64,000 nucleotides of DNA from Sclerodactyla briareus (Eukaryota > Echinodermata > Holothuroidea > Dendrochirotida > Sclerodactylidae): contig JAODTK010005774.1 of assembly GCA_026419785.1 (NCBI GenBank), positions 100,063 through 164,062 on the forward strand, in the 5' to 3' direction. Below are positions 1-64,000 of this stretch, piece by piece. Positions within the stretch are counted from its first letter, which is position 1. Every line of letters starts with the position of its first letter. A model generated the notes under the pieces. It was not told where the DNA came from and made no database searches. It saw nothing but the letters and a program-made list of their open reading frames with translations. Both the position numbers and the translations under genes were made by a program.

Positions 1-210
1 TCGCCAAAGGAGGATAACGCGATCAACACAAAATTGGACATGATCGCGTTAAGTTCTAAGTTCGGTCTTCGGACGAGGCTGGAAACCCTTCCGGAGGAGG
101 ATTCCAACTTAGAGCTGAGCGAATCGACGACCCCTCAGACGAAGACATTGATCGAGAGGGGAAGGAGGAGAAACCGCCGGATAAGTTCACGCCCACCATG
201 GTATGATTGA
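1..210 (+). other. open frame entering from the left edge, unidentified
   Basis: Reading from base 1, the plus strand stays open for 69 codons and stops at 208-210. The left end lies outside the window. The translation is rich in Glu, Ser and Arg and ends in an Arg-rich stretch (ERGRRRNRR). A second frame over 126-190 is also acidic (SDEDIDREG), so either one could be the true frame. I recognise no domain. It could be the end of an exon, a piece of a mobile element or chance. Confidence 0.2.
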
Positions 211-1495
211 TGGGGACCACGGCGTTATCACCAGTCCACACCAACAGGCGATGAATGAGCGTGACTACGCTCACGAGAAATAGCACTTCCAAAGAGCGGA
301 GTAGAGAACAGTTAAATGGGACTATTCCGAATTCGACAAAATATTGTAGCAATAAAATCGGAAGTTGGGAATGAATACACGCCCAATTAGAGTCAATGGA
401 TAAACTGCTAATTGGACCCGTATGGCCTGCCTGATAAGGGTTCCTTGCTTCCTTTATTAAGTAGCAGGTATGCTACGGGATGTCTAGTGTACTCGTTTCA
501 ATAGGAATCGTGTCTTGACTGCTTATGACTAAACACCTTAGATTGTTTTCCAAGGTACTTTGTGAGTTGGAGGCTGTAGACTATAAGAGGTTGACTTGAG
601 TACACTACACACTACATGTAGATATGTCGTTGAACATCGCCTATTTGCCCACCCACCACCCACTCATACCCCTCACTCATACTGAACATCCGACTGTATG
701 AGACTGAGCACCCGACTGGCTGCCTGGAGGTCCGTACCTCGTTTTTTTAGCCTGGCCACATGAAGGAACCGACTGTGTAGTGTCTATAAGATCATATTTT
801 TTAATTACTCTTCGTGTATCATGTGATTTGTCACGTAACGTTGATTTTATGTTCCGTTCATGTATCTCCGTGGTAATGTTACTATCTTCGCTATGATTGA
901 GACTTGCGCGGAACTCGAGCACTAGATTATTATACATACCTACATAACAACATGCGGGTCGATTAGGGGCCTATCACAGCAAATAATAATCTGCAAAAAT
1001 AACATACTGTTGATATTTTTCGTAAACACATTTGTCAGTAAAGGCTCATCTACGATCCTTGGCAGTATTGGTCGTGGATGAGCATTGTGCATAACTCGGC
1101 TTCTCTTCTTGACTAGTGCGCAGATGATCTCGAGGCAGGGTTGTACACATTCGCAACCTACTCCAGGGACCACCATTTTACATCCCCTCCTTGAGGACGA
1201 CCAGTAAACCCCAGCATCCGACCACTTTCTCGGAACCTGAAGGAATGGGAGATTAATGTTCAACGATTGCTCACGACTGACTTATTACAAAAATCCCGGA
1301 ACAACCCCCCAGGAACCCATGTGCAAATCTACTGCATTAGAGCAGAACCATTACGTGATTTTGGCAACTGCAAATACAACCATCTGGGGAAACCCTTCCG
1401 TCAGTCCGTTGACTGCTTGAAATTTGAACCAGGAATGTTTGCTTGCGATGCATTATGATACCAACTATAGAATCTATTTAGTCATGTCCGTATGT
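211..1495. other. no recognisable feature
   Basis: I see only short open frames on both strands with no domain, splice pattern or repeat that I can name. Confidence 0.4.
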
Positions 1496-1496
1496 A

Positions 1497-1532
1497 TATA
1501 TGTGTGTGTGTGTGTATGTGTGTGTGTATGTG
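1497..1532. repeat. TG microsatellite
   Basis: An interrupted (TG)n run with TATG variants lies directly before a dispersed repeat. Confidence 0.85.
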
Positions 1533-2125
1533 ACGCCTGGCTTGTAAACACGATAACTCGACCCCACCTGAAGGGATGAAGCTCACACTTAGTATGTGTT
1601 CCCCATAATTAGTACATGATCCTTGTTTTGGGGTCAGGTCAGAACCCTATTGTTTTTGTGTGTAGATCAGAATCATTTTTAGTGAAAAATAGAAATTATG
1701 TGAAAAGTCAATATTTTGGTCAATTTTCAGCAGCTTTAAACATGATAACTTGACCCCACTGAAATGAATGAAGCTCATATTTGGTTGTGTTGTTTCCCCA
1801 TGATGAGTACTTTAACCCTATTTTTTTTTGGGGGGGGGGAGGCAGATCAGAGGTAAACAGAATAAGTCCAGAATCTCCAGATGCTTGGTCTGATCAAGTT
1901 TAATTTAGTGTGTAGCTTACTCATCAAGAGTACAGGAACCCTAATTTTTGTCAATATAGTGTCAATTTTTGGGAAAAATTGGAAAATCTGTGAGAAATGT
2001 CATTTGCGCGCCTATAATGAGCTTTGTACCATCTTTCCCATTTGTCCTCGTGTTGGACACAGGTTATCAGGAATGAGAAGAGGAATCACTAGCCTTTTGG
2101 CTTCCTGGTTTTCCTCTCAATGTGA
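1533..2125 (+). repeat. dispersed repeat family A, copy 1
   Basis: The block is made of degenerate modules of about 190 bp. Two modules start with a GATAACT(C/T)GACCCCAC motif (near 1,550 and 1,744), followed by GATGAAGCTCA and a TTCCCCAT(A/G)AT segment. A third part (1,890-2,115) has ACAGGAACCCTA, GAGAAATGTCAT and TTTTGGCTTCCTG. These last motifs recur in the same order at 7,020-7,180. No coding sequence is seen. It is probably a non-autonomous element, class unknown. Confidence 0.6.
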
Positions 2126-2164
2126 ACCACACATGCACTGTGAATGATGCTACATGGTTACTCT

Positions 2165-2248
2165 AGCATAGCAAAGGTAATACACAGCCGAGGCCTTGCA
2201 ATTGGTTTGTAAATCGGAGATTTGTGTGTTCGAGTCTTGCAGAAACAA
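2165..2248 (+). repeat. tRNA-Thr-like SINE head or tRNA pseudogene
   Basis: The stretch holds a tRNA-like anticodon arm (TTGGT, loop with TGT, ATCGG) followed at tRNA-like spacing by a B-box-like GTTCGAGTC. The order and spacing resemble tRNA-Thr(UGU). The acceptor and D arms do not pair cleanly, so this is not a functional tRNA gene. It is either a degraded SINE head or a tRNA pseudogene. Confidence 0.3.
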
Positions 2249-2527
2249 TTACTGTGTTCTGCAGACTAGGCCTTTCATTGCGGAAAGCTCTGCATTGTCC
2301 CATTCGTCTCAAATCCTTGAGATTTGTATCGTTAAGCTAATTAGGTGTGTGGAAGGAGGTGTGAATTGCATGTGTAACTCTATCCCGTTGCTCCATTCCC
2401 TGATATCCCGGCAAGTTGAATGCAATTTCGGCTGTAGTGAGTGACTGTTTCCTGTTGAAGTTTTTGGCCAGAATGCAACAATAACCAACAGCACACATGA
2501 ACGACGTGTCTGCGATTTTAGGCTAAT

Positions 2528-3414
2528 TATATCCCCACTTTGGGGATATTATGGTTTTGGCTTCGCCGTCTCCGCCGCCGCCGCGTCCGCGTCCGCGTCC
2601 GCGTCCGCCGCCGCGTTCTTGTTAGCGCAATAACTCTCCAACACTTTGTCCGTTTGAGCCGAAACTTGGCACACATGTCCGCCTTAGTGAAATCTGAGTT
2701 CGAAAGTGGGCGTCGCCACATTAGCGGGGTCCGCTAATTTGCATAATTTCCACGATTGGAAGATTTTCCCGTTAGCGCAATAACTCTTTAACGCTTCATC
2801 CGATGGATCTGAAACTTGGTACACTTGTCCGCCCTAGTGAAATCTCGGAGGAGTTCGGAAGTGGGCATCGCTGCAATGCTTGGGGGCCGCTAATTTGCAT
2901 AATTTTCGCGAAATTTTCAAGTTAGTCGGATTGAACGAACTTGGTGGGTAGGGATTATAACTGATCCCGAAAAATGTGGAGGTCATTTCAAGGTCATCAA
3001 AGGTCAAATTTGTGAAGTTTATGCGATTTTCCAACTTTGTCAGATTTGAACGAAACTGGTGGGAACGAACTATAGTTGAATCCGAAAAATGTGGAGGTCA
3101 TTTCAAGGTCATCGGAGGTCAAACTTGCAAAATTTATGCGATTTTCCAAACTTGTCAGATTTGAACGAAACTTGGCGGATGGGGCTACATTTGTTCCCCA
3201 CAAGTTAGAAGTCATTTCAAAGCCATCATGTGTCAAATTCGCATAATTCATGTGCCTATCAACACCCATGGATTACAACAAACTTGGGGATAAGTTGGTC
3301 TGGTGTTTTTCTGACCAAAATGGGGGTCTTTATGGGGTGTTAGATACTTCCTCCCAATGATTGCTCAAAAGTGGGGATATACACGGGGCGGTTTACCCGC
3401 CTACACATGTCTAG
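2528..3414 (+). mobile_element. Helentron-like non-autonomous element, copy H1
   Basis: The 5' end carries TATATCCCCACTTT (2,528-2,541), and its reverse complement AAAGTGGGGATATA lies at 3,368-3,381. This is the subterminal inverted repeat layout of Helentrons. A GGCGG/CCGCC hairpin (3,387-3,401) follows, and the element ends in CTAG (3,411-3,414) before T. The inside has a CCG/GCGTCC-rich tract (2,565-2,615), two copies of a roughly 140-bp module starting GTTAGCGCAATAACTCT, and three copies of a roughly 117-bp module with GAGGTCATTTCAAGGTCA. No Rep or helicase is present. Five related copies lie elsewhere in the window. The exact 5' boundary is uncertain by a few bases. Confidence 0.75.
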
Positions 3415-3420
3415 TTACTT

Positions 3421-4086
3421 CTCTTGATGTTCTCGAAATCCGGGAATTCTGATTCCCCTCATCTAGCACGTGTATATATAAGGAAAGTCAGGCTCACTCC
3501 AACAGCTCTGTAATTGGATATTATGGATTCTGGCGGGCCTCACCCGCAGCGATTTCAGCGAGGAACGATAAAATGTAGGTAACCGAGTAAAGCAGCGCCG
3601 TCGAAAGATTGGAACGATTTGTAACAGCTAACGATGGGAAAATGGAGCAATTGTCAATATGTGCGAAAAATGGTCAGTGAGACATCGATAATATGTATTG
3701 ATTAATTCTACTTTCGGAATATTGTATTGTGACTGATATATGTAGCTATTTACCACGCCGGTGAAATGTCACTGGCGCTAAAAGGTGGTGGCATCATGTT
3801 GATGTAAAGTCATATTCGACTTCACTAGTAAAATTAATCATTGAAATAGCAAAATGTAAACGGATAATATTCAAAGTTTTCGGAGCACACAGTTGTAACG
3901 TCAGAACGGATTGGATTTGCCCTGTTTGTAGTGACGGTTCCCACTGTGCTCTTGGTCAAAGGAACGAAGTTATTAGAGTCTATTCGATAATTGCGGATGC
4001 GACATCGGCATGGCACTGGTACTATCGAATTCACGCTGGAACAGATATATAGGAAAAGTGTCCGGATCTGTTACGCGTTTGTTGAG
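3421..4086. other. no recognisable feature
   Basis: The stretch is AT-rich single-copy-looking sequence with no open frame or repeat I can support. Confidence 0.4.
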
Positions 4087-5477
4087 ATTCCACCCAATTA
4101 TAATAGAATGAGCGCTGAGTGGGTGCAATTGTCAATGTATACGAACGTGGCCCAGAGAGATTGTAATGGAATGAGCGCTGAGTAGGTTACAATTATCAAT
4201 GTATACCAACGTGGCTCAGAGAGATTGTATAGAATGAGCGCTGAGTAGGTACAATTATCAAATGAATGTGTACCAACGTGCATGGCCCAGAGAGATTGTA
4301 ATAGAATGAGCGCTGAGAAGGTGCAATTATCAATGTGTACCAACGTGGCTCAAAGAGATTGTAATAGAATGAGCACTGAGTAGGTACAATTGTCAATGTA
4401 TACCAACGTGCATGGCCCTGAGAGATTGTAATAGAATGAGCGCTGAGTAGGTGCGATTATCAATGTACACCAACGTGGCCCAGAGAAATTGTAATAGAAT
4501 GAGCGCTGAGTAGGTACAATTATCATGTATACCAACGTGGCCCGGAGGGATTGTAATAGAATGAGCGCTGAGTAGGCAAATTATCAATGTGTACCAACGT
4601 GCATGGCCCAGAGAGATTGTAATAGAATGAGCGCTGAGTAGGTACAATTATCATTGTGTACCAACGTGACCCAGAGAGATTGTAATAGCATGAGCGCTGA
4701 GTAGGTACAATTATCAATGTGTACCAACGTGCATGCCCAGAGAGATTGTAATAGAATGAACGCTGGGTAGGTACAATTATCAATGTGTACCAACGTGCAT
4801 GGCCTAGAGAGATTGTAATAGAAAGAGCGCTGAGTAGGTACAATTATCAATGTATACCAACGTGCATGGCCCAGAGAGATTGTAATAGCATGAGCGCTGA
4901 GTAGGTACAATTATCAATGTGTACCAACGTGCATGGCCCAGAGAGATTGTGATAGAATGAGCGCTGAGTGGTACAATTATCAATGTGTACCAACGTGCAT
5001 GGCCCAGAGAGATTGTAATAGCATGAGCGCTGAGTAGGTGCAATTATCAATGTATACCAACGTGCATGCCCAGAGAGATTGTAATGGAATGAGCGCTGAG
5101 TAGGTTACAATTATCAATGTATAACCAACGTGCATGGCCCAGAGAGATTGTAATAGAAAGAGCGCTGAGTAGGTACAATTATCAATGTATACCACGTGCA
5201 TGGCCCAGAGGATTGTAATAGAATGAACGCTGGGTAGGTACAATTATCAATGTATGCCAACGTGCATGGCCCAGAGAGATTGTAATAGAATGAGCGCTGA
5301 GTTGGTACAATTATCAATGTATACCAACGTGCATGGCCCTGAGAGATTGTAATAGCATGAGCGCTGAGTAGGTACAATTATCAATGTATGCCAACGTGCA
5401 TGGCCCAGAGAGATTGTGATAGAATGAGCGCTGAGTTGGTACAATTATCAATGTATACCAACGTGCATGGCCCAGAA
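4087..5477. repeat. 67-bp minisatellite, about 21 units
   Basis: The core unit contains GAATGAGCGCTGAGTAGG, then a CAATTATCAATGT(G/A)TACCAACGTG segment and GGCCCAGAGAGATTGTAATA. Units are mostly 66-68 bp; in the first part some lack the GCAT after ACGTG and are about 62-63 bp. The longer form is dominant in the right part. Counting the GCGCTGAG anchor gives about 21 copies. The last unit degrades near 5,477. The many minus-strand ORFs of 60-108 codons are a by-product of a period that is not a multiple of three. Confidence 0.95.
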
Positions 5478-6565
5478 GGATTGTGTGAACACTCTCCAGA
5501 AAAGCAAACACGTAGCCTACATGACCTGCTAACATGTCCACTTCATTACAATCTGTATTAATCTTCGCAAACCTATGATTACAGGTTCATATACACTGCA
5601 ACCCGCATTCGCAATCATGAAATACTAGCTTAACCCCTTTACAGATACTATTGCGCTTGCCCAGAGAGAATCCAGTATACATAAACATCATGAGTTATTG
5701 AAAAATTGCCCGATATTAGTTGGTGAAACCATTTCAGAGAATCTCGTATGCTTTTTTATTTTTTAGTGAGGTTAGGTTTTGAGGAAGGATAATACATTGC
5801 TCTAGGCCTATTGTACGAGTAATCCAGACAGACTGTGCGACGGGTGATATCCTAACTTATGTGCCTATTTAATATCAATAATTCTATATGTAAACTAGCG
5901 TTTCTCAGAAATTGGTGGAGCCGGGTTTCTGTGGGTGGATTAGGCTTCCTTGCCCGTTGAAAATAAATGTTTTTCGGGAGTTGTAGAAGTACATTTTCCA
6001 CGAAGTATCTATAGCCACGCATTCTGATTATAGCCATGTTTTCTATTTATAGATTTATAGTCAGGTATTCTATTGGAACTTCTCCATCATTGCATGGAAA
6101 AGGTTGTATTTTAAGGTGGGAGTTGGATAACGTTGTTGATGTTCCCCGAATTGCTCTGACGACATAAAAGGTAGGATTTCGTGAGGGGCGGGGTGCGATA
6201 TGAATGTAAATATCGGACTTAAAGTCGATAGAGAAGCGCATGCAGTCAAATGAACTGTATGAGAATGCTGGAAGATCATAGGAACGCCTACTAATTTTAT
6301 ACGGACGTAGGTATGCCTCACGAGGAGATATGCCAAAGAATTTCATTTGCAGTGATGCAGCATCAGTGGTACACGTTGTAATTTAGCCTTCGTAGTTTTT
6401 GCTCGTTCCATTAATTCTGTTTGGAATAGCAACACTCTCGCCGCTCATGCTCACCTTAAAAAACTCGACAGTCTCGTTCACTCAACTCCATTCTCGCGAG
6501 GGGAAGTGGCTGTGCGTGCAAAACTGCATCCTGTCGGATAGAGACGTTGAATGCCGTTGACGTTG
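5478..6565. other. no recognisable feature
   Basis: A few overlapping minus-strand open frames at 6,047-6,346 show no domain or splice signals. I see no repeat shared with the rest of the window. Confidence 0.4.
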
Positions 6566-6569
6566 AATG

Positions 6570-7190
6570 TGGAGAGAAAAGAGACCCTTTTGTTTCTAGC
6601 GTAGACCTCGTGTGTTACCTTTTGGCAAAATGGTCTTATTCTTGGTTTGTGTGTTCCTCACGATGAGCACATACGCCTATTGTTCTGGGTGTTAGGTCAG
6701 AGGCAATCCGAGGTCACTAGCAGTCAAAGTCTACAGCATTGTAAACTCGTTCGGAACGCTTGGGCGGATCGAGCTGAAATTGGTGCGTAGGTCTAATGGC
6801 GGCCAGGAGGCCTTTTGCTTTCGTATAGGAGAGGTCATTTATCAATAAAAAAAATTAGGAATCGGTGAATTATTTTATAATTCGGTCAAATTGTACTTGG
6901 TTTGGAGGACTGCAGCTTATACTTGGTGTTCCCATGATGAGAACACGAAGTTCAGCGGAGGTCAACGTTGGCGAACTCTTCTGAACACTTCTGCTCAAGT
7001 CGAAATTCGGTCTTATCAAAAATACAGGAACCCTATCGTTTTGTCAGGATGGTATCTTTATTGGCTGAAAGTGGGAATATTTTGAGAAATGTCATATTGA
7101 GCAAGCTAGTTCTTTAGTCTGGACATTATTTTATCAGAAATGAATCGAGGAATCCAGAGGCATTTTGGTTTCCTGAATGTGGGTACAAAA
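6570..7190 (+). repeat. dispersed repeat family A, copy 2
   Basis: This block repeats the order of motifs seen at 1,533-2,125: TTCC(T)CA(C/T)GATGAG, then ACAGGAACCCTAT, GAGAAATGTCAT, TTATCAG(A/G)AATGA and TTTTGGTTTCCTG. The copies are strongly diverged, so the insertions are old or the family is heterogeneous. No coding potential is seen. Confidence 0.55.
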
Positions 7191-7387
7191 TAAGCGCTGT
7201 CTGATTACTTTATTATTCTGATTATATAGATCACAAACCAAAACGAGATATTATAGTGTTCTGAATACAAGCACAAATGCTTCCGTTACTATTGATTAAA
7301 GTCGAGTGTAAAAGTTGAGTTGAATTAACCACAATGGTCAGTATTATAGGGCAGTTATTGTATTAGTAACTTGCAAACACCATTCAT

Positions 7388-7404
7388 ATATATATATATT
7401 ATAT

Positions 7405-7438
<34 letters not shown>

Positions 7439-7442
7439 GATA

Positions 7443-7488
<46 letters not shown>

Positions 7489-7500
7489 ATATATAAATAA
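7388..7500. repeat. AT microsatellite
   Basis: About 110 bp of (TA)n is interrupted by ATTAT variants. It is self-complementary and can extrude as a cruciform. Confidence 0.95.
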
Positions 7501-8750
7501 TGCCAAGTTTATATGGACTCTCTTTATAATGGTATAATATTTCTCCCAAAATTCATTCGTTAAAGGGTGAATAAAGGACGTACTACCTCGGTTAGTCTGA
7601 TGTTGTAGTAGTCCTCGACTTCAGTCAGGGAATCACGTATCATGCCGTGTATGTGTTTCACTTCCTGTAGCTGGCAGGATGGGCGAGCTCAGACTCTGTG
7701 CGTAATCCCTATTGTCTCCCCGGGTAAAATATTGCCTGGAATTATAATAGCTTCGGACGTGACGACAAAAACGCAGCTCTGCGTAGTTATTCCTCCCCGT
7801 ATTTTGTCAGTTGATGTCTCTAAAACTCAATTATAGATGGAGCGATGGATTTTGTACCTGTATAACAATTCTGACATGAGACGAACCTTCTTAATCAAGT
7901 GGAATTTCAGTATCTAAACTATAGTCTAGGAGGCGTAGTGATTCCTTGAATCATCCGGACCTGACCTTTGTTGATTATGGAGACCTTGAACTTGCAAGTA
8001 CTCAATATGGGGGTGCAATACACCAATTATGTTATTTATTGCAGTTTACATCAACTAGTTATTGGGTTTACAATCTTTTCAGACCTTGGCCTCTTGATCT
8101 TCAATAAACTTGAATCATTACTACCAAAGTTTTGTGGTCAGTGCATGTTCATGTTCTGTGTTCAGCAGTGTTTTAGCCTTCGATCCCTCTTGGCCACCAA
8201 TGACCGGGGACCTGCGAGCAGCAGGAAAACATGGTTATTCTGTTCTATACACGTAGGCCTGACTGCCTGGGCAATATGCCATGTCTCGTGTTCTTGCATA
8301 ACGCTTTGCGTTCTCTGCAGTTTCCAAACTTTTCGAACTTGAGATCGAGCTACATACTTTGAATACTAATAGGCTCACGGGACCAGTCCATTACCGCCAA
8401 TCTTGGAGCTTTGCTCGTAGTTAATACGAAACAAGGAAGCAACTTCGCGTAATCAGGCTGTTGCTTGTTACATCCAGATATTTGGGCACAAAGTCTTCCT
8501 TCCCTATTCAACTTAGTCGAGTTTTTTGCACACTCGATGGTCGATTTTTCAGTCTCTCTTGCCCCGTAACAGATAAACTCACATGTTTGTCTTCCGCCTG
8601 CCTACCTTACTGATCTAATTCCTTGATGTTCGTAATGTGCCGGTAACCACAGTAATTGGAATCGCTCCCCCAACAACCCCAACGCAAACTGCGCTCACTG
8701 CACTGCATTCCGCGAACATAAACTACTTTGTACAGAGTTAGTCTGTGCGT
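7501..8750. other. no recognisable feature
   Basis: A 124-codon plus-strand open frame at 7,968-8,342 has no similarity I recognise and Cys-rich, low-complexity content. I do not call it a gene. Confidence 0.35.
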
Positions 8751-8755
8751 CTTAA

Positions 8756-9941
8756 CCTAGCCATCCACTAGTGCGCAGCGCAGGCGCAGCGCAGGCAATG
8801 CGAAGTCCGCAGAAATCGGAAAATAGGAATAACAAAAAGTGCAATCCACGGTTCCGCAGGCGCAGCGCATCAGCAGATTGCTGCGCAGGGAATTGATCAG
8901 TTAGCGATTCTGCGGACTGCGCAAGCCCTGCGGATGGTTCCAGGAAGCGCCGAATGGGCAATTCGTATCATCTGGGCAGCGCGCAGTTATGTTATGGCAG
9001 GAACAGCGCCATAATTCTCCCAACGTGGGGAGGAAAGGGACAAGTTTCCAGACGGGTGACACGCAGCGAGTGCACCTCGCCTGAGTGGCGTAGCCAGTGG
9101 GGAAGCTGGCTACGAATCTGCCTCGCCCTACCTTCTACAATCATAATTTACATTTTTACCTTCACATGTTTGTCTTTTTAATTCTCCTTCATTCTCTTCT
9201 ATGTATAGAACATATCGTACATGTCACCACTATGCCTTCATCCGAGTGGTTGGTAGAGCGCCGACCCTCCACCCCGGGGGACTGGGATTCACATTCCTGG
9301 TCGGGTCATACCAAAGACTTCGAAAATGGTACATGTTGCCTTTCTTTGCGGTTCGCAGCACAGGGATTGCGAGCGGGACAAACGAGGGGTAGCAAGTTGC
9401 GGTTGCATGTGATTACCCCCACCCCAGCAGTGAGGTACAGCCGTTCATTGCCTCGTGTCGTGTACCTCGTGGAGCTGATAATAAGGTGCAGTATCTAGGC
9501 CTGCACCTTTGCTGAGCCTTGATATGCTTCATACTCTGTGCTCGACAGTTTAACATAAAATCAGAAATTCCATTATAACTGTTAACTAATGTTTAACGTT
9601 AACGTTTAAAATGCATGCGGTACATGGTTCCGCTGTGCTGTGGCGTGACTTATCTAAATGTGGGAGAATTGAATATGTAACACAGGAAATTGCGAGACCG
9701 AGATCAGACACTGAGCCGCCCTGTCGCATGCGAGAAGCTGGTAATTGGGGGAAAATGCTCATTCTCCAAGTTCGGTTGAACACTAGTTTCCCGCGTTATA
9801 TGGACTCTCTGTGGGATGGCTGCGCAGGGTGCTGCGGATGAGTGGATGGCGACATTCTGAGCCTGCCGCTGCGCCTGCGCTGCGCCTGCGCTGCGCCTGC
9901 GCCTGCGCTGCGCCTGCGCTGCGGGACTAATGGATGGCTAG
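8756..9941. mobile_element. TIR transposon (MITE-like) with CTTAA/TTAA target duplication
   Basis: The left end reads CCTAGCCATCCACTAGT and the inverted right end GCTAGCCATCCATTAGT. Both continue into GCGCAGCGCAGGCGCAG repeats, giving TIRs of at least 40 bp. CTTAA flanks both sides (8,751-8,755 and 9,942-9,946). TTAA duplications are known for piggyBac and Kolobok; I cannot choose between these from the ends alone. No transposase is visible. GCGCAG words also recur in both subterminal regions. A tRNA-derived SINE occupies part of the inside. A perfect 8-bp hairpin (GTAGCCAG/CTGGCTAC) lies near 9,090-9,114. Confidence 0.75.
9236..9520 (+). mobile_element. tRNA-derived SINE
   Basis: The head has an A-box-like GAGTGGTTGGTAGAGCGC and a B-box-like GGGATTCACATTCC at tRNA spacing, so it should derive from a Pol III promoter. 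The body continues with GGTCATACCAAAGACTT and AATGGTACATGTTGCC. The tail part from GAGCGGGACAAACGAGGGG to GGCCTGCACCTTTGCTGAG is shared with a minus-strand fragment at 32,755-32,945. The B box is degenerate, so this copy is probably not active. It lies inside the TIR element at 8,756-9,941. Confidence 0.65.
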
Positions 9942-9946
9942 CTTAA

Positions 9947-10418
9947 TATATTATTTTACTGGAATTTTAAACAGTTCCACCTCTACGCGTTATGACTCAC
10001 GAAATTCGCAGACAAGAAACACACGTACGTTATATTGCGCGTGACGCGAGATTTTTCAGAATACTGATGATGTATATGTCGAAATTACCCTCTCCGAGTT
10101 CACGTGCCCAACATATTGATCCTAACTTCTGGAGTAAAGGGCAAACTAAAAGGCGCATTTTTCTTGGACGGGTAGGCAAATCCACCGACGAAATCGTGAA
10201 GGAGGGACAACTGCCTCTAGTTTCCCCCCTGTATCCGACCCTAGCTTGTATAATGTTAATGACTCTAATTGTGTTTAGTGAAAACAGGGTCAGGAAAGAC
10301 AAAATCCTCCTGAAAACACTGAAAAGCCAAAATCCCAAAAGGAGAAGAATAACCAGATGACCTAGATGCCACAATTCTTGAAAAATAAATCAAGATGTTC
10401 TCGAACGCATTCACACTC
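9947..10418. other. no recognisable feature
   Basis: Overlapping open frames of 114-122 codons occur on both strands (9,992-10,374) without domains. I see no repeat. Confidence 0.35.
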
Positions 10419-13400
10419 TTAGACGGAACAAAAATCTTTAGAAGGCTGTTCCACCATTAAATAAACTCTCTGCGAGAAGAAATGTCCGAATGTCCAATCT
10501 GCAGAGTTACCACTAACTTGAGGCCATGACCCCTTTGGTGGTAGGAAGTAGAAATAGTGACAGAAGGCATCGAAACCATGAACAATTTTAAGAAACTGAA
10601 TCAAATCACCTGAAATTTATTTTACGTCTGCAGCCCATCAGATGTACATCGAGACGCACGTATCTTAATTCGAGAGTAGATCCCTAAGACAGTGAATTAA
10701 TCAAGTGGCCCTCCGCTGAACGTTTTCAATACCTGCTTGTCTTTCGGAGAATGAGGATCCATAAAAACTGGTAAATGCAGAATATCCAGGGGAGGTCTCA
10801 CCACTGCTTAAACAGGCTACAACATATCTTTATCAAGGAAACTGCTAATGACGTCTAAATCAAACCAAGATCCAATTTTCTTCCTCGCACAGCTTCGGCA
10901 CACTGCTTAGACAGTTTCAAGGAGAATAAAAAGGAATTCAAGATTTTTTGCATTCACCTGCTTGAAATATTTGTAATTTACCTTGGAAGACGTATTGCGA
11001 TTTGGAACCTTGAACTATCGGCATTGAAAAACGTTTGCAAATCGAAAAAAATTTGGAGTCACATCAAGATCCTTTGGACACTTGCCAACATCTTCGTTCA
11101 GAAGCAACCTAGATCCCAATACAACTTGCGTATGTCGCAAACTTGGAATGCACCGAATCTTCGGGATCGTCAATATACGCAGAAAAAATAGGGACCCAAC
11201 AACAGATTATTGGAACACCACGTGACACTAGTGACCTTTCGCCAAGGAGACCCGAACGACCATCGATGACAACTCGTTGTTCCGTGTTGAAGAGACACTG
11301 ACGAACCATCAAGGAACAGTCCATCAATGCCTCAAAAGCTTTTTGGAAGTCTAGAAAAAAAAAAATATAAACAGCACTGCCGGTGTCAACTCTACTAGTC
11401 GGCATCTTCCATAAATTAAGAGATTAGTCAAACACGAACGATTTCTGAAAACCATGCTGAGAACCCAGAATCAGAACTAGACTCTGAACAAATCGACAAT
11501 ATGAACCTGAATAAGGATTCGAATTTCGAACAAGTACCTTGCCAAACAACATAGTAAGACTCCTGCTTGCAATACAATGAAAGAGACCGCTTGATTCCTT
11601 GAAAATAGCGAGAAACGTTGTCTCCCTCCAATCCTCAGGAAAACAACACCTTGACAAGGTTTCATTGAAATAATAGCTAATAGCAGGCGCGTATATACAT
11701 AAAAATTCCAGGGGGGGGGGGATCATTTTGGACCGACAAGAATTTCGTGGACCGCCCCCATTCTCGTTATCGGGATTGTACCAGAAGCGGCGCCATGCGG
11801 TCGTGGAGGGTGCCCTGGGCCTCGACTAGTGGCAAATCGTTTCCGTTATGATCTTGTGATGAGACTGATCTGGGGGAGGGGGGGGGGGAGGATTGTTGAT
11901 AGGGCCTGATCTGGGCAGGCCCTCCCCCTTTGGAAAACTTTTTGCAAACCTGACACCCCTCAAAGCAAAATGGTGCTATCCTAGTCGATAGTCTAGCATG
12001 AATTAACCTATTGAAAATATTCAGTTTTCTGCCAACCGTATTTTCCCAACTACGTAACTGCGTGTTAAGATAATTTTGGTTTCAAAACAGGATCTGTGAA
12101 CCTAGCTACATGAATACCTGTCACTCATATATGGGTACATATTCAAGAGATTACTATATTGCCTGTACGCTGGATATGAGTATGACACATGATTTTCCGA
12201 AGCGCTTGACCCTAAATTCACATAATGATGATGGTAATGGAATTCTGAGGAGAATTGGCAGTCACATCATGGTCTTGCATAGCCCCGAGCTGATACCGAT
12301 ATTTGTAATGATTGTCCCGATGGGCGGGGGTCCTGAAACTTGGCACACATGTTCTTCATAGTCAAATCAATTTCCTGCACTAGTCGGACGTGCTCAACGC
12401 CCCTATTTTTTTTCCACTTTTTCTGTCCCGAACGTTTCTTCTCCGCTTGCTCCCCGACGGGCCGCCCGCCCCTGTGGTTGAAACGAGTTTCATTCATTTT
12501 TCAATTAACTCTTGTTTTTTAAACACCATGAATTCCAGAATGCACATCGCAATAGCCCCTATTTTTCGACGGGAACAGAAAATAAAACTAGGTCCTTGCT
12601 ATGCTCAATTAATTTGTCACCTGACTCGAGCGGAGACCGACTTTTGCCGCCGAGAGAGCCCGACTGCCTGATTTCACAGGGGGTTGTCACCCCCCCCCCC
12701 CCCCCCCCTCCGTATTTTCGCCCCTGCTAATCGAACAGACAACAGTCGGCAAAAGATTTCAATAAGAAGGGTTTAACTTCGTCCGGACCAGGAGCTTGAC
12801 CACAAGGTCGCAGGAAGTTTACCGACGAGAATAGTTATTAGAAACGCTACCTTCCTGACTATCGCTGGTTGTATTCAGATTCGGACGCTAACAGTGGACC
12901 AAATGCTGTCCTTGACTTTCTGCTCCCCTAACATAAGAGAAAACGCACGAGGATTATTCTTCATATTAGAGGTAATCTGTCTTTCAAAATCTAGCTTATA
13001 GCACCAGAAACTATACAATGGACTAGCCTCTGCTGAAGTTTGAAACATCTAAATCAGACTAAGAACCAGTAAAATGGTAAAGTCGCCAAAAATGTCTCCT
13101 ACGTTTAACGGCCAGAAAAAACTCTCTTTTCATCCAAGGAAGGCCCTTTTGTTCTTAGTGCGATGCTTTTTCAAGGAACATAAACTTTCTTATCTCGATA
13201 ACTTTATCAGTGAAACCCTTCTATGAGTCAACAACATTCAAACTTTAGTATACTATCAGGCACCCAGAAGTGCCATCTAAATCGACCCTCGAGAAACAAT
13301 AGGAACGAGCTCAACGCTCTGTGGATGTGACAGAGCAAGACACATCGAAAGCGATAATATCGTGATCACTGTACCAAGCCACCTAAACCTATACATTCCT

Positions 13401-13945
13401 TATCACGGAATTGGATTCTATGCTTTATGGTAGGAAAATGAACATGCTGCGAAAGGAAACAAATTGGGTGACATTGAACTCAGGTCCGTGCCTATCAATA
13501 CTACCATTAGCCCAGAAAAATCTGGATGATTGAATTGTACTCTTACCGGAAACTGTGAACGCATCCTCGAAGAAGGAGTTATTGCTTTCAGGCGGGTGGG
13601 AGAACGAATACAACAATGACTATAGAGCATCTGGAAATACCTGAAGCGTTGGACGGATTTTCACACCAAACAGAATGATGTAAAATAATAACACAAATCT
13701 GTCTTCCCAATTTTATTCAAGTTCAGACTCAAACAACAAACTCCACCACCCCCCCCCCCCAAAAAAAATGCCACGAAATTATCTGCCGAATCTCGCATAT
13801 TAGCAACATAACCTGAAACGTGAAATTCGGCTATGGAAATTTCCACTGTCCAGCCAGGACTCTGTAATTCCAACTACGTAGGCTTGCGTTCCTGAACCAA
13901 AATTGGAACTCATCAAATTTGTTCCTGCTACTTTGAACATTATAT
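10419..13945 (-). mobile_element. CR1-like non-LTR retrotransposon (LINE), decayed
   Basis: On the minus strand the order matches ORF2 of CR1/jockey-group LINEs. The endonuclease part is at 13,420-13,945: NVQSSRNKFDEF, VVGITESWLDS, ISIAEFHVSGY, a Gly run and PPESNNSFFEDAF. The start of the reverse transcriptase is at about 12,740-12,830 (APGPDEVKPFLLK). The RT palm is at 11,109-11,726 (FNETLSRCCFPEDWRE, DFQKAFEA, SRGVP, KFATYAS). The C-terminal segment is at 10,419-10,830 (NVQRRAT, GDLIQFLKIVHGFD, FFSQRVY). The catalytic YADD box reads YASC and several frame changes and stops are present, so the copy is dead. About 1 kb between 11,710 and 12,709 does not fit the RT and looks inserted. The 5' end and ORF1 are not found. 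Confidence 0.8.
11710..12709. other. probable insertion inside the LINE, unknown class
   Basis: RT-like sequence stops near 12,740 and resumes at 11,726 on the minus strand. The intervening block has a G-tract at its left edge (11,710-11,721) and a C-tract at its right edge (12,691-12,709). It also contains a second G-tract (11,874-11,889) and a short stretch at 12,300-12,370 (CTGAAACTTGGCACACATGT) that matches the first module of the Helentron-like family. I find no clear terminal repeats, so the block could be several insertions. Confidence 0.4.
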
Positions 13946-14164
13946 ACATGAGCGCAGAAAAAGACATCCTCCACGCCTACAGTACTGTCTATCGCTGATA
14001 GTATCTATACTTGACCGGCCATATAGTACCACTGCTGAAACTAGGCCTACTATCACAACCCTGCCAGTAGTAGTCTTGTTCAAGACGCCGGGACTGTGAC
14101 TCAATTTTGTCCTTCTCACCATAATCTAGGTCCTATAAAGCTCTTGAAACAGTACGGTCCTCCC

Positions 14165-14420
14165 CAATCTTGGACAAAATACTTTGGGACACCACCGTCC
14201 CCCGATTCAAATGTTGGTGTATGTCATAGGAATATCAGGAAAACAACATTTCATGGGGGAAGGGGGGGGGGGCGAGTTCCGGAACTGGTGAAATTGATCA
14301 ACACCCACAAAATCAACCCCAAACTGAGTCCTGTGATCCTGGGACGCTCAGATGAACATCCACATCGTTTTTTGCGGGAATTGGGCTAAGTGTCCCAACT
14401 ACTTTGTCCAAGATTGTAGA
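14165..14420. mobile_element. short foldback (MITE-like) element
   Basis: CAATCTTGGACAAAATACTT followed by TGGGACAC at 14,168-14,195 is matched in reverse complement at about 14,391-14,418 (CAATCTTGGACAAAGTAGTT, then GGGACAC). The arms are nearly 30 bp with weaker pairing inward, enclosing about 200 bp with a G-tract. No clear target duplication is seen. Confidence 0.45.
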
Positions 14421-15255
14421 TATATTTTCGCCACGGGCTTGTAGGACTGTTGGTGAAGTGTCCAATGCATAAGCTCAGCTGTATGAACGGGCATCAATCA
14501 TGCCTCAAAGTTACCACCTAACGTAGGAAAAGGCGAAGTGAGAGTCGAAAATTATCAATCTTTCCAGGCCTACTTGATCCAAAAACCTAATCAACACGAG
14601 AAACGTGTTCATTAGTAATTAGCGGCCAAAATGATTTCTCTTACCGTTCCCACTCGGATGAGAACTTTCGCTTGGAAGCTTGGAAACTTCACATTCTCGA
14701 TCGTCCCTCTCACACTTGCACTAGGTCTATTTCCTATATTGTTTACTATTCATGTTGCCTATTCTTGTCGAATAAGATATTAACATTAGGCAATAATAAT
14801 TGCAGACTTTCTCCGACAAAGAAATGAATGTTTTTGTTCCATCTGTCAATATTATTAATTTTCAATTCCGATATTACAACAAATTTGGAGAGAAAATTGA
14901 AACTTCATTATGTTATTTTAAGAGGTCCTCGTAGAATGCCGAATTAGCAACCCACGGGACGTAATCAACTACTTGAAACGTGGTGGTGATTGTCTTCTTT
15001 AGATTGTGAAGATAAATGACGTCAAATGATCAGTTCCCCAAGACGAAGTTATTGGAATTCACCACTGATATAAATTCGATTAGCTGGAAGGCCACAACTG
15101 GTTGGTTCTTCAACGAGTTATAAAGAACCACGCCTCCGAATCTAGTTGATGCTGGTTACACTAGTTCCCGGCGTCCACGTCATGCCACGTTCTGTCCGAA
15201 CGTGGTGAGCCTTGAAGTGTCGCAAACAAAAATTATCAGAATTGACAGTCGGTTA
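14421..15255. other. no recognisable feature except a short palindrome
   Basis: At 15,180-15,210 CCACGTTC and GAACGTGG form a perfect 8-bp inverted repeat around a 5-nt spacer. Otherwise I see no gene or repeat. Confidence 0.4.
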
Positions 15256-16270
15256 GGTCCGGGCTGAGTTTGTTTACGGTCTATCACGGTAAACCGTGTT
15301 GGGGCCGTGGCTAGGGAGAAGGATGCTGCCTGGATACTCACAGGCCGCATACTTCAGCCCGCGGTCCACAACCCGTAAAATGTCACTCACTGCGTTTTCC
15401 TACGGCAGAATCACGGTTCAGATGGGTCTCTTACGTTTCTCACGTACTGTGAATTTTTTCAAGTTCTGGCCACGTTCTGACGAGTTTCTTCAAGTTGCGA
15501 GAAGGCTTGCGACGGATGTGCGTGTGCACGGGAGCTACGTTTGTTGCGCACCAATCGGGGTCAAATCAAACTAGGCAAGAGCATCAGAAATAAGATGACA
15601 GGAGACTTCGATCGAGATCAATTATGAAAATGACCAAGAAGATTTTAAATTTGCTCTGCTTGGCGGGAGCATATTCGGTCTTTGCGTCAGCGCAAGGTTC
15701 AGCAGCAGTTTAAACAGAGGGCATGCCAGAGAACAGAGAAGAGAGAGGCGAGGGAAGCGGATCGAAGGCAAAGTTCAACAAGGGTTCGCGCATGGTTGGC
15801 GGAAGACAAAATTCAGCACTTGGTCACTACTCAACGTTTTATTACAAGAAAACTCCGCGCAGGGATTTCGATGACACCTTCCAGAACTATCAGAGGATGC
15901 CCTCATAGTTCTTCGACGAGATTTTGCAAAAATGTACCACAATTGAGAGGCCGTTAGACACGAATGTTCCGCTCCGCCGGGAACACAGATATGAGCCACG
16001 TCCCACTGCGGAATGTGCCGCTTCTATCAAGGCCTATTACGCACATCACGTTTTTTGCGTTTCCCGTTTTACTATATACGACCTACGCGACTGCCGTGAC
16101 TGCCGTAGCAAATTTTTTCGACATCTGGTACGGCCTCCACGGTAATCAAGTCTGTCACGATTGCCTATCCCGACCCGTGGTGTGTCACGTCTATCCGTTA
16201 TGGTCCACGGTCCGCCTAAAACGTTGGCTGTCCGTGGCCGCCTTTAAAACATAGTGTAAACGCAGCATTA
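15256..16270 (+). mobile_element. PIF/Harbinger DNA transposon remnant, internally deleted
   Basis: The block encloses a PIF/Harbinger transposase N-terminal fragment. The right edge, read inward on the minus strand, has GCTGCGTTTACACTATG, typical of animal Harbinger ends. The left edge has GTTTGTTTACGG at a similar place. TTA occurs just outside both edges (TTA before GGTCCGGG, and TTA after GCAGCA), which fits the 3-bp TWA duplication of this superfamily. The two ends match poorly, so the boundaries are tentative. The catalytic domain of the transposase is missing, which implies a deletion derivative. Confidence 0.5.
15660..16110 (+). pseudogene. PIF/Harbinger transposase, N-terminal fragment
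   Basis: Frames in this stretch read RVRAWLAE, then LGHYSTF, DFDDTFQNYQRMPS, FFDEILQK and ERPLDTNVP. This follows the usual N-terminal order of HARBI1-like transposases: an RxWxR..WL segment, an LGxYxxL segment, the FrnyLRM..ssFDeLL motif, then I..qDTnmR. Two frames and an in-frame stop after RMPS are needed, so it is broken. The DDE domain expected about 100 residues later is absent. In intact elements this protein would cut and paste the element with a Myb-like partner; no partner gene is seen. Confidence 0.55.
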
Positions 16271-16540
16271 ACAACCCTTCAACACAGACTTGCCTAACAC
16301 TGAGGCCCCTGTACCATAAGTTGAAGACCATCCTTAGCGAAAGATCCCTCATTCCCCAGAAACCGGCAGCTTCCACAAACTGCATTCACTGCCCAGCGCA
16401 CATCCAACTCACACCTGTTGAGGCCCCGCTATCTTCCTATCATCAACCCGACCGTCAAACCTAGAGAGAATATCACAAATCGCGACTTTAGACCTACTAG
16501 ACTTTAGCTTGGGCACAACAACTCGTTTAAACGGGTATCT

Positions 16541-16635
16541 GAGGACATCCTGGCATCACCCCGTAGTATGAAGGAACATCCTGGCAGTCACCCCGGAGGT
16601 ATGAGGACATCCTGGCAGTCACCCCGGAGGTATCA
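16541..16635. repeat. three copies of a roughly 31-bp tandem repeat
   Basis: The unit GAGGACATCCTGGCAGTCACCCCG(GAGGTAT) occurs about three times, the first copy being the most diverged. Confidence 0.7.
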
Positions 16636-16639
16636 TTCT

Positions 16640-17339
16640 ATCTCGACACCCACTCCATTTCGTCCCCCACAATTCTGTTTACCCTCGCACTATTCCTGCT
16701 CCCACCCTTGCATCCGGACCGGCAGACACGCGTACGCTTCGGTCATCTACGCACTAAACTCATGATGCAACAGACGACAATCGAGTCCCCACCAGGCAAA
16801 CCACTTCCTTTCACCTTATCCGTCCCCCCACCGTCCCCTTCACTACCACCACCTCTGCCTTAAACTCCGGTCTAGCGCCGCCTCTTATCCCTACACACCC
16901 GCCACCCGCCGGCACACCATCCGCTTCCTTCCTGCCCGGGCCTCGTCTGCGATACCGCCACACACCTAACCCATTCCAGTACACGGCCGGTATCAACACC
17001 ACCTCCACTTCATAGCCTCAACATAATGAGAGACACATACACCACAAAGGGCTTCACAATGATTACCACATAGTCATAGGTCGCTTGTCGAATCAACCTG
17101 TAAGTACCACTCCTTGCTTTCGAACTGTCTCCTATTTGGTCATTAACGTGTCTCCGGGGGACGTAGTGGCCATATAGGTACATGCAAAGCGCACACACAT
17201 ACAGGATACATCACGGGGTACCCCTTTATTACCGTCTTATTTCTCGAAGGACTGATGAGCAAATAGTGCATAGTAGATGTCGTGATCGACAGTATTACAT
17301 AATATTAGCCTGCAAGAGAATATATATATACAGTTGGAT
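16640..17339. other. no recognisable feature, C-rich in part
   Basis: The part at 16,640-17,005 is C-rich on the plus strand and gives open frames on both strands by composition. No gene is supported. Confidence 0.35.
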
Positions 17340-17770
17340 ATATTATAAGCTGATATAGCACTGAGGCACTCTTGGATCCACTTCCAGGACATTGCCGGTG
17401 ATACCTAAACTCTCCAATTTGAACAGGAGACGTTTATGAGGCACGTACTTTGTCAAAAGCATTCCTAAAGTCCAGGAAAATCTATTAGCAGCTTAACTTT
17501 TGTCACAGAACTGTAACATCTTCCATAAAATGCAGTAGATTAGTCGAGAACGAACGATATTTCCGAAGCCAATGTTGAGATACAATTAATCAGTATATAT
17601 ACATATACTCCTTCGAATAATTAATCATCTGATCCCTAATATTAGATCTTGCAAATCACACCGCCTGGTATTGCAAGAATGAGAACGATTACCTTTTTCG
17701 AAAACATCTGCCTCCCTCTAATCCTCAGAAAACACACTTTAGCATTTCATCGGAAATAAATGGAGTGGAT
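17340..17770 (-). mobile_element. LINE reverse transcriptase fragment (CR1/jockey group)
   Basis: On the minus strand the pieces READVFEKGNRS, then GFGNIVRS, and VPHKRLLFKLESLGITGNV follow the order of the RT fingers and palm in CR1/jockey-type LINEs (the FPEDWKxA, QHGFRxxxS and AFDKVPHxxLLxKL blocks). Stops and frame changes interrupt it. It covers only the middle of the RT; the YADD box and the endonuclease are absent. It differs in sequence from the LINE at 10,419-13,945, so it is probably another family. Confidence 0.7.
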
Positions 17771-17774
17771 GCAA

Positions 17775-18850
17775 TAGACTACTGGTCAGCGGAAGACCTT
17801 AGGACGAACGTGTAAACAAAATAACCCAAATCAGCGGTACAAACCACATCGCCTATACTATTAGCAGACCCGAGACACATCTTGACTATCGCTGATTGTA
17901 CTGCCACCCCCCCCCCCCCCTCCGCCCCTCCCCCCGGCCCCCACTCCGTCACTGGATCTAACAATGGACTAATTCCTTCGACGTAGTGTGATGTTATCGG
18001 GCTGTGGTTTCGGGAGGGGGGACCTTCATTGGCGAATGATGTTGTGTTGCATGTGACCATGCATGGGCAATAATCTGCTGCTGCTGATTGAACCCATGAG
18101 GGTTTTGTTTTGGCAGATTTTTCATTGGAGAATGATTGGGCTGACTTATTTTGGACCATGTGTAATTGGTCCGGGAACCATGGGTATGTGTTGGTAGTAT
18201 ACGGGTGCTGTGTGGGCAGATTTTATTGGGTATATATGTGCTGACTGTAATTCAGTAATATGTTGCATATGGGCAAAGAATATGTTGCTGTTCCTTTTCA
18301 TTTAATCACTGCCACAACTGAATAAGAATCACAAGAACATAACAATTGTATACGCATTGAAAGACGTACAGTGGCACTGATTTCCCACAACAAAAAGAAT
18401 TATGAACTGCGGGGACCTAGAGACAATATTGCAAGGATCCTTGAGTGAAAAGTGATGAATAACCAAATCCCCCAATTAATTCCAAGATGTGGCCCTTTCG
18501 TGCTAACATAACTGACATACTTTCCCATTTACCAATATTCCTTCATGCCGGACAGCGGGAAGAGAACCAGATACCTTTCACACTCTCAATACTTGTAGGC
18601 ATGGGGCTTAAATATGACAGTGATAAAATTGAGTACTTTTACATCCATATTAGGACCACTGTCAAATGAGATATCCTGATTAGAATATTCAAACCTTTTA
18701 ACGGTTTTCTCTCTATCCACATGGCCAGATATTTCAAGACAAGCAAAAGGGCAATCCCCGGAGTTGCAGGATTCCATCGGCAAATGAGGAACAAAAAATG
18801 TACATAAATCATTGCTCCAACGCGCCATTTTCAGCTGCGGGTGAGCAGCT
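17775..18850. other. no recognisable feature
   Basis: A C-tract lies at 17,905-17,922. The 126-codon minus-strand frame at 17,779-18,159 takes its Gly run from that tract and shows no domain. Confidence 0.35.
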
Positions 18851-18859
18851 CCACATTCA

Positions 18860-19180
18860 TGGGTCTCTCCGTCCGTCCGTTCGATAGTTCATTCGTTCAC
18901 TCGTTCGTTCATTCTTTCTGTTCGTCACGTTCACTCATAACTTCTGGAGCATTCATGCATCAGGTTGAAACTTAGTGGGTGGATGAAACACGCCACTGGC
19001 TAGACTGAGTGACTGTATGCGTTTCCTAGTGTGAGTAAATCTCAATTAAATCCAATTAATTACCCCATTTAGTTTTCCCACAGCCTTTCCCATTGAGATC
19101 CCTGTGAGAGAGGTTTTTGTTTCATACTCCCCTATCCTGCAGAGCCGTCATCAGCTAGCGGGGCTGCTTAATTTACATGT
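18860..19180 (+). repeat. Helentron-like internal module, divergent
   Basis: GTCCGTCCGTTCG-type repeats precede CATAACTTCTGGAGCATTCA, GGTTGAAACTTAGTGGGTGG and later GCGGGGCTGCTTAATTTACAT. The same succession (a GTCC-rich tract, ATAACTC, GAAACTTGG, GC(T)AATTTGCAT) is seen in copy H1 at 2,580-2,750. No CTAG end with hairpin was found, so it is either truncated or a cousin family. Confidence 0.4.
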
Positions 19181-19199
19181 CGAGCACTGAGGGAATGAA

Positions 19200-20215
19200 T
19201 AGGTCATTAGGAGCAGGCAGTTCCCGTGGGAAGCTCTGTCATCACCTTCTCATAATGTAGGTGCTGGCCTGGGACTTTATCCCTGTGTGGAACTACATCA
19301 ATGGTGGAATGAATTGAGGCAATGGGGGACTCACGGGCAATTCCAAGTGTGTTTCCACTGTTCACTGCTACAGCCCAGGATTGAGTTGTGCTGGGTACAC
19401 ATAAAGTTGTGCTTGGCACATATAGCAAATATTAGGCCAATGTGGTAGACATGTTAAAGTCATTCCGAGATATGTCATGTAAGGTCCATTGAGTGTGAAC
19501 ATACACGTCAGCACGACACGGTCCATCTTAAATGGGCTAAAATTGATCTTCGTCTTGGGTTGCCTGCCACAAACTCATTCCGATGGAGCAAGGGCGTCCC
19601 GTGCTTGGTCTGTTCGGTTTTTATGTGTGATGAGGATGGCTAGACTTTTGAAACGCCTCTGCGTCATGTTCGAACGCAGCCACGTTCGTCTTGTTTCTCC
19701 TCGCGGTAGAAAATGACCTTTCTCCTGTGGCACTCGTTGCAGGACTGACATGCAGAAGCTTGCAGATTGTTATTACATTCTACATCATCAGCCTTTCGTC
19801 TCTTTCTTCCGACAGCTTCTTGACTTCATTCAGAATTTCACTGAAACAGGTGCTTCCAAGTTTGCCATCAGTACCCGAAAGATGCCAAGATGCAGTGCAC
19901 AACAAAACGTTTGGTACCCGTGCCTGTTACACTATAGGCCTACGCGACTCCGCAAGCCCTACAATGCTACTCCCTGTGGGCTGCCGGAGTCGAGTAGGTC
20001 TAACCCTAGATAGGGCAGTGCTGCATTTCAGGAGTTATCGTAGCAGAACCCTACGTATTGAGTGTTCGTTCATTTGCAGAGCTGTGATTAGCGGACATGT
20101 CCCAGAAATTGCTCATTGTCATATGTAATTTTTGTAATCCTGAATTATGTAGGCCTAAACATTATTTTTACCAGTCACAGGACGGCCCAAATTTAGGCGG
20201 CCCCAAAATGCCATG
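19200..20215. other. no supported gene
   Basis: A 145-codon plus-strand frame at 19,691-20,128 overlaps another frame of 87 codons; neither shows a domain or splice context. I leave it uncalled. Confidence 0.35.
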
Positions 20216-20223
20216 GCATAAAA

Positions 20224-20295
20224 GTGCGGGGGCTAACGCCTCCGCAGCCCCCCCCCCCCCCGTCTCCGCGGTGCGGGGGCTAACGCCTCCGCAGC
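20224..20295. repeat. direct repeat around a C-tract
   Basis: GTGCGGGGGCTAACGCCTCC occurs at about 20,224 and again at about 20,271, each followed by GCAG. A 14-C run lies between. This could be a local duplication or slippage product. Confidence 0.75.
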
Positions 20296-20309
20296 TATAA
20301 TTTGCAACG

Positions 20310-20763
20310 ACTTATTAATCCGATCAAATGTTCCTGCTTTTCGACTTGCGTTTCAATGGCTTGGCGAGGAAGCTGTCTCTGAGCAATGTTTTTGCTCCCC
20401 TCTTTAGATCAGTTGGATCCTGCGTCAGCTGATGATATCGTTGAATTTTATCGAGAGATATCCAACACCGTGGCTCATGGCTTTTAGAAGCAGCTTCCTT
20501 GTGAGAAACTATGGAACAACCCCTTCTGAGCGACCGACAGGATATTGTTTTGTCCACATTGCAGATGGAAAGAAACATCCCGACATTTATCCCGGCATCA
20601 CAAAGATATTGCTGTTGCTGTTAACGTCAGTAACATCTAGAAGTTTTGAGCGAGCAAATTCTACTTTGAAGTTCATCATCGCTTCAATGCCCTGAATCCC
20701 CTGATATTGTTCACAAGGATATTCCAACTGACGTCGACAAAGTTATTGATATCTTTCTGTCGT
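20310..20763 (+). pseudogene. hAT transposase, C-terminal dimerisation region
   Basis: The frames carry LDPASADDIVEFYREI, then ILLLLLTSVTSRSFERANS followed by TLKFI, and at the end DIPTDVDKVIDIFLS with a stop. The middle block matches the hAT dimerisation motif (LPVTS..SERSFS.LK.IK), and the last block resembles the ends of Charlie/THAP12-like (52-kDa repressor-like) hAT proteins. The pieces lie in different frames, and the RNase-H-like catalytic core and zinc fingers upstream are missing. It is a decayed fragment. A domesticated gene is unlikely because the frame is broken. Confidence 0.65.
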
Positions 20764-21550
20764 AAAAACTAAGGAAAATGCTTTTACTGACACCTCTGGA
20801 GTAGTTGCCTCCGATAACAAAGTCTTGCTTCCTGAGGTATGTGAATTTTGGTACTAGCCTGGGCAACAATTTCTAATCATACCGTTTTTCCCTGTGAACG
20901 TTGTCCTGTGGTCAAGTGATTAACCTTTGTCATTATCGGTGCCACTTCAAGGCATCTGAAAAGACTGTAAAATTCTATCTTACTGATGGGCAAACTTTAA
21001 AAAGTCACAATTTAATTTGCACCAGATTAGCATAAATTTTTTTACCCATGCTCTGTTGATGGCCAGTGGCTACTGATACTTCGTCTCACTTGTGTTAAAA
21101 AATGATCAATCGAAATTCCATTTTTTAAAATGGTCCTACTTACTCAGGTGGAATCTTTATTCAAAGCTGGCCGACCATGATTCGCCACCCTCTGTCTTGT
21201 GCTGCATGGGGTGCATCTGTCATGTTAGTCCTTGCCCATGTCTGTAATGTTGTCGCGGACGTCCGCTCCCTCAATAAACCTTCCCCACCGGGTCAAACTG
21301 ACCCAACACCAGAAGCTTTTTACCATAGCAAGCATCAAGCTGCTCATTTTCTATCTAATCATAGTTTTACCCAAGAGACCGGAATTCATGCAGTAATTTC
21401 TCGAATAATTGTAGCCAAGATTATGACTCTCTGGATATTATACGATACCTTTTTACTCCACGGTACAAGCAGAGACCTGCGTTTAAATAAAATAGGACAC
21501 AGTACTAGGACGCAGGACAAAGGTCAAAAACAAGGTCCTCATTTTCCACC
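20764..21550. other. no supported gene
   Basis: A 126-codon plus-strand frame at 21,177-21,557 has no domain I recognise. Confidence 0.35.
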
Positions 21551-21554
21551 GATG

Positions 21555-21780
21555 TGAAATTTTCCATAAATGTGTGATCATAAATTGGTCCCATTTGGAA
21601 GTTGTACATGCAGCCTAAAACGCTATAGGAAGGGTCATATCCCGGCCATCTGTGTGCTTGTAAACCAATTTTTTCTACGCTCCTACAATTGATGGTGGCG
21701 CTCCGCGTCAATGGAATTTGGTGCCCCCGTCAAAGGTCTTGTACCCTAGAATGAAAAGTCGGTTGACGCCACTGCCCAAG
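21555..21780 (+). repeat. dispersed repeat family C, copy 1
   Basis: CAGCCTAAAACGCT, then GGTCAT.TCCGGC.ATCTG, CAATGGTGGCGCTCCGC-like and GTTGACGCCACTG are shared in the same order with 48,150-48,392. The end GACGCCACTG resembles the CAGTGGCGTC terminus of hAT-type elements read in reverse, so this could be the end part of one. Confidence 0.6.
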
Positions 21781-22837
21781 GCTCTTTTACAACTCAATAG
21801 TACTTCGGGAGAATGGACAAATGACTGGTGCATCATGACCTTGGATGAATGTGAATTGGATTCAATGTTGATGAACTTCAATGTCTTTATTACCATAACC
21901 GAGTTATTAGAGGCCATTCCCAGATCACCTGTTACAATGTAACTAGAACACTCAGGAAGTTCCGTTTACTTCCATCTGGGGTTGTACAGTCCACCAATTT
22001 TCATGTACGGTCTGCAAAAACGAGAGTGTTTATATGGGGGGTGGGGGGGGATATAGCACACTTCCGGATTTTGCATCCGGTATGACGTAATTGGTGTGGT
22101 GGGATGATGCACACTTTCGGTTTTTATGGTTTGGCGGGCGTATTCCCGGTATGGCCGGAAACTTATTCCGGTTTTTACGGTTTGTTCCGACGACTATATT
22201 AAGATTCAAACTGTCCTATTCTGGGTTTTTTTTGTTTCTGGATGGTTCGTTTTGCGTCTCCTGTATTGGGTGTCTCTGTCCCGGGATTGATTATTTTAAT
22301 TGGTGTCTGTATTGAGAGAAAAGGGATGTCCGGGCGTATTAATTTACTCTATTGTTCTTACGTAATCGGTTAGTGCCTGTATATTGGAGATATTGTGGGG
22401 AGGAAGTATCTGTGGTGTGGTCAGTGTTATCCCAGGATGCAGAAGTACGCATGCTGGTCGCGAATTCTTTACGTGGAGGGTGTGCCGCATCGAGTGAGGA
22501 AGGACGAAAGAGCGGCTGCGCGGAAAAGGAAAGACGCTTAGTGAAACGAGAGGCCCCAGGGAAAAAAAAAATCTAGTTTGAGAAGACAGTCAAGGATCAA
22601 CAGAAGACGATTGCAAACTTTAGCAAGCTGATTGACGAACCTGGATGAGAAGGATGACAGAGAAAAGGCACTGCAGTCACGGGGTTCGAGACCTCTAGGT
22701 GGAAGTAGTCTCATTGCGAGGGGTTCAGGGCAAATAGCGGGGAAGAATACAAAGACATGCTGCTAGCGGGGTTTGCTCTTTTCAGTCGAAAGGCTCATGC
22801 TCTTACAATTCATCAGAGTGCTAATTAGCCATTTATT

Positions 22838-23966
22838 GCTCAAATAGTTGAATATTCGATATCATGAAGGGGGGAATGCAGGGTTTCTTCAATTCTTGGA
22901 TTTCCACTGTTTTCCGAGCAAATTGCTCACTGTTCTATTTACTCAAGACACACGGGGGCAATGCTCAGGGCTCCTCTGATCACCCGAATGCTGAAATGCT
23001 CAAATACTTAAAATTGATATCGAAGTGGGATTGAGGTATTCTATAAATTATTGGGTTTCCACTGTTTTCCGAGCAAATTGCTACATGTTCTATGTTACGC
23101 AAAATACTCGGGCAACCTGCTCATTTGCTCTTGATCACCGAAATGTCGAAAATTGCTCAAAATAACTTAAATATTTGATACGAAGTGGGGATGCCTGAGG
23201 TTATATTCCTATAAATTCTGGGTTTGCACTGTTTTCGAGCAAAATTGGTCACGGCTCTTTTACTCAAGATACTCGGAGCAACTGCTCATTGCTCCTCGGA
23301 TTACTCGAAATTGATCTTCAAAACGTAAATATGTGATTATCGAAGGGGGGAGGATGAAGTATTCCTATATGCTTGGCTTTCACTGTTTTCCGGGCAAATT
23401 GCTCACTGTTCCATTTTACTCAAAATACTCGGAGCAAATGCTATTGCTCATCTGATCACCCGAAATGCTCGAAATTGTCAAATACTAAATTTTGATATCC
23501 GATAGTGGGGGGATTGCCTGAGGTATTCTATAAATTCTTGGGTTGCACTGTTATCGAGCCAAATCCTCACGGCTCTTTTTAATCAGATACTCGGAGCAAA
23601 CGTCATTGCTCCTCTGATTACTAGAAATTGCTCAATACTTAACTATTGGATATCGCAGTGGGGATGCAGGTATTCCTTTAAATTATGGGTTCCCAAGGTT
23701 TCCGGGCAAATTGCTCACTGTTCTATTTACTCAAAATCTCGGAGCCAGCAGCAACTGCTCATGCTCCTATTGAATCACCCGAAAATGTTCGGAAATTGCT
23801 CAAATACTGAATATTGCTATCGAAGGGGGGATTCTGAGGGTATTTCTATAAATTCTTGGGTTTGCACTGTTTTCCAGCAAATTGCAATCACGGCTCTCTT
23901 ACTAAAGATGACCGGAGCAATGCTCAGAGCTTCAGGAGCATCGCTAAGAACTGTTTATAAAAATCA
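22838..23966. repeat. roughly 160-bp satellite array inside the TIR element
   Basis: Seven units share TTGGGTTT(C/G)CACTGTTTTCCGAGC-like anchors, AAATTGCTCACTGTTCTATTTACTC, CTCGGAGCAA.TGCTCATTGCTCC and ATATCGAAGTGGGGAT. Units differ mainly by small indels. A single unit of the same sequence sits at the inner end of the right arm (about 25,445-25,560, inverted). The array therefore looks like an expansion of one unit on the left side only. It ends at a 21-C tract (23,967-23,987). Confidence 0.85.
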
Positions 23967-24229
23967 CCCCCCCCCCCCCCCCCCCCCACAATGAGAGCAC
24001 TCATTTGGTTTAGTGAGCAACCGACGTGCCAAAATGCGCTAATCTGACTCTATGCGAGAAGAAAAGAGACTTTTTAATCGTATAATCTTCGACGCAATAT
24101 CGAAAACAATGCATGGACTGAACCCAGAAATGGGTTTCGGAAGTAGAGTCCATGAGTTAGTACAGTAGTAATGTCCCCATTCCCACAAGTTCCAATGTTG
24201 ATACCACAGCAGTCAGGATTCTGCCACCA

Positions 24230-24589
24230 GTGATACCGAAAGGCCACTACTGAGTCAGATACCGAAAGTAGGGGTTTATTTCCAGAGATATATCAAGGAA
24301 CAAACCAAGAAGAAGTGCTATCTATGATGACGAGGGTCGGGGGAAATCGGGATGGTTCGGGGATGGTAACGAGGGGCTGGATCGTGAAAGAATGAAAGCA
24401 AGTCGGACGGAGACGAGGGGTCTAATAGTGAAGAGGTGGTCGGGCGAAGACGAGGAGTATAACAGTAAGAGGAGTCGGATGATGCTACAGACGATGATCT
24501 CTGAAAGAATAAACAAGGATTTTAATAGGCTACTCCATCGGAGTATCAAGCGCAAAAGAGAAGATGCAGAAGAACTAGCTATTTACTGA
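24230..24589 (+). CDS. hypothetical basic ORF inside the TIR element
   Basis: Two overlapping plus-strand frames cover this span. One reads FPEIYQGTNQEEVLSMMTRV and stops near 24,390. The next starts with ATG at 24,392 and runs 65 codons, rich in Lys, Arg and Glu (SERINKDF, RSIKRKREDAEELAIY). I recognise no family. The lie inside a transposon suggests a remnant accessory protein, or chance. A (GAT)n microsatellite follows at 24,610-24,642. Confidence 0.2.
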
Positions 24590-25743
24590 CAGAGTCGTAA
24601 AGTAGTCAGATGATGATGACGAATGATGATGATGATGATTAAGGCACATACCTCATGGTGAGCAAGGAAAACGTATAAAGTACACTGTAAGCTTATTCGA
24701 TAGTTTCCCAGAGTAATGCATAATAATGACAGAAACAGCTGGATAGGTTATTCGTAGAATATATTGTACAATCTCTTGAAATTTGTTCATTTTATTTCCC
24801 TGTACATAATTGGGTCTCATACACAAAATACACTGTATATACCGTAGCACTGTACTAATGTGGTAGTCTTATAATACAATGGTGAATGAAATGGAAACAG
24901 AAGTCTTTGTGTGTATGTCCGATCTGGTTATCTGCCTTACATACAAAATTAGTATGATGTATACGAGTTCAGGTAAAGTAGTCTACACATATGCTCGTGC
25001 GTATTGCCTGATTTGGAAGTATTCCCTCCTTTGATCGCCTCTTGTAGCGTGTGCCACTTTCATATACGAAACAGTTCCGGAAACCACTGGGTATTGAGTT
25101 TCTTATTCATAAGCACATGCTGTAGTCCCTGGTTTATCTTGTGAGTGGCGACCACGGGTCACGGGTTTCGAATGGTTCAATTATCCACGATAGCTCGACA
25201 CCAACGAAGTGTGTTGAAATTTAAACTCCTTACTGATCTCCAGTTGGAGGATTTACCTCCCCCAGATAACAAGTTATACTCGGATACTATGCGACCAAAA
25301 TTCGGTTCTGTTGATTGGCCTTCCAGAACATCATGTTTAATGAAACGTGACACCTTGCTTTTCAGGACCGCTTGTCATCATTATTCTTACCGGTTGAATG
25401 AAATCTGGAACACTCCTCCATCTCACACAATGCATTTTGTGTGCTCCGAGTATCTTAAATGATAGAGCAGTGAGCAATTTGCCCGGAAAACAGTGAAAAG
25501 TCAAGAAATGAGAATCCGCATACCCCCCTCATGATATCGAATATCAATATTGAGCAATAAATGCTAATTCGAGCACTCTGATGAATTGTAAGAGCAAGGA
25601 GCAGTTCATGAAAAACAGGCAAACCGAGCTACGCAGCATTCTTTGTATTCGTCCCCCTCTTTTGCCTGAACCCCTCGCAATTAGACTATTTCCACCTCGA
25701 GGTAGTGGAACACGTGACAAGCGCCTTTTCTCTGTCCTCCTTC

Positions 25744-25938
25744 TCATCCAGTGTCATCAGACTGTAAATCGCAATCGTCTTCTGTGATCCTGGACTGTCT
25801 TCTCAAAACACTAGATTTCCCTCGCTCTCGTTTCACTGAAGCGTCTTTCCTTGTCGCCGCAACGCTCTCTTTCGTCTCCTTCAGCTCGGTTCGCACAACA
25901 TCCACGTAAGATTCGCGACCATCATCGTACTTCTGCAT
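25744..25938 (-). CDS. hypothetical 64-residue charged protein in the right TIR
   Basis: The minus-strand frame begins MQKYDDGRESYVDVVRTELK and continues with charged, probably helical sequence (ETKESVAATRKDASVKRERG) to SDDTG and a stop. The left arm carries the matching DNA (22,435-22,650), but indels break the frame there. The first codons follow TTATCCCAG, which resembles a splice acceptor, so it might be an exon rather than a whole gene. The family is unknown. Confidence 0.25.
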   Translation of the reverse strand: MQKYDDGRESYVDVVRTELKETKESVAATRKDASVKRERGKSSVLRRQSRITEDDCDLQSDDTG

Positions 25939-26331
25939 CCTGGGATAACACTGACCACACCCCGAAATTCACTTGCCCACCATATTCTCCATATACAGGC
26001 ACTAATGATTACGTAAGAAAACAAAAGAGTTAAATTAATTACCGCCCCGATATCCCTTTTCTTTCAATACAGAACAATTAAAAAATCAATCCGGAAACAG
26101 GCCACCAATAACACGGAGGACAATACCGACCACCATCCAGAACACAAAACCGCGAAGTTTGACTTTAATAATCGTCGACCAAACCGTAAAAACCTGGATC
26201 AGTCCGGCATACCGGGAAATTCGCGCCAAACAAATAATAACCGGAAGTGTGCAGATCCCTCCCACACCAATTACGTATAACGGATGCAAAAATACGGAAG
26301 TGTGTAGATCCCCCCCCCCCCCCCCCCCTAT

Positions 26332-26888
26332 CTACTGCGCGCCAACCGACAGGTGGCGCTCGCTCAGATAGTGTATAAGGTTATCCTCCCTTGTCAAGAA
26401 CTTTTGCGCCCCTTCTAACCGAAAATCCTGACTCCGCCCCTGATTCAGCGATCCTTCGGTCGCCGGTTATTCTCGGTTGCCGTTCCGACCGTTCGTTGCC
26501 GTTCCAACGTTTTGAAAAGAGCTTCATTAGCCTGTGAAATATTCGAGAAAATAAGCATCGATGATGTTGGGAATTAAGTCATTCGTGCGAGACCTCATCT
26601 TCAAGAAGGAACTTCAAGTCAAAATACAGAACTCAAATTATTCATAGTTTGGAGGAAATGCCGAATTAAAAAAAAAAGGCCGGGGGGCCGGCCCGTAACA
26701 AATGAATTCGTTTCGCCACAGGGACCTATTCGTCGAAATTTGCCCTAATACAGTCGTTTCAAACAGATTTACTTCGCTTCAATTGTAGTTATTCAGCAAT
26801 ATAAAAATACTAAGTATGGGTAGCGTCGTGAAGAGAAGGACATGAAATAGAGGCTGAATGGAACTTAACATTTTTAGGAGCAAGCAAT
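26332..26888. other. no recognisable feature
   Basis: GACTCCGCCCCTG at about 26,428 resembles an hAT-type end, but I find no partner end. Nothing else is supported. Confidence 0.35.
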
Positions 26889-26968
26889 TATTACTATTAT
26901 TATTTATATATTATTATTTCTATTATTATATTATTATTATATTATTATTATTATAATTAATAATAAGT
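26889..26968. repeat. ATT microsatellite
   Basis: About 80 bp of (ATT)n has ATAT interruptions. Confidence 0.9.
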
Positions 26969-28600
26969 GAAATCTCCATTATTCTTTAAAAGATCATCAA
27001 CGAAACTATATCCTGGTCTTTCGAGAATGGGTATACAATCGTATATCCACCTATTTAGGGAATATCATTATTCAGATCCAAATTTGAGACTAGGAAATCA
27101 CCCAGGTGGTGCACGACGTATTAGGCTTCATGCAAGCAGCGATGGCCTCACACCAGACCGTATACCAGAACCGATCTTCAGCCCGGGTGCTCATCGTCGC
27201 ATGGCGTCGGAGGATATCGGTAGTGAGCAGCTAAACTTTTTTTTTCAAAGTCCTGCGGACCATAGGCATCGCACCCGCATCGGCGCGTATCGGGCTGTTT
27301 GGACATGTTAACAAATTTCGAGACTCGTCATCGTAGTCCGCAGCCCGCATTTCAGATGGGCAATCAAAGGCATGCTATTGAATATTAATCAGTTGCGCGT
27401 TCGCATTCGAAACAGCCGATATGCAGAATTGCTACACTAGCTGTCATTAATAAGCCAGTTCACAGTTGCCGTGTAATGATTGAGATGATTTAGGGGACCA
27501 AGGTCACCGTAGTACGCTGGCCGATTCACACGCCGCAATGAGGAACAAATTATGTACCCTAATACTGTAGTAATACTATCATTGAACTGATAAAGAAACT
27601 GAAATTAAAAATAGAAACCTGCTGGAACGATAGTATTATCAATTCGTATTTCCGTGCCATAAGAATAGCTATATTTGTTATGGCCGGCCGGTTTTTTGGA
27701 AGATTCGCGGACTGATCACCATTTTTCTCCAAAATTGGAAAAATTATTTGAGTGCTGTGATTTGACTGGAGTTCTCCTGTCGATGAGTTCGAACGATGGT
27801 ATCATTTTCAATAACATCGCTCTTACTTTCCTCGAATATTTTCGAAAACTGTAGAAACTTCACCTACAAACATCTTCATCAAATCGGCAGTTTTCAGGCG
27901 GTGCACATTTTGGTGGCTGTTTTAGAGAATCTCTTCCCTCTATTTCCAGTCAGTCCGTTACTTCATTATTTTAACCCTGTGCATTAGTCGTGAACTTGGT
28001 CAGTATTGTTTGCAATCTGGCCTTGAGTAAATCAAACTTTCGAAGAATACATATAATATCCAACAGGGTATTGTGGATGCTCATATACCAGCAATGGCAA
28101 TAGAAACCCTACGCATTCCAGTAGAGTAGAACTATGCACAAGGTTGGCTACTCAGTCGCGATAGACAGTCCCGGCTTTGGTGTGGTGGGTTGAAGTTCTT
28201 ATACTTGCCTGCTTAGAATGAATATTCATATTTTAGGTGATCTGTGACAGTTTCCATCTTTGGGCCGACATACAGTGTTGGAAGGAGACCTCGAGCCGAC
28301 CCTCGGCCTCAAGGCCGGGCTCGAGCCTTTTTTTCTGGCCACGGCTTGGCCCGGAAGCTAATGCCTCTCGTGGCTCTCGGGCCTCCGAAATTTGGTCGAG
28401 GCCGGCCAGGCCGGAGAAGTCTACTCAAATTCGGTAACAAACTACTTGACAGTACAAGTCTTCTCAGAAGACACAGCCAGTTTGTGTCCATGCTTTCTCA
28501 TGAACGTGTACCAAACGGTTAGCCAGCCCGGCCGTTTAATTAGGTGCTTGGTGTTCCCAAGCAATGGCTGCAAGGACAGTACAATCGGACTTGAAGAGCA
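26969..28600. other. no supported gene
   Basis: A 114-codon frame (26,967-27,311) and GC-rich frames at 28,240-28,520 show no domain. GAGGCCGGCCAGGCCGG at about 28,400 is a short palindrome-rich stretch. Confidence 0.35.
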
Positions 28601-28629
28601 GGGGGGGGGGGGGGGGGGGGGGGGGGGGG
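28601..28629. repeat. 29-base G-tract
   Basis: An uninterrupted G run, one of the longest homopolymers in the window. Confidence 0.95.
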
Positions 28630-28824
28630 AGGTCGGTAAGTTTTGGTTTGGTATGAGAGAAACCCATATTTGATGCTTCACGCCATTGACACAACACACA
28701 CTACAATTTAAGTTAGACGGGGCGAGGAGTAATCGGATGTCCTGAATTTTGTTTTACATTCCTTAATCCTAATTTCACATTGATAATTTACTTGTCACCA
28801 CCGCCCACAAACTTTGTTTATTGA

Positions 28825-29237
28825 GCCCGGAAACAGCTATATCAAACAGCACTATGGTGTGATATGTCCGCATACCAACTTCCACAAAATGCCAAAAAAA
28901 CATACCTTCATTGCATGGATATTTTCGCAGACTTTAAGTCTAAGACCCAAACAACTGTCGGTCAAGTTCATGGTATGACTTTCAGGATTAAATACAATCG
29001 TTACTTGCGCACTATTGAGCCTGTAGTAACAAAGCAAATACAGTTGATAGTGCAAGGGCCAGGTGGAAATCTAGCTGATCAGTTCTGTGAATACTCGGTG
29101 CTTACTGCAGAAAACATCGATGGTCTATATACGAATTCAACAGCAACATCTTACTGCGTAAGTGAAAGACTTTATTATACAACCAGAAATAATGCAACAT
29201 TTATATCCGCCACCTGGGGAGATTATGGTTTCTTCAG
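28825..29237 (+). CDS. open frame with CUB-like sequence, cut short by a Helentron-like element
   Basis: The frame is open from about 28,825, has an ATG at 28,864 and continues without a stop until 29,335, but from about 29,238 it runs into the 5' end of element H5. The translation has KQIQLIVQ, FCEYSVLTAENIDG, TATSYC and a TTRNNATFISATWG end. This resembles the second half of a CUB domain: a hydrophobic strand, C.YD.L.....DG, YC, then T..N...I.F. A first half is less clear (TYLHCMDIF). CUB domains are extracellular beta-sandwich modules. No signal peptide and no good splice acceptor is visible. It could be one exon of a secreted or membrane protein, or a relic. Confidence 0.35.
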
Positions 29238-29943
29238 AACCATAATATCTCCACATGGGTATTTATGGTTCTGTCCTTCGTTGACGCCGCCACCGTCCGC
29301 CGTTCTTGCCGCCGCCGCCGGAAAAGTTTCGTGTTAACGCGGTAACTGTCCAACCCGACCCATTGTCGGATTGACTTGAAACTTTGCACACATGTTTATC
29401 GGATAAAAAATATCGGAGGAATTCAAAAGTTGGGCGTCGCCGCACCACCACAAGGGCCAGCTCAGATTTTTGACGGAACTTTCTTATATGGCTGATTTCC
29501 GCGTGTCGGAACATAGCGATCTTTTTGGGACCAACTTTCGTTTTCGCCCCCATGGTACCCCACCCGGCAGGCATTTCGGATTGTTTTTAGGAAAGTTTTT
29601 TTTTTTTTTTTGCTTATCGCTGATTTGCATGTTTTTGGAACATCGAGATCGTTTTGGGATCAACTTTCGACCACTTTGGTGGACACCCTTTTTTCACTTT
29701 TACATCTTTTTATCCCAAGCTTGTTAACTTCACTCCGATTTCAAGTCGGCACCTACTTGAACTAATCGCCTGTTACAAACTTTGAGACCCTTAGGCCTAT
29801 AGCAACCTTTTGACAAAACTTTCCGCACACCACAACTTAGGCCTTGGATACTCTTTTTTATATCAATTGAGATTGACCCCTCCCCCCTGATGCCAAAGGT
29901 GAGTATTTACACTTTGGGCGGTTTTCCGCTGGCGGATGACTAG
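29238..29943 (+). mobile_element. Helentron-like non-autonomous element, copy H5
   Basis: The start has ATATCTCCACATGGGTATTTATGG followed by a GCCGCC-rich tract. A module like that of H1 follows (TTAACGCGGTAACTGTCC, GAAACTTTGCACACATG, GTTGGGCGTCGCCGCA). The 3' end has GGCGGTTTTCCGCTGGCGG and CTAG (29,940-29,943) before T. The hairpin stem is shorter than in H1. No AGGTCA array is seen in this copy. Confidence 0.65.
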
Positions 29944-29949
29944 TTTCAC

Positions 29950-30849
29950 AATTCCCTAAGCCTATTTTCAACTTAATACATGATTGACCTAACGAGCTTT
30001 ATTCACGCGAAACAATTGGGAAAACAAAAATACATACACCATGTATGAATGTAACTTACTGGTCGAAAGTTGCTTGACGGTGCATGAGATTCACAATTCA
30101 AAAGCTGCCCAAACCCCTCAAATATTGATAGTGATGTTAACCATACCTGTGTGTGCATGGTAGCATGCGGCCACGTCGCGTCCCACTGCTCTGATCCAAT
30201 GCACCGTTTAATCGTAACCATGCTTTTAGAAATTCAGGTAAGTAGGCCTATCAAAATTTGAAACTGATGACCATCAGGTCCCACAGAGCAGGGGTGGGGT
30301 GGCAGGAGCATGGAGGGGTTGGGGATGCCCCCTTGGTTATACGGGCCTGCAGCACAAACATACATTTCCAAATTGTCCGAATAGGTTTTAATGAGAGGAA
30401 CAAATTATGAGTCGCCCTATGCGTAGACTGCAGGCGTACACTCACTTTGTTCTTTTTTTATATGGTCTTCTGTCCCGTCAATTATTACCGAAGTCGCATA
30501 GGCGCGTGTTAAATCACATAGAACTATAGATAACTGTTAACTGCAGATGAGCAACTTAAGCAGTCATAAGTCTCTTCTCTCTGTTCATAGTTTGTTCGAC
30601 TTCTTTTTTAAGAACTTGGCGGATGGCTGACCTCGCTGAGGCTTGGTCGAGACAGATGTGTTTTTATCGGGGTGTTATAATGATTCCGATTAAATCAAAA
30701 TAAATATTCTATCTCTTATTATTATCTCGTTCTGAGCTCACCTGTGAGGAAATTTGATTATATCATTCCAATTTCAAGCTGAGACCTGTCCACTTCCACA
30801 TTATGTATTAAATTGTATTGAGTTCTGTACCAAATAGTGAGGGTACTTG
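29950..30849. other. no recognisable feature
   Basis: I see no repeat or gene here. Short open frames on the minus strand at 30,003-30,445 have no domain. Confidence 0.35.
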
Positions 30850-31330
30850 TGTCCAAAAAATGGGCGATCCGAGATTGGTTTGCCTAAATTGATTTTATTG
30901 CATATTAATGGCTGTTTCGGATATGCTGAATAAAAAAATGGAGGGTTCCATTTTTTTGGAAATGGCTATGGCGGCCATTTTGGTTTTCAAAATAGCCGCT
31001 GTTTTCCGGGAAAAGGGCCTAACCTTATCAATATAGCACCTACGGAAATGATGTTAGTGGCTAACATTATTTATTAATACAGCAAATCAAATAGTAACAC
31101 GACCATCAACCAAACTCACGGCGGCATCTTTGATTTCAAAATGGCCGTTCTTTCGCGGCATTGAGCGAAACATGATCCAACTAGCTTCGTATCTTTCACA
31201 TTCAATGCACACATTTGACCTAGGCTCTGTTTTCGTATCGTAAATATTCGATTGTGTTCCTTGGTAGGATTGGGAACTACGTTGGGGACTGGAACAGGCT
31301 GCGCCCTCAAGTGAGAGTCACTTGTGTACA
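30850..31330 (+). repeat. dispersed repeat family with ATGGCGGCCAT hairpins, copy 1
   Basis: GGTTTGCCTAAATTGATTTTAT, a GCTGAAT(A/C)AAAA segment and GACCATCAACCA(A/G)ACT are shared with 35,810-36,620 in opposite orientation. At 30,969-31,000 TGGCGGCCATTTTG pairs imperfectly with CAAAATAGCCGCT. A second module near 31,120-31,150 has GGCGGCATCTTTG and CAAAATGGCCG. No coding sequence is seen. Confidence 0.65.
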
Positions 31331-31949
31331 AAATCTAGGCGATCTGGCCATAATGTTATAATTTCAACAACTATCACTGCGGCTTCTGATTCTACACAAT
31401 TGGTGGTAGTTCCATTAGAAACTCCAAACGAATCTGGTAGCCGAGTAGCGAAAGTGGAGGTTCCCCCGACCCCCAGGAGTTGCACGGGAACATAAGTTCG
31501 GACTCGACACTCACATGCGTAGCGCAGCGAGAAGTATATTTATAGTACCAACTGAGCTATCTATCATGTTTTTTTTGGTTTGTTTTGGGGGGGTGCGTAT
31601 TATTCCTGAAACCCTGGATCACCACATTCCAGGACCCCCAAGCTTTGGCTGGCGTAGTGTTGCTCATACGCCGCCCACCCCCCCCTCACCCCTCTCTCCT
31701 TCCCCGCTTCCATCCTCGAAGATCGCGCAGCGAAATTATTCGTGATGAATTTCTATTTTCATCTATCAATGTCAGTATGACTTTCCTTCGAGAGGCAATA
31801 GGCCTACCGCTGGGTATCGCAGAGTATCGGTTTTGTCGGGCGAGCAAACCAAGCATATGGGGGGAAAGGAAATATGCATAGTCAGTTGGAACAATACAAT
31901 TGGGTCTCCCTTTTAACCGTTAGAGCGAATCATGTAGAATGGACATCCT
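31331..31949. other. no recognisable feature
   Basis: A C-rich stretch lies at 31,670-31,720. No gene is supported. Confidence 0.35.
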
Positions 31950-34860
31950 ATGGGGTACTTGTCCCCCATTCCCGCTTTGGTAAGGGCGCGTTGGGGAACG
32001 GTCGGAAATCGCCCTGGTTGGATCGTTCCAACCCCAGGCTCTTGTAAGCCGGAGCCATCCTGTTGGTCACATCGCTGGCTGCAAAACCGAGTGATTGTGG
32101 TTGGACCACTAGGACGAGGTTCCTGTCTATAGGAGGGATCCGAGTCCCCGACGAGATCTGTTTTTAGAGACAGGAAGGGAGCGGTTGCAGACTGATCTCG
32201 TTTGGACGGCTGACGGAGCAGAGGCTAGCCTTTTTCACGGCCTTCACCTTGGTGACCTCCGACTGGAGGCAATCCTTAAACTTCTCCCTGAAAGGTCTTC
32301 GTCTAGAATGGGAAGCTCCTTGATGGCGACTTTATGGACTGGGACACCCACGGGACCACCTCAATGACGGTTTCTCGGTCGCTCCCGGACAGTACGAATG
32401 GAGACACGAACTCAGCTGGTCAAACGTAGTCGCGCTACTGGACCACGAGGGAGATGACGACACCGATTCTCACTGAGAAATACGCGCTCCCTCAGCTCAT
32501 GGGAAGACCGACTAAAATTTCCCCTCAATAAGTAGAAACGAAGAGGCTAACTTGGTCCTACTCTTGCCACCCGTTCGATGTCTGATAACGCCTAGTGGGG
32601 ACGGCGGAGGGTCTGATTCTTGAATGTTCGTCCTTCAAATGATCAAGGCCTGGTCTGGAAGCCTGGGCGGAGCAAAAAGGTAAGTTTCCTCTTCCACGTG
32701 AAAGACACGAGCTGCCAACGTTTTTCTTATGCTTGCCGCGCAGAGGATTCAAACCTATTCAAGTCCTCAGCAATGGTGCAGACCTGGATCCTGCACCTAT
32801 GTCAGCTGCGAATCCTTTCACCAGAGACACGGAATATAAGGCATGCCTCTTCGGCGGTACCTTTATGTGGGGGTGGGAGTTAATCACACTCTGACGACAA
32901 ATTACCTACCCCTCGTTTGTTCCGCTCCAATCCCTCGTGCATGGTGCGGAAGTCCCGTTTTCCTTGCTGCGATGGCATCTTAGCTTTCGCGGCATTCAGC
33001 ATCCACCTCGGTAGCTGCCTGTAAGGGTCAGCTTCGACTTGGAGTCCACTTCGGAAGTGCAGGCTGGTCGTACCGAGGAATACTGGCGAAAAAATGTAGC
33101 CGCCCCGTTAGAGGCTTCACCGGGTCGATGTAGCCCAGGAGCGGCTGCCTCGTCCGGATTCTCGCCAACATCTGTCTGTGAACGTGTTCAAACGCCACCT
33201 CGAATTCTTGTCTCACCCTGCCATTCGGCGGGAAGGGCGTCAGGAAACCCCCCCCACCCCCAACCCCTCAGGAGGCGGTTGATCGGTCAACCTCCTCCGA
33301 GTCCGAACTGGTGTTATGTCCTCCCTTTGTGGGAGTCTGCTGTGTTAACCCGGGTCTCTCCTGGTGTGAGTACTCGTCGGGCGACCCGGGCTCGATCACG
33401 GAGCTATCCTGTTGCCAAGTTGTCCTGACAATGCATCCCCTGATCGATCCTATGAGCCGTCCCCTACCGCGATGGGAACAACCGCAGAGACTGTGAGTCG
33501 GGATAGCTACTCCCCGGCCATCCTCCAGGCCGCGCGGGTAGTCCTGCGGTGACTGTTGGCGCCGGGCTCCCGCACCTGAAGTTCGTTCGCCACAGCTGAA
33601 GCCACGCCGACGCCCAAACTAGCTCGCAACCCATGCCTGACCTTTACGGCCAGCCCACGCGGGTGACCGGGCGATCCTGTGGTGGTTGAGTCAATCGCTA
33701 GCTCGAACGTCTGCCTGCTGAAACATCGCCGCGGGAGCCGCTACTACGTGGCTGATATCTGAACGGACTTTTGCTTGCGGATGTGCTCCTGGAAGCCGCC
33801 CTGGTAGACGACTTCCAATGATCCAGGGAGCCGTAGCGTCATGGGCACTGAGCCGGCACAGAATCCTCACGGGGTCCGTGCTAGACTCTCTGTTCCGGTT
33901 TTTGCTGAGTTTCCCCTGGTCCCCGGATCGCCCGTATTCTGGTAATCTGTTCCGGCTATGCCGACGCTTGGGCAGCCGGTATGTCCGTCAACTAAAGTTG
34001 CCGCAACCCATTGCAGAGACACCGCGACTTCCCCGGCCGCGAGCAGGCAGGGTACCCCGACGGTCTGTCCAGACGAGTCCTGGAGTCCCCCGAGTGTCCG
34101 ACCGCGAAGGGTGCCTTCGACGTAGGAGGATTGGGGGGGGGGGGGCCGTGACATCGTAGCCCATATTTCCTGGCGCCCTTCCGGGAGGTAGTATCTCCAA
34201 ACGGGGGATGGCACTGAAGGTTCGACGAGATGGATGACTCCTGGTTCCCGCGCTCGTGGCCTGCCCAGCTGTACCGGCTGATGTGTGCTACAGCCAACTC
34301 GCGGGTTCCATGACGCCGGTCGAGGCGAACGTCCGGAAGTAGGAAGCTAGTTTCTCTTACGAGCTTTTCCAAGCGACGCCCCAACACGGCTAGATCCAGA
34401 TACCGTGGACCACGCCCGGGGGCTCAACCGGAGCGCTGAGGCCTGTCTGCCCCTCTGAGGAGGTGCTTGAATCGACGCGCCCCAGGCCCGTCCGTGTCCG
34501 AGCTTGACGGGTGCTACGAACCCGGGTGGATCCCCAGGGTACCTCGGTCTCTTCATGGGCTGGAATCTGGCTCGTTACTTGGCTCGGGATCCTTTTTTAC
34601 CCCCTCCCCATAGCTGTTGAAGCAGGAACCAATAGACGAGACAAGGGCCTTCCAAGCTCCTTCCCTCAGCTGGACGGTCAAACTTGCGCTGGGGTTCTAC
34701 TGGGAAGTCTTTCGCCAGCGAGGAAGGGGAAATGGACAATTCCTACGTTCGAAAATTGCACACGGAGCCGTGGGGGGGCATATGCCCAGTACCTCGAGTT
34801 AGAGTGCGTGAAAGTCCCAGGTAGATTGGGGACATTATTTAGAACATTGTCATCGTAATA
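31950..34860 (-). mobile_element. GC-rich block with a broken Ty3/gypsy LTR-element fossil
   Basis: The block is clearly GC-richer than both flanks. The only part I can assign is at about 33,028-33,480 on the minus strand. It resembles the end of a Ty3/gypsy integrase: FEVAFEHVHRQM in the helix before the C-terminal domain, then a segment like the Pro-Arg and Pro-Lys-Trp block of that domain. The remainder is not recognisable. The copy is old and has many breaks. I could not find long terminal repeats, so the boundaries are those of the composition change. Confidence 0.4.
32755..32945 (-). repeat. SINE tail-related fragment
   Basis: On the minus strand GGATTGGAGCGGAACAAACG, then AGGGGTAG, a (CCCACCCCCAC)-type stretch and GTCTGCACC(A)TTGCTGAG follow the same order as the second half of the SINE at 9,236-9,520. 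The tRNA-like head is absent. It lies in the GC-rich block. Confidence 0.5.
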
Positions 34861-35809
34861 CTGTGAAGAGAAAATACAAAATGATCCATAATGGGGGGAT
34901 GGAAATGAACAACACCATCACGAACTGTCGTTCTTGTTGGGACTGTCTGAAAACACGAACAACTTACTAAAAAGAACCTCCGGATGAATATATATATCTT
35001 AAACTATCTTTTTATTCGCGAGGTTATCTCAGCCGACGAAAACGGAGGCCACCAAAGCTCAAAAAAAAACGGGGAAAAGGAACGAGGACCTCCCGGTCTA
35101 TCCTAAGGGGAAAAATGAGTCCCAAAGGGAATAACACCATCAAAAGGGCGAGTACTATAACTGAAACGAGAGTAAATAAAAGTCTTGAATCCAAGAGCCT
35201 AACGGTAATATGGTACCTGACAACACATTAAGTCCCCGTACCCACACTGTGGTAGGCAAAGCATGGCTAGGTCTTTACACTAGGCTAGAGCCTAGCCATG
35301 TGAAAACAAGAAGACGCCTTGCGGTTGCCATATCGCGGAAAGAAAAGTTTCGAAAGGACATCTTCCTTCGAGAACGTGATAGTCATAGGTTAGCTGTCAA
35401 AGAGCACGCACAAAATCTCCAGAAAATCAGGGGAGAAGGAAATGTTAAAATGGAGGGATTCTAAGATCAAATGCCGACGCCAGATCTTGGAGCAAGATGC
35501 TTGTCACAAATAACTGGTCGAATTGCCAGAGGCAACTTTTGTTTTCGGCCGGTTAAGAGGTAGGGAAATACGACTAAGGCATATGGTGTACGGGTAATGA
35601 CGACCTGCAGTGAGTGAAATTATGGTTCTTGGTCGAATCACTCAAATCAATGTACATCGTTCCGTTACAGAAGTGTTGTATTCAGTGGCACTCCATAATC
35701 ATGGGTGTAAAATACGTATATACTAGCCTTTTTAACTCATTTATCGTAGTAGATAGTTAGTCTAGATGGTTGTTATAATGCGGTCATATATAGAAAGAGG
35801 TATGGAAAT
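34861..35809. other. no supported gene; one perfect hairpin
   Basis: CATGGCTAGG (35,262-35,271) and CCTAGCCATG (35,291-35,300) form a perfect 10-bp stem with a 19-nt loop. Nothing else is supported. Confidence 0.45.
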
Positions 35810-36620
35810 GTTCTCCTTTGGACGATGACGGCCATTTTTCCAGCTGGGTAATGGCCGCTATCCCGTTTGCATGACCATAATATAATTGGCAAATTAGCAG
35901 TAGAAAAAGCATGCCCCTCTCCCTGTTAGAACTCCTAAATATAAGTTCAGCTACGTAGATTATGCCAAAATATAAAAAAATGGGAATAGGATCAGATAAA
36001 AATATGGAAATACCGTTATTTAGCGATCAAACTGACCGCCATTTGCCCGGAAGCAATTGGATAACCATTACGGTTATACCTGTTAATAAAACTGTAGCGA
36101 TCCGTCGTGACCGTATCCGCTGGTATCGTTTTCAACAAGTATTTCCGTAATTGCTAACATTTACTCTTATCCCTGGATAATCTCTGATCCCGATATCTTC
36201 CTGATTAGTTCTACAAAGTACTAAGATCAGACCCCCGTCCAAGGTTAGCATTAACTGAAGAATCGTCCCCAATAGATCAGGATGATTCGCTAACTTTGCG
36301 ACGGGAACGCGGCCATTTTTTAATTCATGATGGCCGCCATGTAGTCTGGTTGATGGTCAATATTACCGTTAGATATCCACCAGTAACTGACAACATTATT
36401 ATAGTCAATAATACCAGATTTATGTACCATGGAACTGGGCAGTTATAATCACTTTCAAATGAGAGATGGCGGCCATTTTGTATTTCCAAAATGGCCGCCA
36501 AAGCATGCAGAAAAATGAAGCTCTCAACTTTTGATTCAGCGTATTCGAAATAGCCGGGAAATGTTATAAAATCAATTTGGGCAAGCCTATCTCGAAAAAG
36601 ACAGAAGCATCCCTACTAAA
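35810..36620 (-). repeat. dispersed repeat family with ATGGCGGCCAT hairpins, copy 2
   Basis: This is the longer copy of the family at 30,850-31,330, on the other strand. At 36,467-36,500 TGGCGGCCATTTTG and CAAAATGGCCGCCA make a perfect 14-bp stem with a 6-nt loop. Further GGCCATTTT or ATGGCCGC words occur near 35,831, 35,855, 36,310 and 36,330, one or two per roughly 170-bp module. No coding sequence is seen. Confidence 0.7.
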
Positions 36621-36966
36621 ATGTTACCGGTTTGTCGTTTCGTCTTCAGTCTAGCAATAGTAGGCCTAACTGATAACAAGAACGCAAATTCATTGCGTAT
36701 AGTGAATCCTGCCCAAATATCAAAACCTGTACAAAAGGAAATTTCCAAGGTCACCTAGAATCTGATATCATTCTCAGCAGAAAGTAGCAGAAAAATAGTA
36801 CGTCGGTTGCAATGGCTTATTGGTATTGTTTGCCACGAATACGAGGAGCACCGTGAGCACATCGATTGATGTTGATTGAACTTAAATGACCGGACAACAG
36901 ACGCATCGCCAAACTCCATTGAACAACAGAATTAAACAACGACGATGCAAACACTGCAAGCGAGAA

Positions 36967-37616
36967 CTAGACAGTGCAGGCGGGGTCGTAAACTGCCGAC
37001 AAGTATATACCCGCAGGAATGGCTTTTTAAACCTCGTTTAGAAGAAAGCACTGTAATAATACATCCATAGACCCCTGTGACTTGGAAATGCCCATACCTG
37101 TTGTTTCAGGACCATCCGGTAGTCCACATCCTCCAAGTTTTTTTTAAAATGTGACGAAGCGTTAGACAAATCACATGGATTCTGATCGGAATGACCTTCA
37201 TAATGTTTAGGAATTAACAACCGTCCACATCCACCGAGGTTTCGTTCAACTTCGACCAAAGTTGAGAAAAAATCGCCGAAAAATAATACAAATTTGACTC
37301 TAGTGACTTGACATCCACCTCAGGTTTTTGGGGACAAACTTTTGTCCTCACCCACCAGTCGTGTAAATCGGACTCTAACCTGCAGTTGTTCTGTGAAACT
37401 TCCAAAATAGAGGGCGGCAGAGCGGCAGACATGCAGCGATGTCCCCTTTCGAACTGTCCGAGATTTTTAGGGTTGACATATGTAACAAGTTTCAGATCAT
37501 TCGCCATAGATGGTTAGACTCGGAGTGTCCGGCGGAGGCGACGGCGGCGGAGATGGCAGCAGCTCCCCCAACTCCATGCATGCTATCCCCAGAATACTGA
37601 AGTGGTGCGGGGATTA
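36967..37616 (-). mobile_element. Helentron-like non-autonomous element, copy H2
   Basis: Read on the minus strand, the 5' end has TATTAATCCCCGCACCACTT, then a GCCGCCGTCGCCTCCGCC tract. The 3' end has GCGGGTATATACTTGTC, a GGCAGTTTACGACCCCGCC hairpin and CTAG (36,967-36,970) before T. The length of about 650 bp and the internal order match H4, so the two form a short subfamily. Confidence 0.7.
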
Positions 37617-39458
37617 ATACTCAATAATTATCCACTGTTTGTTCTGAATTGCGGGGTCATATTGTTTAGTAGGACAAATAACGTAATTCGAATAGAATAT
37701 GCACAAACATTATCAAGACGGTGAATGGGATTCTTGAAAATTGACACTCCCCTTATCTCGGAAAAACAGCCAGTAAGTGAGACATATCCAAAATTTGGAC
37801 CGTGGATATGGAAAACCTTAAATAACAACTAGGGCCCCAGATTCCTCACCAATATTACGAAATAATACTGCAAATTTCATGTCTGATAGTATCATAGTAA
37901 TAACCAGAATTGCAGTCCATTCATATCGCGATTTTGAAATGAATGTCGACGTGGAAGAAAAAGGAATGTAACATTAAGACCAAAGAGTGAATTTGAAGAG
38001 GTGGAATAGGTTACGTTGTCATTGTGTATAGGCCTATACACCTTTGTTTCAGTAGTTACCCATTACAAGAGGTTCAGGACTTCTGCGAGGTCAGATGGAA
38101 ATTGAACTTAGATCTAGAAACAATAGAGGGATAATCTATCTCGATATTGCCAAGCTACGATTTGAGACTTCTATTGGACCTCAGCATAACTTGGACTTAG
38201 ACCCAAAATCAACCAGCTACATATGGGATACCTATATACCAAGTATGGTCCAACACCTTGTTGTTCACTAGGTCTGTTATCAAGTGTTGAGTTCTCATGT
38301 TTATGAGGGCATGAGACACATACATACACAAACATCACACATGTGCACCATCTTTAGAATCCTAATTTGAAATGTTGCGAGTAGATAGCAAAAACGAAGA
38401 GGAAGAACGTTGTTGCTGTACGAAAGATTTTTTCTTCCCCTGTCTATAAATTGCTCCTCCGGATTTCTACCTTGGAACAAAACCCCACTTGGAATCAAAG
38501 CTATTGCACCGTAACTGGGAAACTTTGGGGGGACTTTAGGGGTAACCTTGGCCAGGTACAAACCATTCGTTTTGGATTGTCGCCCTCCCTTCCCATAGTG
38601 CTGCCTTATTATTAGAGGTGGTTTGTGCATGTTCATATTCAAGTCAAACCATTAAATTACTGTGATAACTGCACGATTCGTAATTCTCTTTTCATTATTT
38701 TGGTGAAAAATTAGCAGAATTGAGGACTATTCCCCCTAATTTTATATATTTCGAAATGCACCCTAAATATATGTCTCTAGTTAGGGCAACTAAAACTGTA
38801 AAAAATATTCGGGCGTCCCCATCTGATATTCCCACTTCTGAATGTCAAGTCCACGTTAATCACACCGACTTACTTTACCATTTGTCACGTGAAAATGGTC
38901 TTTCTAATAACTGGTGACGTCACATTCCGTAAAATATTGCGAAACATGATAATTACATTGTTTCGCGTTAAATAATTGATAGTCTGCTTACGACCCTAAG
39001 CAATTAGGGATGCACAGCAATGAATTAACGTATGAATCGTAGGAATTAGCTTTCTTCTGAGTACTTTTTTCTTAATATATCCACCACATTTCGCCAGATA
39101 AATTAAATAGTGTATCCACAAAAGGCACAATACGCAATTTCGCGATCCGGAACAGTACACCTATGCCACAACTTCCATAAGATGTGACAACTTGGGGAAG
39201 ATAAGGGTCTGTTTTGTATTTTGAAGACACAATGAATATATACAAGTAGGCATTATTTCAATTACATGCTTACTCCCTTATTATTTTTGTTTAGTCGCGT
39301 TAACTTTTTATTCCCGGCGTTATAAAATAATTGTAGTGGTCCTTCAGTAAACAATGGCTTTTGCTAACTGCCAAAGTTACCCCAAATTCCGAAATTTCAT
39401 TTCATCTTTTGACCTATGACCTTGTGTGGAGGGGGCTACCATTGATTCTTAAATTAAA
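37617..39458. other. no recognisable feature
   Basis: Several short open frames (for example 38,301-38,642 minus) show no domain. I find no repeat shared with the rest of the window. Confidence 0.35.
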
Positions 39459-41525
39459 CTAGAAAAATGACGGGCGGGTAAAACCGCCAACGTGTATAGT
39501 CCCCGCATCTCTTATTCAAGACATTTGGTGAACATGAAATCGGAACGATTTCCGTAGAAAAGAATATATTTATAGACTTGTGAACGACAGCGTGTAACGG
39601 TAAAGGTGCGTCTTAAAGTAAGCACATTTATTCAATATTCACTTTAAACCACATGACCACGCCGCAGAGGTCAAATTCATTCATAGGTCAAACCAATGCA
39701 AGTCCACATTATTATCCATGGTGACCCTCCAGCCTTCGCAGATATTCAATTTCTCCGATTATAAGCCCAAAAAACATTTTTTGACCCCTAAGTGGACCTC
39801 GAATGACCTTTAATGTATGACAGTTTTATAAAATTGTTAGCTCTCCATGTGATACAATCACCCTCTAGGATCATTTTGCAATTTGATGACCACACCCAGT
39901 GCTATTGCCGAAAAGTACTAAATCAGTTTTTGACACACCTAAGTGACCTTTACTGACCTTCAATGACATGGCGGACTTTATAAAATTGTTACCTCCCATG
40001 TGAGGTAACACTCCTAGTCGCATATTGCATTCCAATGAACATGTCCGATGGTTATTGCGAAAAGGATAAAATTGAACTTGACCCCTTGTAACTACCAAGT
40101 AAGTGTCCGCTCGAAGCCGGCGGGCGTTATTTCGCCCTCCACAAAGCAACACAAAGCTCAACACATTCCAAAAATACCCAGTTCTTTTTTTTGCCCGTAC
40201 CCCTTAAATAAGCCATTTATGGGTCAGGATTCGCCCTTTAACACCACATTTACCACCACACCCTACAGAGGTTCAAATTCACAGGTCAGAGGTCACACAC
40301 ATGCAGTCAACAATTATATCACAATGGGGAACCATCCAGCCTTCGCAGATATCACTTCTCCGATTATAGCCAAAAAAACAGTTTGTGACCCCTAAGTGCC
40401 AAATTGACCTTTAATAATGATATGACAGTTTTTATGAGAATTGTTACTCTCCTGTGATACAATCCACTCCTAGGAGCATTTCAATTCTGATGAACACACC
40501 CAGTGCTATTGCCGAGAATACTAAAATCAGTTTGTGACCCTAAGTTGACCTTTAGTGACTTCAATGACATGGCGGCTTTGTTTAATGAAAATTGTTACAC
40601 TCCATGTGATCATTCACTCCTCGAAGCTATTGGGCATTTCCCATGAAACTGTCCAATGTTATTTGCGAAACAAGTATTAAACTCAAACTCATCATTTTTG
40701 ACTGATCATGGATAACTAAGATGCAATTATACCCAACAAAGTTACCCCCATGATCTGATGCTATTGAATCAATTTACAGACTGGTTAGTAAGTCCTATTT
40801 CCCAAAGTTTCTGTCAAATCCTGAAAGTTGAGAAAAGATTACATTAATTATTCTACTTATGCAACGAATAATGGGAAATTAAAACACTAATGACCTTCAT
40901 TGATTTCAAAGCAATTGATAGAATTTATCGGGACTGTTAGAAGTCCTACTCACCAAGTTGTCGTGAGAATCCAACAAAGTTGATAAATTTTGGCCTAATT
41001 GCTAATTGGGCCAACTATTTGGCAAATTAGTCAGCAAGATGACCCCATGACCTCAGCCACATTTAGAAAAATTCATCGGCCACTGATAGTTGCCCTTTCC
41101 CAAGTTTTTCATAAACCAATGAAGTTTTGATATCACATACATTCTGCTATAATAGGCTACTGGCCAAGAATGCACATGACCTCGGATGACCTTGAAATTG
41201 TCGCCCTTTTTTCGGCTCCAACCCCTACCCACACCACCACGTTTCGTGTAAATCGCGAACGAACTTGAAAATTTTGTGCGAAACACCTCAAAATAGCGGG
41301 CACGTCAAATATACGTATAGCCCATTTTGTCGACTTATCCGAGATTTTACTCCTCATACGGAATTCTGTACCGACTTTTGGGTCAATCGGATAAACTGTT
41401 AAAGAATGAGAACGCTATAAACGCCTAAAGTTTCCGGCGGCGGCGGCGCGGCGGCGGAGACGCGGCTTGCACACCGCCAAAACCATAAAATCCACGAACA
41501 CCATCATAGTGTTGCGGGATATAAT
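39459..41525 (-). mobile_element. Helentron-like non-autonomous element, copy H3 (long form)
   Basis: Read on the minus strand, it starts AAATTATATCCCGCAACACT, then TTTTATGGTTTTGGC and a GCCGCC tract with GGAAACTTTAGGCG. It ends with GCGGGGACTATACACG, a GGCGGTTTTACCCGCC hairpin and CTAG (39,459-39,462) before T. It is collinear with H6 along about 2.1 kb. Both contain two copies of a long module starting TTTTCGCAATAACATTGGAC. AGGTCA half-sites in DR4 spacing occur, for example TGACCT at 39,944 and 39,954 on the plus strand. No Rep/helicase ORF is present. Confidence 0.8.
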
Positions 41526-41828
41526 TTACAAGATAGCTAATGGATCGAATGTTACTAGCAAACTGGGGGGCAATAAGGTATTAGATTATCATTTTCTGGT
41601 TCATTATGATATTTTCTGAATAAACATTCCAAAGTTTCCCGAGTTTATGTGTAAAGTTTTACAACACAGACATAGTGGGGTGTTTGTCATATGTAGAAGG
41701 TGAAGGGAACATACGCCTTATTGTATTAAGGTCTGCTCTATTGACAACCCGAGGTCATTCTGGTGAAAAGGTGGACTGTTATAACATGGTCTAAACAGCG
41801 GCTTATCAGAAGTGCGAACAACAGTGAA

Positions 41829-42490
41829 CTAGACTGTGCATGGTGGGTAACTGCCTGACATGTCCGTCTATATCTCTGCAAAATGGCCTTTGATGGACCT
41901 CGTTTAGAGGAAGCACGTTTGAAATTATGTTTTTTGCCCTCCCGGTGACTTTGAATTACCTTATCTGTTGTGTAATCCATATTCTCCAAGTTTTTTTTAT
42001 AAATTTTAAAATGAAAGAAAACATTTTTTGACCTCTAGTGACCAATGATGACCTCTGACCTTCAATTTGACCTCTGGTGATCCTGAAAATAACCGTCATG
42101 TTTTCAGAACAAACTTTTGTCCCCATCCACCCCATTTGTAATAATTGGCACCAACTTTTTTATTTTGCCAAAAATCTCACAAATTTTACCTCCAGAGACC
42201 TTGGAAGTAAACGTCCTGATCTTCGGCCAACTTTTTTGTCCCCACCCACCAATTTCGTGTGAATCGTGCGACTCGTGCGAATTAGATGCAGCACAACATG
42301 CAGTCATGCCATTTTCGACCTCCTTCGAGTATTCACTAGGGCGACAATGTGTACCAAGTGTTAAGCTCAATCTATGAAGGGTTAAATGTTTTTAGTGCGC
42401 CTAATGTCTCTGGCGGCGGCGGAGACGGCCAACTACAAAAACCCCCCAAACCATAATAATCCCGAACTTAAAAGTGTTGCGGGGATATTA
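41829..42490 (-). mobile_element. Helentron-like non-autonomous element, copy H4
   Basis: Read on the minus strand, it starts TATTAATATCCCCGCAACAC, then ATTATTATGGTTTGG and a GCCGCC tract. It ends with GAGATATAGACGG, a weak GGCAGTTACCCACC hairpin and CTAG (41,829-41,832) before T. It is sister to H2. A DR1 pair of TGACCT half-sites lies at 42,049-42,061. It sits only about 300 bp from H3, on the same strand. Confidence 0.7.
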
Positions 42491-42784
42491 ATACTATGTC
42501 ATTTGACGCGACCACATGGTTGTAGGTGAAGAACAGGTTTCACATTTGGGGCGAGATAAAGAAAGTGGTACTCCCTCAACGCCTCGTGTCATGCTTCCAC
42601 CCGCAGTGGTCCTCTGAAGCCCTTCGGTGGATCATACACAGGCGTATAAGTAAGCATTAAGTAACCGTCTACTAGCGTTGTTCTGAGGAGACTATAGGCC
42701 TAATCAGGGGCGGCGATCTGTGTTCAACATTTGGGGGGCGGACATATGAGGCTGGCACAGTCTAAGCGCAGCGCCACCATGGTT

Positions 42785-43480
42785 GGCGGCTGAGCGTACA
42801 AGAAATTTTTCGTTTTACCAGAGCCCCCAATTGCGGAAACGGACACTTCCTGACCATATATGGCAGTGAGTACACAATCCCTAAAACAAACTGGCACTAA
42901 ATCCTCGATGTTTTTCCAGAAACATTTTCAAAGAAACTGATCGATGTTCATCTCGCAGTAACAATTCGGACCAATCCTATCGGTTGACGGTAGGTTACAA
43001 GGAAAATTTTCGTTTTCCTCCAGACTCCCCAGATTTGCCGAACGGCAACTTCCCGGATCCGTTGGAAGTAAGCAACGTCCCGTCCCTAAAACTGGCAATA
43101 ATCTTAAGAAATTATATATCAAGAGCCTTCTCGAAGTACCTGTTCGATTTTTATTCTTACAAATTCGGGCCCACCATCAGTGGACTCGTAGGGTATCAAA
43201 GGAAAATTCTCGTTTTAATACCCAACCCCGATTTCATGGAAACGGCACTTCCTGGGCCTGTATGGCATTACAACATCCCTGAAATTGACACTAACTCCCG
43301 AATTTCATCTCAATAAGGCTCCTTGAAGAACTGACTATGTTATTCATTACAATTCCCGCCACGAACAGTCTTACAGACCCCCTTCCCCCAACCCAGATTG
43401 CAGAGAGTGGCACTTCCCGGGCATTTGGGCAGTAAGCAACATCCTGAAATTGACAATAATTTCCGAAAATTGGATCGTTA
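42785..43480. repeat. 200-bp tandem repeat, four degenerate units
   Basis: The anchor TTTTCGTTTT or TTCTCGTTTT falls at 42,811, 43,011 and 43,211, a period of 200 bp. A fourth, shortened unit follows with GGCACTTCCCGGGC at about 43,409. Each unit has a segment like CCCGATTTC.TGGAAACGGCACTTCC and later CCCT(G)AAA.TGACA. Units are strongly diverged, so this is an old array. Confidence 0.75.
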
Positions 43481-44125
43481 ATTTCTTACATTTCTTCATC
43501 GTGCACCTCCATCCTACCATAGCCTAGTTAGACAGTTCTTCCATTCGAGGCCCTTCCATTGGATTGAAGTTGCCCGCAATCTTAAAATTTGCTTTGAACA
43601 TCACTGCCAGGAAAATGTAATGGCTATTTTCGGGCATTGAGTGAAAGGACTTGAAGCCAGTCACCAGTAAATTCGGTCTTTTCAGATTTGTACCCGTTCA
43701 AAATTTCGTTCAAAATTTTCATGTCTCAGAATCGTTTCGCCCCATCGCGCCTTAATAGTGCCATACGTCAATCACGCGAACCTCCTTAGTGATGTGGCAC
43801 GAACACTTGCCTGTTTGTTTCGTTGGTAGAGCTTTTATCTTCTAATGCCGTCCGGCTGGCAAAGCATGCAATTCTCTGACACAAGGTCAGAAGTAGACAA
43901 AACTCTAGCTATTGGTTGTGTGCAGTGTTAAGAAAATGGCAGTTGGTTTCCAGCTTGTTGTTAGTGGGGAGGGGGTGCAACATGACCACTGTCCCAAGCC
44001 AAATTCCTCCTTGGGGGGCCTACCCAATTGCACCCCCCCATTGGAAGCAAGGCACGCATGGAGAAAAGTCATATTTGAATCAGAAAGTTATTGTACTACT
44101 GAATTATACATGTAACGGAAAAACA
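43481..44125. other. no supported gene
   Basis: A TTGGTAGAGC word at about 43,828 resembles a tRNA A box, but no B box follows. Two overlapping short frames at 43,912-44,161 show no domain. Confidence 0.35.
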
Positions 44126-44129
44126 GAAT

Positions 44130-44442
44130 CCCCGAACCAAACGTTATCACGACGTTTTTAAAAAAACGCGTCCAAAAAACGTTTTTATAACATAAAAGGT
44201 GGTGTAATTTAAACTCGGAAACGTTTTCATGAGCCAAAACATTTTTATCATGTTTTAAAACGTTTACTTTATGTATAGGAAAATCCTAACGTTTCAAATA
44301 ATGTTTTCAAAACGTTTGTCGTTGTGAAAAACTTTTTGTTACCCACATAAAAATTACAAACCACAAAATACGTTATTAAACATTAAGTGAAACATTATAT
44401 AACGTTTTTAAAACGTTTTTGTTTTGGCTTGGGATACAGGCG
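44130..44442. mobile_element. AACGTTTT-rich MITE-like element
   Basis: The left end has CCCGAACCAAACG and the inverted right end CCCAAGCCAAAACAAAAACG. Both lead into AACGTTTTTAAAAACG-type sequence. The palindromic word AACGTT occurs several times in about 310 bp. There is no coding sequence. The target duplication is unclear. Confidence 0.5.
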
Positions 44443-44730
44443 CGAAATTTTTTTGCTTCGGTCGGCCTCTCAACTAAAATTTGCATCTGATAAAAATATG
44501 AGTTAGACCCTGTGTTATGCAGGAACTGTACATATGATCATGGATTTGTCCACCAAACCGAAGAATATTGGGGGGGGGGGGACAATTGATTATTATGTCC
44601 CCCCCACAAAAATTGGAGCGGACATTCCGCCCCGCTTCCCCCCCCCGCCCCCCCCCCCCCCCGTGATCGCCGCCCATGGGCCTAATTTTGTTGAAGTTGT
44701 CAACAGTATACGACAGTGTCATTCATTTAT

Positions 44731-46373
44731 GGAGCAAAAAAAAAGAAGAAGTAAGCACGTTCTCATACCTGTAAAAGGATGACTCTCTGCGCAACTGTCG
44801 TTGCAGTTAAAATACATTATTTCCCCAACTATAAGGGAGAAATGTCCAACATCTTTCCTATTATTGCGAGAAAACAAATCCACTAGCAGTAAACATGTTT
44901 TTTTGCCGAGGAAACACGAAGTTTTTTTAATTGATGTTCTAGCAATAATTACAAGAAACGAAACAATACTGCCTCTTCTGTGCACAACAAATTCATATGA
45001 AGGTTCATTCACCCAGGACAAAAATATAACGTCTGGGTGTTCCCTCCAGTTTCTCAACGCAAGCGCGTTTCAACAAACCTCATCCAATTTGAACGAAAAA
45101 CTGCTCCTCACTGACTGTATCCAAACGCATTGTACATCACTGATCACATAATTTTCCTGTTCTCGATTGAAATTGAATACCAACTGAATCGTATCTATAA
45201 TGAGATTTGCCGATTGTAACATGGGTATTGCAACTTCAGATGCACAAGGGCCACACAATATCTGAGACCGCTACTAGTCAATGCAAACGATTTCATCGCT
45301 CGCAATATCAATGTCCCTCGCTCGCAAAAATATGCACGCAGGACTCGCGCTGCTTTGTAACCGCTACAGTGGTGCACCTTGTGTACGCACGTACGGTAAT
45401 GGGGCGACATTGTGGTGTCGACTTGACAGTTTGTCACTATTCTGACAAAGCCACATGGCCTACTGGGTCCCGACCATAACGAGAATATGAGATAACACTT
45501 ACTTTTCATGACATTGAGGCAGTGACGGGCCGCACGGGGGGGGGTGGGGGGGGGGGGGGGGCCCAAAACGGAACGCAAACCGGGGGGGGCAAAACGAGAC
45601 GAAGCAACGCGATACGAACGCGACGAAAAAAATCGTGTGGGGGGGAGTGCCCAAATCAGATTTTAGCCTAAAAATATTTCTTGAATGAACTGCATTTGAG
45701 CACTGTTTGGTTTTTGTAGGGGGTGTGGGTGGGTGATATTCCAACGGTGGTCCCGTCGGCAAAAGATATTCTGTGGTTCAGTAATCGGTTACCAGTTGAA
45801 AAGATCTGGCAAAACCACAATAAATATCTCAAGAAAGACAATAAATTTGTGCCAAATTCGCATCGAATACGATGAAAGGTGAACATTTTTCGCGCTTCGC
45901 GCGTGTATACTGTGCGTGGAATTTTGCCCGTCCGCTTTCCCATCCCCACACCCCTCTATGGGAGCTTTCTACCATCATTGGCCCGCTAATCTAATAATAA
46001 TCCTGTGAGGTAAAATACTGAATTATACACAACATTCCATTGTCTTGCAAACCTACAGTCAACTCTTTTATTACTGAACCTTTAGCCTCCGATCCGTTTC
46101 CTTCCTCTATCCTCTACCACGCGCGTATTGAACTGAAGTTGCTCGGCTATCAAATTGCTTTTCGTTTTCGATTTTCAACGTATGTTTTGTTTTTTCTCTC
46201 AGGTCTGCTACCTGCGTCATAATCGTGGTTGGGACAGTTAAGAGCTAAAGATAAGCTAAATGTCCCAACTTTGCTGGTGAGATCCTGTTTCCAGATGTGC
46301 CGGGAAAACCCATAAAAAATTCCGCGCGCACTGGTGCCTGAACATTAGTATGGAGTACATTATTGAATATTCT
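44731..46373. repeat. tandem segmental duplication, unit 1
   Basis: The unit starts GGAGCAAAAAAAAAGAAG and continues through ATCACATAATTTTC, CGCTCGCAATATCAATGTC and a G-tract region (45,537-45,560). A hairpin CGCGCTTCGCGCG follows at 45,891-45,903, and the unit closes with GTACATTATTGAATATTCT. The next unit repeats all of this in order. The G-tract part opens with GGCAGTGACGGGCCGCACGG, which looks like the end of a hAT-type element, so a mobile element may lie inside the duplicated unit. Confidence 0.85.
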
Positions 46374-48085
46374 GGAGCAAAAAAAAAGAAGAAGAAGCAC
46401 GATCATCATTCCTGTAAAAAGGAGTAATCTCTGCGCAAAACGCGGTTGCAGCGGTTAAAACAAATACATTATTGCCCAAACTATAGGGAGAATTTCCAAC
46501 ATCGTTACCTATTCTTGGAGAAACAAATCCACTAGCCATCACATTTTTTTTTTTCCTAGGAAACCTCAGTTTTAAATTGAGGTCTACAAGTAATTCAAAC
46601 ACGAAACAATACTGGCCTCTTGCTGTCAACACAATTCATATTGTAAGGTTACAATTCACCCGGACAAATGTAACGCTCCTGGGTTTTCCCCCTCAGTTCC
46701 TCAACGCAGGCGTTTCGACAAACAACATCTCATCCTAATTTTGAACGAAAAAAAAAACTGCTCCATATGAAATGTATCCAAACTCATTGTACAATCACTG
46801 ATCACATAATTTTCTCGATTGAATTGAATACCAACTGAATGTTATCTATAATTAATTTGCCGATTGTGAACATGGCCATGCACTTCAGACTCGCCAAGCA
46901 CACAATATCTGAGACCGACTCCTAGTATTCAATACGATTTCATCACATCGCTCGCAATATCAATGTCATCGCTCGCAAAAATTATGCACGCAGCCTTCTG
47001 CGCTGCTTTTTAACACGCTTAACAGTGTGCAACCGTGTTGTTACGCACAGTACGGTATGGGGTGAAGTGTGGATTCGAACTTGACAGTTGTTCACTATTG
47101 GTACAGCAGACTTGTAGCCTACCTTACTCGACCATACGAGAATATGAGATAGCACTTCTTTCATTTCCTGAAATTGATGCGTGAACGCCGCAACGGGGGG
47201 GGGGGGGGCACACGTGGGCAACGACACGGACGTCGCGACGAACACACGACGCGCAAAAACCGGGACCACGGCACGAAAAAAGACGGGGGGGGGACGGTGC
47301 CCCCAATCAGATTTTGAGGCCGAAAATTTTCTGATGAAAATGCATTTGAGCAATGTTTGTATGTAGGGGGTGGGGTAGGTAGTTCCAACCAACGGTGGTC
47401 CGTCGGCCAAGATTCTGGTGGGGTCAGTACTCTGTTACCAAAGTTGTTGAAAAAGATCTGGCAAAACACAAAAAAACAATACATATCATCAGAAAGACAG
47501 TACTTTGTGCCAAACTCGCATCGAATGCGATGAAAGGTGAAATTTTCCGCGCTTCGCGCGGTGTATACTGTAGCTACCCCCCGCCTTGACAACAGGCCTA
47601 TACTCATCCACGCTGCCCCCCTTACAAGCGGAATTTTTTTGTCCGTCCGCTTTCTCCCCTCCCCCACACTCTATGGAGCTTTCTACCCTACTCATTGGCC
47701 CCCTAACAATAACTATCTTGAGGCAAAATACTGAAAATTCTACAACAACATTCTTCATTGACTTGAAAACTACGTCACCTCTTGATTACTGGAACCCTTT
47801 AGCCTCCTCCGATCCGTTCGCATTCCTTCCTCTACTACCACGGCCGCGTATTGGAATGCAGTTGCTTCGCTAATCACATTGCTTCGATTTTCAACGTATG
47901 GTTTTTCCTCCCGGTAACTGCTACTGACGGTTCATATCGTGGTTGGGAAGTAGAGCTAAAGATAGCTAAATGTCCCAAATTTGCTGGGGAGATCCTGTTG
48001 TTCCAATGTGCCGGGAAAACCCAGAAAATTCCGCCGCACGGTGCCTGAACCTTCGTAGAGTACAAATTATTGAATAGTCTGGCCA
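46374..48085. repeat. tandem segmental duplication, unit 2
   Basis: This directly follows unit 1 and is collinear with it over about 1.65 kb. Differences are mostly one- to few-base indels plus substitutions. It has one extra stretch near 47,577-47,625. The 168-codon minus-strand frame at 47,161-47,667 lies across the G-tract and is not matched by an intact frame in unit 1, so I do not call a gene. Confidence 0.85.
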
Positions 48086-48149
48086 AAAATTCGGGGTCCA
48101 AAAAGCTGATAAGAAATCGGAGGTCTGACAAAATGTTATATTTTCATAT

Positions 48150-48392
48150 TTGATTACAGATTTGTGATCCCAAAATGCCTAGATTTAAAGCTTGGTATAA
48201 ACAGCCTAAAACGCTCGGGATAGGTCATTTCCGGCTATCTGGGGCTTGAGCAACCAAAAATTTCCTTGTGCGATCCCCCCAGCGCCAAACCAATGGTGGC
48301 GCTCCGCTAAGATGTTTTCTTGTGCCGCTAAATGTCTGTGCCCCCATTGTGCCCCCCAGTAATTAAACGTCTGGTGACGATGCCACTGATAA
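48150..48392 (+). repeat. dispersed repeat family C, copy 2
   Basis: This is a homologue of 21,555-21,780: CAGCCTAAAACGCT, CATTTCCGGCTATCTG, CCAATGGTGGCGCTCCGC and GGTGACGATGCCACTG in the same order. Confidence 0.6.
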
Positions 48393-48735
48393 GGAGGAAG
48401 ATTTTGTCAACGTGGTTTAGTGTGCTAGTATTCCCGTCAATCATATGTCAATCGCCCGAGTCCTTTGATATGAATCCGTCATTCCTGACTAATTTCAAGT
48501 TGTGTAATTGAAGGGCATTCCATGTCCGACAATAGTCAAGTCAGCTGATTTCAATTGTAGCCAACTCGGAGAGGGCCATACTTAACGCTTAATAGCCTAG
48601 ATGACATTTGAATTGTATTTCCAGCTTAATTCCCAATTCAAGCGGCAAAATAAACAAGGAGTACATGTATATTATATCGAAATCGTGTCTAACTGTTACC
48701 CTTCATCTTTTGGTTAACTACTGTCATTCCATAAT
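48393..48735. other. no recognisable feature
   Basis: I see no gene or repeat here. Confidence 0.35.
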
Positions 48736-50885
48736 ATAATCCCCCCGCACAACTGTAAGTGTTCCGGGTATATTATGGATTGGCCGTGGTGCCCGCCGTC
48801 TCCGTCCCTCCGTCCCGCGGCCGCCGCCGCCGGCTCCGCCCGCGCCGGAAACTTTAGGCGATTAGCGCTCTCATTCTTTAACACTTATCCGATTGCCCCA
48901 CTTGGTACACTGTCAGTATGAGAAGATCTCGGGAAGTTCGAAAATGTTCTATATCGTATATTTGTTTGCCCTCTATTTTGCATGTTTTTTCGCAAAATTT
49001 CAAATTCGTGCGATTTACACGAACCGGGTGTTGTTGGTAGTTGTTGGAGTCCGAAAACACAGGCGACCATTTCAAGGTCTCCGAGGAGGTCAAGTTTGAA
49101 TTTATTTGGCCAGTAGCCTAATTATAGCATAATTTATGTGATATTTCACACCTTCCCATTGGCTTTCAGGGAAACTTGGTGAATAGGGCCACTATCAGTG
49201 CCGAATGAAATTTTCCCTAATGTGGCCGAGATCGATCTACTGGAGGTCATCTTGCATGACTAATTTGTCATAATAGTTGGCCCAATTAGCAATTAGCAAA
49301 TTTATCAACGTTGTTGGATTCTCACAAAACCTTGTGAGTAGAACCTTCGACATTCCCATAAATTTTCAATTGCGTTGAAATCACGGAAGGTCATTATGTG
49401 TGGTTAATTTACATATTAGTTAGCATAGTTAGAATAATCAATGCAATTATCTTCTCAACTTTTATGATTTTGACGGAAACTTTTGTGAATAGGACCTACT
49501 AACCAGTCCCTATTAAATTTATTCAATACATCAAGATCACTGATGTGGTAAATTTTTGGGACTAATTTGCATTTAGGTAGTCCTTACATCGAAATGATGA
49601 GTGATACTTTTTTTTCGCATAACATTGGACATGTTCATTGGAATGTGCAATATGCTTTAGGAGTGGATGCATCACATGGATGTAACAATTTTCATAAAAA
49701 CCGCCATGTCTTGAAGGTCATTAAAGGTCACTTAGGGTCAAAAACTGCTTTTAGTAGTTTTTTTGGCATAGCACTGGGTGGTTCATCAGAATGCAAAATG
49801 CTCCTAGGATGTATGTACACATGGAGAGTACCAATTCCATAAAACTCGCCATATCATTACAGGTCCTTCGGGGTCACTTAGGGTCAAAAACTGTTTTTGG
49901 CTATAATCGAAGAATTGAATATCGTCGAGGCTGCTGGTTTCACCATTGTGATATAAAAAATGTTGACCTGCATGTTGTGACCTCTGACCTGAATTTGACT
50001 CTCTGGCGGTGTCAGTGGTTTAAAGGTTCGAATCTTGAATAAATTTTCGTTATTTAAGGAGTTACGTAACGGGGGGCCAAAAAGAAAAAAAAAGAGTAGA
50101 GAACTTGGTTATTTTGATATGTTATAGAGCTTTGGTGCTTTATGGAGGGAAACAACTTCCCGCTTGTTCGCTCGGACACTTCACTTTGGGTTCAAGGGGT
50201 CAAAGTTCACTTGTATTACCTTTTCGCAATAACATTGGACATGTTCATTGGATGCAATTTTGTGCTTCTAAGAGTGATCATCACCCACATGAGGTTTGAA
50301 CAATTTCCATAAAAACCACCATGTCACGGAAGGTCATTAAAGGTCACTTAGTGGGCAAAAACTGATTTTAGTACTTTTTCGCAAAGCACTGGGTGTGTTT
50401 CATCAGAATGCAAAATGCCTCCTAGAAGTGGATGTATCACATGGAGAGTAACAAGATTCAGTAAAAAACTGTCATATCCATGAAAGGTCATGCGGGGTCA
50501 CTTAGGGGCAAAACTGTTTTTGGCTTATAAAATCGGAGAAATGCATACTGCTAAGGCTGGATGGTTCACCATTGTGATTAATCATTGTTACCTCAATTGT
50601 GTGACCGCTGACACGTGAATTGAACCTCTGGTCGGTGGGTCATTGGTTTAAGGTCGAATCTTGCATAAATGTGCTTTTTAAGGACGCACCTTGTCCGGGG
50701 GCTGTAGGGGTGCCTCAAAATTAACAAGTGCATTATGGAATGAACCCATTTACCTGTCTACGTTGTCGCTTCACAAGTCTTTGTCTTCTTTCCAAGAATA
50801 CTGTCCGGTTTCATGTTCACGCAAATTTCTTGATAAGAAGAGCGGGAGATATAGCTCTGGCGGTTTACCCGCCCGACTTTTCTAG
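48736..50885 (+). mobile_element. Helentron-like non-autonomous element, copy H6 (long form)
   Basis: It starts ATAATATAATCCCCCCGCAC, then GTATATTATGGATTGGC and a CCGCCG tract with GGAAACTTTAGGCG. The 3' end has GCGGGAGATATAGC, a GGCGG/CCGCC hairpin (50,859-50,873) and CTAG (50,882-50,885) before T. It is collinear with H3, which lies in reverse. AGGTCA direct repeats with a 4-nt gap lie at 49,715-49,730 and 50,331-50,346, at equivalent places of its two long internal modules. No Rep/helicase ORF is present. Confidence 0.8.
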
Positions 50886-51034
50886 TTTGACTCTCATTTC
50901 GCCAATATAACAATACCAAATTGAAAAATGTGACATAATAAGCCTCATATTGCATCTAAGGACGCTTAACATCCCCTTAAACCCATCCCCCCATATTAGT
51001 CTCCAAAGACAGATGGTCACAAAAATTAAAATGT

Positions 51035-51065
51035 GCCCCCCCCCCCATCCCCCCCCCCCCCCCCA
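51035..51065. repeat. C-rich tract beside a GGCGCCGCCCCTG end
   Basis: Two C runs separated by AT are followed at 51,082 by GGCGCCGCCCCTG, which resembles a hAT-type terminus read inward from the right. I could not find its partner. Confidence 0.4.
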
Positions 51066-51108
51066 ATCAATCATCGGACCCTGGCGCCGCCCCTGCCATT
51101 GAAGAACA

Positions 51109-51588
51109 ATGAGGAGTATGCGTACCTGGTTTCGCGAGAAAAATTTGACCTGCAGAAAATTGATTGAGACATTTTTAAGCTGCTTTTATCAGCACGCGAA
51201 TGCGCGATGGCGAAACGAAACTAGTATCTGCTATGCCACGCGACTCGCGACTCGCGAGATGAAATTCACGGGGGAACACAGAACTAATGGACGGCGATTA
51301 GCGCGAAAACGGACAGAAACCTGGCGCCGTAAAGCACTAACAATTGAGGCAAGATGCCATTATTGCCACGATATCCCTCCTTATTGGGAGAAAAACAGAG
51401 GAGAAAACGCCGTTTCCCCTATTGACGGACGGCAACACTGTAGGCTGTGGGCCGATGGGGCTATGGGCCCGTATGCCCCTGGTAGAGAATTTCCAAGAAG
51501 ACCAACTCTAAACCAAAGAGTGAATGTTTCACTTCCCATTAAGTGTGCGGGTGTGATCATTACTCCATTTCACTACTCCATTGTATAA
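51109..51588 (+). CDS. hypothetical 159-codon open frame
   Basis: This is one of the longest ATG-started frames in the window. The translation is Arg-rich in the first half and has a CHYCHDIPPYW segment near residue 83, then a Gly/Pro-rich part (WADGAMGPYAPG). The CxxC could be half of a metal site, but no second pair follows. I recognise no family, and the codons past residue 130 overlap TTTCACTCC-type repeats. It could be an exon or chance. Confidence 0.2.
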   Translation: MRSMRTWFREKNLTCRKLIETFLSCFYQHANARWRNETSICYATRLATREMKFTGEHRTNGRRLARKRTETWRRKALTIEARCHYCHDIPPYWEKNRGENAVSPIDGRQHCRLWADGAMGPYAPGREFPRRPTLNQRVNVSLPIKCAGVIITPFHYSIV

Positions 51589-52049
51589 ATCTCGCCCATT
51601 TGGAGCATTTTTCCACCTCATCTATATGGAAGTCGAAGTGTGCTGACGACTGACAACTTCCAAGAAGAGTCGATTTCACTCATGATTCAGAGTTTCCCTA
51701 ATTTCACTCCAAGGGATTTTAGAGAGTATGTTTTCCATAGAGAGCACGATACGGCCTGGTGATCATCACTCCTTTCATCCGCATTTCACGTCGCATTGGA
51801 GCGGATCGGTCGCCAATTACAGAGTGGAGAGTTCCTCAATTAGAGTGAAATTACACTCTACATTCGATGTGTGCTGAGTGACTACTTCATTGGATTGAAA
51901 TTCCCCTCTTTTGTTTTTTTAGTGAGGCATGCATGATGTGACATGGGTATAATAGACACGACATGACATTTTCCGGGATAAGTGGGCCGTAGTTTTGGTA
52001 TTTCAATGCCTGGGTGTGTCAAAAGAAAGGCTAGAATAATTCTCCTTGG
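51589..52049. other. no supported gene
   Basis: TTTCACTCC and GAGTGAAA words recur, including the palindromic GAGTGAAATTACACTC near 51,842-51,857. No gene is seen. Confidence 0.4.
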
Positions 52050-53288
52050 CAGTGGCGTCGCCAGAAGGGGGGGCCACGGGGGCATGGCCCCCCCCATCGA
52101 ATTCCCCCAACTTATTTTTTTCCCATTATTTCACACTTAATGACACAACATTTGGGCACTTAGCGGCTCTCTCCTCCTCATTTGCTAGTCAGTTTTCTCG
52201 AATTCTCCTCTGACCCGCCCAATTTTTTGGTCAATACCAAACAGCGTGCAAAAATTTGCGCGCTTCGCGCGCAGTATTACCCGTTATATATACAACCACA
52301 CACGATTTTTCACCCATTTGGAGTTTCGGCAGTTTCTTTAGATCATAGAAGAAATTGGCAAACGAGGGGGGGGGGGGGGGGTGCGTAAATTCCCCTCCAC
52401 AACATTTTCACTTATGTTGTACCCGCGGTCCTCAAATCCCGGGGTTTCACTATTTGCTTGAATGTTTAGTGGGAGGGGCACTAGCTATCCCCCCCCCCCC
52501 CTATTTTTCGGCGGGCAAAATATTGCCCCCCAGAAAGATTGACCCCGTAACTCCTATAATGGACCCGGATATCATAGGTAATACCAAGCAATTCGCAAAA
52601 CAGTGCAGGCTCTTGCCTCAGTATGTAGCCTGGTTTTGTTGTCTGCTTTTAATACAAACCGCTAATAACTATTTGAGATTCGGGCAATTAGGTTTTTTTT
52701 TAATTATTGCAATTGTTTGATCCTATGGCTATTAGCATCTTGGGTACATCCCTGCCATCTGAAGGCATGGCCATAAGAAGAGGGAGCGTAGACACCCCCC
52801 TCAATGTCATACAAAACAGTTGATTCATTCGTCCAAATGAGGGAGCCGAAAAGGATAAAAAAAATTGAGACCGAATATACAGGCCGAAAATGACCAAAAT
52901 TCAGACAAAGGCGAAAATTTAGCAAATTCAGGAGGAATTTTCAATCAAAACAAGCAATTTTTTCGCGCGTTTCGCGCCGTACAACTTTTCCATCATGCGG
53001 CTTTCAAGTTTGGGGAAAATTCTCTGCCCCCCCCCCAAAAAACGGAAGAGTCCTGTACGCCTCCTTATCTAAAAGCCACGTGGAAATAGAAAATGTGACA
53101 CTTCTCAAGAACAAGAGTTTTTGTATAGAGAGAAAATACTTCAAATGAGGGCAAAATGTTGAACCAGATTTCATCTGAGGGTTCCTAAAAATGCAAAAAA
53201 TTTCCAAAGGGAGGGGGAAACCCCCTCCCCCATTTTAGGACCCCCCCCCCATGGCCACCCCCAATCAAAATTCCTGGCTACGCCAGTG
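52050..53288. mobile_element. hAT-like non-autonomous element
   Basis: The left end reads CAGTGGCGTCGCCAGA and the inverted right end CACTGGCGTAGCCAGG, the standard form of many animal hAT termini. G-rich sequence follows inside both. The 8 bases outside (CTCCTTGG, TCTCTGGG) do not match well, so the duplication has decayed or the ends are from two elements. The inside has a GCGCGCTTCGCGCGC hairpin (52,258-52,272), a similar one at 52,964, and several C/G-tracts, but no transposase. Confidence 0.55.
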
Positions 53289-53289
53289 T

Positions 53290-54180
53290 CTCTGGGTTGG
53301 TCCGATTCCGGTAGATCTATTCCAATCCGAGTGCGGAAAGATCCTGAGACCTTGGGGAAAGTTCCTACCGATCAGCTCATGAAACGCTTCAACAATCAAT
53401 CCATCATGCCGTCTTTTCGAACGTATGGCACAGCTAGAAATGCAATAGACTATGTAGGCCTATTAACAGGCGAAATGAAGGGAATTGGACACGATTTGGT
53501 GACACGATAGGCCTATTTTGCAGCAAAATGCTGAAATTCTCAGTATGCGGTGTTCCATTCGGCGTTCCAATATGGGTCATGAATCGCGCCGTGTCGCGCG
53601 GCGACTCCGGCGCGATCTTGTCCACCCCCACACCGACAATGCTTCGAATTTATGGGGGTCGCCACCCGCACAAAAATCGCACAGTCCACATTCGCCCATT
53701 CGCGTGCCCATGAAATAGCCATAGGAATACTGACACAGGAGCGCGAACAGGAGTCTGTGTCGCGCGCGTATTCGCACTTTCGCGGCCTATCAAAGCAGAA
53801 AGGAGAAAGGCGCTATGTTAGTTTCAATTGCCAATAACGCACATTCAACCCCAACATATCAACACCCTCGGGCGTGTTTTTTTTTTTTTTTTTTGGGGGG
53901 GAGGCTTGAGCACATTTTGGGGCCTGAGCCCTCGTACAGCCGCGCCCTGCCCTCTCTCACCTTCCCTTCGTACGCCAGTTGTCCTTCCCACATGCCCACA
54001 CTATTCGCATTGGAGTGTTTCGAGATGACTAAGATGCTGTCGCTAGTACTGTAGTCCACAGCGAGTGCGTAGCACGCCCCATTCCTAGTATAGTGGACTC
54101 ATCGAGAAGGTTGTAGTTGGCAACTATATTCCTTCTCTATAGTGGACTAGACGTGCTCAAGCCATTTGATGCACACCCGC
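53290..54180. other. no supported gene
   Basis: Many overlapping 60-80-codon frames arise from GC-rich sequence at 53,550-53,800. None shows a domain. A run of 17 T lies at 53,878-53,894. Confidence 0.35.
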
Positions 54181-54189
54181 TCAGGATCA

Positions 54190-54600
54190 CGTCCCATTGC
54201 GGCAACTTGCGGCCATCGCTGATACATACAGTATAAGGGTATCTGGTAATGACGGACACTTCAGCGAATTCGTCAATTTTTCGAAGATTCCAAGTAGCAA
54301 AATACCGAGGAAATGCGGGGTTCCCCCTCCCCCTTTGAAAATTTTGATATTGACATTCCTCAGATGCAATCTGGTGGCTATTTCAGTAAAATTTGGCGTC
54401 CAGCAGTAATACTCGACCCCGCTCACACGTATAACGCGGGACCCTTTCAATATTGTAACGCCGAAAATTTTTTGCCCGATGTAACAACGCCCGAGTTTAC
54501 TGCAGCTCGTGAGTATATGAATCGACACCGATACCCACTGCGCGCGGAGCGCGCGCACAAAACTTGACCCTTCAATGGTTGCGTTGATGGGCAAGTTTTC
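54190..54600 (-). repeat. repeat related to the inside of the 52,050-53,288 element
   Basis: On the minus strand ATTGCATCTGAGGAAT, TTTTCAAAGGGGGAGGGGG and AACCCC resemble the stretch ATTTCATCTGAGGGTT, TTTCCAAAGGGAGGGGG, AACCCC at 53,168-53,225. A GCGCGCTCCGCGCGC-type hairpin at 54,538-54,555 completes the likeness. Confidence 0.5.
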
Positions 54601-55087
54601 GGCCATTTATACTTCTCTTTCCACTTATGCATTAGGGTATCTCTAACCAGATTTTAACTTATCCTGTGCCCAAAGTTGGGTAGTTCTTTTTCTGTATTTT
54701 TGAGTTAAGAAGAACTGGGGGATTCCCCGCCTAAAACCCACTGTTTTTTTGTTCATCGGGAAATTTCTTTCTTAAGTTAATTGTTTTCAGCAAATGGGCT
54801 TGATTTTTTTTTATGGTCTCTGGAATATAGGACTAGAACAAAACTTTCAAAGAACTGTCAGTTTCATGGAAAACAAAATGTCGGAACGCTAAGCCTTATT
54901 CCTTATTCCCCCCTTTGGCCGAATTGGCCGACAACTCGGTCACTCGTCCAATTACAACGACGGCAAACGGCCGTCACATTTCTGTTTGCCGGCGTGCCGT
55001 TCTCGTCCGTTTCCGACGGCTGAATGGGCAATTATTTGAAGAGCCAAAATCGAAATAGCCGATAATAATTCCTCGTTCCATCACTGG

Positions 55088-55236
55088 CTTCCCCTTCACT
55101 TCCCTACTCCCCTTTTCCTTCCCTTTCCCTCTTTCTTCTTTTCCCCCTCCTCTCCTCTTCCGCTCTTTTCCCTCCCTCCCCCTTTCCTTTCCTCTTCTTT
55201 TTCTTCCTCTTTCTCTCTTTTCCTCTTTCTCCTTTT
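55088..55236. repeat. polypyrimidine tract
   Basis: About 150 bp is nearly pure C/T on the plus strand (three to four interruptions). Such tracts can form intramolecular triplex DNA. The minus-strand Glu/Lys/Arg-rich frame at 55,096-55,338 is a translation of this tract and not a gene. Confidence 0.9.
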
Positions 55237-55339
55237 ATCCGACAGACCGAAAATTTGCCCGACGGCACGAAATTTATGGGGTGGGGGGTTGGAACACCCC
55301 CACACCACCCCCTGCTCGCTACGAACGGCCCTGCTCAAA

Positions 55340-57440
55340 TGTCACATTAGGGGTGTGTACCATATATTATAGATCGATTCGCCGACGTTCCTTCAACTGA
55401 AATGATGATCAAGAAGGCTTTCAGGGTTTGCCAGCCGTCACTGAGCCGACGACGTCGCTGACATTCGATCCTAGACCTGGCTATAACGCTGGACACACGA
55501 TGCAGTACTTAACGAATGTATGCATCCATATGTAGTTCCATACTATCATCAGCGCTATCACCATTGCGAAACTTAAGCCACATATCTACGATTGACGTCA
55601 CTTGTCAAGAGCGAAGTCTCAATCCCTCAGTCGGTCTGGTTCCGGCGGGCGGTCGGCGGCGGGATCGGGTTCGGGGCCATTTTGTTAAGTACTTACTCAC
55701 TCATATCGGCCCATTTCGCTGGATACTAATTCCACTCTGTTAGTTCCGCGAAACTGTTCCATTATCGTGTTGCTAAGGCAACGTTCGATCGAAAACAGTG
55801 TCCGCTTTTTTACCCTACCCAGGTGTCCGGGTGGTTTCCAGGTTACTATATAGTAATACACTGCACTCACCGAAGACTTTGCGACTAGCCTACCCCCCAC
55901 ATAGTTTTTCACTACGCACCGTTAGGCGCATGCGCGGATTTAAATGTGCCGCTGTGTAACACACATGTCAAGCGTTGTTTTGCTTCCGGGTTGGGGTTTT
56001 CATTAATAATAATAAAAAAAACCTAACTAAATTGCCCGAATATCAAATAATTAATAATAATATTTTTTTAAAATATTCTTTTCCAAGTAAATGAAGTAAA
56101 TCCATACTTTTTGGCAATATGTAACACTAATAGCCTATAATGTAATACCAACCCTATAGAATATCGAGACTTTTCAGATTGCTGAGTCGCGGGCTGTCAT
56201 AACAATCTACTGGGCGTGGCCACTGGGATAGGAATTTTGCCAGTGGTTGAAGTACTTATTTTCAACACCCCTCAAGTCTACTTTTAATGAATAATATAGA
56301 TCTCCATGGCAACTTCAGATTTTCGCGACGAACAGGGGGATGAATTTATAGTTGATGGCCTCTGCGAGTGACGTCAGCAACACCAAAAACAGCTGGCCTC
56401 ACAATTCCGTCGATGGTCAGTGAAAAAAACCCCGATGAATGGCTACACGAATTAAATTCAGAGACGGAAACGCAGAGGAGAAGACATGAACCTTTCTTTG
56501 GAAAAACCCTAAGGGAAATTAACACCCAGAAATAGGAATATTCTCACTGGGAATTAGTGCTAATCCCATCGAACGCAGACCATGTGTGATGTGATGACGG
56601 ATTATAGTCTATGTCTAGCTCTATGCTAGTTGTTTTGATTGAGAGAGGAGACCACTCATCCTATGATTTTGCTAGGGGATAGGCCTTTGTTTTAAGATGT
56701 TTACTTCATGTTTGCAAGGAAATTGTTCATGTTTGAATGAGAACCAGGCCCTAGCCTATCAACACTGGTATATAGTTACATACACTGTGCTTAGCAAACA
56801 GTTACTTGTAGCAGCTAGCTCTGCATCAACACCATGTCATATGGCTTGGAAGAAGCACTGTTTCAACCCAGGGGGCTTGTACAAACAACTTTTGTTGGGG
56901 TATATTTTGTTGAGACTGACTGAATTATTATTCCCCCCCTATTCCTTTTTTTCGCTATATTTCCTTCCTTTCCTCGACCCCGCCTGAGGCAGTCCGCAAT
57001 GAGGGTGCGGGGGTATAAACGGGACAGCTATTGCCCACAATTGCCATGTTAATATTGCCATTTATCGCCAGACTACGCCGGCTACCAAACAACTTGTATG
57101 CAAGTCTCAGAGCCCAACTTTTTGTTACTTAGAGACTTTTTTGTTTCTCTAGTTCTATACGTAAAGATGGGCTTCTCACCCCCACAACCCTCCTGATTTA
57201 TGCCCCTAAAGTTGCACCATCACTCTAGAAACCAGCTGCCGTCAACTCTCCAGAGTTGTGGGCTAATCGTTATCATCTTTGAAGTCCCCATTATGGGTTG
57301 ATATATTTGTCTTGTGCAGAGGCGCAATTTTGTAGGTCATACAATTGATGCCCCTTCACCCCCCTCCTAACCTGATTTAGTGCACCTAGCTGAAGACACT
57401 ATGGCTTGCACACAAGGAACGGACTGACCACTTTGTTTCA
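55340..57440. other. no firmly supported feature; possible upstream exons
   Basis: A small frame at 56,413-56,535 reads MVSEKNPDEWLHELNSETET and ends after 40 codons. It has protein-like composition and lies 1 kb before the exon pair below, so it might be a 5' exon, but no GT donor follows in frame. Nothing else is supported. Confidence 0.2.
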
Positions 57441-57487
57441 GACTATAATATTGTCCTGTTGATTTTTTTACCCTTGTCACTCTTGAG

Positions 57488-57636
57488 ACTTTGCATTACA
57501 TGGGCGCCCTTTTCCCCTAATGACAAATTTGGACATCGGTCATCCTCTGACAAAGGAACCTTCCTGTACAATCTTTGGCAACGTTGGCGTTTCAGAGACA
57601 ACACTGTGATGCTTGGAGCTGTTGTGATTGATAAAG
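57488..57636 (+). CDS. unidentified host gene, upstream exon
   Basis: The frame ends with NLWQRWRF, then TVMLGAVVIDK and one base of the next codon. It is followed at 57,637 by GTAAGA, a near-perfect 5' splice site (AAAG|GTAAGA). The joined codon with 59,026 keeps the frame. The exon start is uncertain: I chose the AG at 57,486-57,487 after a T/C-rich stretch; another AG at 57,441 is possible, and the frame is open from 57,390. The protein family is not recognised. Confidence 0.5.
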
Positions 57637-57786
57637 GTAAGATGAATACTAACTAATAATGATGACCAATAATTAATTTTTCATACTCCTCTTTGAGTGT
57701 TGCTGAAAATATGATGTCTGGTCATATACTGTTCCTGGTACTTGCCCCTTTCACCTGATAGTGACTTGGTCAACGCAACCCCGCAC

Positions 57787-57787
<1 letters not shown>

Positions 57788-57819
<32 letters not shown>
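57788..57819. repeat. 32-base C-tract in the intron
   Basis: An uninterrupted C run, the longest in the window, lies 150 bp after the 5' splice site. Confidence 0.95.
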
Positions 57820-57961
57820 ACACAACAATTTATCATTGCATTGTTTTGTTCTCTATTCACTCTTGATGCTACATACCCTGTAACGTTGTCACGTCATCTT
57901 GGACCTCGGGGGACTTACCAGGTTGTTCCAACGACTTATGGCTAATGGTACCCACAGTGGT

Positions 57962-58078
57962 GTGGAGTCGAGTCCAACCAATGTGAGTCCAAGACCGAGT
58001 CCTCACCATCCGCGTCCAAGCGAGTCCTCAACCTCGGAGTCGAGTCCTTGTGTCCGAAGTCCAGGAGGTCCCTAATTC
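57962..58078. repeat. degenerate GAGTCC repeat in the intron
   Basis: GAGTCC, often as GAGTCGAGTCC or GAGTCCAAG, recurs about ten times in 117 bp. Confidence 0.8.
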
Positions 58079-59025
58079 CAAACAACTTGGCACTTTAGCA
58101 GAACTATATGGTATCAGGTTCAAGAAGCAAAGTTATTGCTGTTAGTTGTACCTTGCATCACCACCCCCCACAAATAAAATAACAGAGTATATTGGTTTGT
58201 TGCATATTCCTTTCCTTCTTTCCACACAAATTTGGGTTTGCCCATACCTGTTTTAAGTTTTAGTCATCATTAGTTAATTCTTGTTTTACCATACCTTCCA
58301 CACCCCGACAAACCTTGCGTCATCATTGGGAAGTTTCATAACCTTCCATTAAACTGCAAATTGCATTACAGGCAGTGCAAAACGAAACAAAATAAGTGCC
58401 CTAAACACCTCATGTATATAACGTCCACCTATCCCCACCTCCCACATTGGCAACTCTAGGACAATAATAACTTTCCAGAAAGCAGTATCACTTTGAAGTA
58501 TTTTATTCATTGCATTTCAAGAACTCAACATATCCATCTTTATAGACAGGCGTCCATAGTGTATAGTACCTCATAAGTGCTACCTGCTAACAGGCTAACA
58601 GCCATTCCGGACAAGCGCAGTTAGTCATAAAAATGCACTATTTGCTATAACTTTGGATTTTGATTTGAGTGATTTCTGGAGACATTGACAACAAGACCAG
58701 TAACATCGGCATTTATAATTTTCAATGTTGATGTAAAATATCCGCATTATAACACCCAAGTTTTCGGGATTTCCTTGTGGATTTTTTTTCTTAGAGGTTC
58801 TTGACCCGGACTCCGGACCAAGTATGAGCTTCTCCATCCAGGTGGGTCGAGTTATCGTGTTCACAAGCCAGCGTCACATACACACATACACACAGCTACA
58901 TATATACACCCTGTCATGACTGCATATATTCCTCTGACTTCATCAAGGAATAAAAAAGCTCAGTCTGTTCAATTACATAATTGCAAAGAATAGTTTCATT
59001 ATTCGCCAAGTTCCTCTTTCTTCAG

Positions 59026-59243
59026 GTCATCTGGATGTATACACTGATTGTTATCGTCGTCATCGAGTCCAGCAAGTGTTCTGTGATGATTTCGACCGCC
59101 TCGCCTCTTGGCTATTGGCTGGTCCTGAAGCTGGTGAATCGGCCTTAAATCAGAGAGGCTTTGGCAAACTCTTCAATGACCCCCCGAGACAATTTGCAAC
59201 ATTGCTGCATGTTATCTTGGTCCATGATCTTGCAAAACCTTGA
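59026..59243 (+). CDS. unidentified host gene, downstream (terminal?) exon
   Basis: The exon follows TTCCTCTTTCTTCAG, a strong polypyrimidine tract and AG. Joined to 57,636 it reads VIDKGHLDVYTDCYRRHRV, then FCDDFDRLASWLLAGPEAGE, NQRGFGKLFNDPPRQFATLL and a stop at 59,241-59,243. The intron is 1,389 bp, phase 1. The composition (mixed charge, regular hydrophobics, no low complexity) is that of a folded protein. I cannot name the family. The stop may be the true C-terminus, or the exon may use a donor before it; no strong GT donor is visible. Confidence 0.55.
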
Positions 59244-62200
59244 TGAAGACATGTGCATCAAACAGGTGTCCACATACTCTCAAGGCATTCCTGTATTAGG
59301 GATTTTTCAAATCATACACAACTCCGGACAAGTTACATTGAGAACTCTCTTCTCTAGGCAGTAGGGTTGGCCCTGAATCGAGCGAGAGAGGACTAGAGGT
59401 ATATACTCCTCATTGTGTTCCATTGCATTTTCTCTGCCACTTGCATTGTTTTCCTTGGTCTGCTCTTGCTTTGTTTGCAATTCAAACAACACATACATCA
59501 ACAGTCCTCCTGTCCTTGATGATTTGTCCATTTGCTTTGCAATTTGTTTACTAGGTTTAAAATGCAAACATGGCAAGAAGTACTGAAATAATTTTCCCCA
59601 GCATCCAACGGAGCAATAATTCAAATATTATTCTATGTATTCTTTATTGTTTTGAATTTGGCGGTTGCCCTCAGCGGTTTCACTTTTAACCCAACCAAAT
59701 ATCATGCCATTGAGGATGTTTTTTGGGTGGTGCATAGAATATTTCTGCTGAGTTGTTACATCAGAGTATAATGATACATCAAGACAGAGATTATTATATA
59801 CCCCTTACTTGGATCCTCCCCAGCTCACCATCGAATCTTCTCAATATATTTTTGTCCTGTACAATAGAAGAGAATTATATTGCCCGGTAAAAAGGTACGC
59901 CATAATCTGCTGGTTTATTAAGGCTATAACTCATGCAGAGTAAATCCAGTCCTTGTAAGTCTGTAACTTCCGAGTCTCTACCCTCTCACCCATCAGTGGT
60001 CGGAGTGGGTACCACGAGATTTGTCTATGGGGTTGGGGGCTCTGAGGTCGGACCCAAAAAATGTGCCCTCATTTATGGCCTCACCCTACCTATCGGAGAA
60101 TAAATGCAATGTTTGGGGGCCCCCTCCTAGCTCAATGCTGTCAACATGCTGCCATGACGTCATTGAACATAGAATGGTGGTATTGTGTAAAAAATGTAAT
60201 AGTCACATGGGTCGGAGGAGGGGTGGGAGGTCCGTCCTCAAATTGCCCCTCTCATACGTCACTGCACTCGCCCATACCTCATGTTTGTGCAATTACATCA
60301 TCCGCCTATATGCCTGCACCACGTCACGCCCTAGCCGAATCTGCCAGAAAGAATAGACCAGCAAAAACACCGTAGAGCACACTAGGCGAAAGAGGCCACC
60401 CTGATATGTTGTAGATCATGGTTGGCATGCTTGCGTGTACCTCATATTTGTGAGGAGTGAGGTGTCAGAATCGGGCTGACTTGTAGTGCGAGTACAGGTA
60501 CATAACCCAGCGTTCTTAGGCAGTCACTACGATTTAATATGAAACTACAGTTTTAAGGAGCCATCTTAGGCTCAATGGTTCATACAGGGAAGTTTGTAAC
60601 CCTGTACCCATCTGATTGTGGATTGAGCACCACGCTAATTCCCGCCTTCTCTTTTTAGCTAGTGTCCGTCGCTCAGATAATGGCTTAGGGGACAGCCACG
60701 TCGGACCGCCCGTCGACATCCACGGGATTTTATGTTACATGTTAGCATTCATCGAGCTACTTTTTCCTTAAAGTCTGAGCGAGTGGTCGTAATTGCCATC
60801 AAACTGCGAGCACCGGGCTGAACTACCCATGTGTGGTAACCTATTGACGGTTTTGGTGAGTTCACAAATTTACTCTGTCGCGGAAGCCAAAAAAAAAAAC
60901 ATGGGCATACAGTTAAGTACTGCTATGCTTTCTGACTATGCAGCTATGATTTTTTTTTTATAAACTTAATAATGTTACTTTTGTTGCAGATCTAGGAACA
61001 ACCACTTGGGCAAATAGTATGACACCTCTGAGTACGAATACCAAGCCAATGAGTAAAGTACCCTGTGCTTGTGCCGCTTGGTCACCGCCGGATCGGCGGG
61101 TGCATGGAACACGACAGTAGTACGTGGCTAGGTGGCTTTAACAGTTTCAAGTCCATGAATGCTTTCGTAAGTGATTTATAATTAGATTGGTTTACACCTC
61201 AGTTCAACCCCTTTTTGTATGCCGACTGCGATGCTGTTATGCTTTGGAGTGGATAAAATTGGATTCCCTGGCTTTCTTGCTTCTCTTCTTGAATAGTGTT
61301 CAGAGAATTTAGGCGTCCATCATCCGATAACGTAAGTGCATTATTCAATCCTTTTCCATAGAGCAATGGGCAATGGACAAAAATGGTAGTGGAAAGGGTG
61401 ACTTGAGATGACACCATAAAAACTGTTCATATGACCTAGGAAGGGATTCGGGAGGGGAGCGGTAATCAACATGATGTGCTAGATTGCCTTAGCGTAGAAT
61501 TCTGTAGTCCCAATGTGGGAGCCTGATATATACAGCCCATTTGAAGATCTTTCACAATAGGCAAAGAATGGGCCTAGTGTGGCTACTTGTCCCACACCTC
61601 CCATGAAGTATTTCGAATGCATGGTTTACTTAAGACCTGTGACCTGTTTTTATGCTGACGTATGAACTATAGAATATTCAAGCCCAAATTCATATGCAAT
61701 AAACACGCCAGATTCATTTCTGAAGTTATCATGCGTGGTGCTACATCATACACCATGTATGCTTATACCTATTCCCCGCGAAAAATTAATGCACCATTAG
61801 TATGAGATATTCACTGTCAAGGAAAATGAAGTTGCCCGTGAAGCGGCCCGGTTCATCAGTTTTTCTGATAGTACATTCACTTGTCTTCACGGAAATTATT
61901 ATCCGTTATCTTGGGGGGAACTTTCCTACATTTTATTCATTAAAATAAAACGGAACGGCAGGAAACGTTTACAATTTGGAGGTAATTGAGATTCTGTGCT
62001 GGTCGGCGACAGTTCGGACTTCCCTTCTTCCAACATTATCACTGAATTTTGCCTTGGAAATGTGATTGTTATGCCCTCAAGACTTATTTTTGCGACGTGG
62101 GAACATCGTTTATCATTTTTCATTCCATAGTTTCTTGTCCCAGGGTCGTTTTTCGATCAACGGACCATCACTTGTTACGGGCAAACGTCAGTAGCAACGC

Positions 62201-62515
62201 GCCCTGGTTGTTTATTTATCGTGACGTTGCATATCAAGCCCGCGTGATGTCAGTATTCATGACGCTGAACTAAATTTGTACAGGCAGTGCCGGGGGGCGT
62301 AACATACGTGAACCTACTGTAGTAGTGAAGAAAGCGTTGCTGGTTATCGAATGTAGTCACTAGTCTTCAACATCAAGATATGCACTTATTAACAGACAAG
62401 TTTGACCAACGTTTCAAAAGTAAACAAGAAACTCCGGAACGAGTTTTAAGGCATGTGAACTGCCGGGTAAGGTAGAGTCCCAATGAATAGGCACAGAAAT
62501 ACGGTCGTAGTCGTC
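59244..62515. other. no firmly supported feature
   Basis: A 105-codon minus-strand frame at 59,307-59,624 (with ENNASGRENAMEHNEEYIPL) has protein-like composition but no domain or splice context. Overlapping plus-strand frames lie at 60,021-60,375. I do not call genes here. Confidence 0.3.
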
Positions 62516-62523
62516 TTGTACAA

Positions 62524-63616
62524 CAGGCGCTCGAAACGTTTTTGGCTAGGCTCATAAACCACTTATCATATACCCAAGGCGGGATACAAATCCTAACGAT
62601 CGTTCGAACCCGGCGCATTCAATGTGAAATATCGAGATCGACCGGCCGCTATAGACCAAATTTACACTCCTCAACGTTAACCCACGAAACATTCTTTTAA
62701 CATGGTACCTGCTCTTATCGACGAGCGTGACTGGTAAACTCGCGAAATCGGAAAAAGTTTCTGGCTCACAGGTTGACATCTGCATTTGACGAGTGGCGCG
62801 GCCACTCGAATAGTCGGGGTGCCAACCAGCGCCTTGGACCTTAGTTGTCTGGAGCGTACTACCCTGCGGGAATACGAACTCGCAAAATTAAACTACATAG
62901 TAGGAATTCGGGACTGCTATGGACATGGGAAGTATCTACCGATTATGTAAGTAGCCATTCTCACAAGTATTGGATTTTGCTCTCTAAAGAGAAAGTTAGA
63001 ATTTCCGTTATTCCGGACATAGGCAGGTGAAACGAGCAATTGGCACTCGAACTGACTGCTTTGGTCTTGTGCCTTGCCGCTTGTCATTTCTAGTCAATTA
63101 AAAGGACACTGACTCGGCTTTAGTTGCTTTAGTGAAAAATTTACATTGTCTTTTTATTTTTGAATATTCCATTAGGCACAGAGCGGATTAAGAATTATTT
63201 TGAATTCTCAGAACTTCGAATATAATATTTCTCCGTTATTCAATGCAATATATTCCGGATTTTGTTAGTTATAATCACTTTTCCCTCAGTGCCTACTGCT
63301 CCCAGACAACTAAGTCCAAGGTGATAATCGGCAACCCCTATATCCGATGGCCGCGCAGCTCGTCAAATGCAGATTCACCTGTTGTCTCCAACAACTTTTC
63401 CGATTTTCGCGAGTTTACCAGATTTCAAGATCGTCGATAAGAGCAGGTACCATGTTAAAAGAAATCTTCGTGGTTCACTTGAAGCGTTTAATTTCTCTAT
63501 ACCGCCGGTCGATCTGGATATCGCATTTTAATGCCGCCGGGTTCGACGATCGTTAGGATTTGTATCCCGCCCTTGTGTATAGAAAGTGTAGTCTATCAAA
63601 ACGTTTTGAGCGCCTG
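62524..63616. mobile_element. TIR element with 8-bp target duplication, hAT-like
   Basis: The left arm (62,524 to about 62,810) reappears in reverse complement from 63,616 to about 63,330. Shared words include CAGGCGCTC(G/A)AAACGTTTT, GGCGGGATACAAATCCTAAC, GATCGACCGGC, TTTTAACATGGTACCTGCTC and CTGCATTTGACGAG. TTGTACAA (62,516-62,523) and CTGTACAG (63,619-63,626) border it and match at six of eight bases. The CAGG start and 8-bp duplication fit hAT. About 0.5 kb of unique sequence lies between the arms, with no transposase. Confidence 0.75.
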
Positions 63617-63626
63617 TGCTGTACAG

Positions 63627-64000
63627 AGTGTAACCGTGTCGTACTCAAGTAGGGGGCCTAGTATAGGCGGTGGGCCGCAAGTCTGAATTAGCTCAAAATT
63701 AGGTTGTATGACCCCCTAAAAAGGGCTCAACAAGTTTGTATGAATTAAATCTAATGATGTCAGGAACAACATACTACAGTTACAAGCACAACTCCGGGTA
63801 CATGAGCGCGTGGGGGGCGTTGAATAGGGTCTCTTTTAAAATGGGGGTTTGTATGGAGTGATTTTTTTTATCATGTTCAGTTTATTTGTGTGATAACCGA
63901 AAATTTGAACCTAGCACAAAACTCGCATATTACACTTCGAAATCATATACGAAACCCTTCTATACCACCTAGTTCTACCTAATACGAGGAGGGTAGGTAG
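63627..64000. other. no recognisable feature
   Basis: I see no gene or repeat up to the right edge. Confidence 0.4.

Follow-up and report, generated by a model that had tools for sequence, protein, structure and literature searches.

As six stretches between positions 2,528 and 50,885 of a Sclerodactyla briareus contig end had been annotated as Helentron-like elements whose ends are built alike, we were interested whether they are indeed related transposable elements, and of which kind. The window, that is the whole stretch of DNA analysed, comprises 64,000 nt at the right end of contig C3017. All six elements (H1-H6) were found at or near the annotated places, each with the end CTAG|TT on its own strand, and they are very probably old, mutated non-autonomous rolling-circle transposons of the Helitron2/Helentron type (HINE, DINE-1-like), belonging to a family with several hundred copies at the least. 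The best-preserved copy in the window is H1 (2527-3414, plus strand, 888 nt), preceded by TAA at 2524-2526 and followed after CTAG by TT at 3415-3416. It consists of a 5′ repeat with its inverted copy, forming a hairpin (2528-2549, plus strand), central tandem repeats of period 115 in 2.3 copies (2913-3172, plus strand), which also match H2 and H4, and a 3′ end region (3373-3414, plus strand) with the 3′ repeat GGGGATATA (3373-3381), the palindrome GGCGGTTTACCCGCC (3387-3401) and CTAG. H3 (39459-41524, minus strand) and H6 (48736-50885, plus strand, 5′ end fuzzy by 1-3 nt) represent a 2.1-kb class and share 77% identity along about 2 kb; each contains a stretch of about 0.5 kb twice, about 0.6 kb apart, the two versions being 76% alike in H3 and 79% alike in H6. 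The other three are decayed, namely H2 (36967-37617, minus strand, about 651 nt) with a broken palindrome, H4 (41829-42491, minus strand, about 663 nt) with a clear 5′ end and a decayed palindrome, and H5 (29201-29943, plus strand) with weak profile scores. Comparison of all 15 pairs led to local matches of 60-78% identity in 13, with none for H2-H5 and H4-H5. The last 60 nt gave a best pair score of 46 (shuffled maximum 22), and beyond CTAGTT the flanks proved unrelated, with best scores in 15 pairs of 23 for the right flanks (shuffled maximum 28) and 21 for the left flanks (shuffled maximum 29), in line with the boundary that had been proposed. A GCC-rich tract after the 5′ end, as annotated, was seen by eye in all six window copies and passed the threshold in 31 of 43 fetched copies. 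A Pfam search with ten window ORFs gave no match above the cut-off, and scanning the window for Rfam families and tRNAs likewise yielded nothing.

The elements of the initial annotation are therefore real and related, but several of their end details are weaker than described. The conserved start is TTATATCC, 1-2 nt further left than annotated. The TATATCCCC-type motif is exact in H1 only and inexact in the others; with one mismatch allowed, this 9-mer occurs 18 times in the window versus 14.8 expected, which is not above chance. The GGCGG/CCGCC stem, ascribed to all six copies, is perfect in H1, H3 and H6 but decayed in H2, H4 and H5, and the perfect hairpin-CTAG pattern was found three times in the 64-kb window versus 0.01 expected. 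For H5, the annotated start corresponds to the inner (about 29240) of two inverted hairpin copies, the outer one lying at 29201; the 5′ profile slightly prefers the inner start (E 0.05 versus 0.48), and both are candidates. When 5′ and 3′ end profiles built from copies outside the window were applied, they matched H1 with E 2.8e-12 and 1.4e-14, H2 with 1.2e-4 and 1.6e-6, H3 with 2.3e-11 and 5.9e-11, and H6 with 2.5e-11 and 6.4e-9, respectively. The 5′ end of H4 was matched with E 4.2e-11, its 3′ end was missed by the 3′ profile at E ≤ 0.5, and the match to the 3′ end of H5 was weak (E 0.03).

A search of the window's own genome (319 Mb in 3,171 contigs) revealed 674 occurrences of the 15-nt palindrome GGCGGTTTACCCGCC, 432 of the palindrome with CTAG 5-14 nt further on and 374 of the palindrome followed by CTAGTT, as well as 192 exact occurrences of the 5′ hairpin TTATATCCCC-N6-22-GGGGATATTATGG, with zero matches for each of the reversed-pattern controls. 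The exact 3′ end pattern had no match in viral contigs. A total of 72 distinct copies were read, selected by the palindrome and taken first in contig order (8 + 24 + 40 loci) and thus not at random; the 24 come from a set of 30, of which the remaining six were repeats of earlier loci. In 70 of the 72, CTAG lay no more than 24 nt from the palindrome, with a gap of 9 nt in 49 of these 70. The base after CTAG was T in 68 of the 70 and the second base T in 60, with a weak T excess at the third (30 of 70). Upstream of the palindrome, GGGGATATA with at most one mismatch was detected in 51 of the 72 copies (0.3 expected), its median distance to the element end being 34 nt in the 50 copies measured. 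A 5′ profile from eight copies matched 46 of the 72 at E ≤ 1, leaving 26 without a match at this threshold. The size classes of about 0.65, 0.7-0.9 and 2.1 kb proposed from the window are part of a broader genome-wide spread of 369-2,466 nt in 42 measured copies. By rule, the tail sequences fall into five types with 13 copies left over, and the tails of H1, H2/H4, H3/H6 and H5 represent four different types. Only four of the 42 measured copies exceed 1.8 kb, three of them with the H3/H6 tail by rule; the fourth (L085) has one base missing relative to this tail.

Empty sites were obtained for three other copies (L065, L081 and L086) and for none of H1-H6 themselves. At all three, the boundaries TTATATCC...CTAG were confirmed and no target duplication was present. 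The copy L065 lies in an abundant host repeat, insertion-free matches of which were found at L002 and L064 and twice in the window (27670-27846, plus strand, and about 26,520-26,867, minus strand); the junction is gapless in L002 and L064, and both copies in the window deviate there by a single base. With the joined flanks of L065 as query (1,075 candidates), 40 of 40 scored matches crossed the junction at 85-91% identity, and the ten matches fetched all showed neither a gap nor a duplication there. The empty-site consensus is GTGCTGTAATTTTGACTG, and excising exactly TTATATCC...CTAG from L065 restores the empty-site length. For L086, the insertion-free copy of the host repeat is located in the window as well (35795-36406, minus strand), its alignment having small gaps on the left side of the junction. 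L081 compared with L030 and L056 gave a gapless junction, the right side being aligned over only about 20 nt.

TNA precedes 152 of the 192 intact 5′ hairpins in the genome, versus about 8% expected (8.4% from base composition). Among 26 copies whose profile match begins at the first base of the profile with E < 1e-3, 19 have T at -3, 23 have A at -1, and 18 show TNA. The 3′ flank starts with TT, and the preferred target is TNATT. The TT dinucleotide in which HINEs insert is present at the site, but the shared Ts permit TNA^TT, TNAT^T or TNATT^; insertion between A and T is one possible parse of them. Among the window copies, a clean TNA was observed for H1 only, the bases before the 5′ end being GTA in H2 and H4, CAT at the outer start of H5 and ambiguous in H3 and H6.

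Folding as DNA gave -13.2 kcal/mol and z -7.45 for the 5′ hairpin of the genomic copy L066. In the window, z was -4.5 for H1, -2.4 for H3, -2.2 for H4 and -4.0 over 80 nt for the doubled hairpin of H5, and the hairpin is lost in H2 and H6 (both -0.4). The 3′ ends of five window copies were no more stable than shuffles (z -0.35 to -1.57), H6 with z -2.45 being the sole exception. The putative 3′ hairpin is hence supported by its sequence pattern and not by its folding energy. Covariation of the 5′ stem was analysed with 27 distinct 41-nt hairpins from 100 listed places of the 192, selected by exact outer arms and a single length, so that the inner stem was free to vary. In this inner stem, paired changes were found in 15 cells versus 5.4 in shuffles, 81.0% of the cells were paired versus 76.4%, and the covariation reached 0.255 versus 0.159, with 0 of 500 shuffles as high in each case. 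Double-change pairs and pair types, the two measures least affected by the relatedness of the copies, stayed within the shuffles for the 27 hairpins (221 and 394 of 500 as high). Slid versions reach similar values on these two measures. An earlier count of paired changes in 24 gapped hairpins had been negative (80.5% paired versus 81.1% shuffled). As the copies are related, the covariation of the 5′ stem is taken as support, not as proof.

An autonomous Rep-helicase element with the same ends was searched for in the genome, as the annotation had suggested, and was not found. Searches that do not join exons led to no intact Rep-helicase, but to two matches of PF14214 at C2413:103,101-103,575 (in two frames, with a frameshift or an intron) and C2926:127,103-127,219 (one stop), and to one match of the helicase domain PF05970 with two stops. 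The fragment on C2413 contains RIEFQQRGSPHAH with the motif RGSPHAH, the S between G and P being described as a sign of Helentrons in PMC4067079. At the aligned place, the canonical Helraiser (PDB 7lcc) has RGLPHAH, in a weak match with E 0.04. A Helentron-type Rep has thus been present in this genome. When the Rep piece was used as query, the genome search returned only the piece itself. Two family 3′ ends lie upstream of it (locus L012), at about 8 and about 4.6 kb and with E 2.5e-8 and 0.09, and none downstream within about 9 kb; therefore, we do not claim an autonomous element that carries the ends of the family. The Rep may have moved the family of H1-H6.

Non-autonomous elements of canonical Helitrons (Helitron1), carrying a mere inverted repeat near the 5′ end, would share the CTAG 3′ end, the palindrome 9 nt upstream and an insertion without duplication for which A^T is one possible parse, and indeed the 3′ end agrees with the CTRR of Helitron1 and its hairpin about 11 nt upstream (here CTAG, usually at 9 nt). 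However, the family starts with TT (TTATATCC) and not with the TC of Helitron1, the copy of the 5′ hairpin arm near the 3′ end is a hallmark of Helitron2, and the Rep fragment, which may belong to the family's history, bears the Helentron residue, so that we consider this assignment improbable. Miniature inverted-repeat cut-and-paste elements, a label sometimes given to DINE-1-like elements, would likewise be short, without a detected transposase and with complementary sequences near both ends, but the subterminal position of the 3′ repeat, at a median distance of 34 nt to the end, and the lack of target duplication at the three sites examined make them a very remote explanation. That GC-rich tracts and AT-rich ends merely coincide in repeats without any relationship, as the chance frequency of TATATCCCC alone in the window and the weak support for H5 might suggest, is practically dismissed by hundreds of genomic matches versus zero for the reversed patterns and by interiors that align in 13 of 15 pairs. 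The Helentron/HINE interpretation of the annotation, on the other hand, is supported by the flank test, the three empty sites and the HINE anatomy.

By analogy with Helitrons, whose rolling-circle steps are outlined in PMC3627910, PMC4067079 and PMC5148889, a Rep-helicase supplied in trans would nick the 5′ end of the element, rolling-circle replication would peel off one strand, the 3′ palindrome with CTAG would serve as the stop signal of the round, and the peeled strand would be joined into TNATT. If the 3′ repeat paired with the 5′ repeat, the 5′ hairpin could be opened and the completion of a round marked, an idea put forward for Helitron2 in PMC3627910. The annotation had taken the end structure as the one known for Helentrons. 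This holds for the paired subterminal repeats but not for the CTAG end, which is not a Helentron end in the available text of PMC4067079 and PMC7492417. As a CTAG end is given there for Helitrons and for the proto-Helentron, not for Helentrons, the ends of the family are hybrid, combining Helentron-like paired subterminal repeats with two Helitron-like features, the end CTAG and a putative insertion at A^T. It is conceivable, and we propose this with some reserve, that a whole successful family represents a structural intermediate between Helitrons and Helentrons, and that the TNATT rule reflects base-specific recognition by Rep beyond mere T-richness. As its ends are sharp and can be counted, and as hundreds of copies and naturally empty sites are available, the family can be used to ask which signals at the ends and which bases of the target are read by the Rep of Helitron2/Helentron elements.

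Among known systems, the HINE and DINE-1-like elements, including Cg_HINE of the Pacific oyster, show the same anatomy. As described in PMC4067079 and PMC7492417, it comprises a 5′ repeat with its inverted copy, a microsatellite, central repeats, a 3′ repeat and a palindrome. In the sea cucumber family we likewise found a 5′ subterminal repeat with an adjacent inverted copy, a 3′ repeat tens of nt before the end followed by the palindrome, and, at three empty sites, boundaries without target duplication; central repeats are present in several copies. HINE and the family also share a T-rich target, according to the same papers. Unlike HINE as presented there, the family ends with CTAG and its target preference extends to TNA before TT; its microsatellite is GCC-rich, whereas several oyster elements carry the GTCY type. 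Mixed Helitron/Helentron elements of the Pacific oyster, reported as possible intermediates (PMC7992393), resemble the family in the CTAG end, the hairpin upstream of it and the subterminal inverted repeats; their A^T insertion corresponds to one parse of the shared Ts here. In that account, 257 of 751 have subterminal inverted repeats, 33% of these with a 5′ inverted repeat, but the elements start with TC and only one has a microsatellite, whereas the family starts with TT and a GC-rich tract is common. The proto-Helentron of Phytophthora infestans has a 5′ TT, a 3′ CTAG and no duplication like the family, and furthermore an A^T insertion and a Rep with the Helentron signature, the counterparts here being one parse of the shared Ts and a Rep fragment; it differs as a 14-kb coding element of typical Helitron structure from the short copies with paired subterminal repeats found here (PMC4067079). 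Helitron2 elements, including FoHeli1/2 of Fusarium, match in their asymmetric terminal inverted repeats and their hairpins at both ends, all of which have sequence counterparts in the family (PMC3627910 and PMC5148889). FoHeli1/2 start with TCAG and end with ATTTT, in contrast to TTATATCC and CTAG, and for their target both TNAT^T and TNAT^A are given in PMC5148889, close to the TNATT of the family; by comparison, the Chlamydomonas Helitron2 targets in these two sources are TTTT or T-rich. A literature search outside subscription papers and Repbase led to PMC5148889 only for a Helitron2 with a TNAT target, and the available part of PMC3630058 contained no closer match to the family. If TNATT proves general, it would tie the family to the TNAT of the Fusarium Helitron2 and provide a concrete prediction on target recognition. 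The exact five-letter target is a mildly unusual point, for which we claim no priority. Elements of this kind have been found before in oysters, flies and mites, and the measured target preference is the one unusual point of the family.

The abundant host repeat that carries a family insertion at locus L065 is also present in the window as two copies, one at 27670-27846 on the forward strand and one at about 26520-26867 on the reverse strand, and both served as empty-site references. This repeat is very abundant, as a genome search with a 119-nt piece returned 1,075 candidate places. At the start of H5, a decayed non-autonomous rolling-circle element, two mutually inverted copies of a hairpin were observed (window 29201-29275), each of which is a candidate 5' end.

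Repeat detection identified a tandem array at window 4097-5484 with about 21 copies of a 67-bp unit (89% matches), for which a period of 200 was called as well as 67. A unit of about 1.65 kb is present twice in direct orientation at 44872-47676, with a likeness of 71-91% between both copies within the matched parts. Several pairs of diverged inverted arms, 73-88% complementary and with 4.1 kb separating the outermost pair, were detected at 22036-26325; the structure, whose left half contains a 155-bp direct repeat, resembles an element of the palindromic or foldback type.

Reverse-strand frames at window 11112-11825, which gave no match in Pfam, resemble pieces of a non-LTR reverse transcriptase. 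On contig C2926, a 220-aa open frame (L014:3132-3791) matched Parvo_NS1 with an E value of 2.4e-14; it lies about 5 kb from a Helitron-type Rep fragment and is probably virus-derived. Finally, inverted arms of about 150 nt, 0.7 kb apart and 79-90% complementary in pieces, give window 62578-63571 the appearance of a small terminal-inverted-repeat element.
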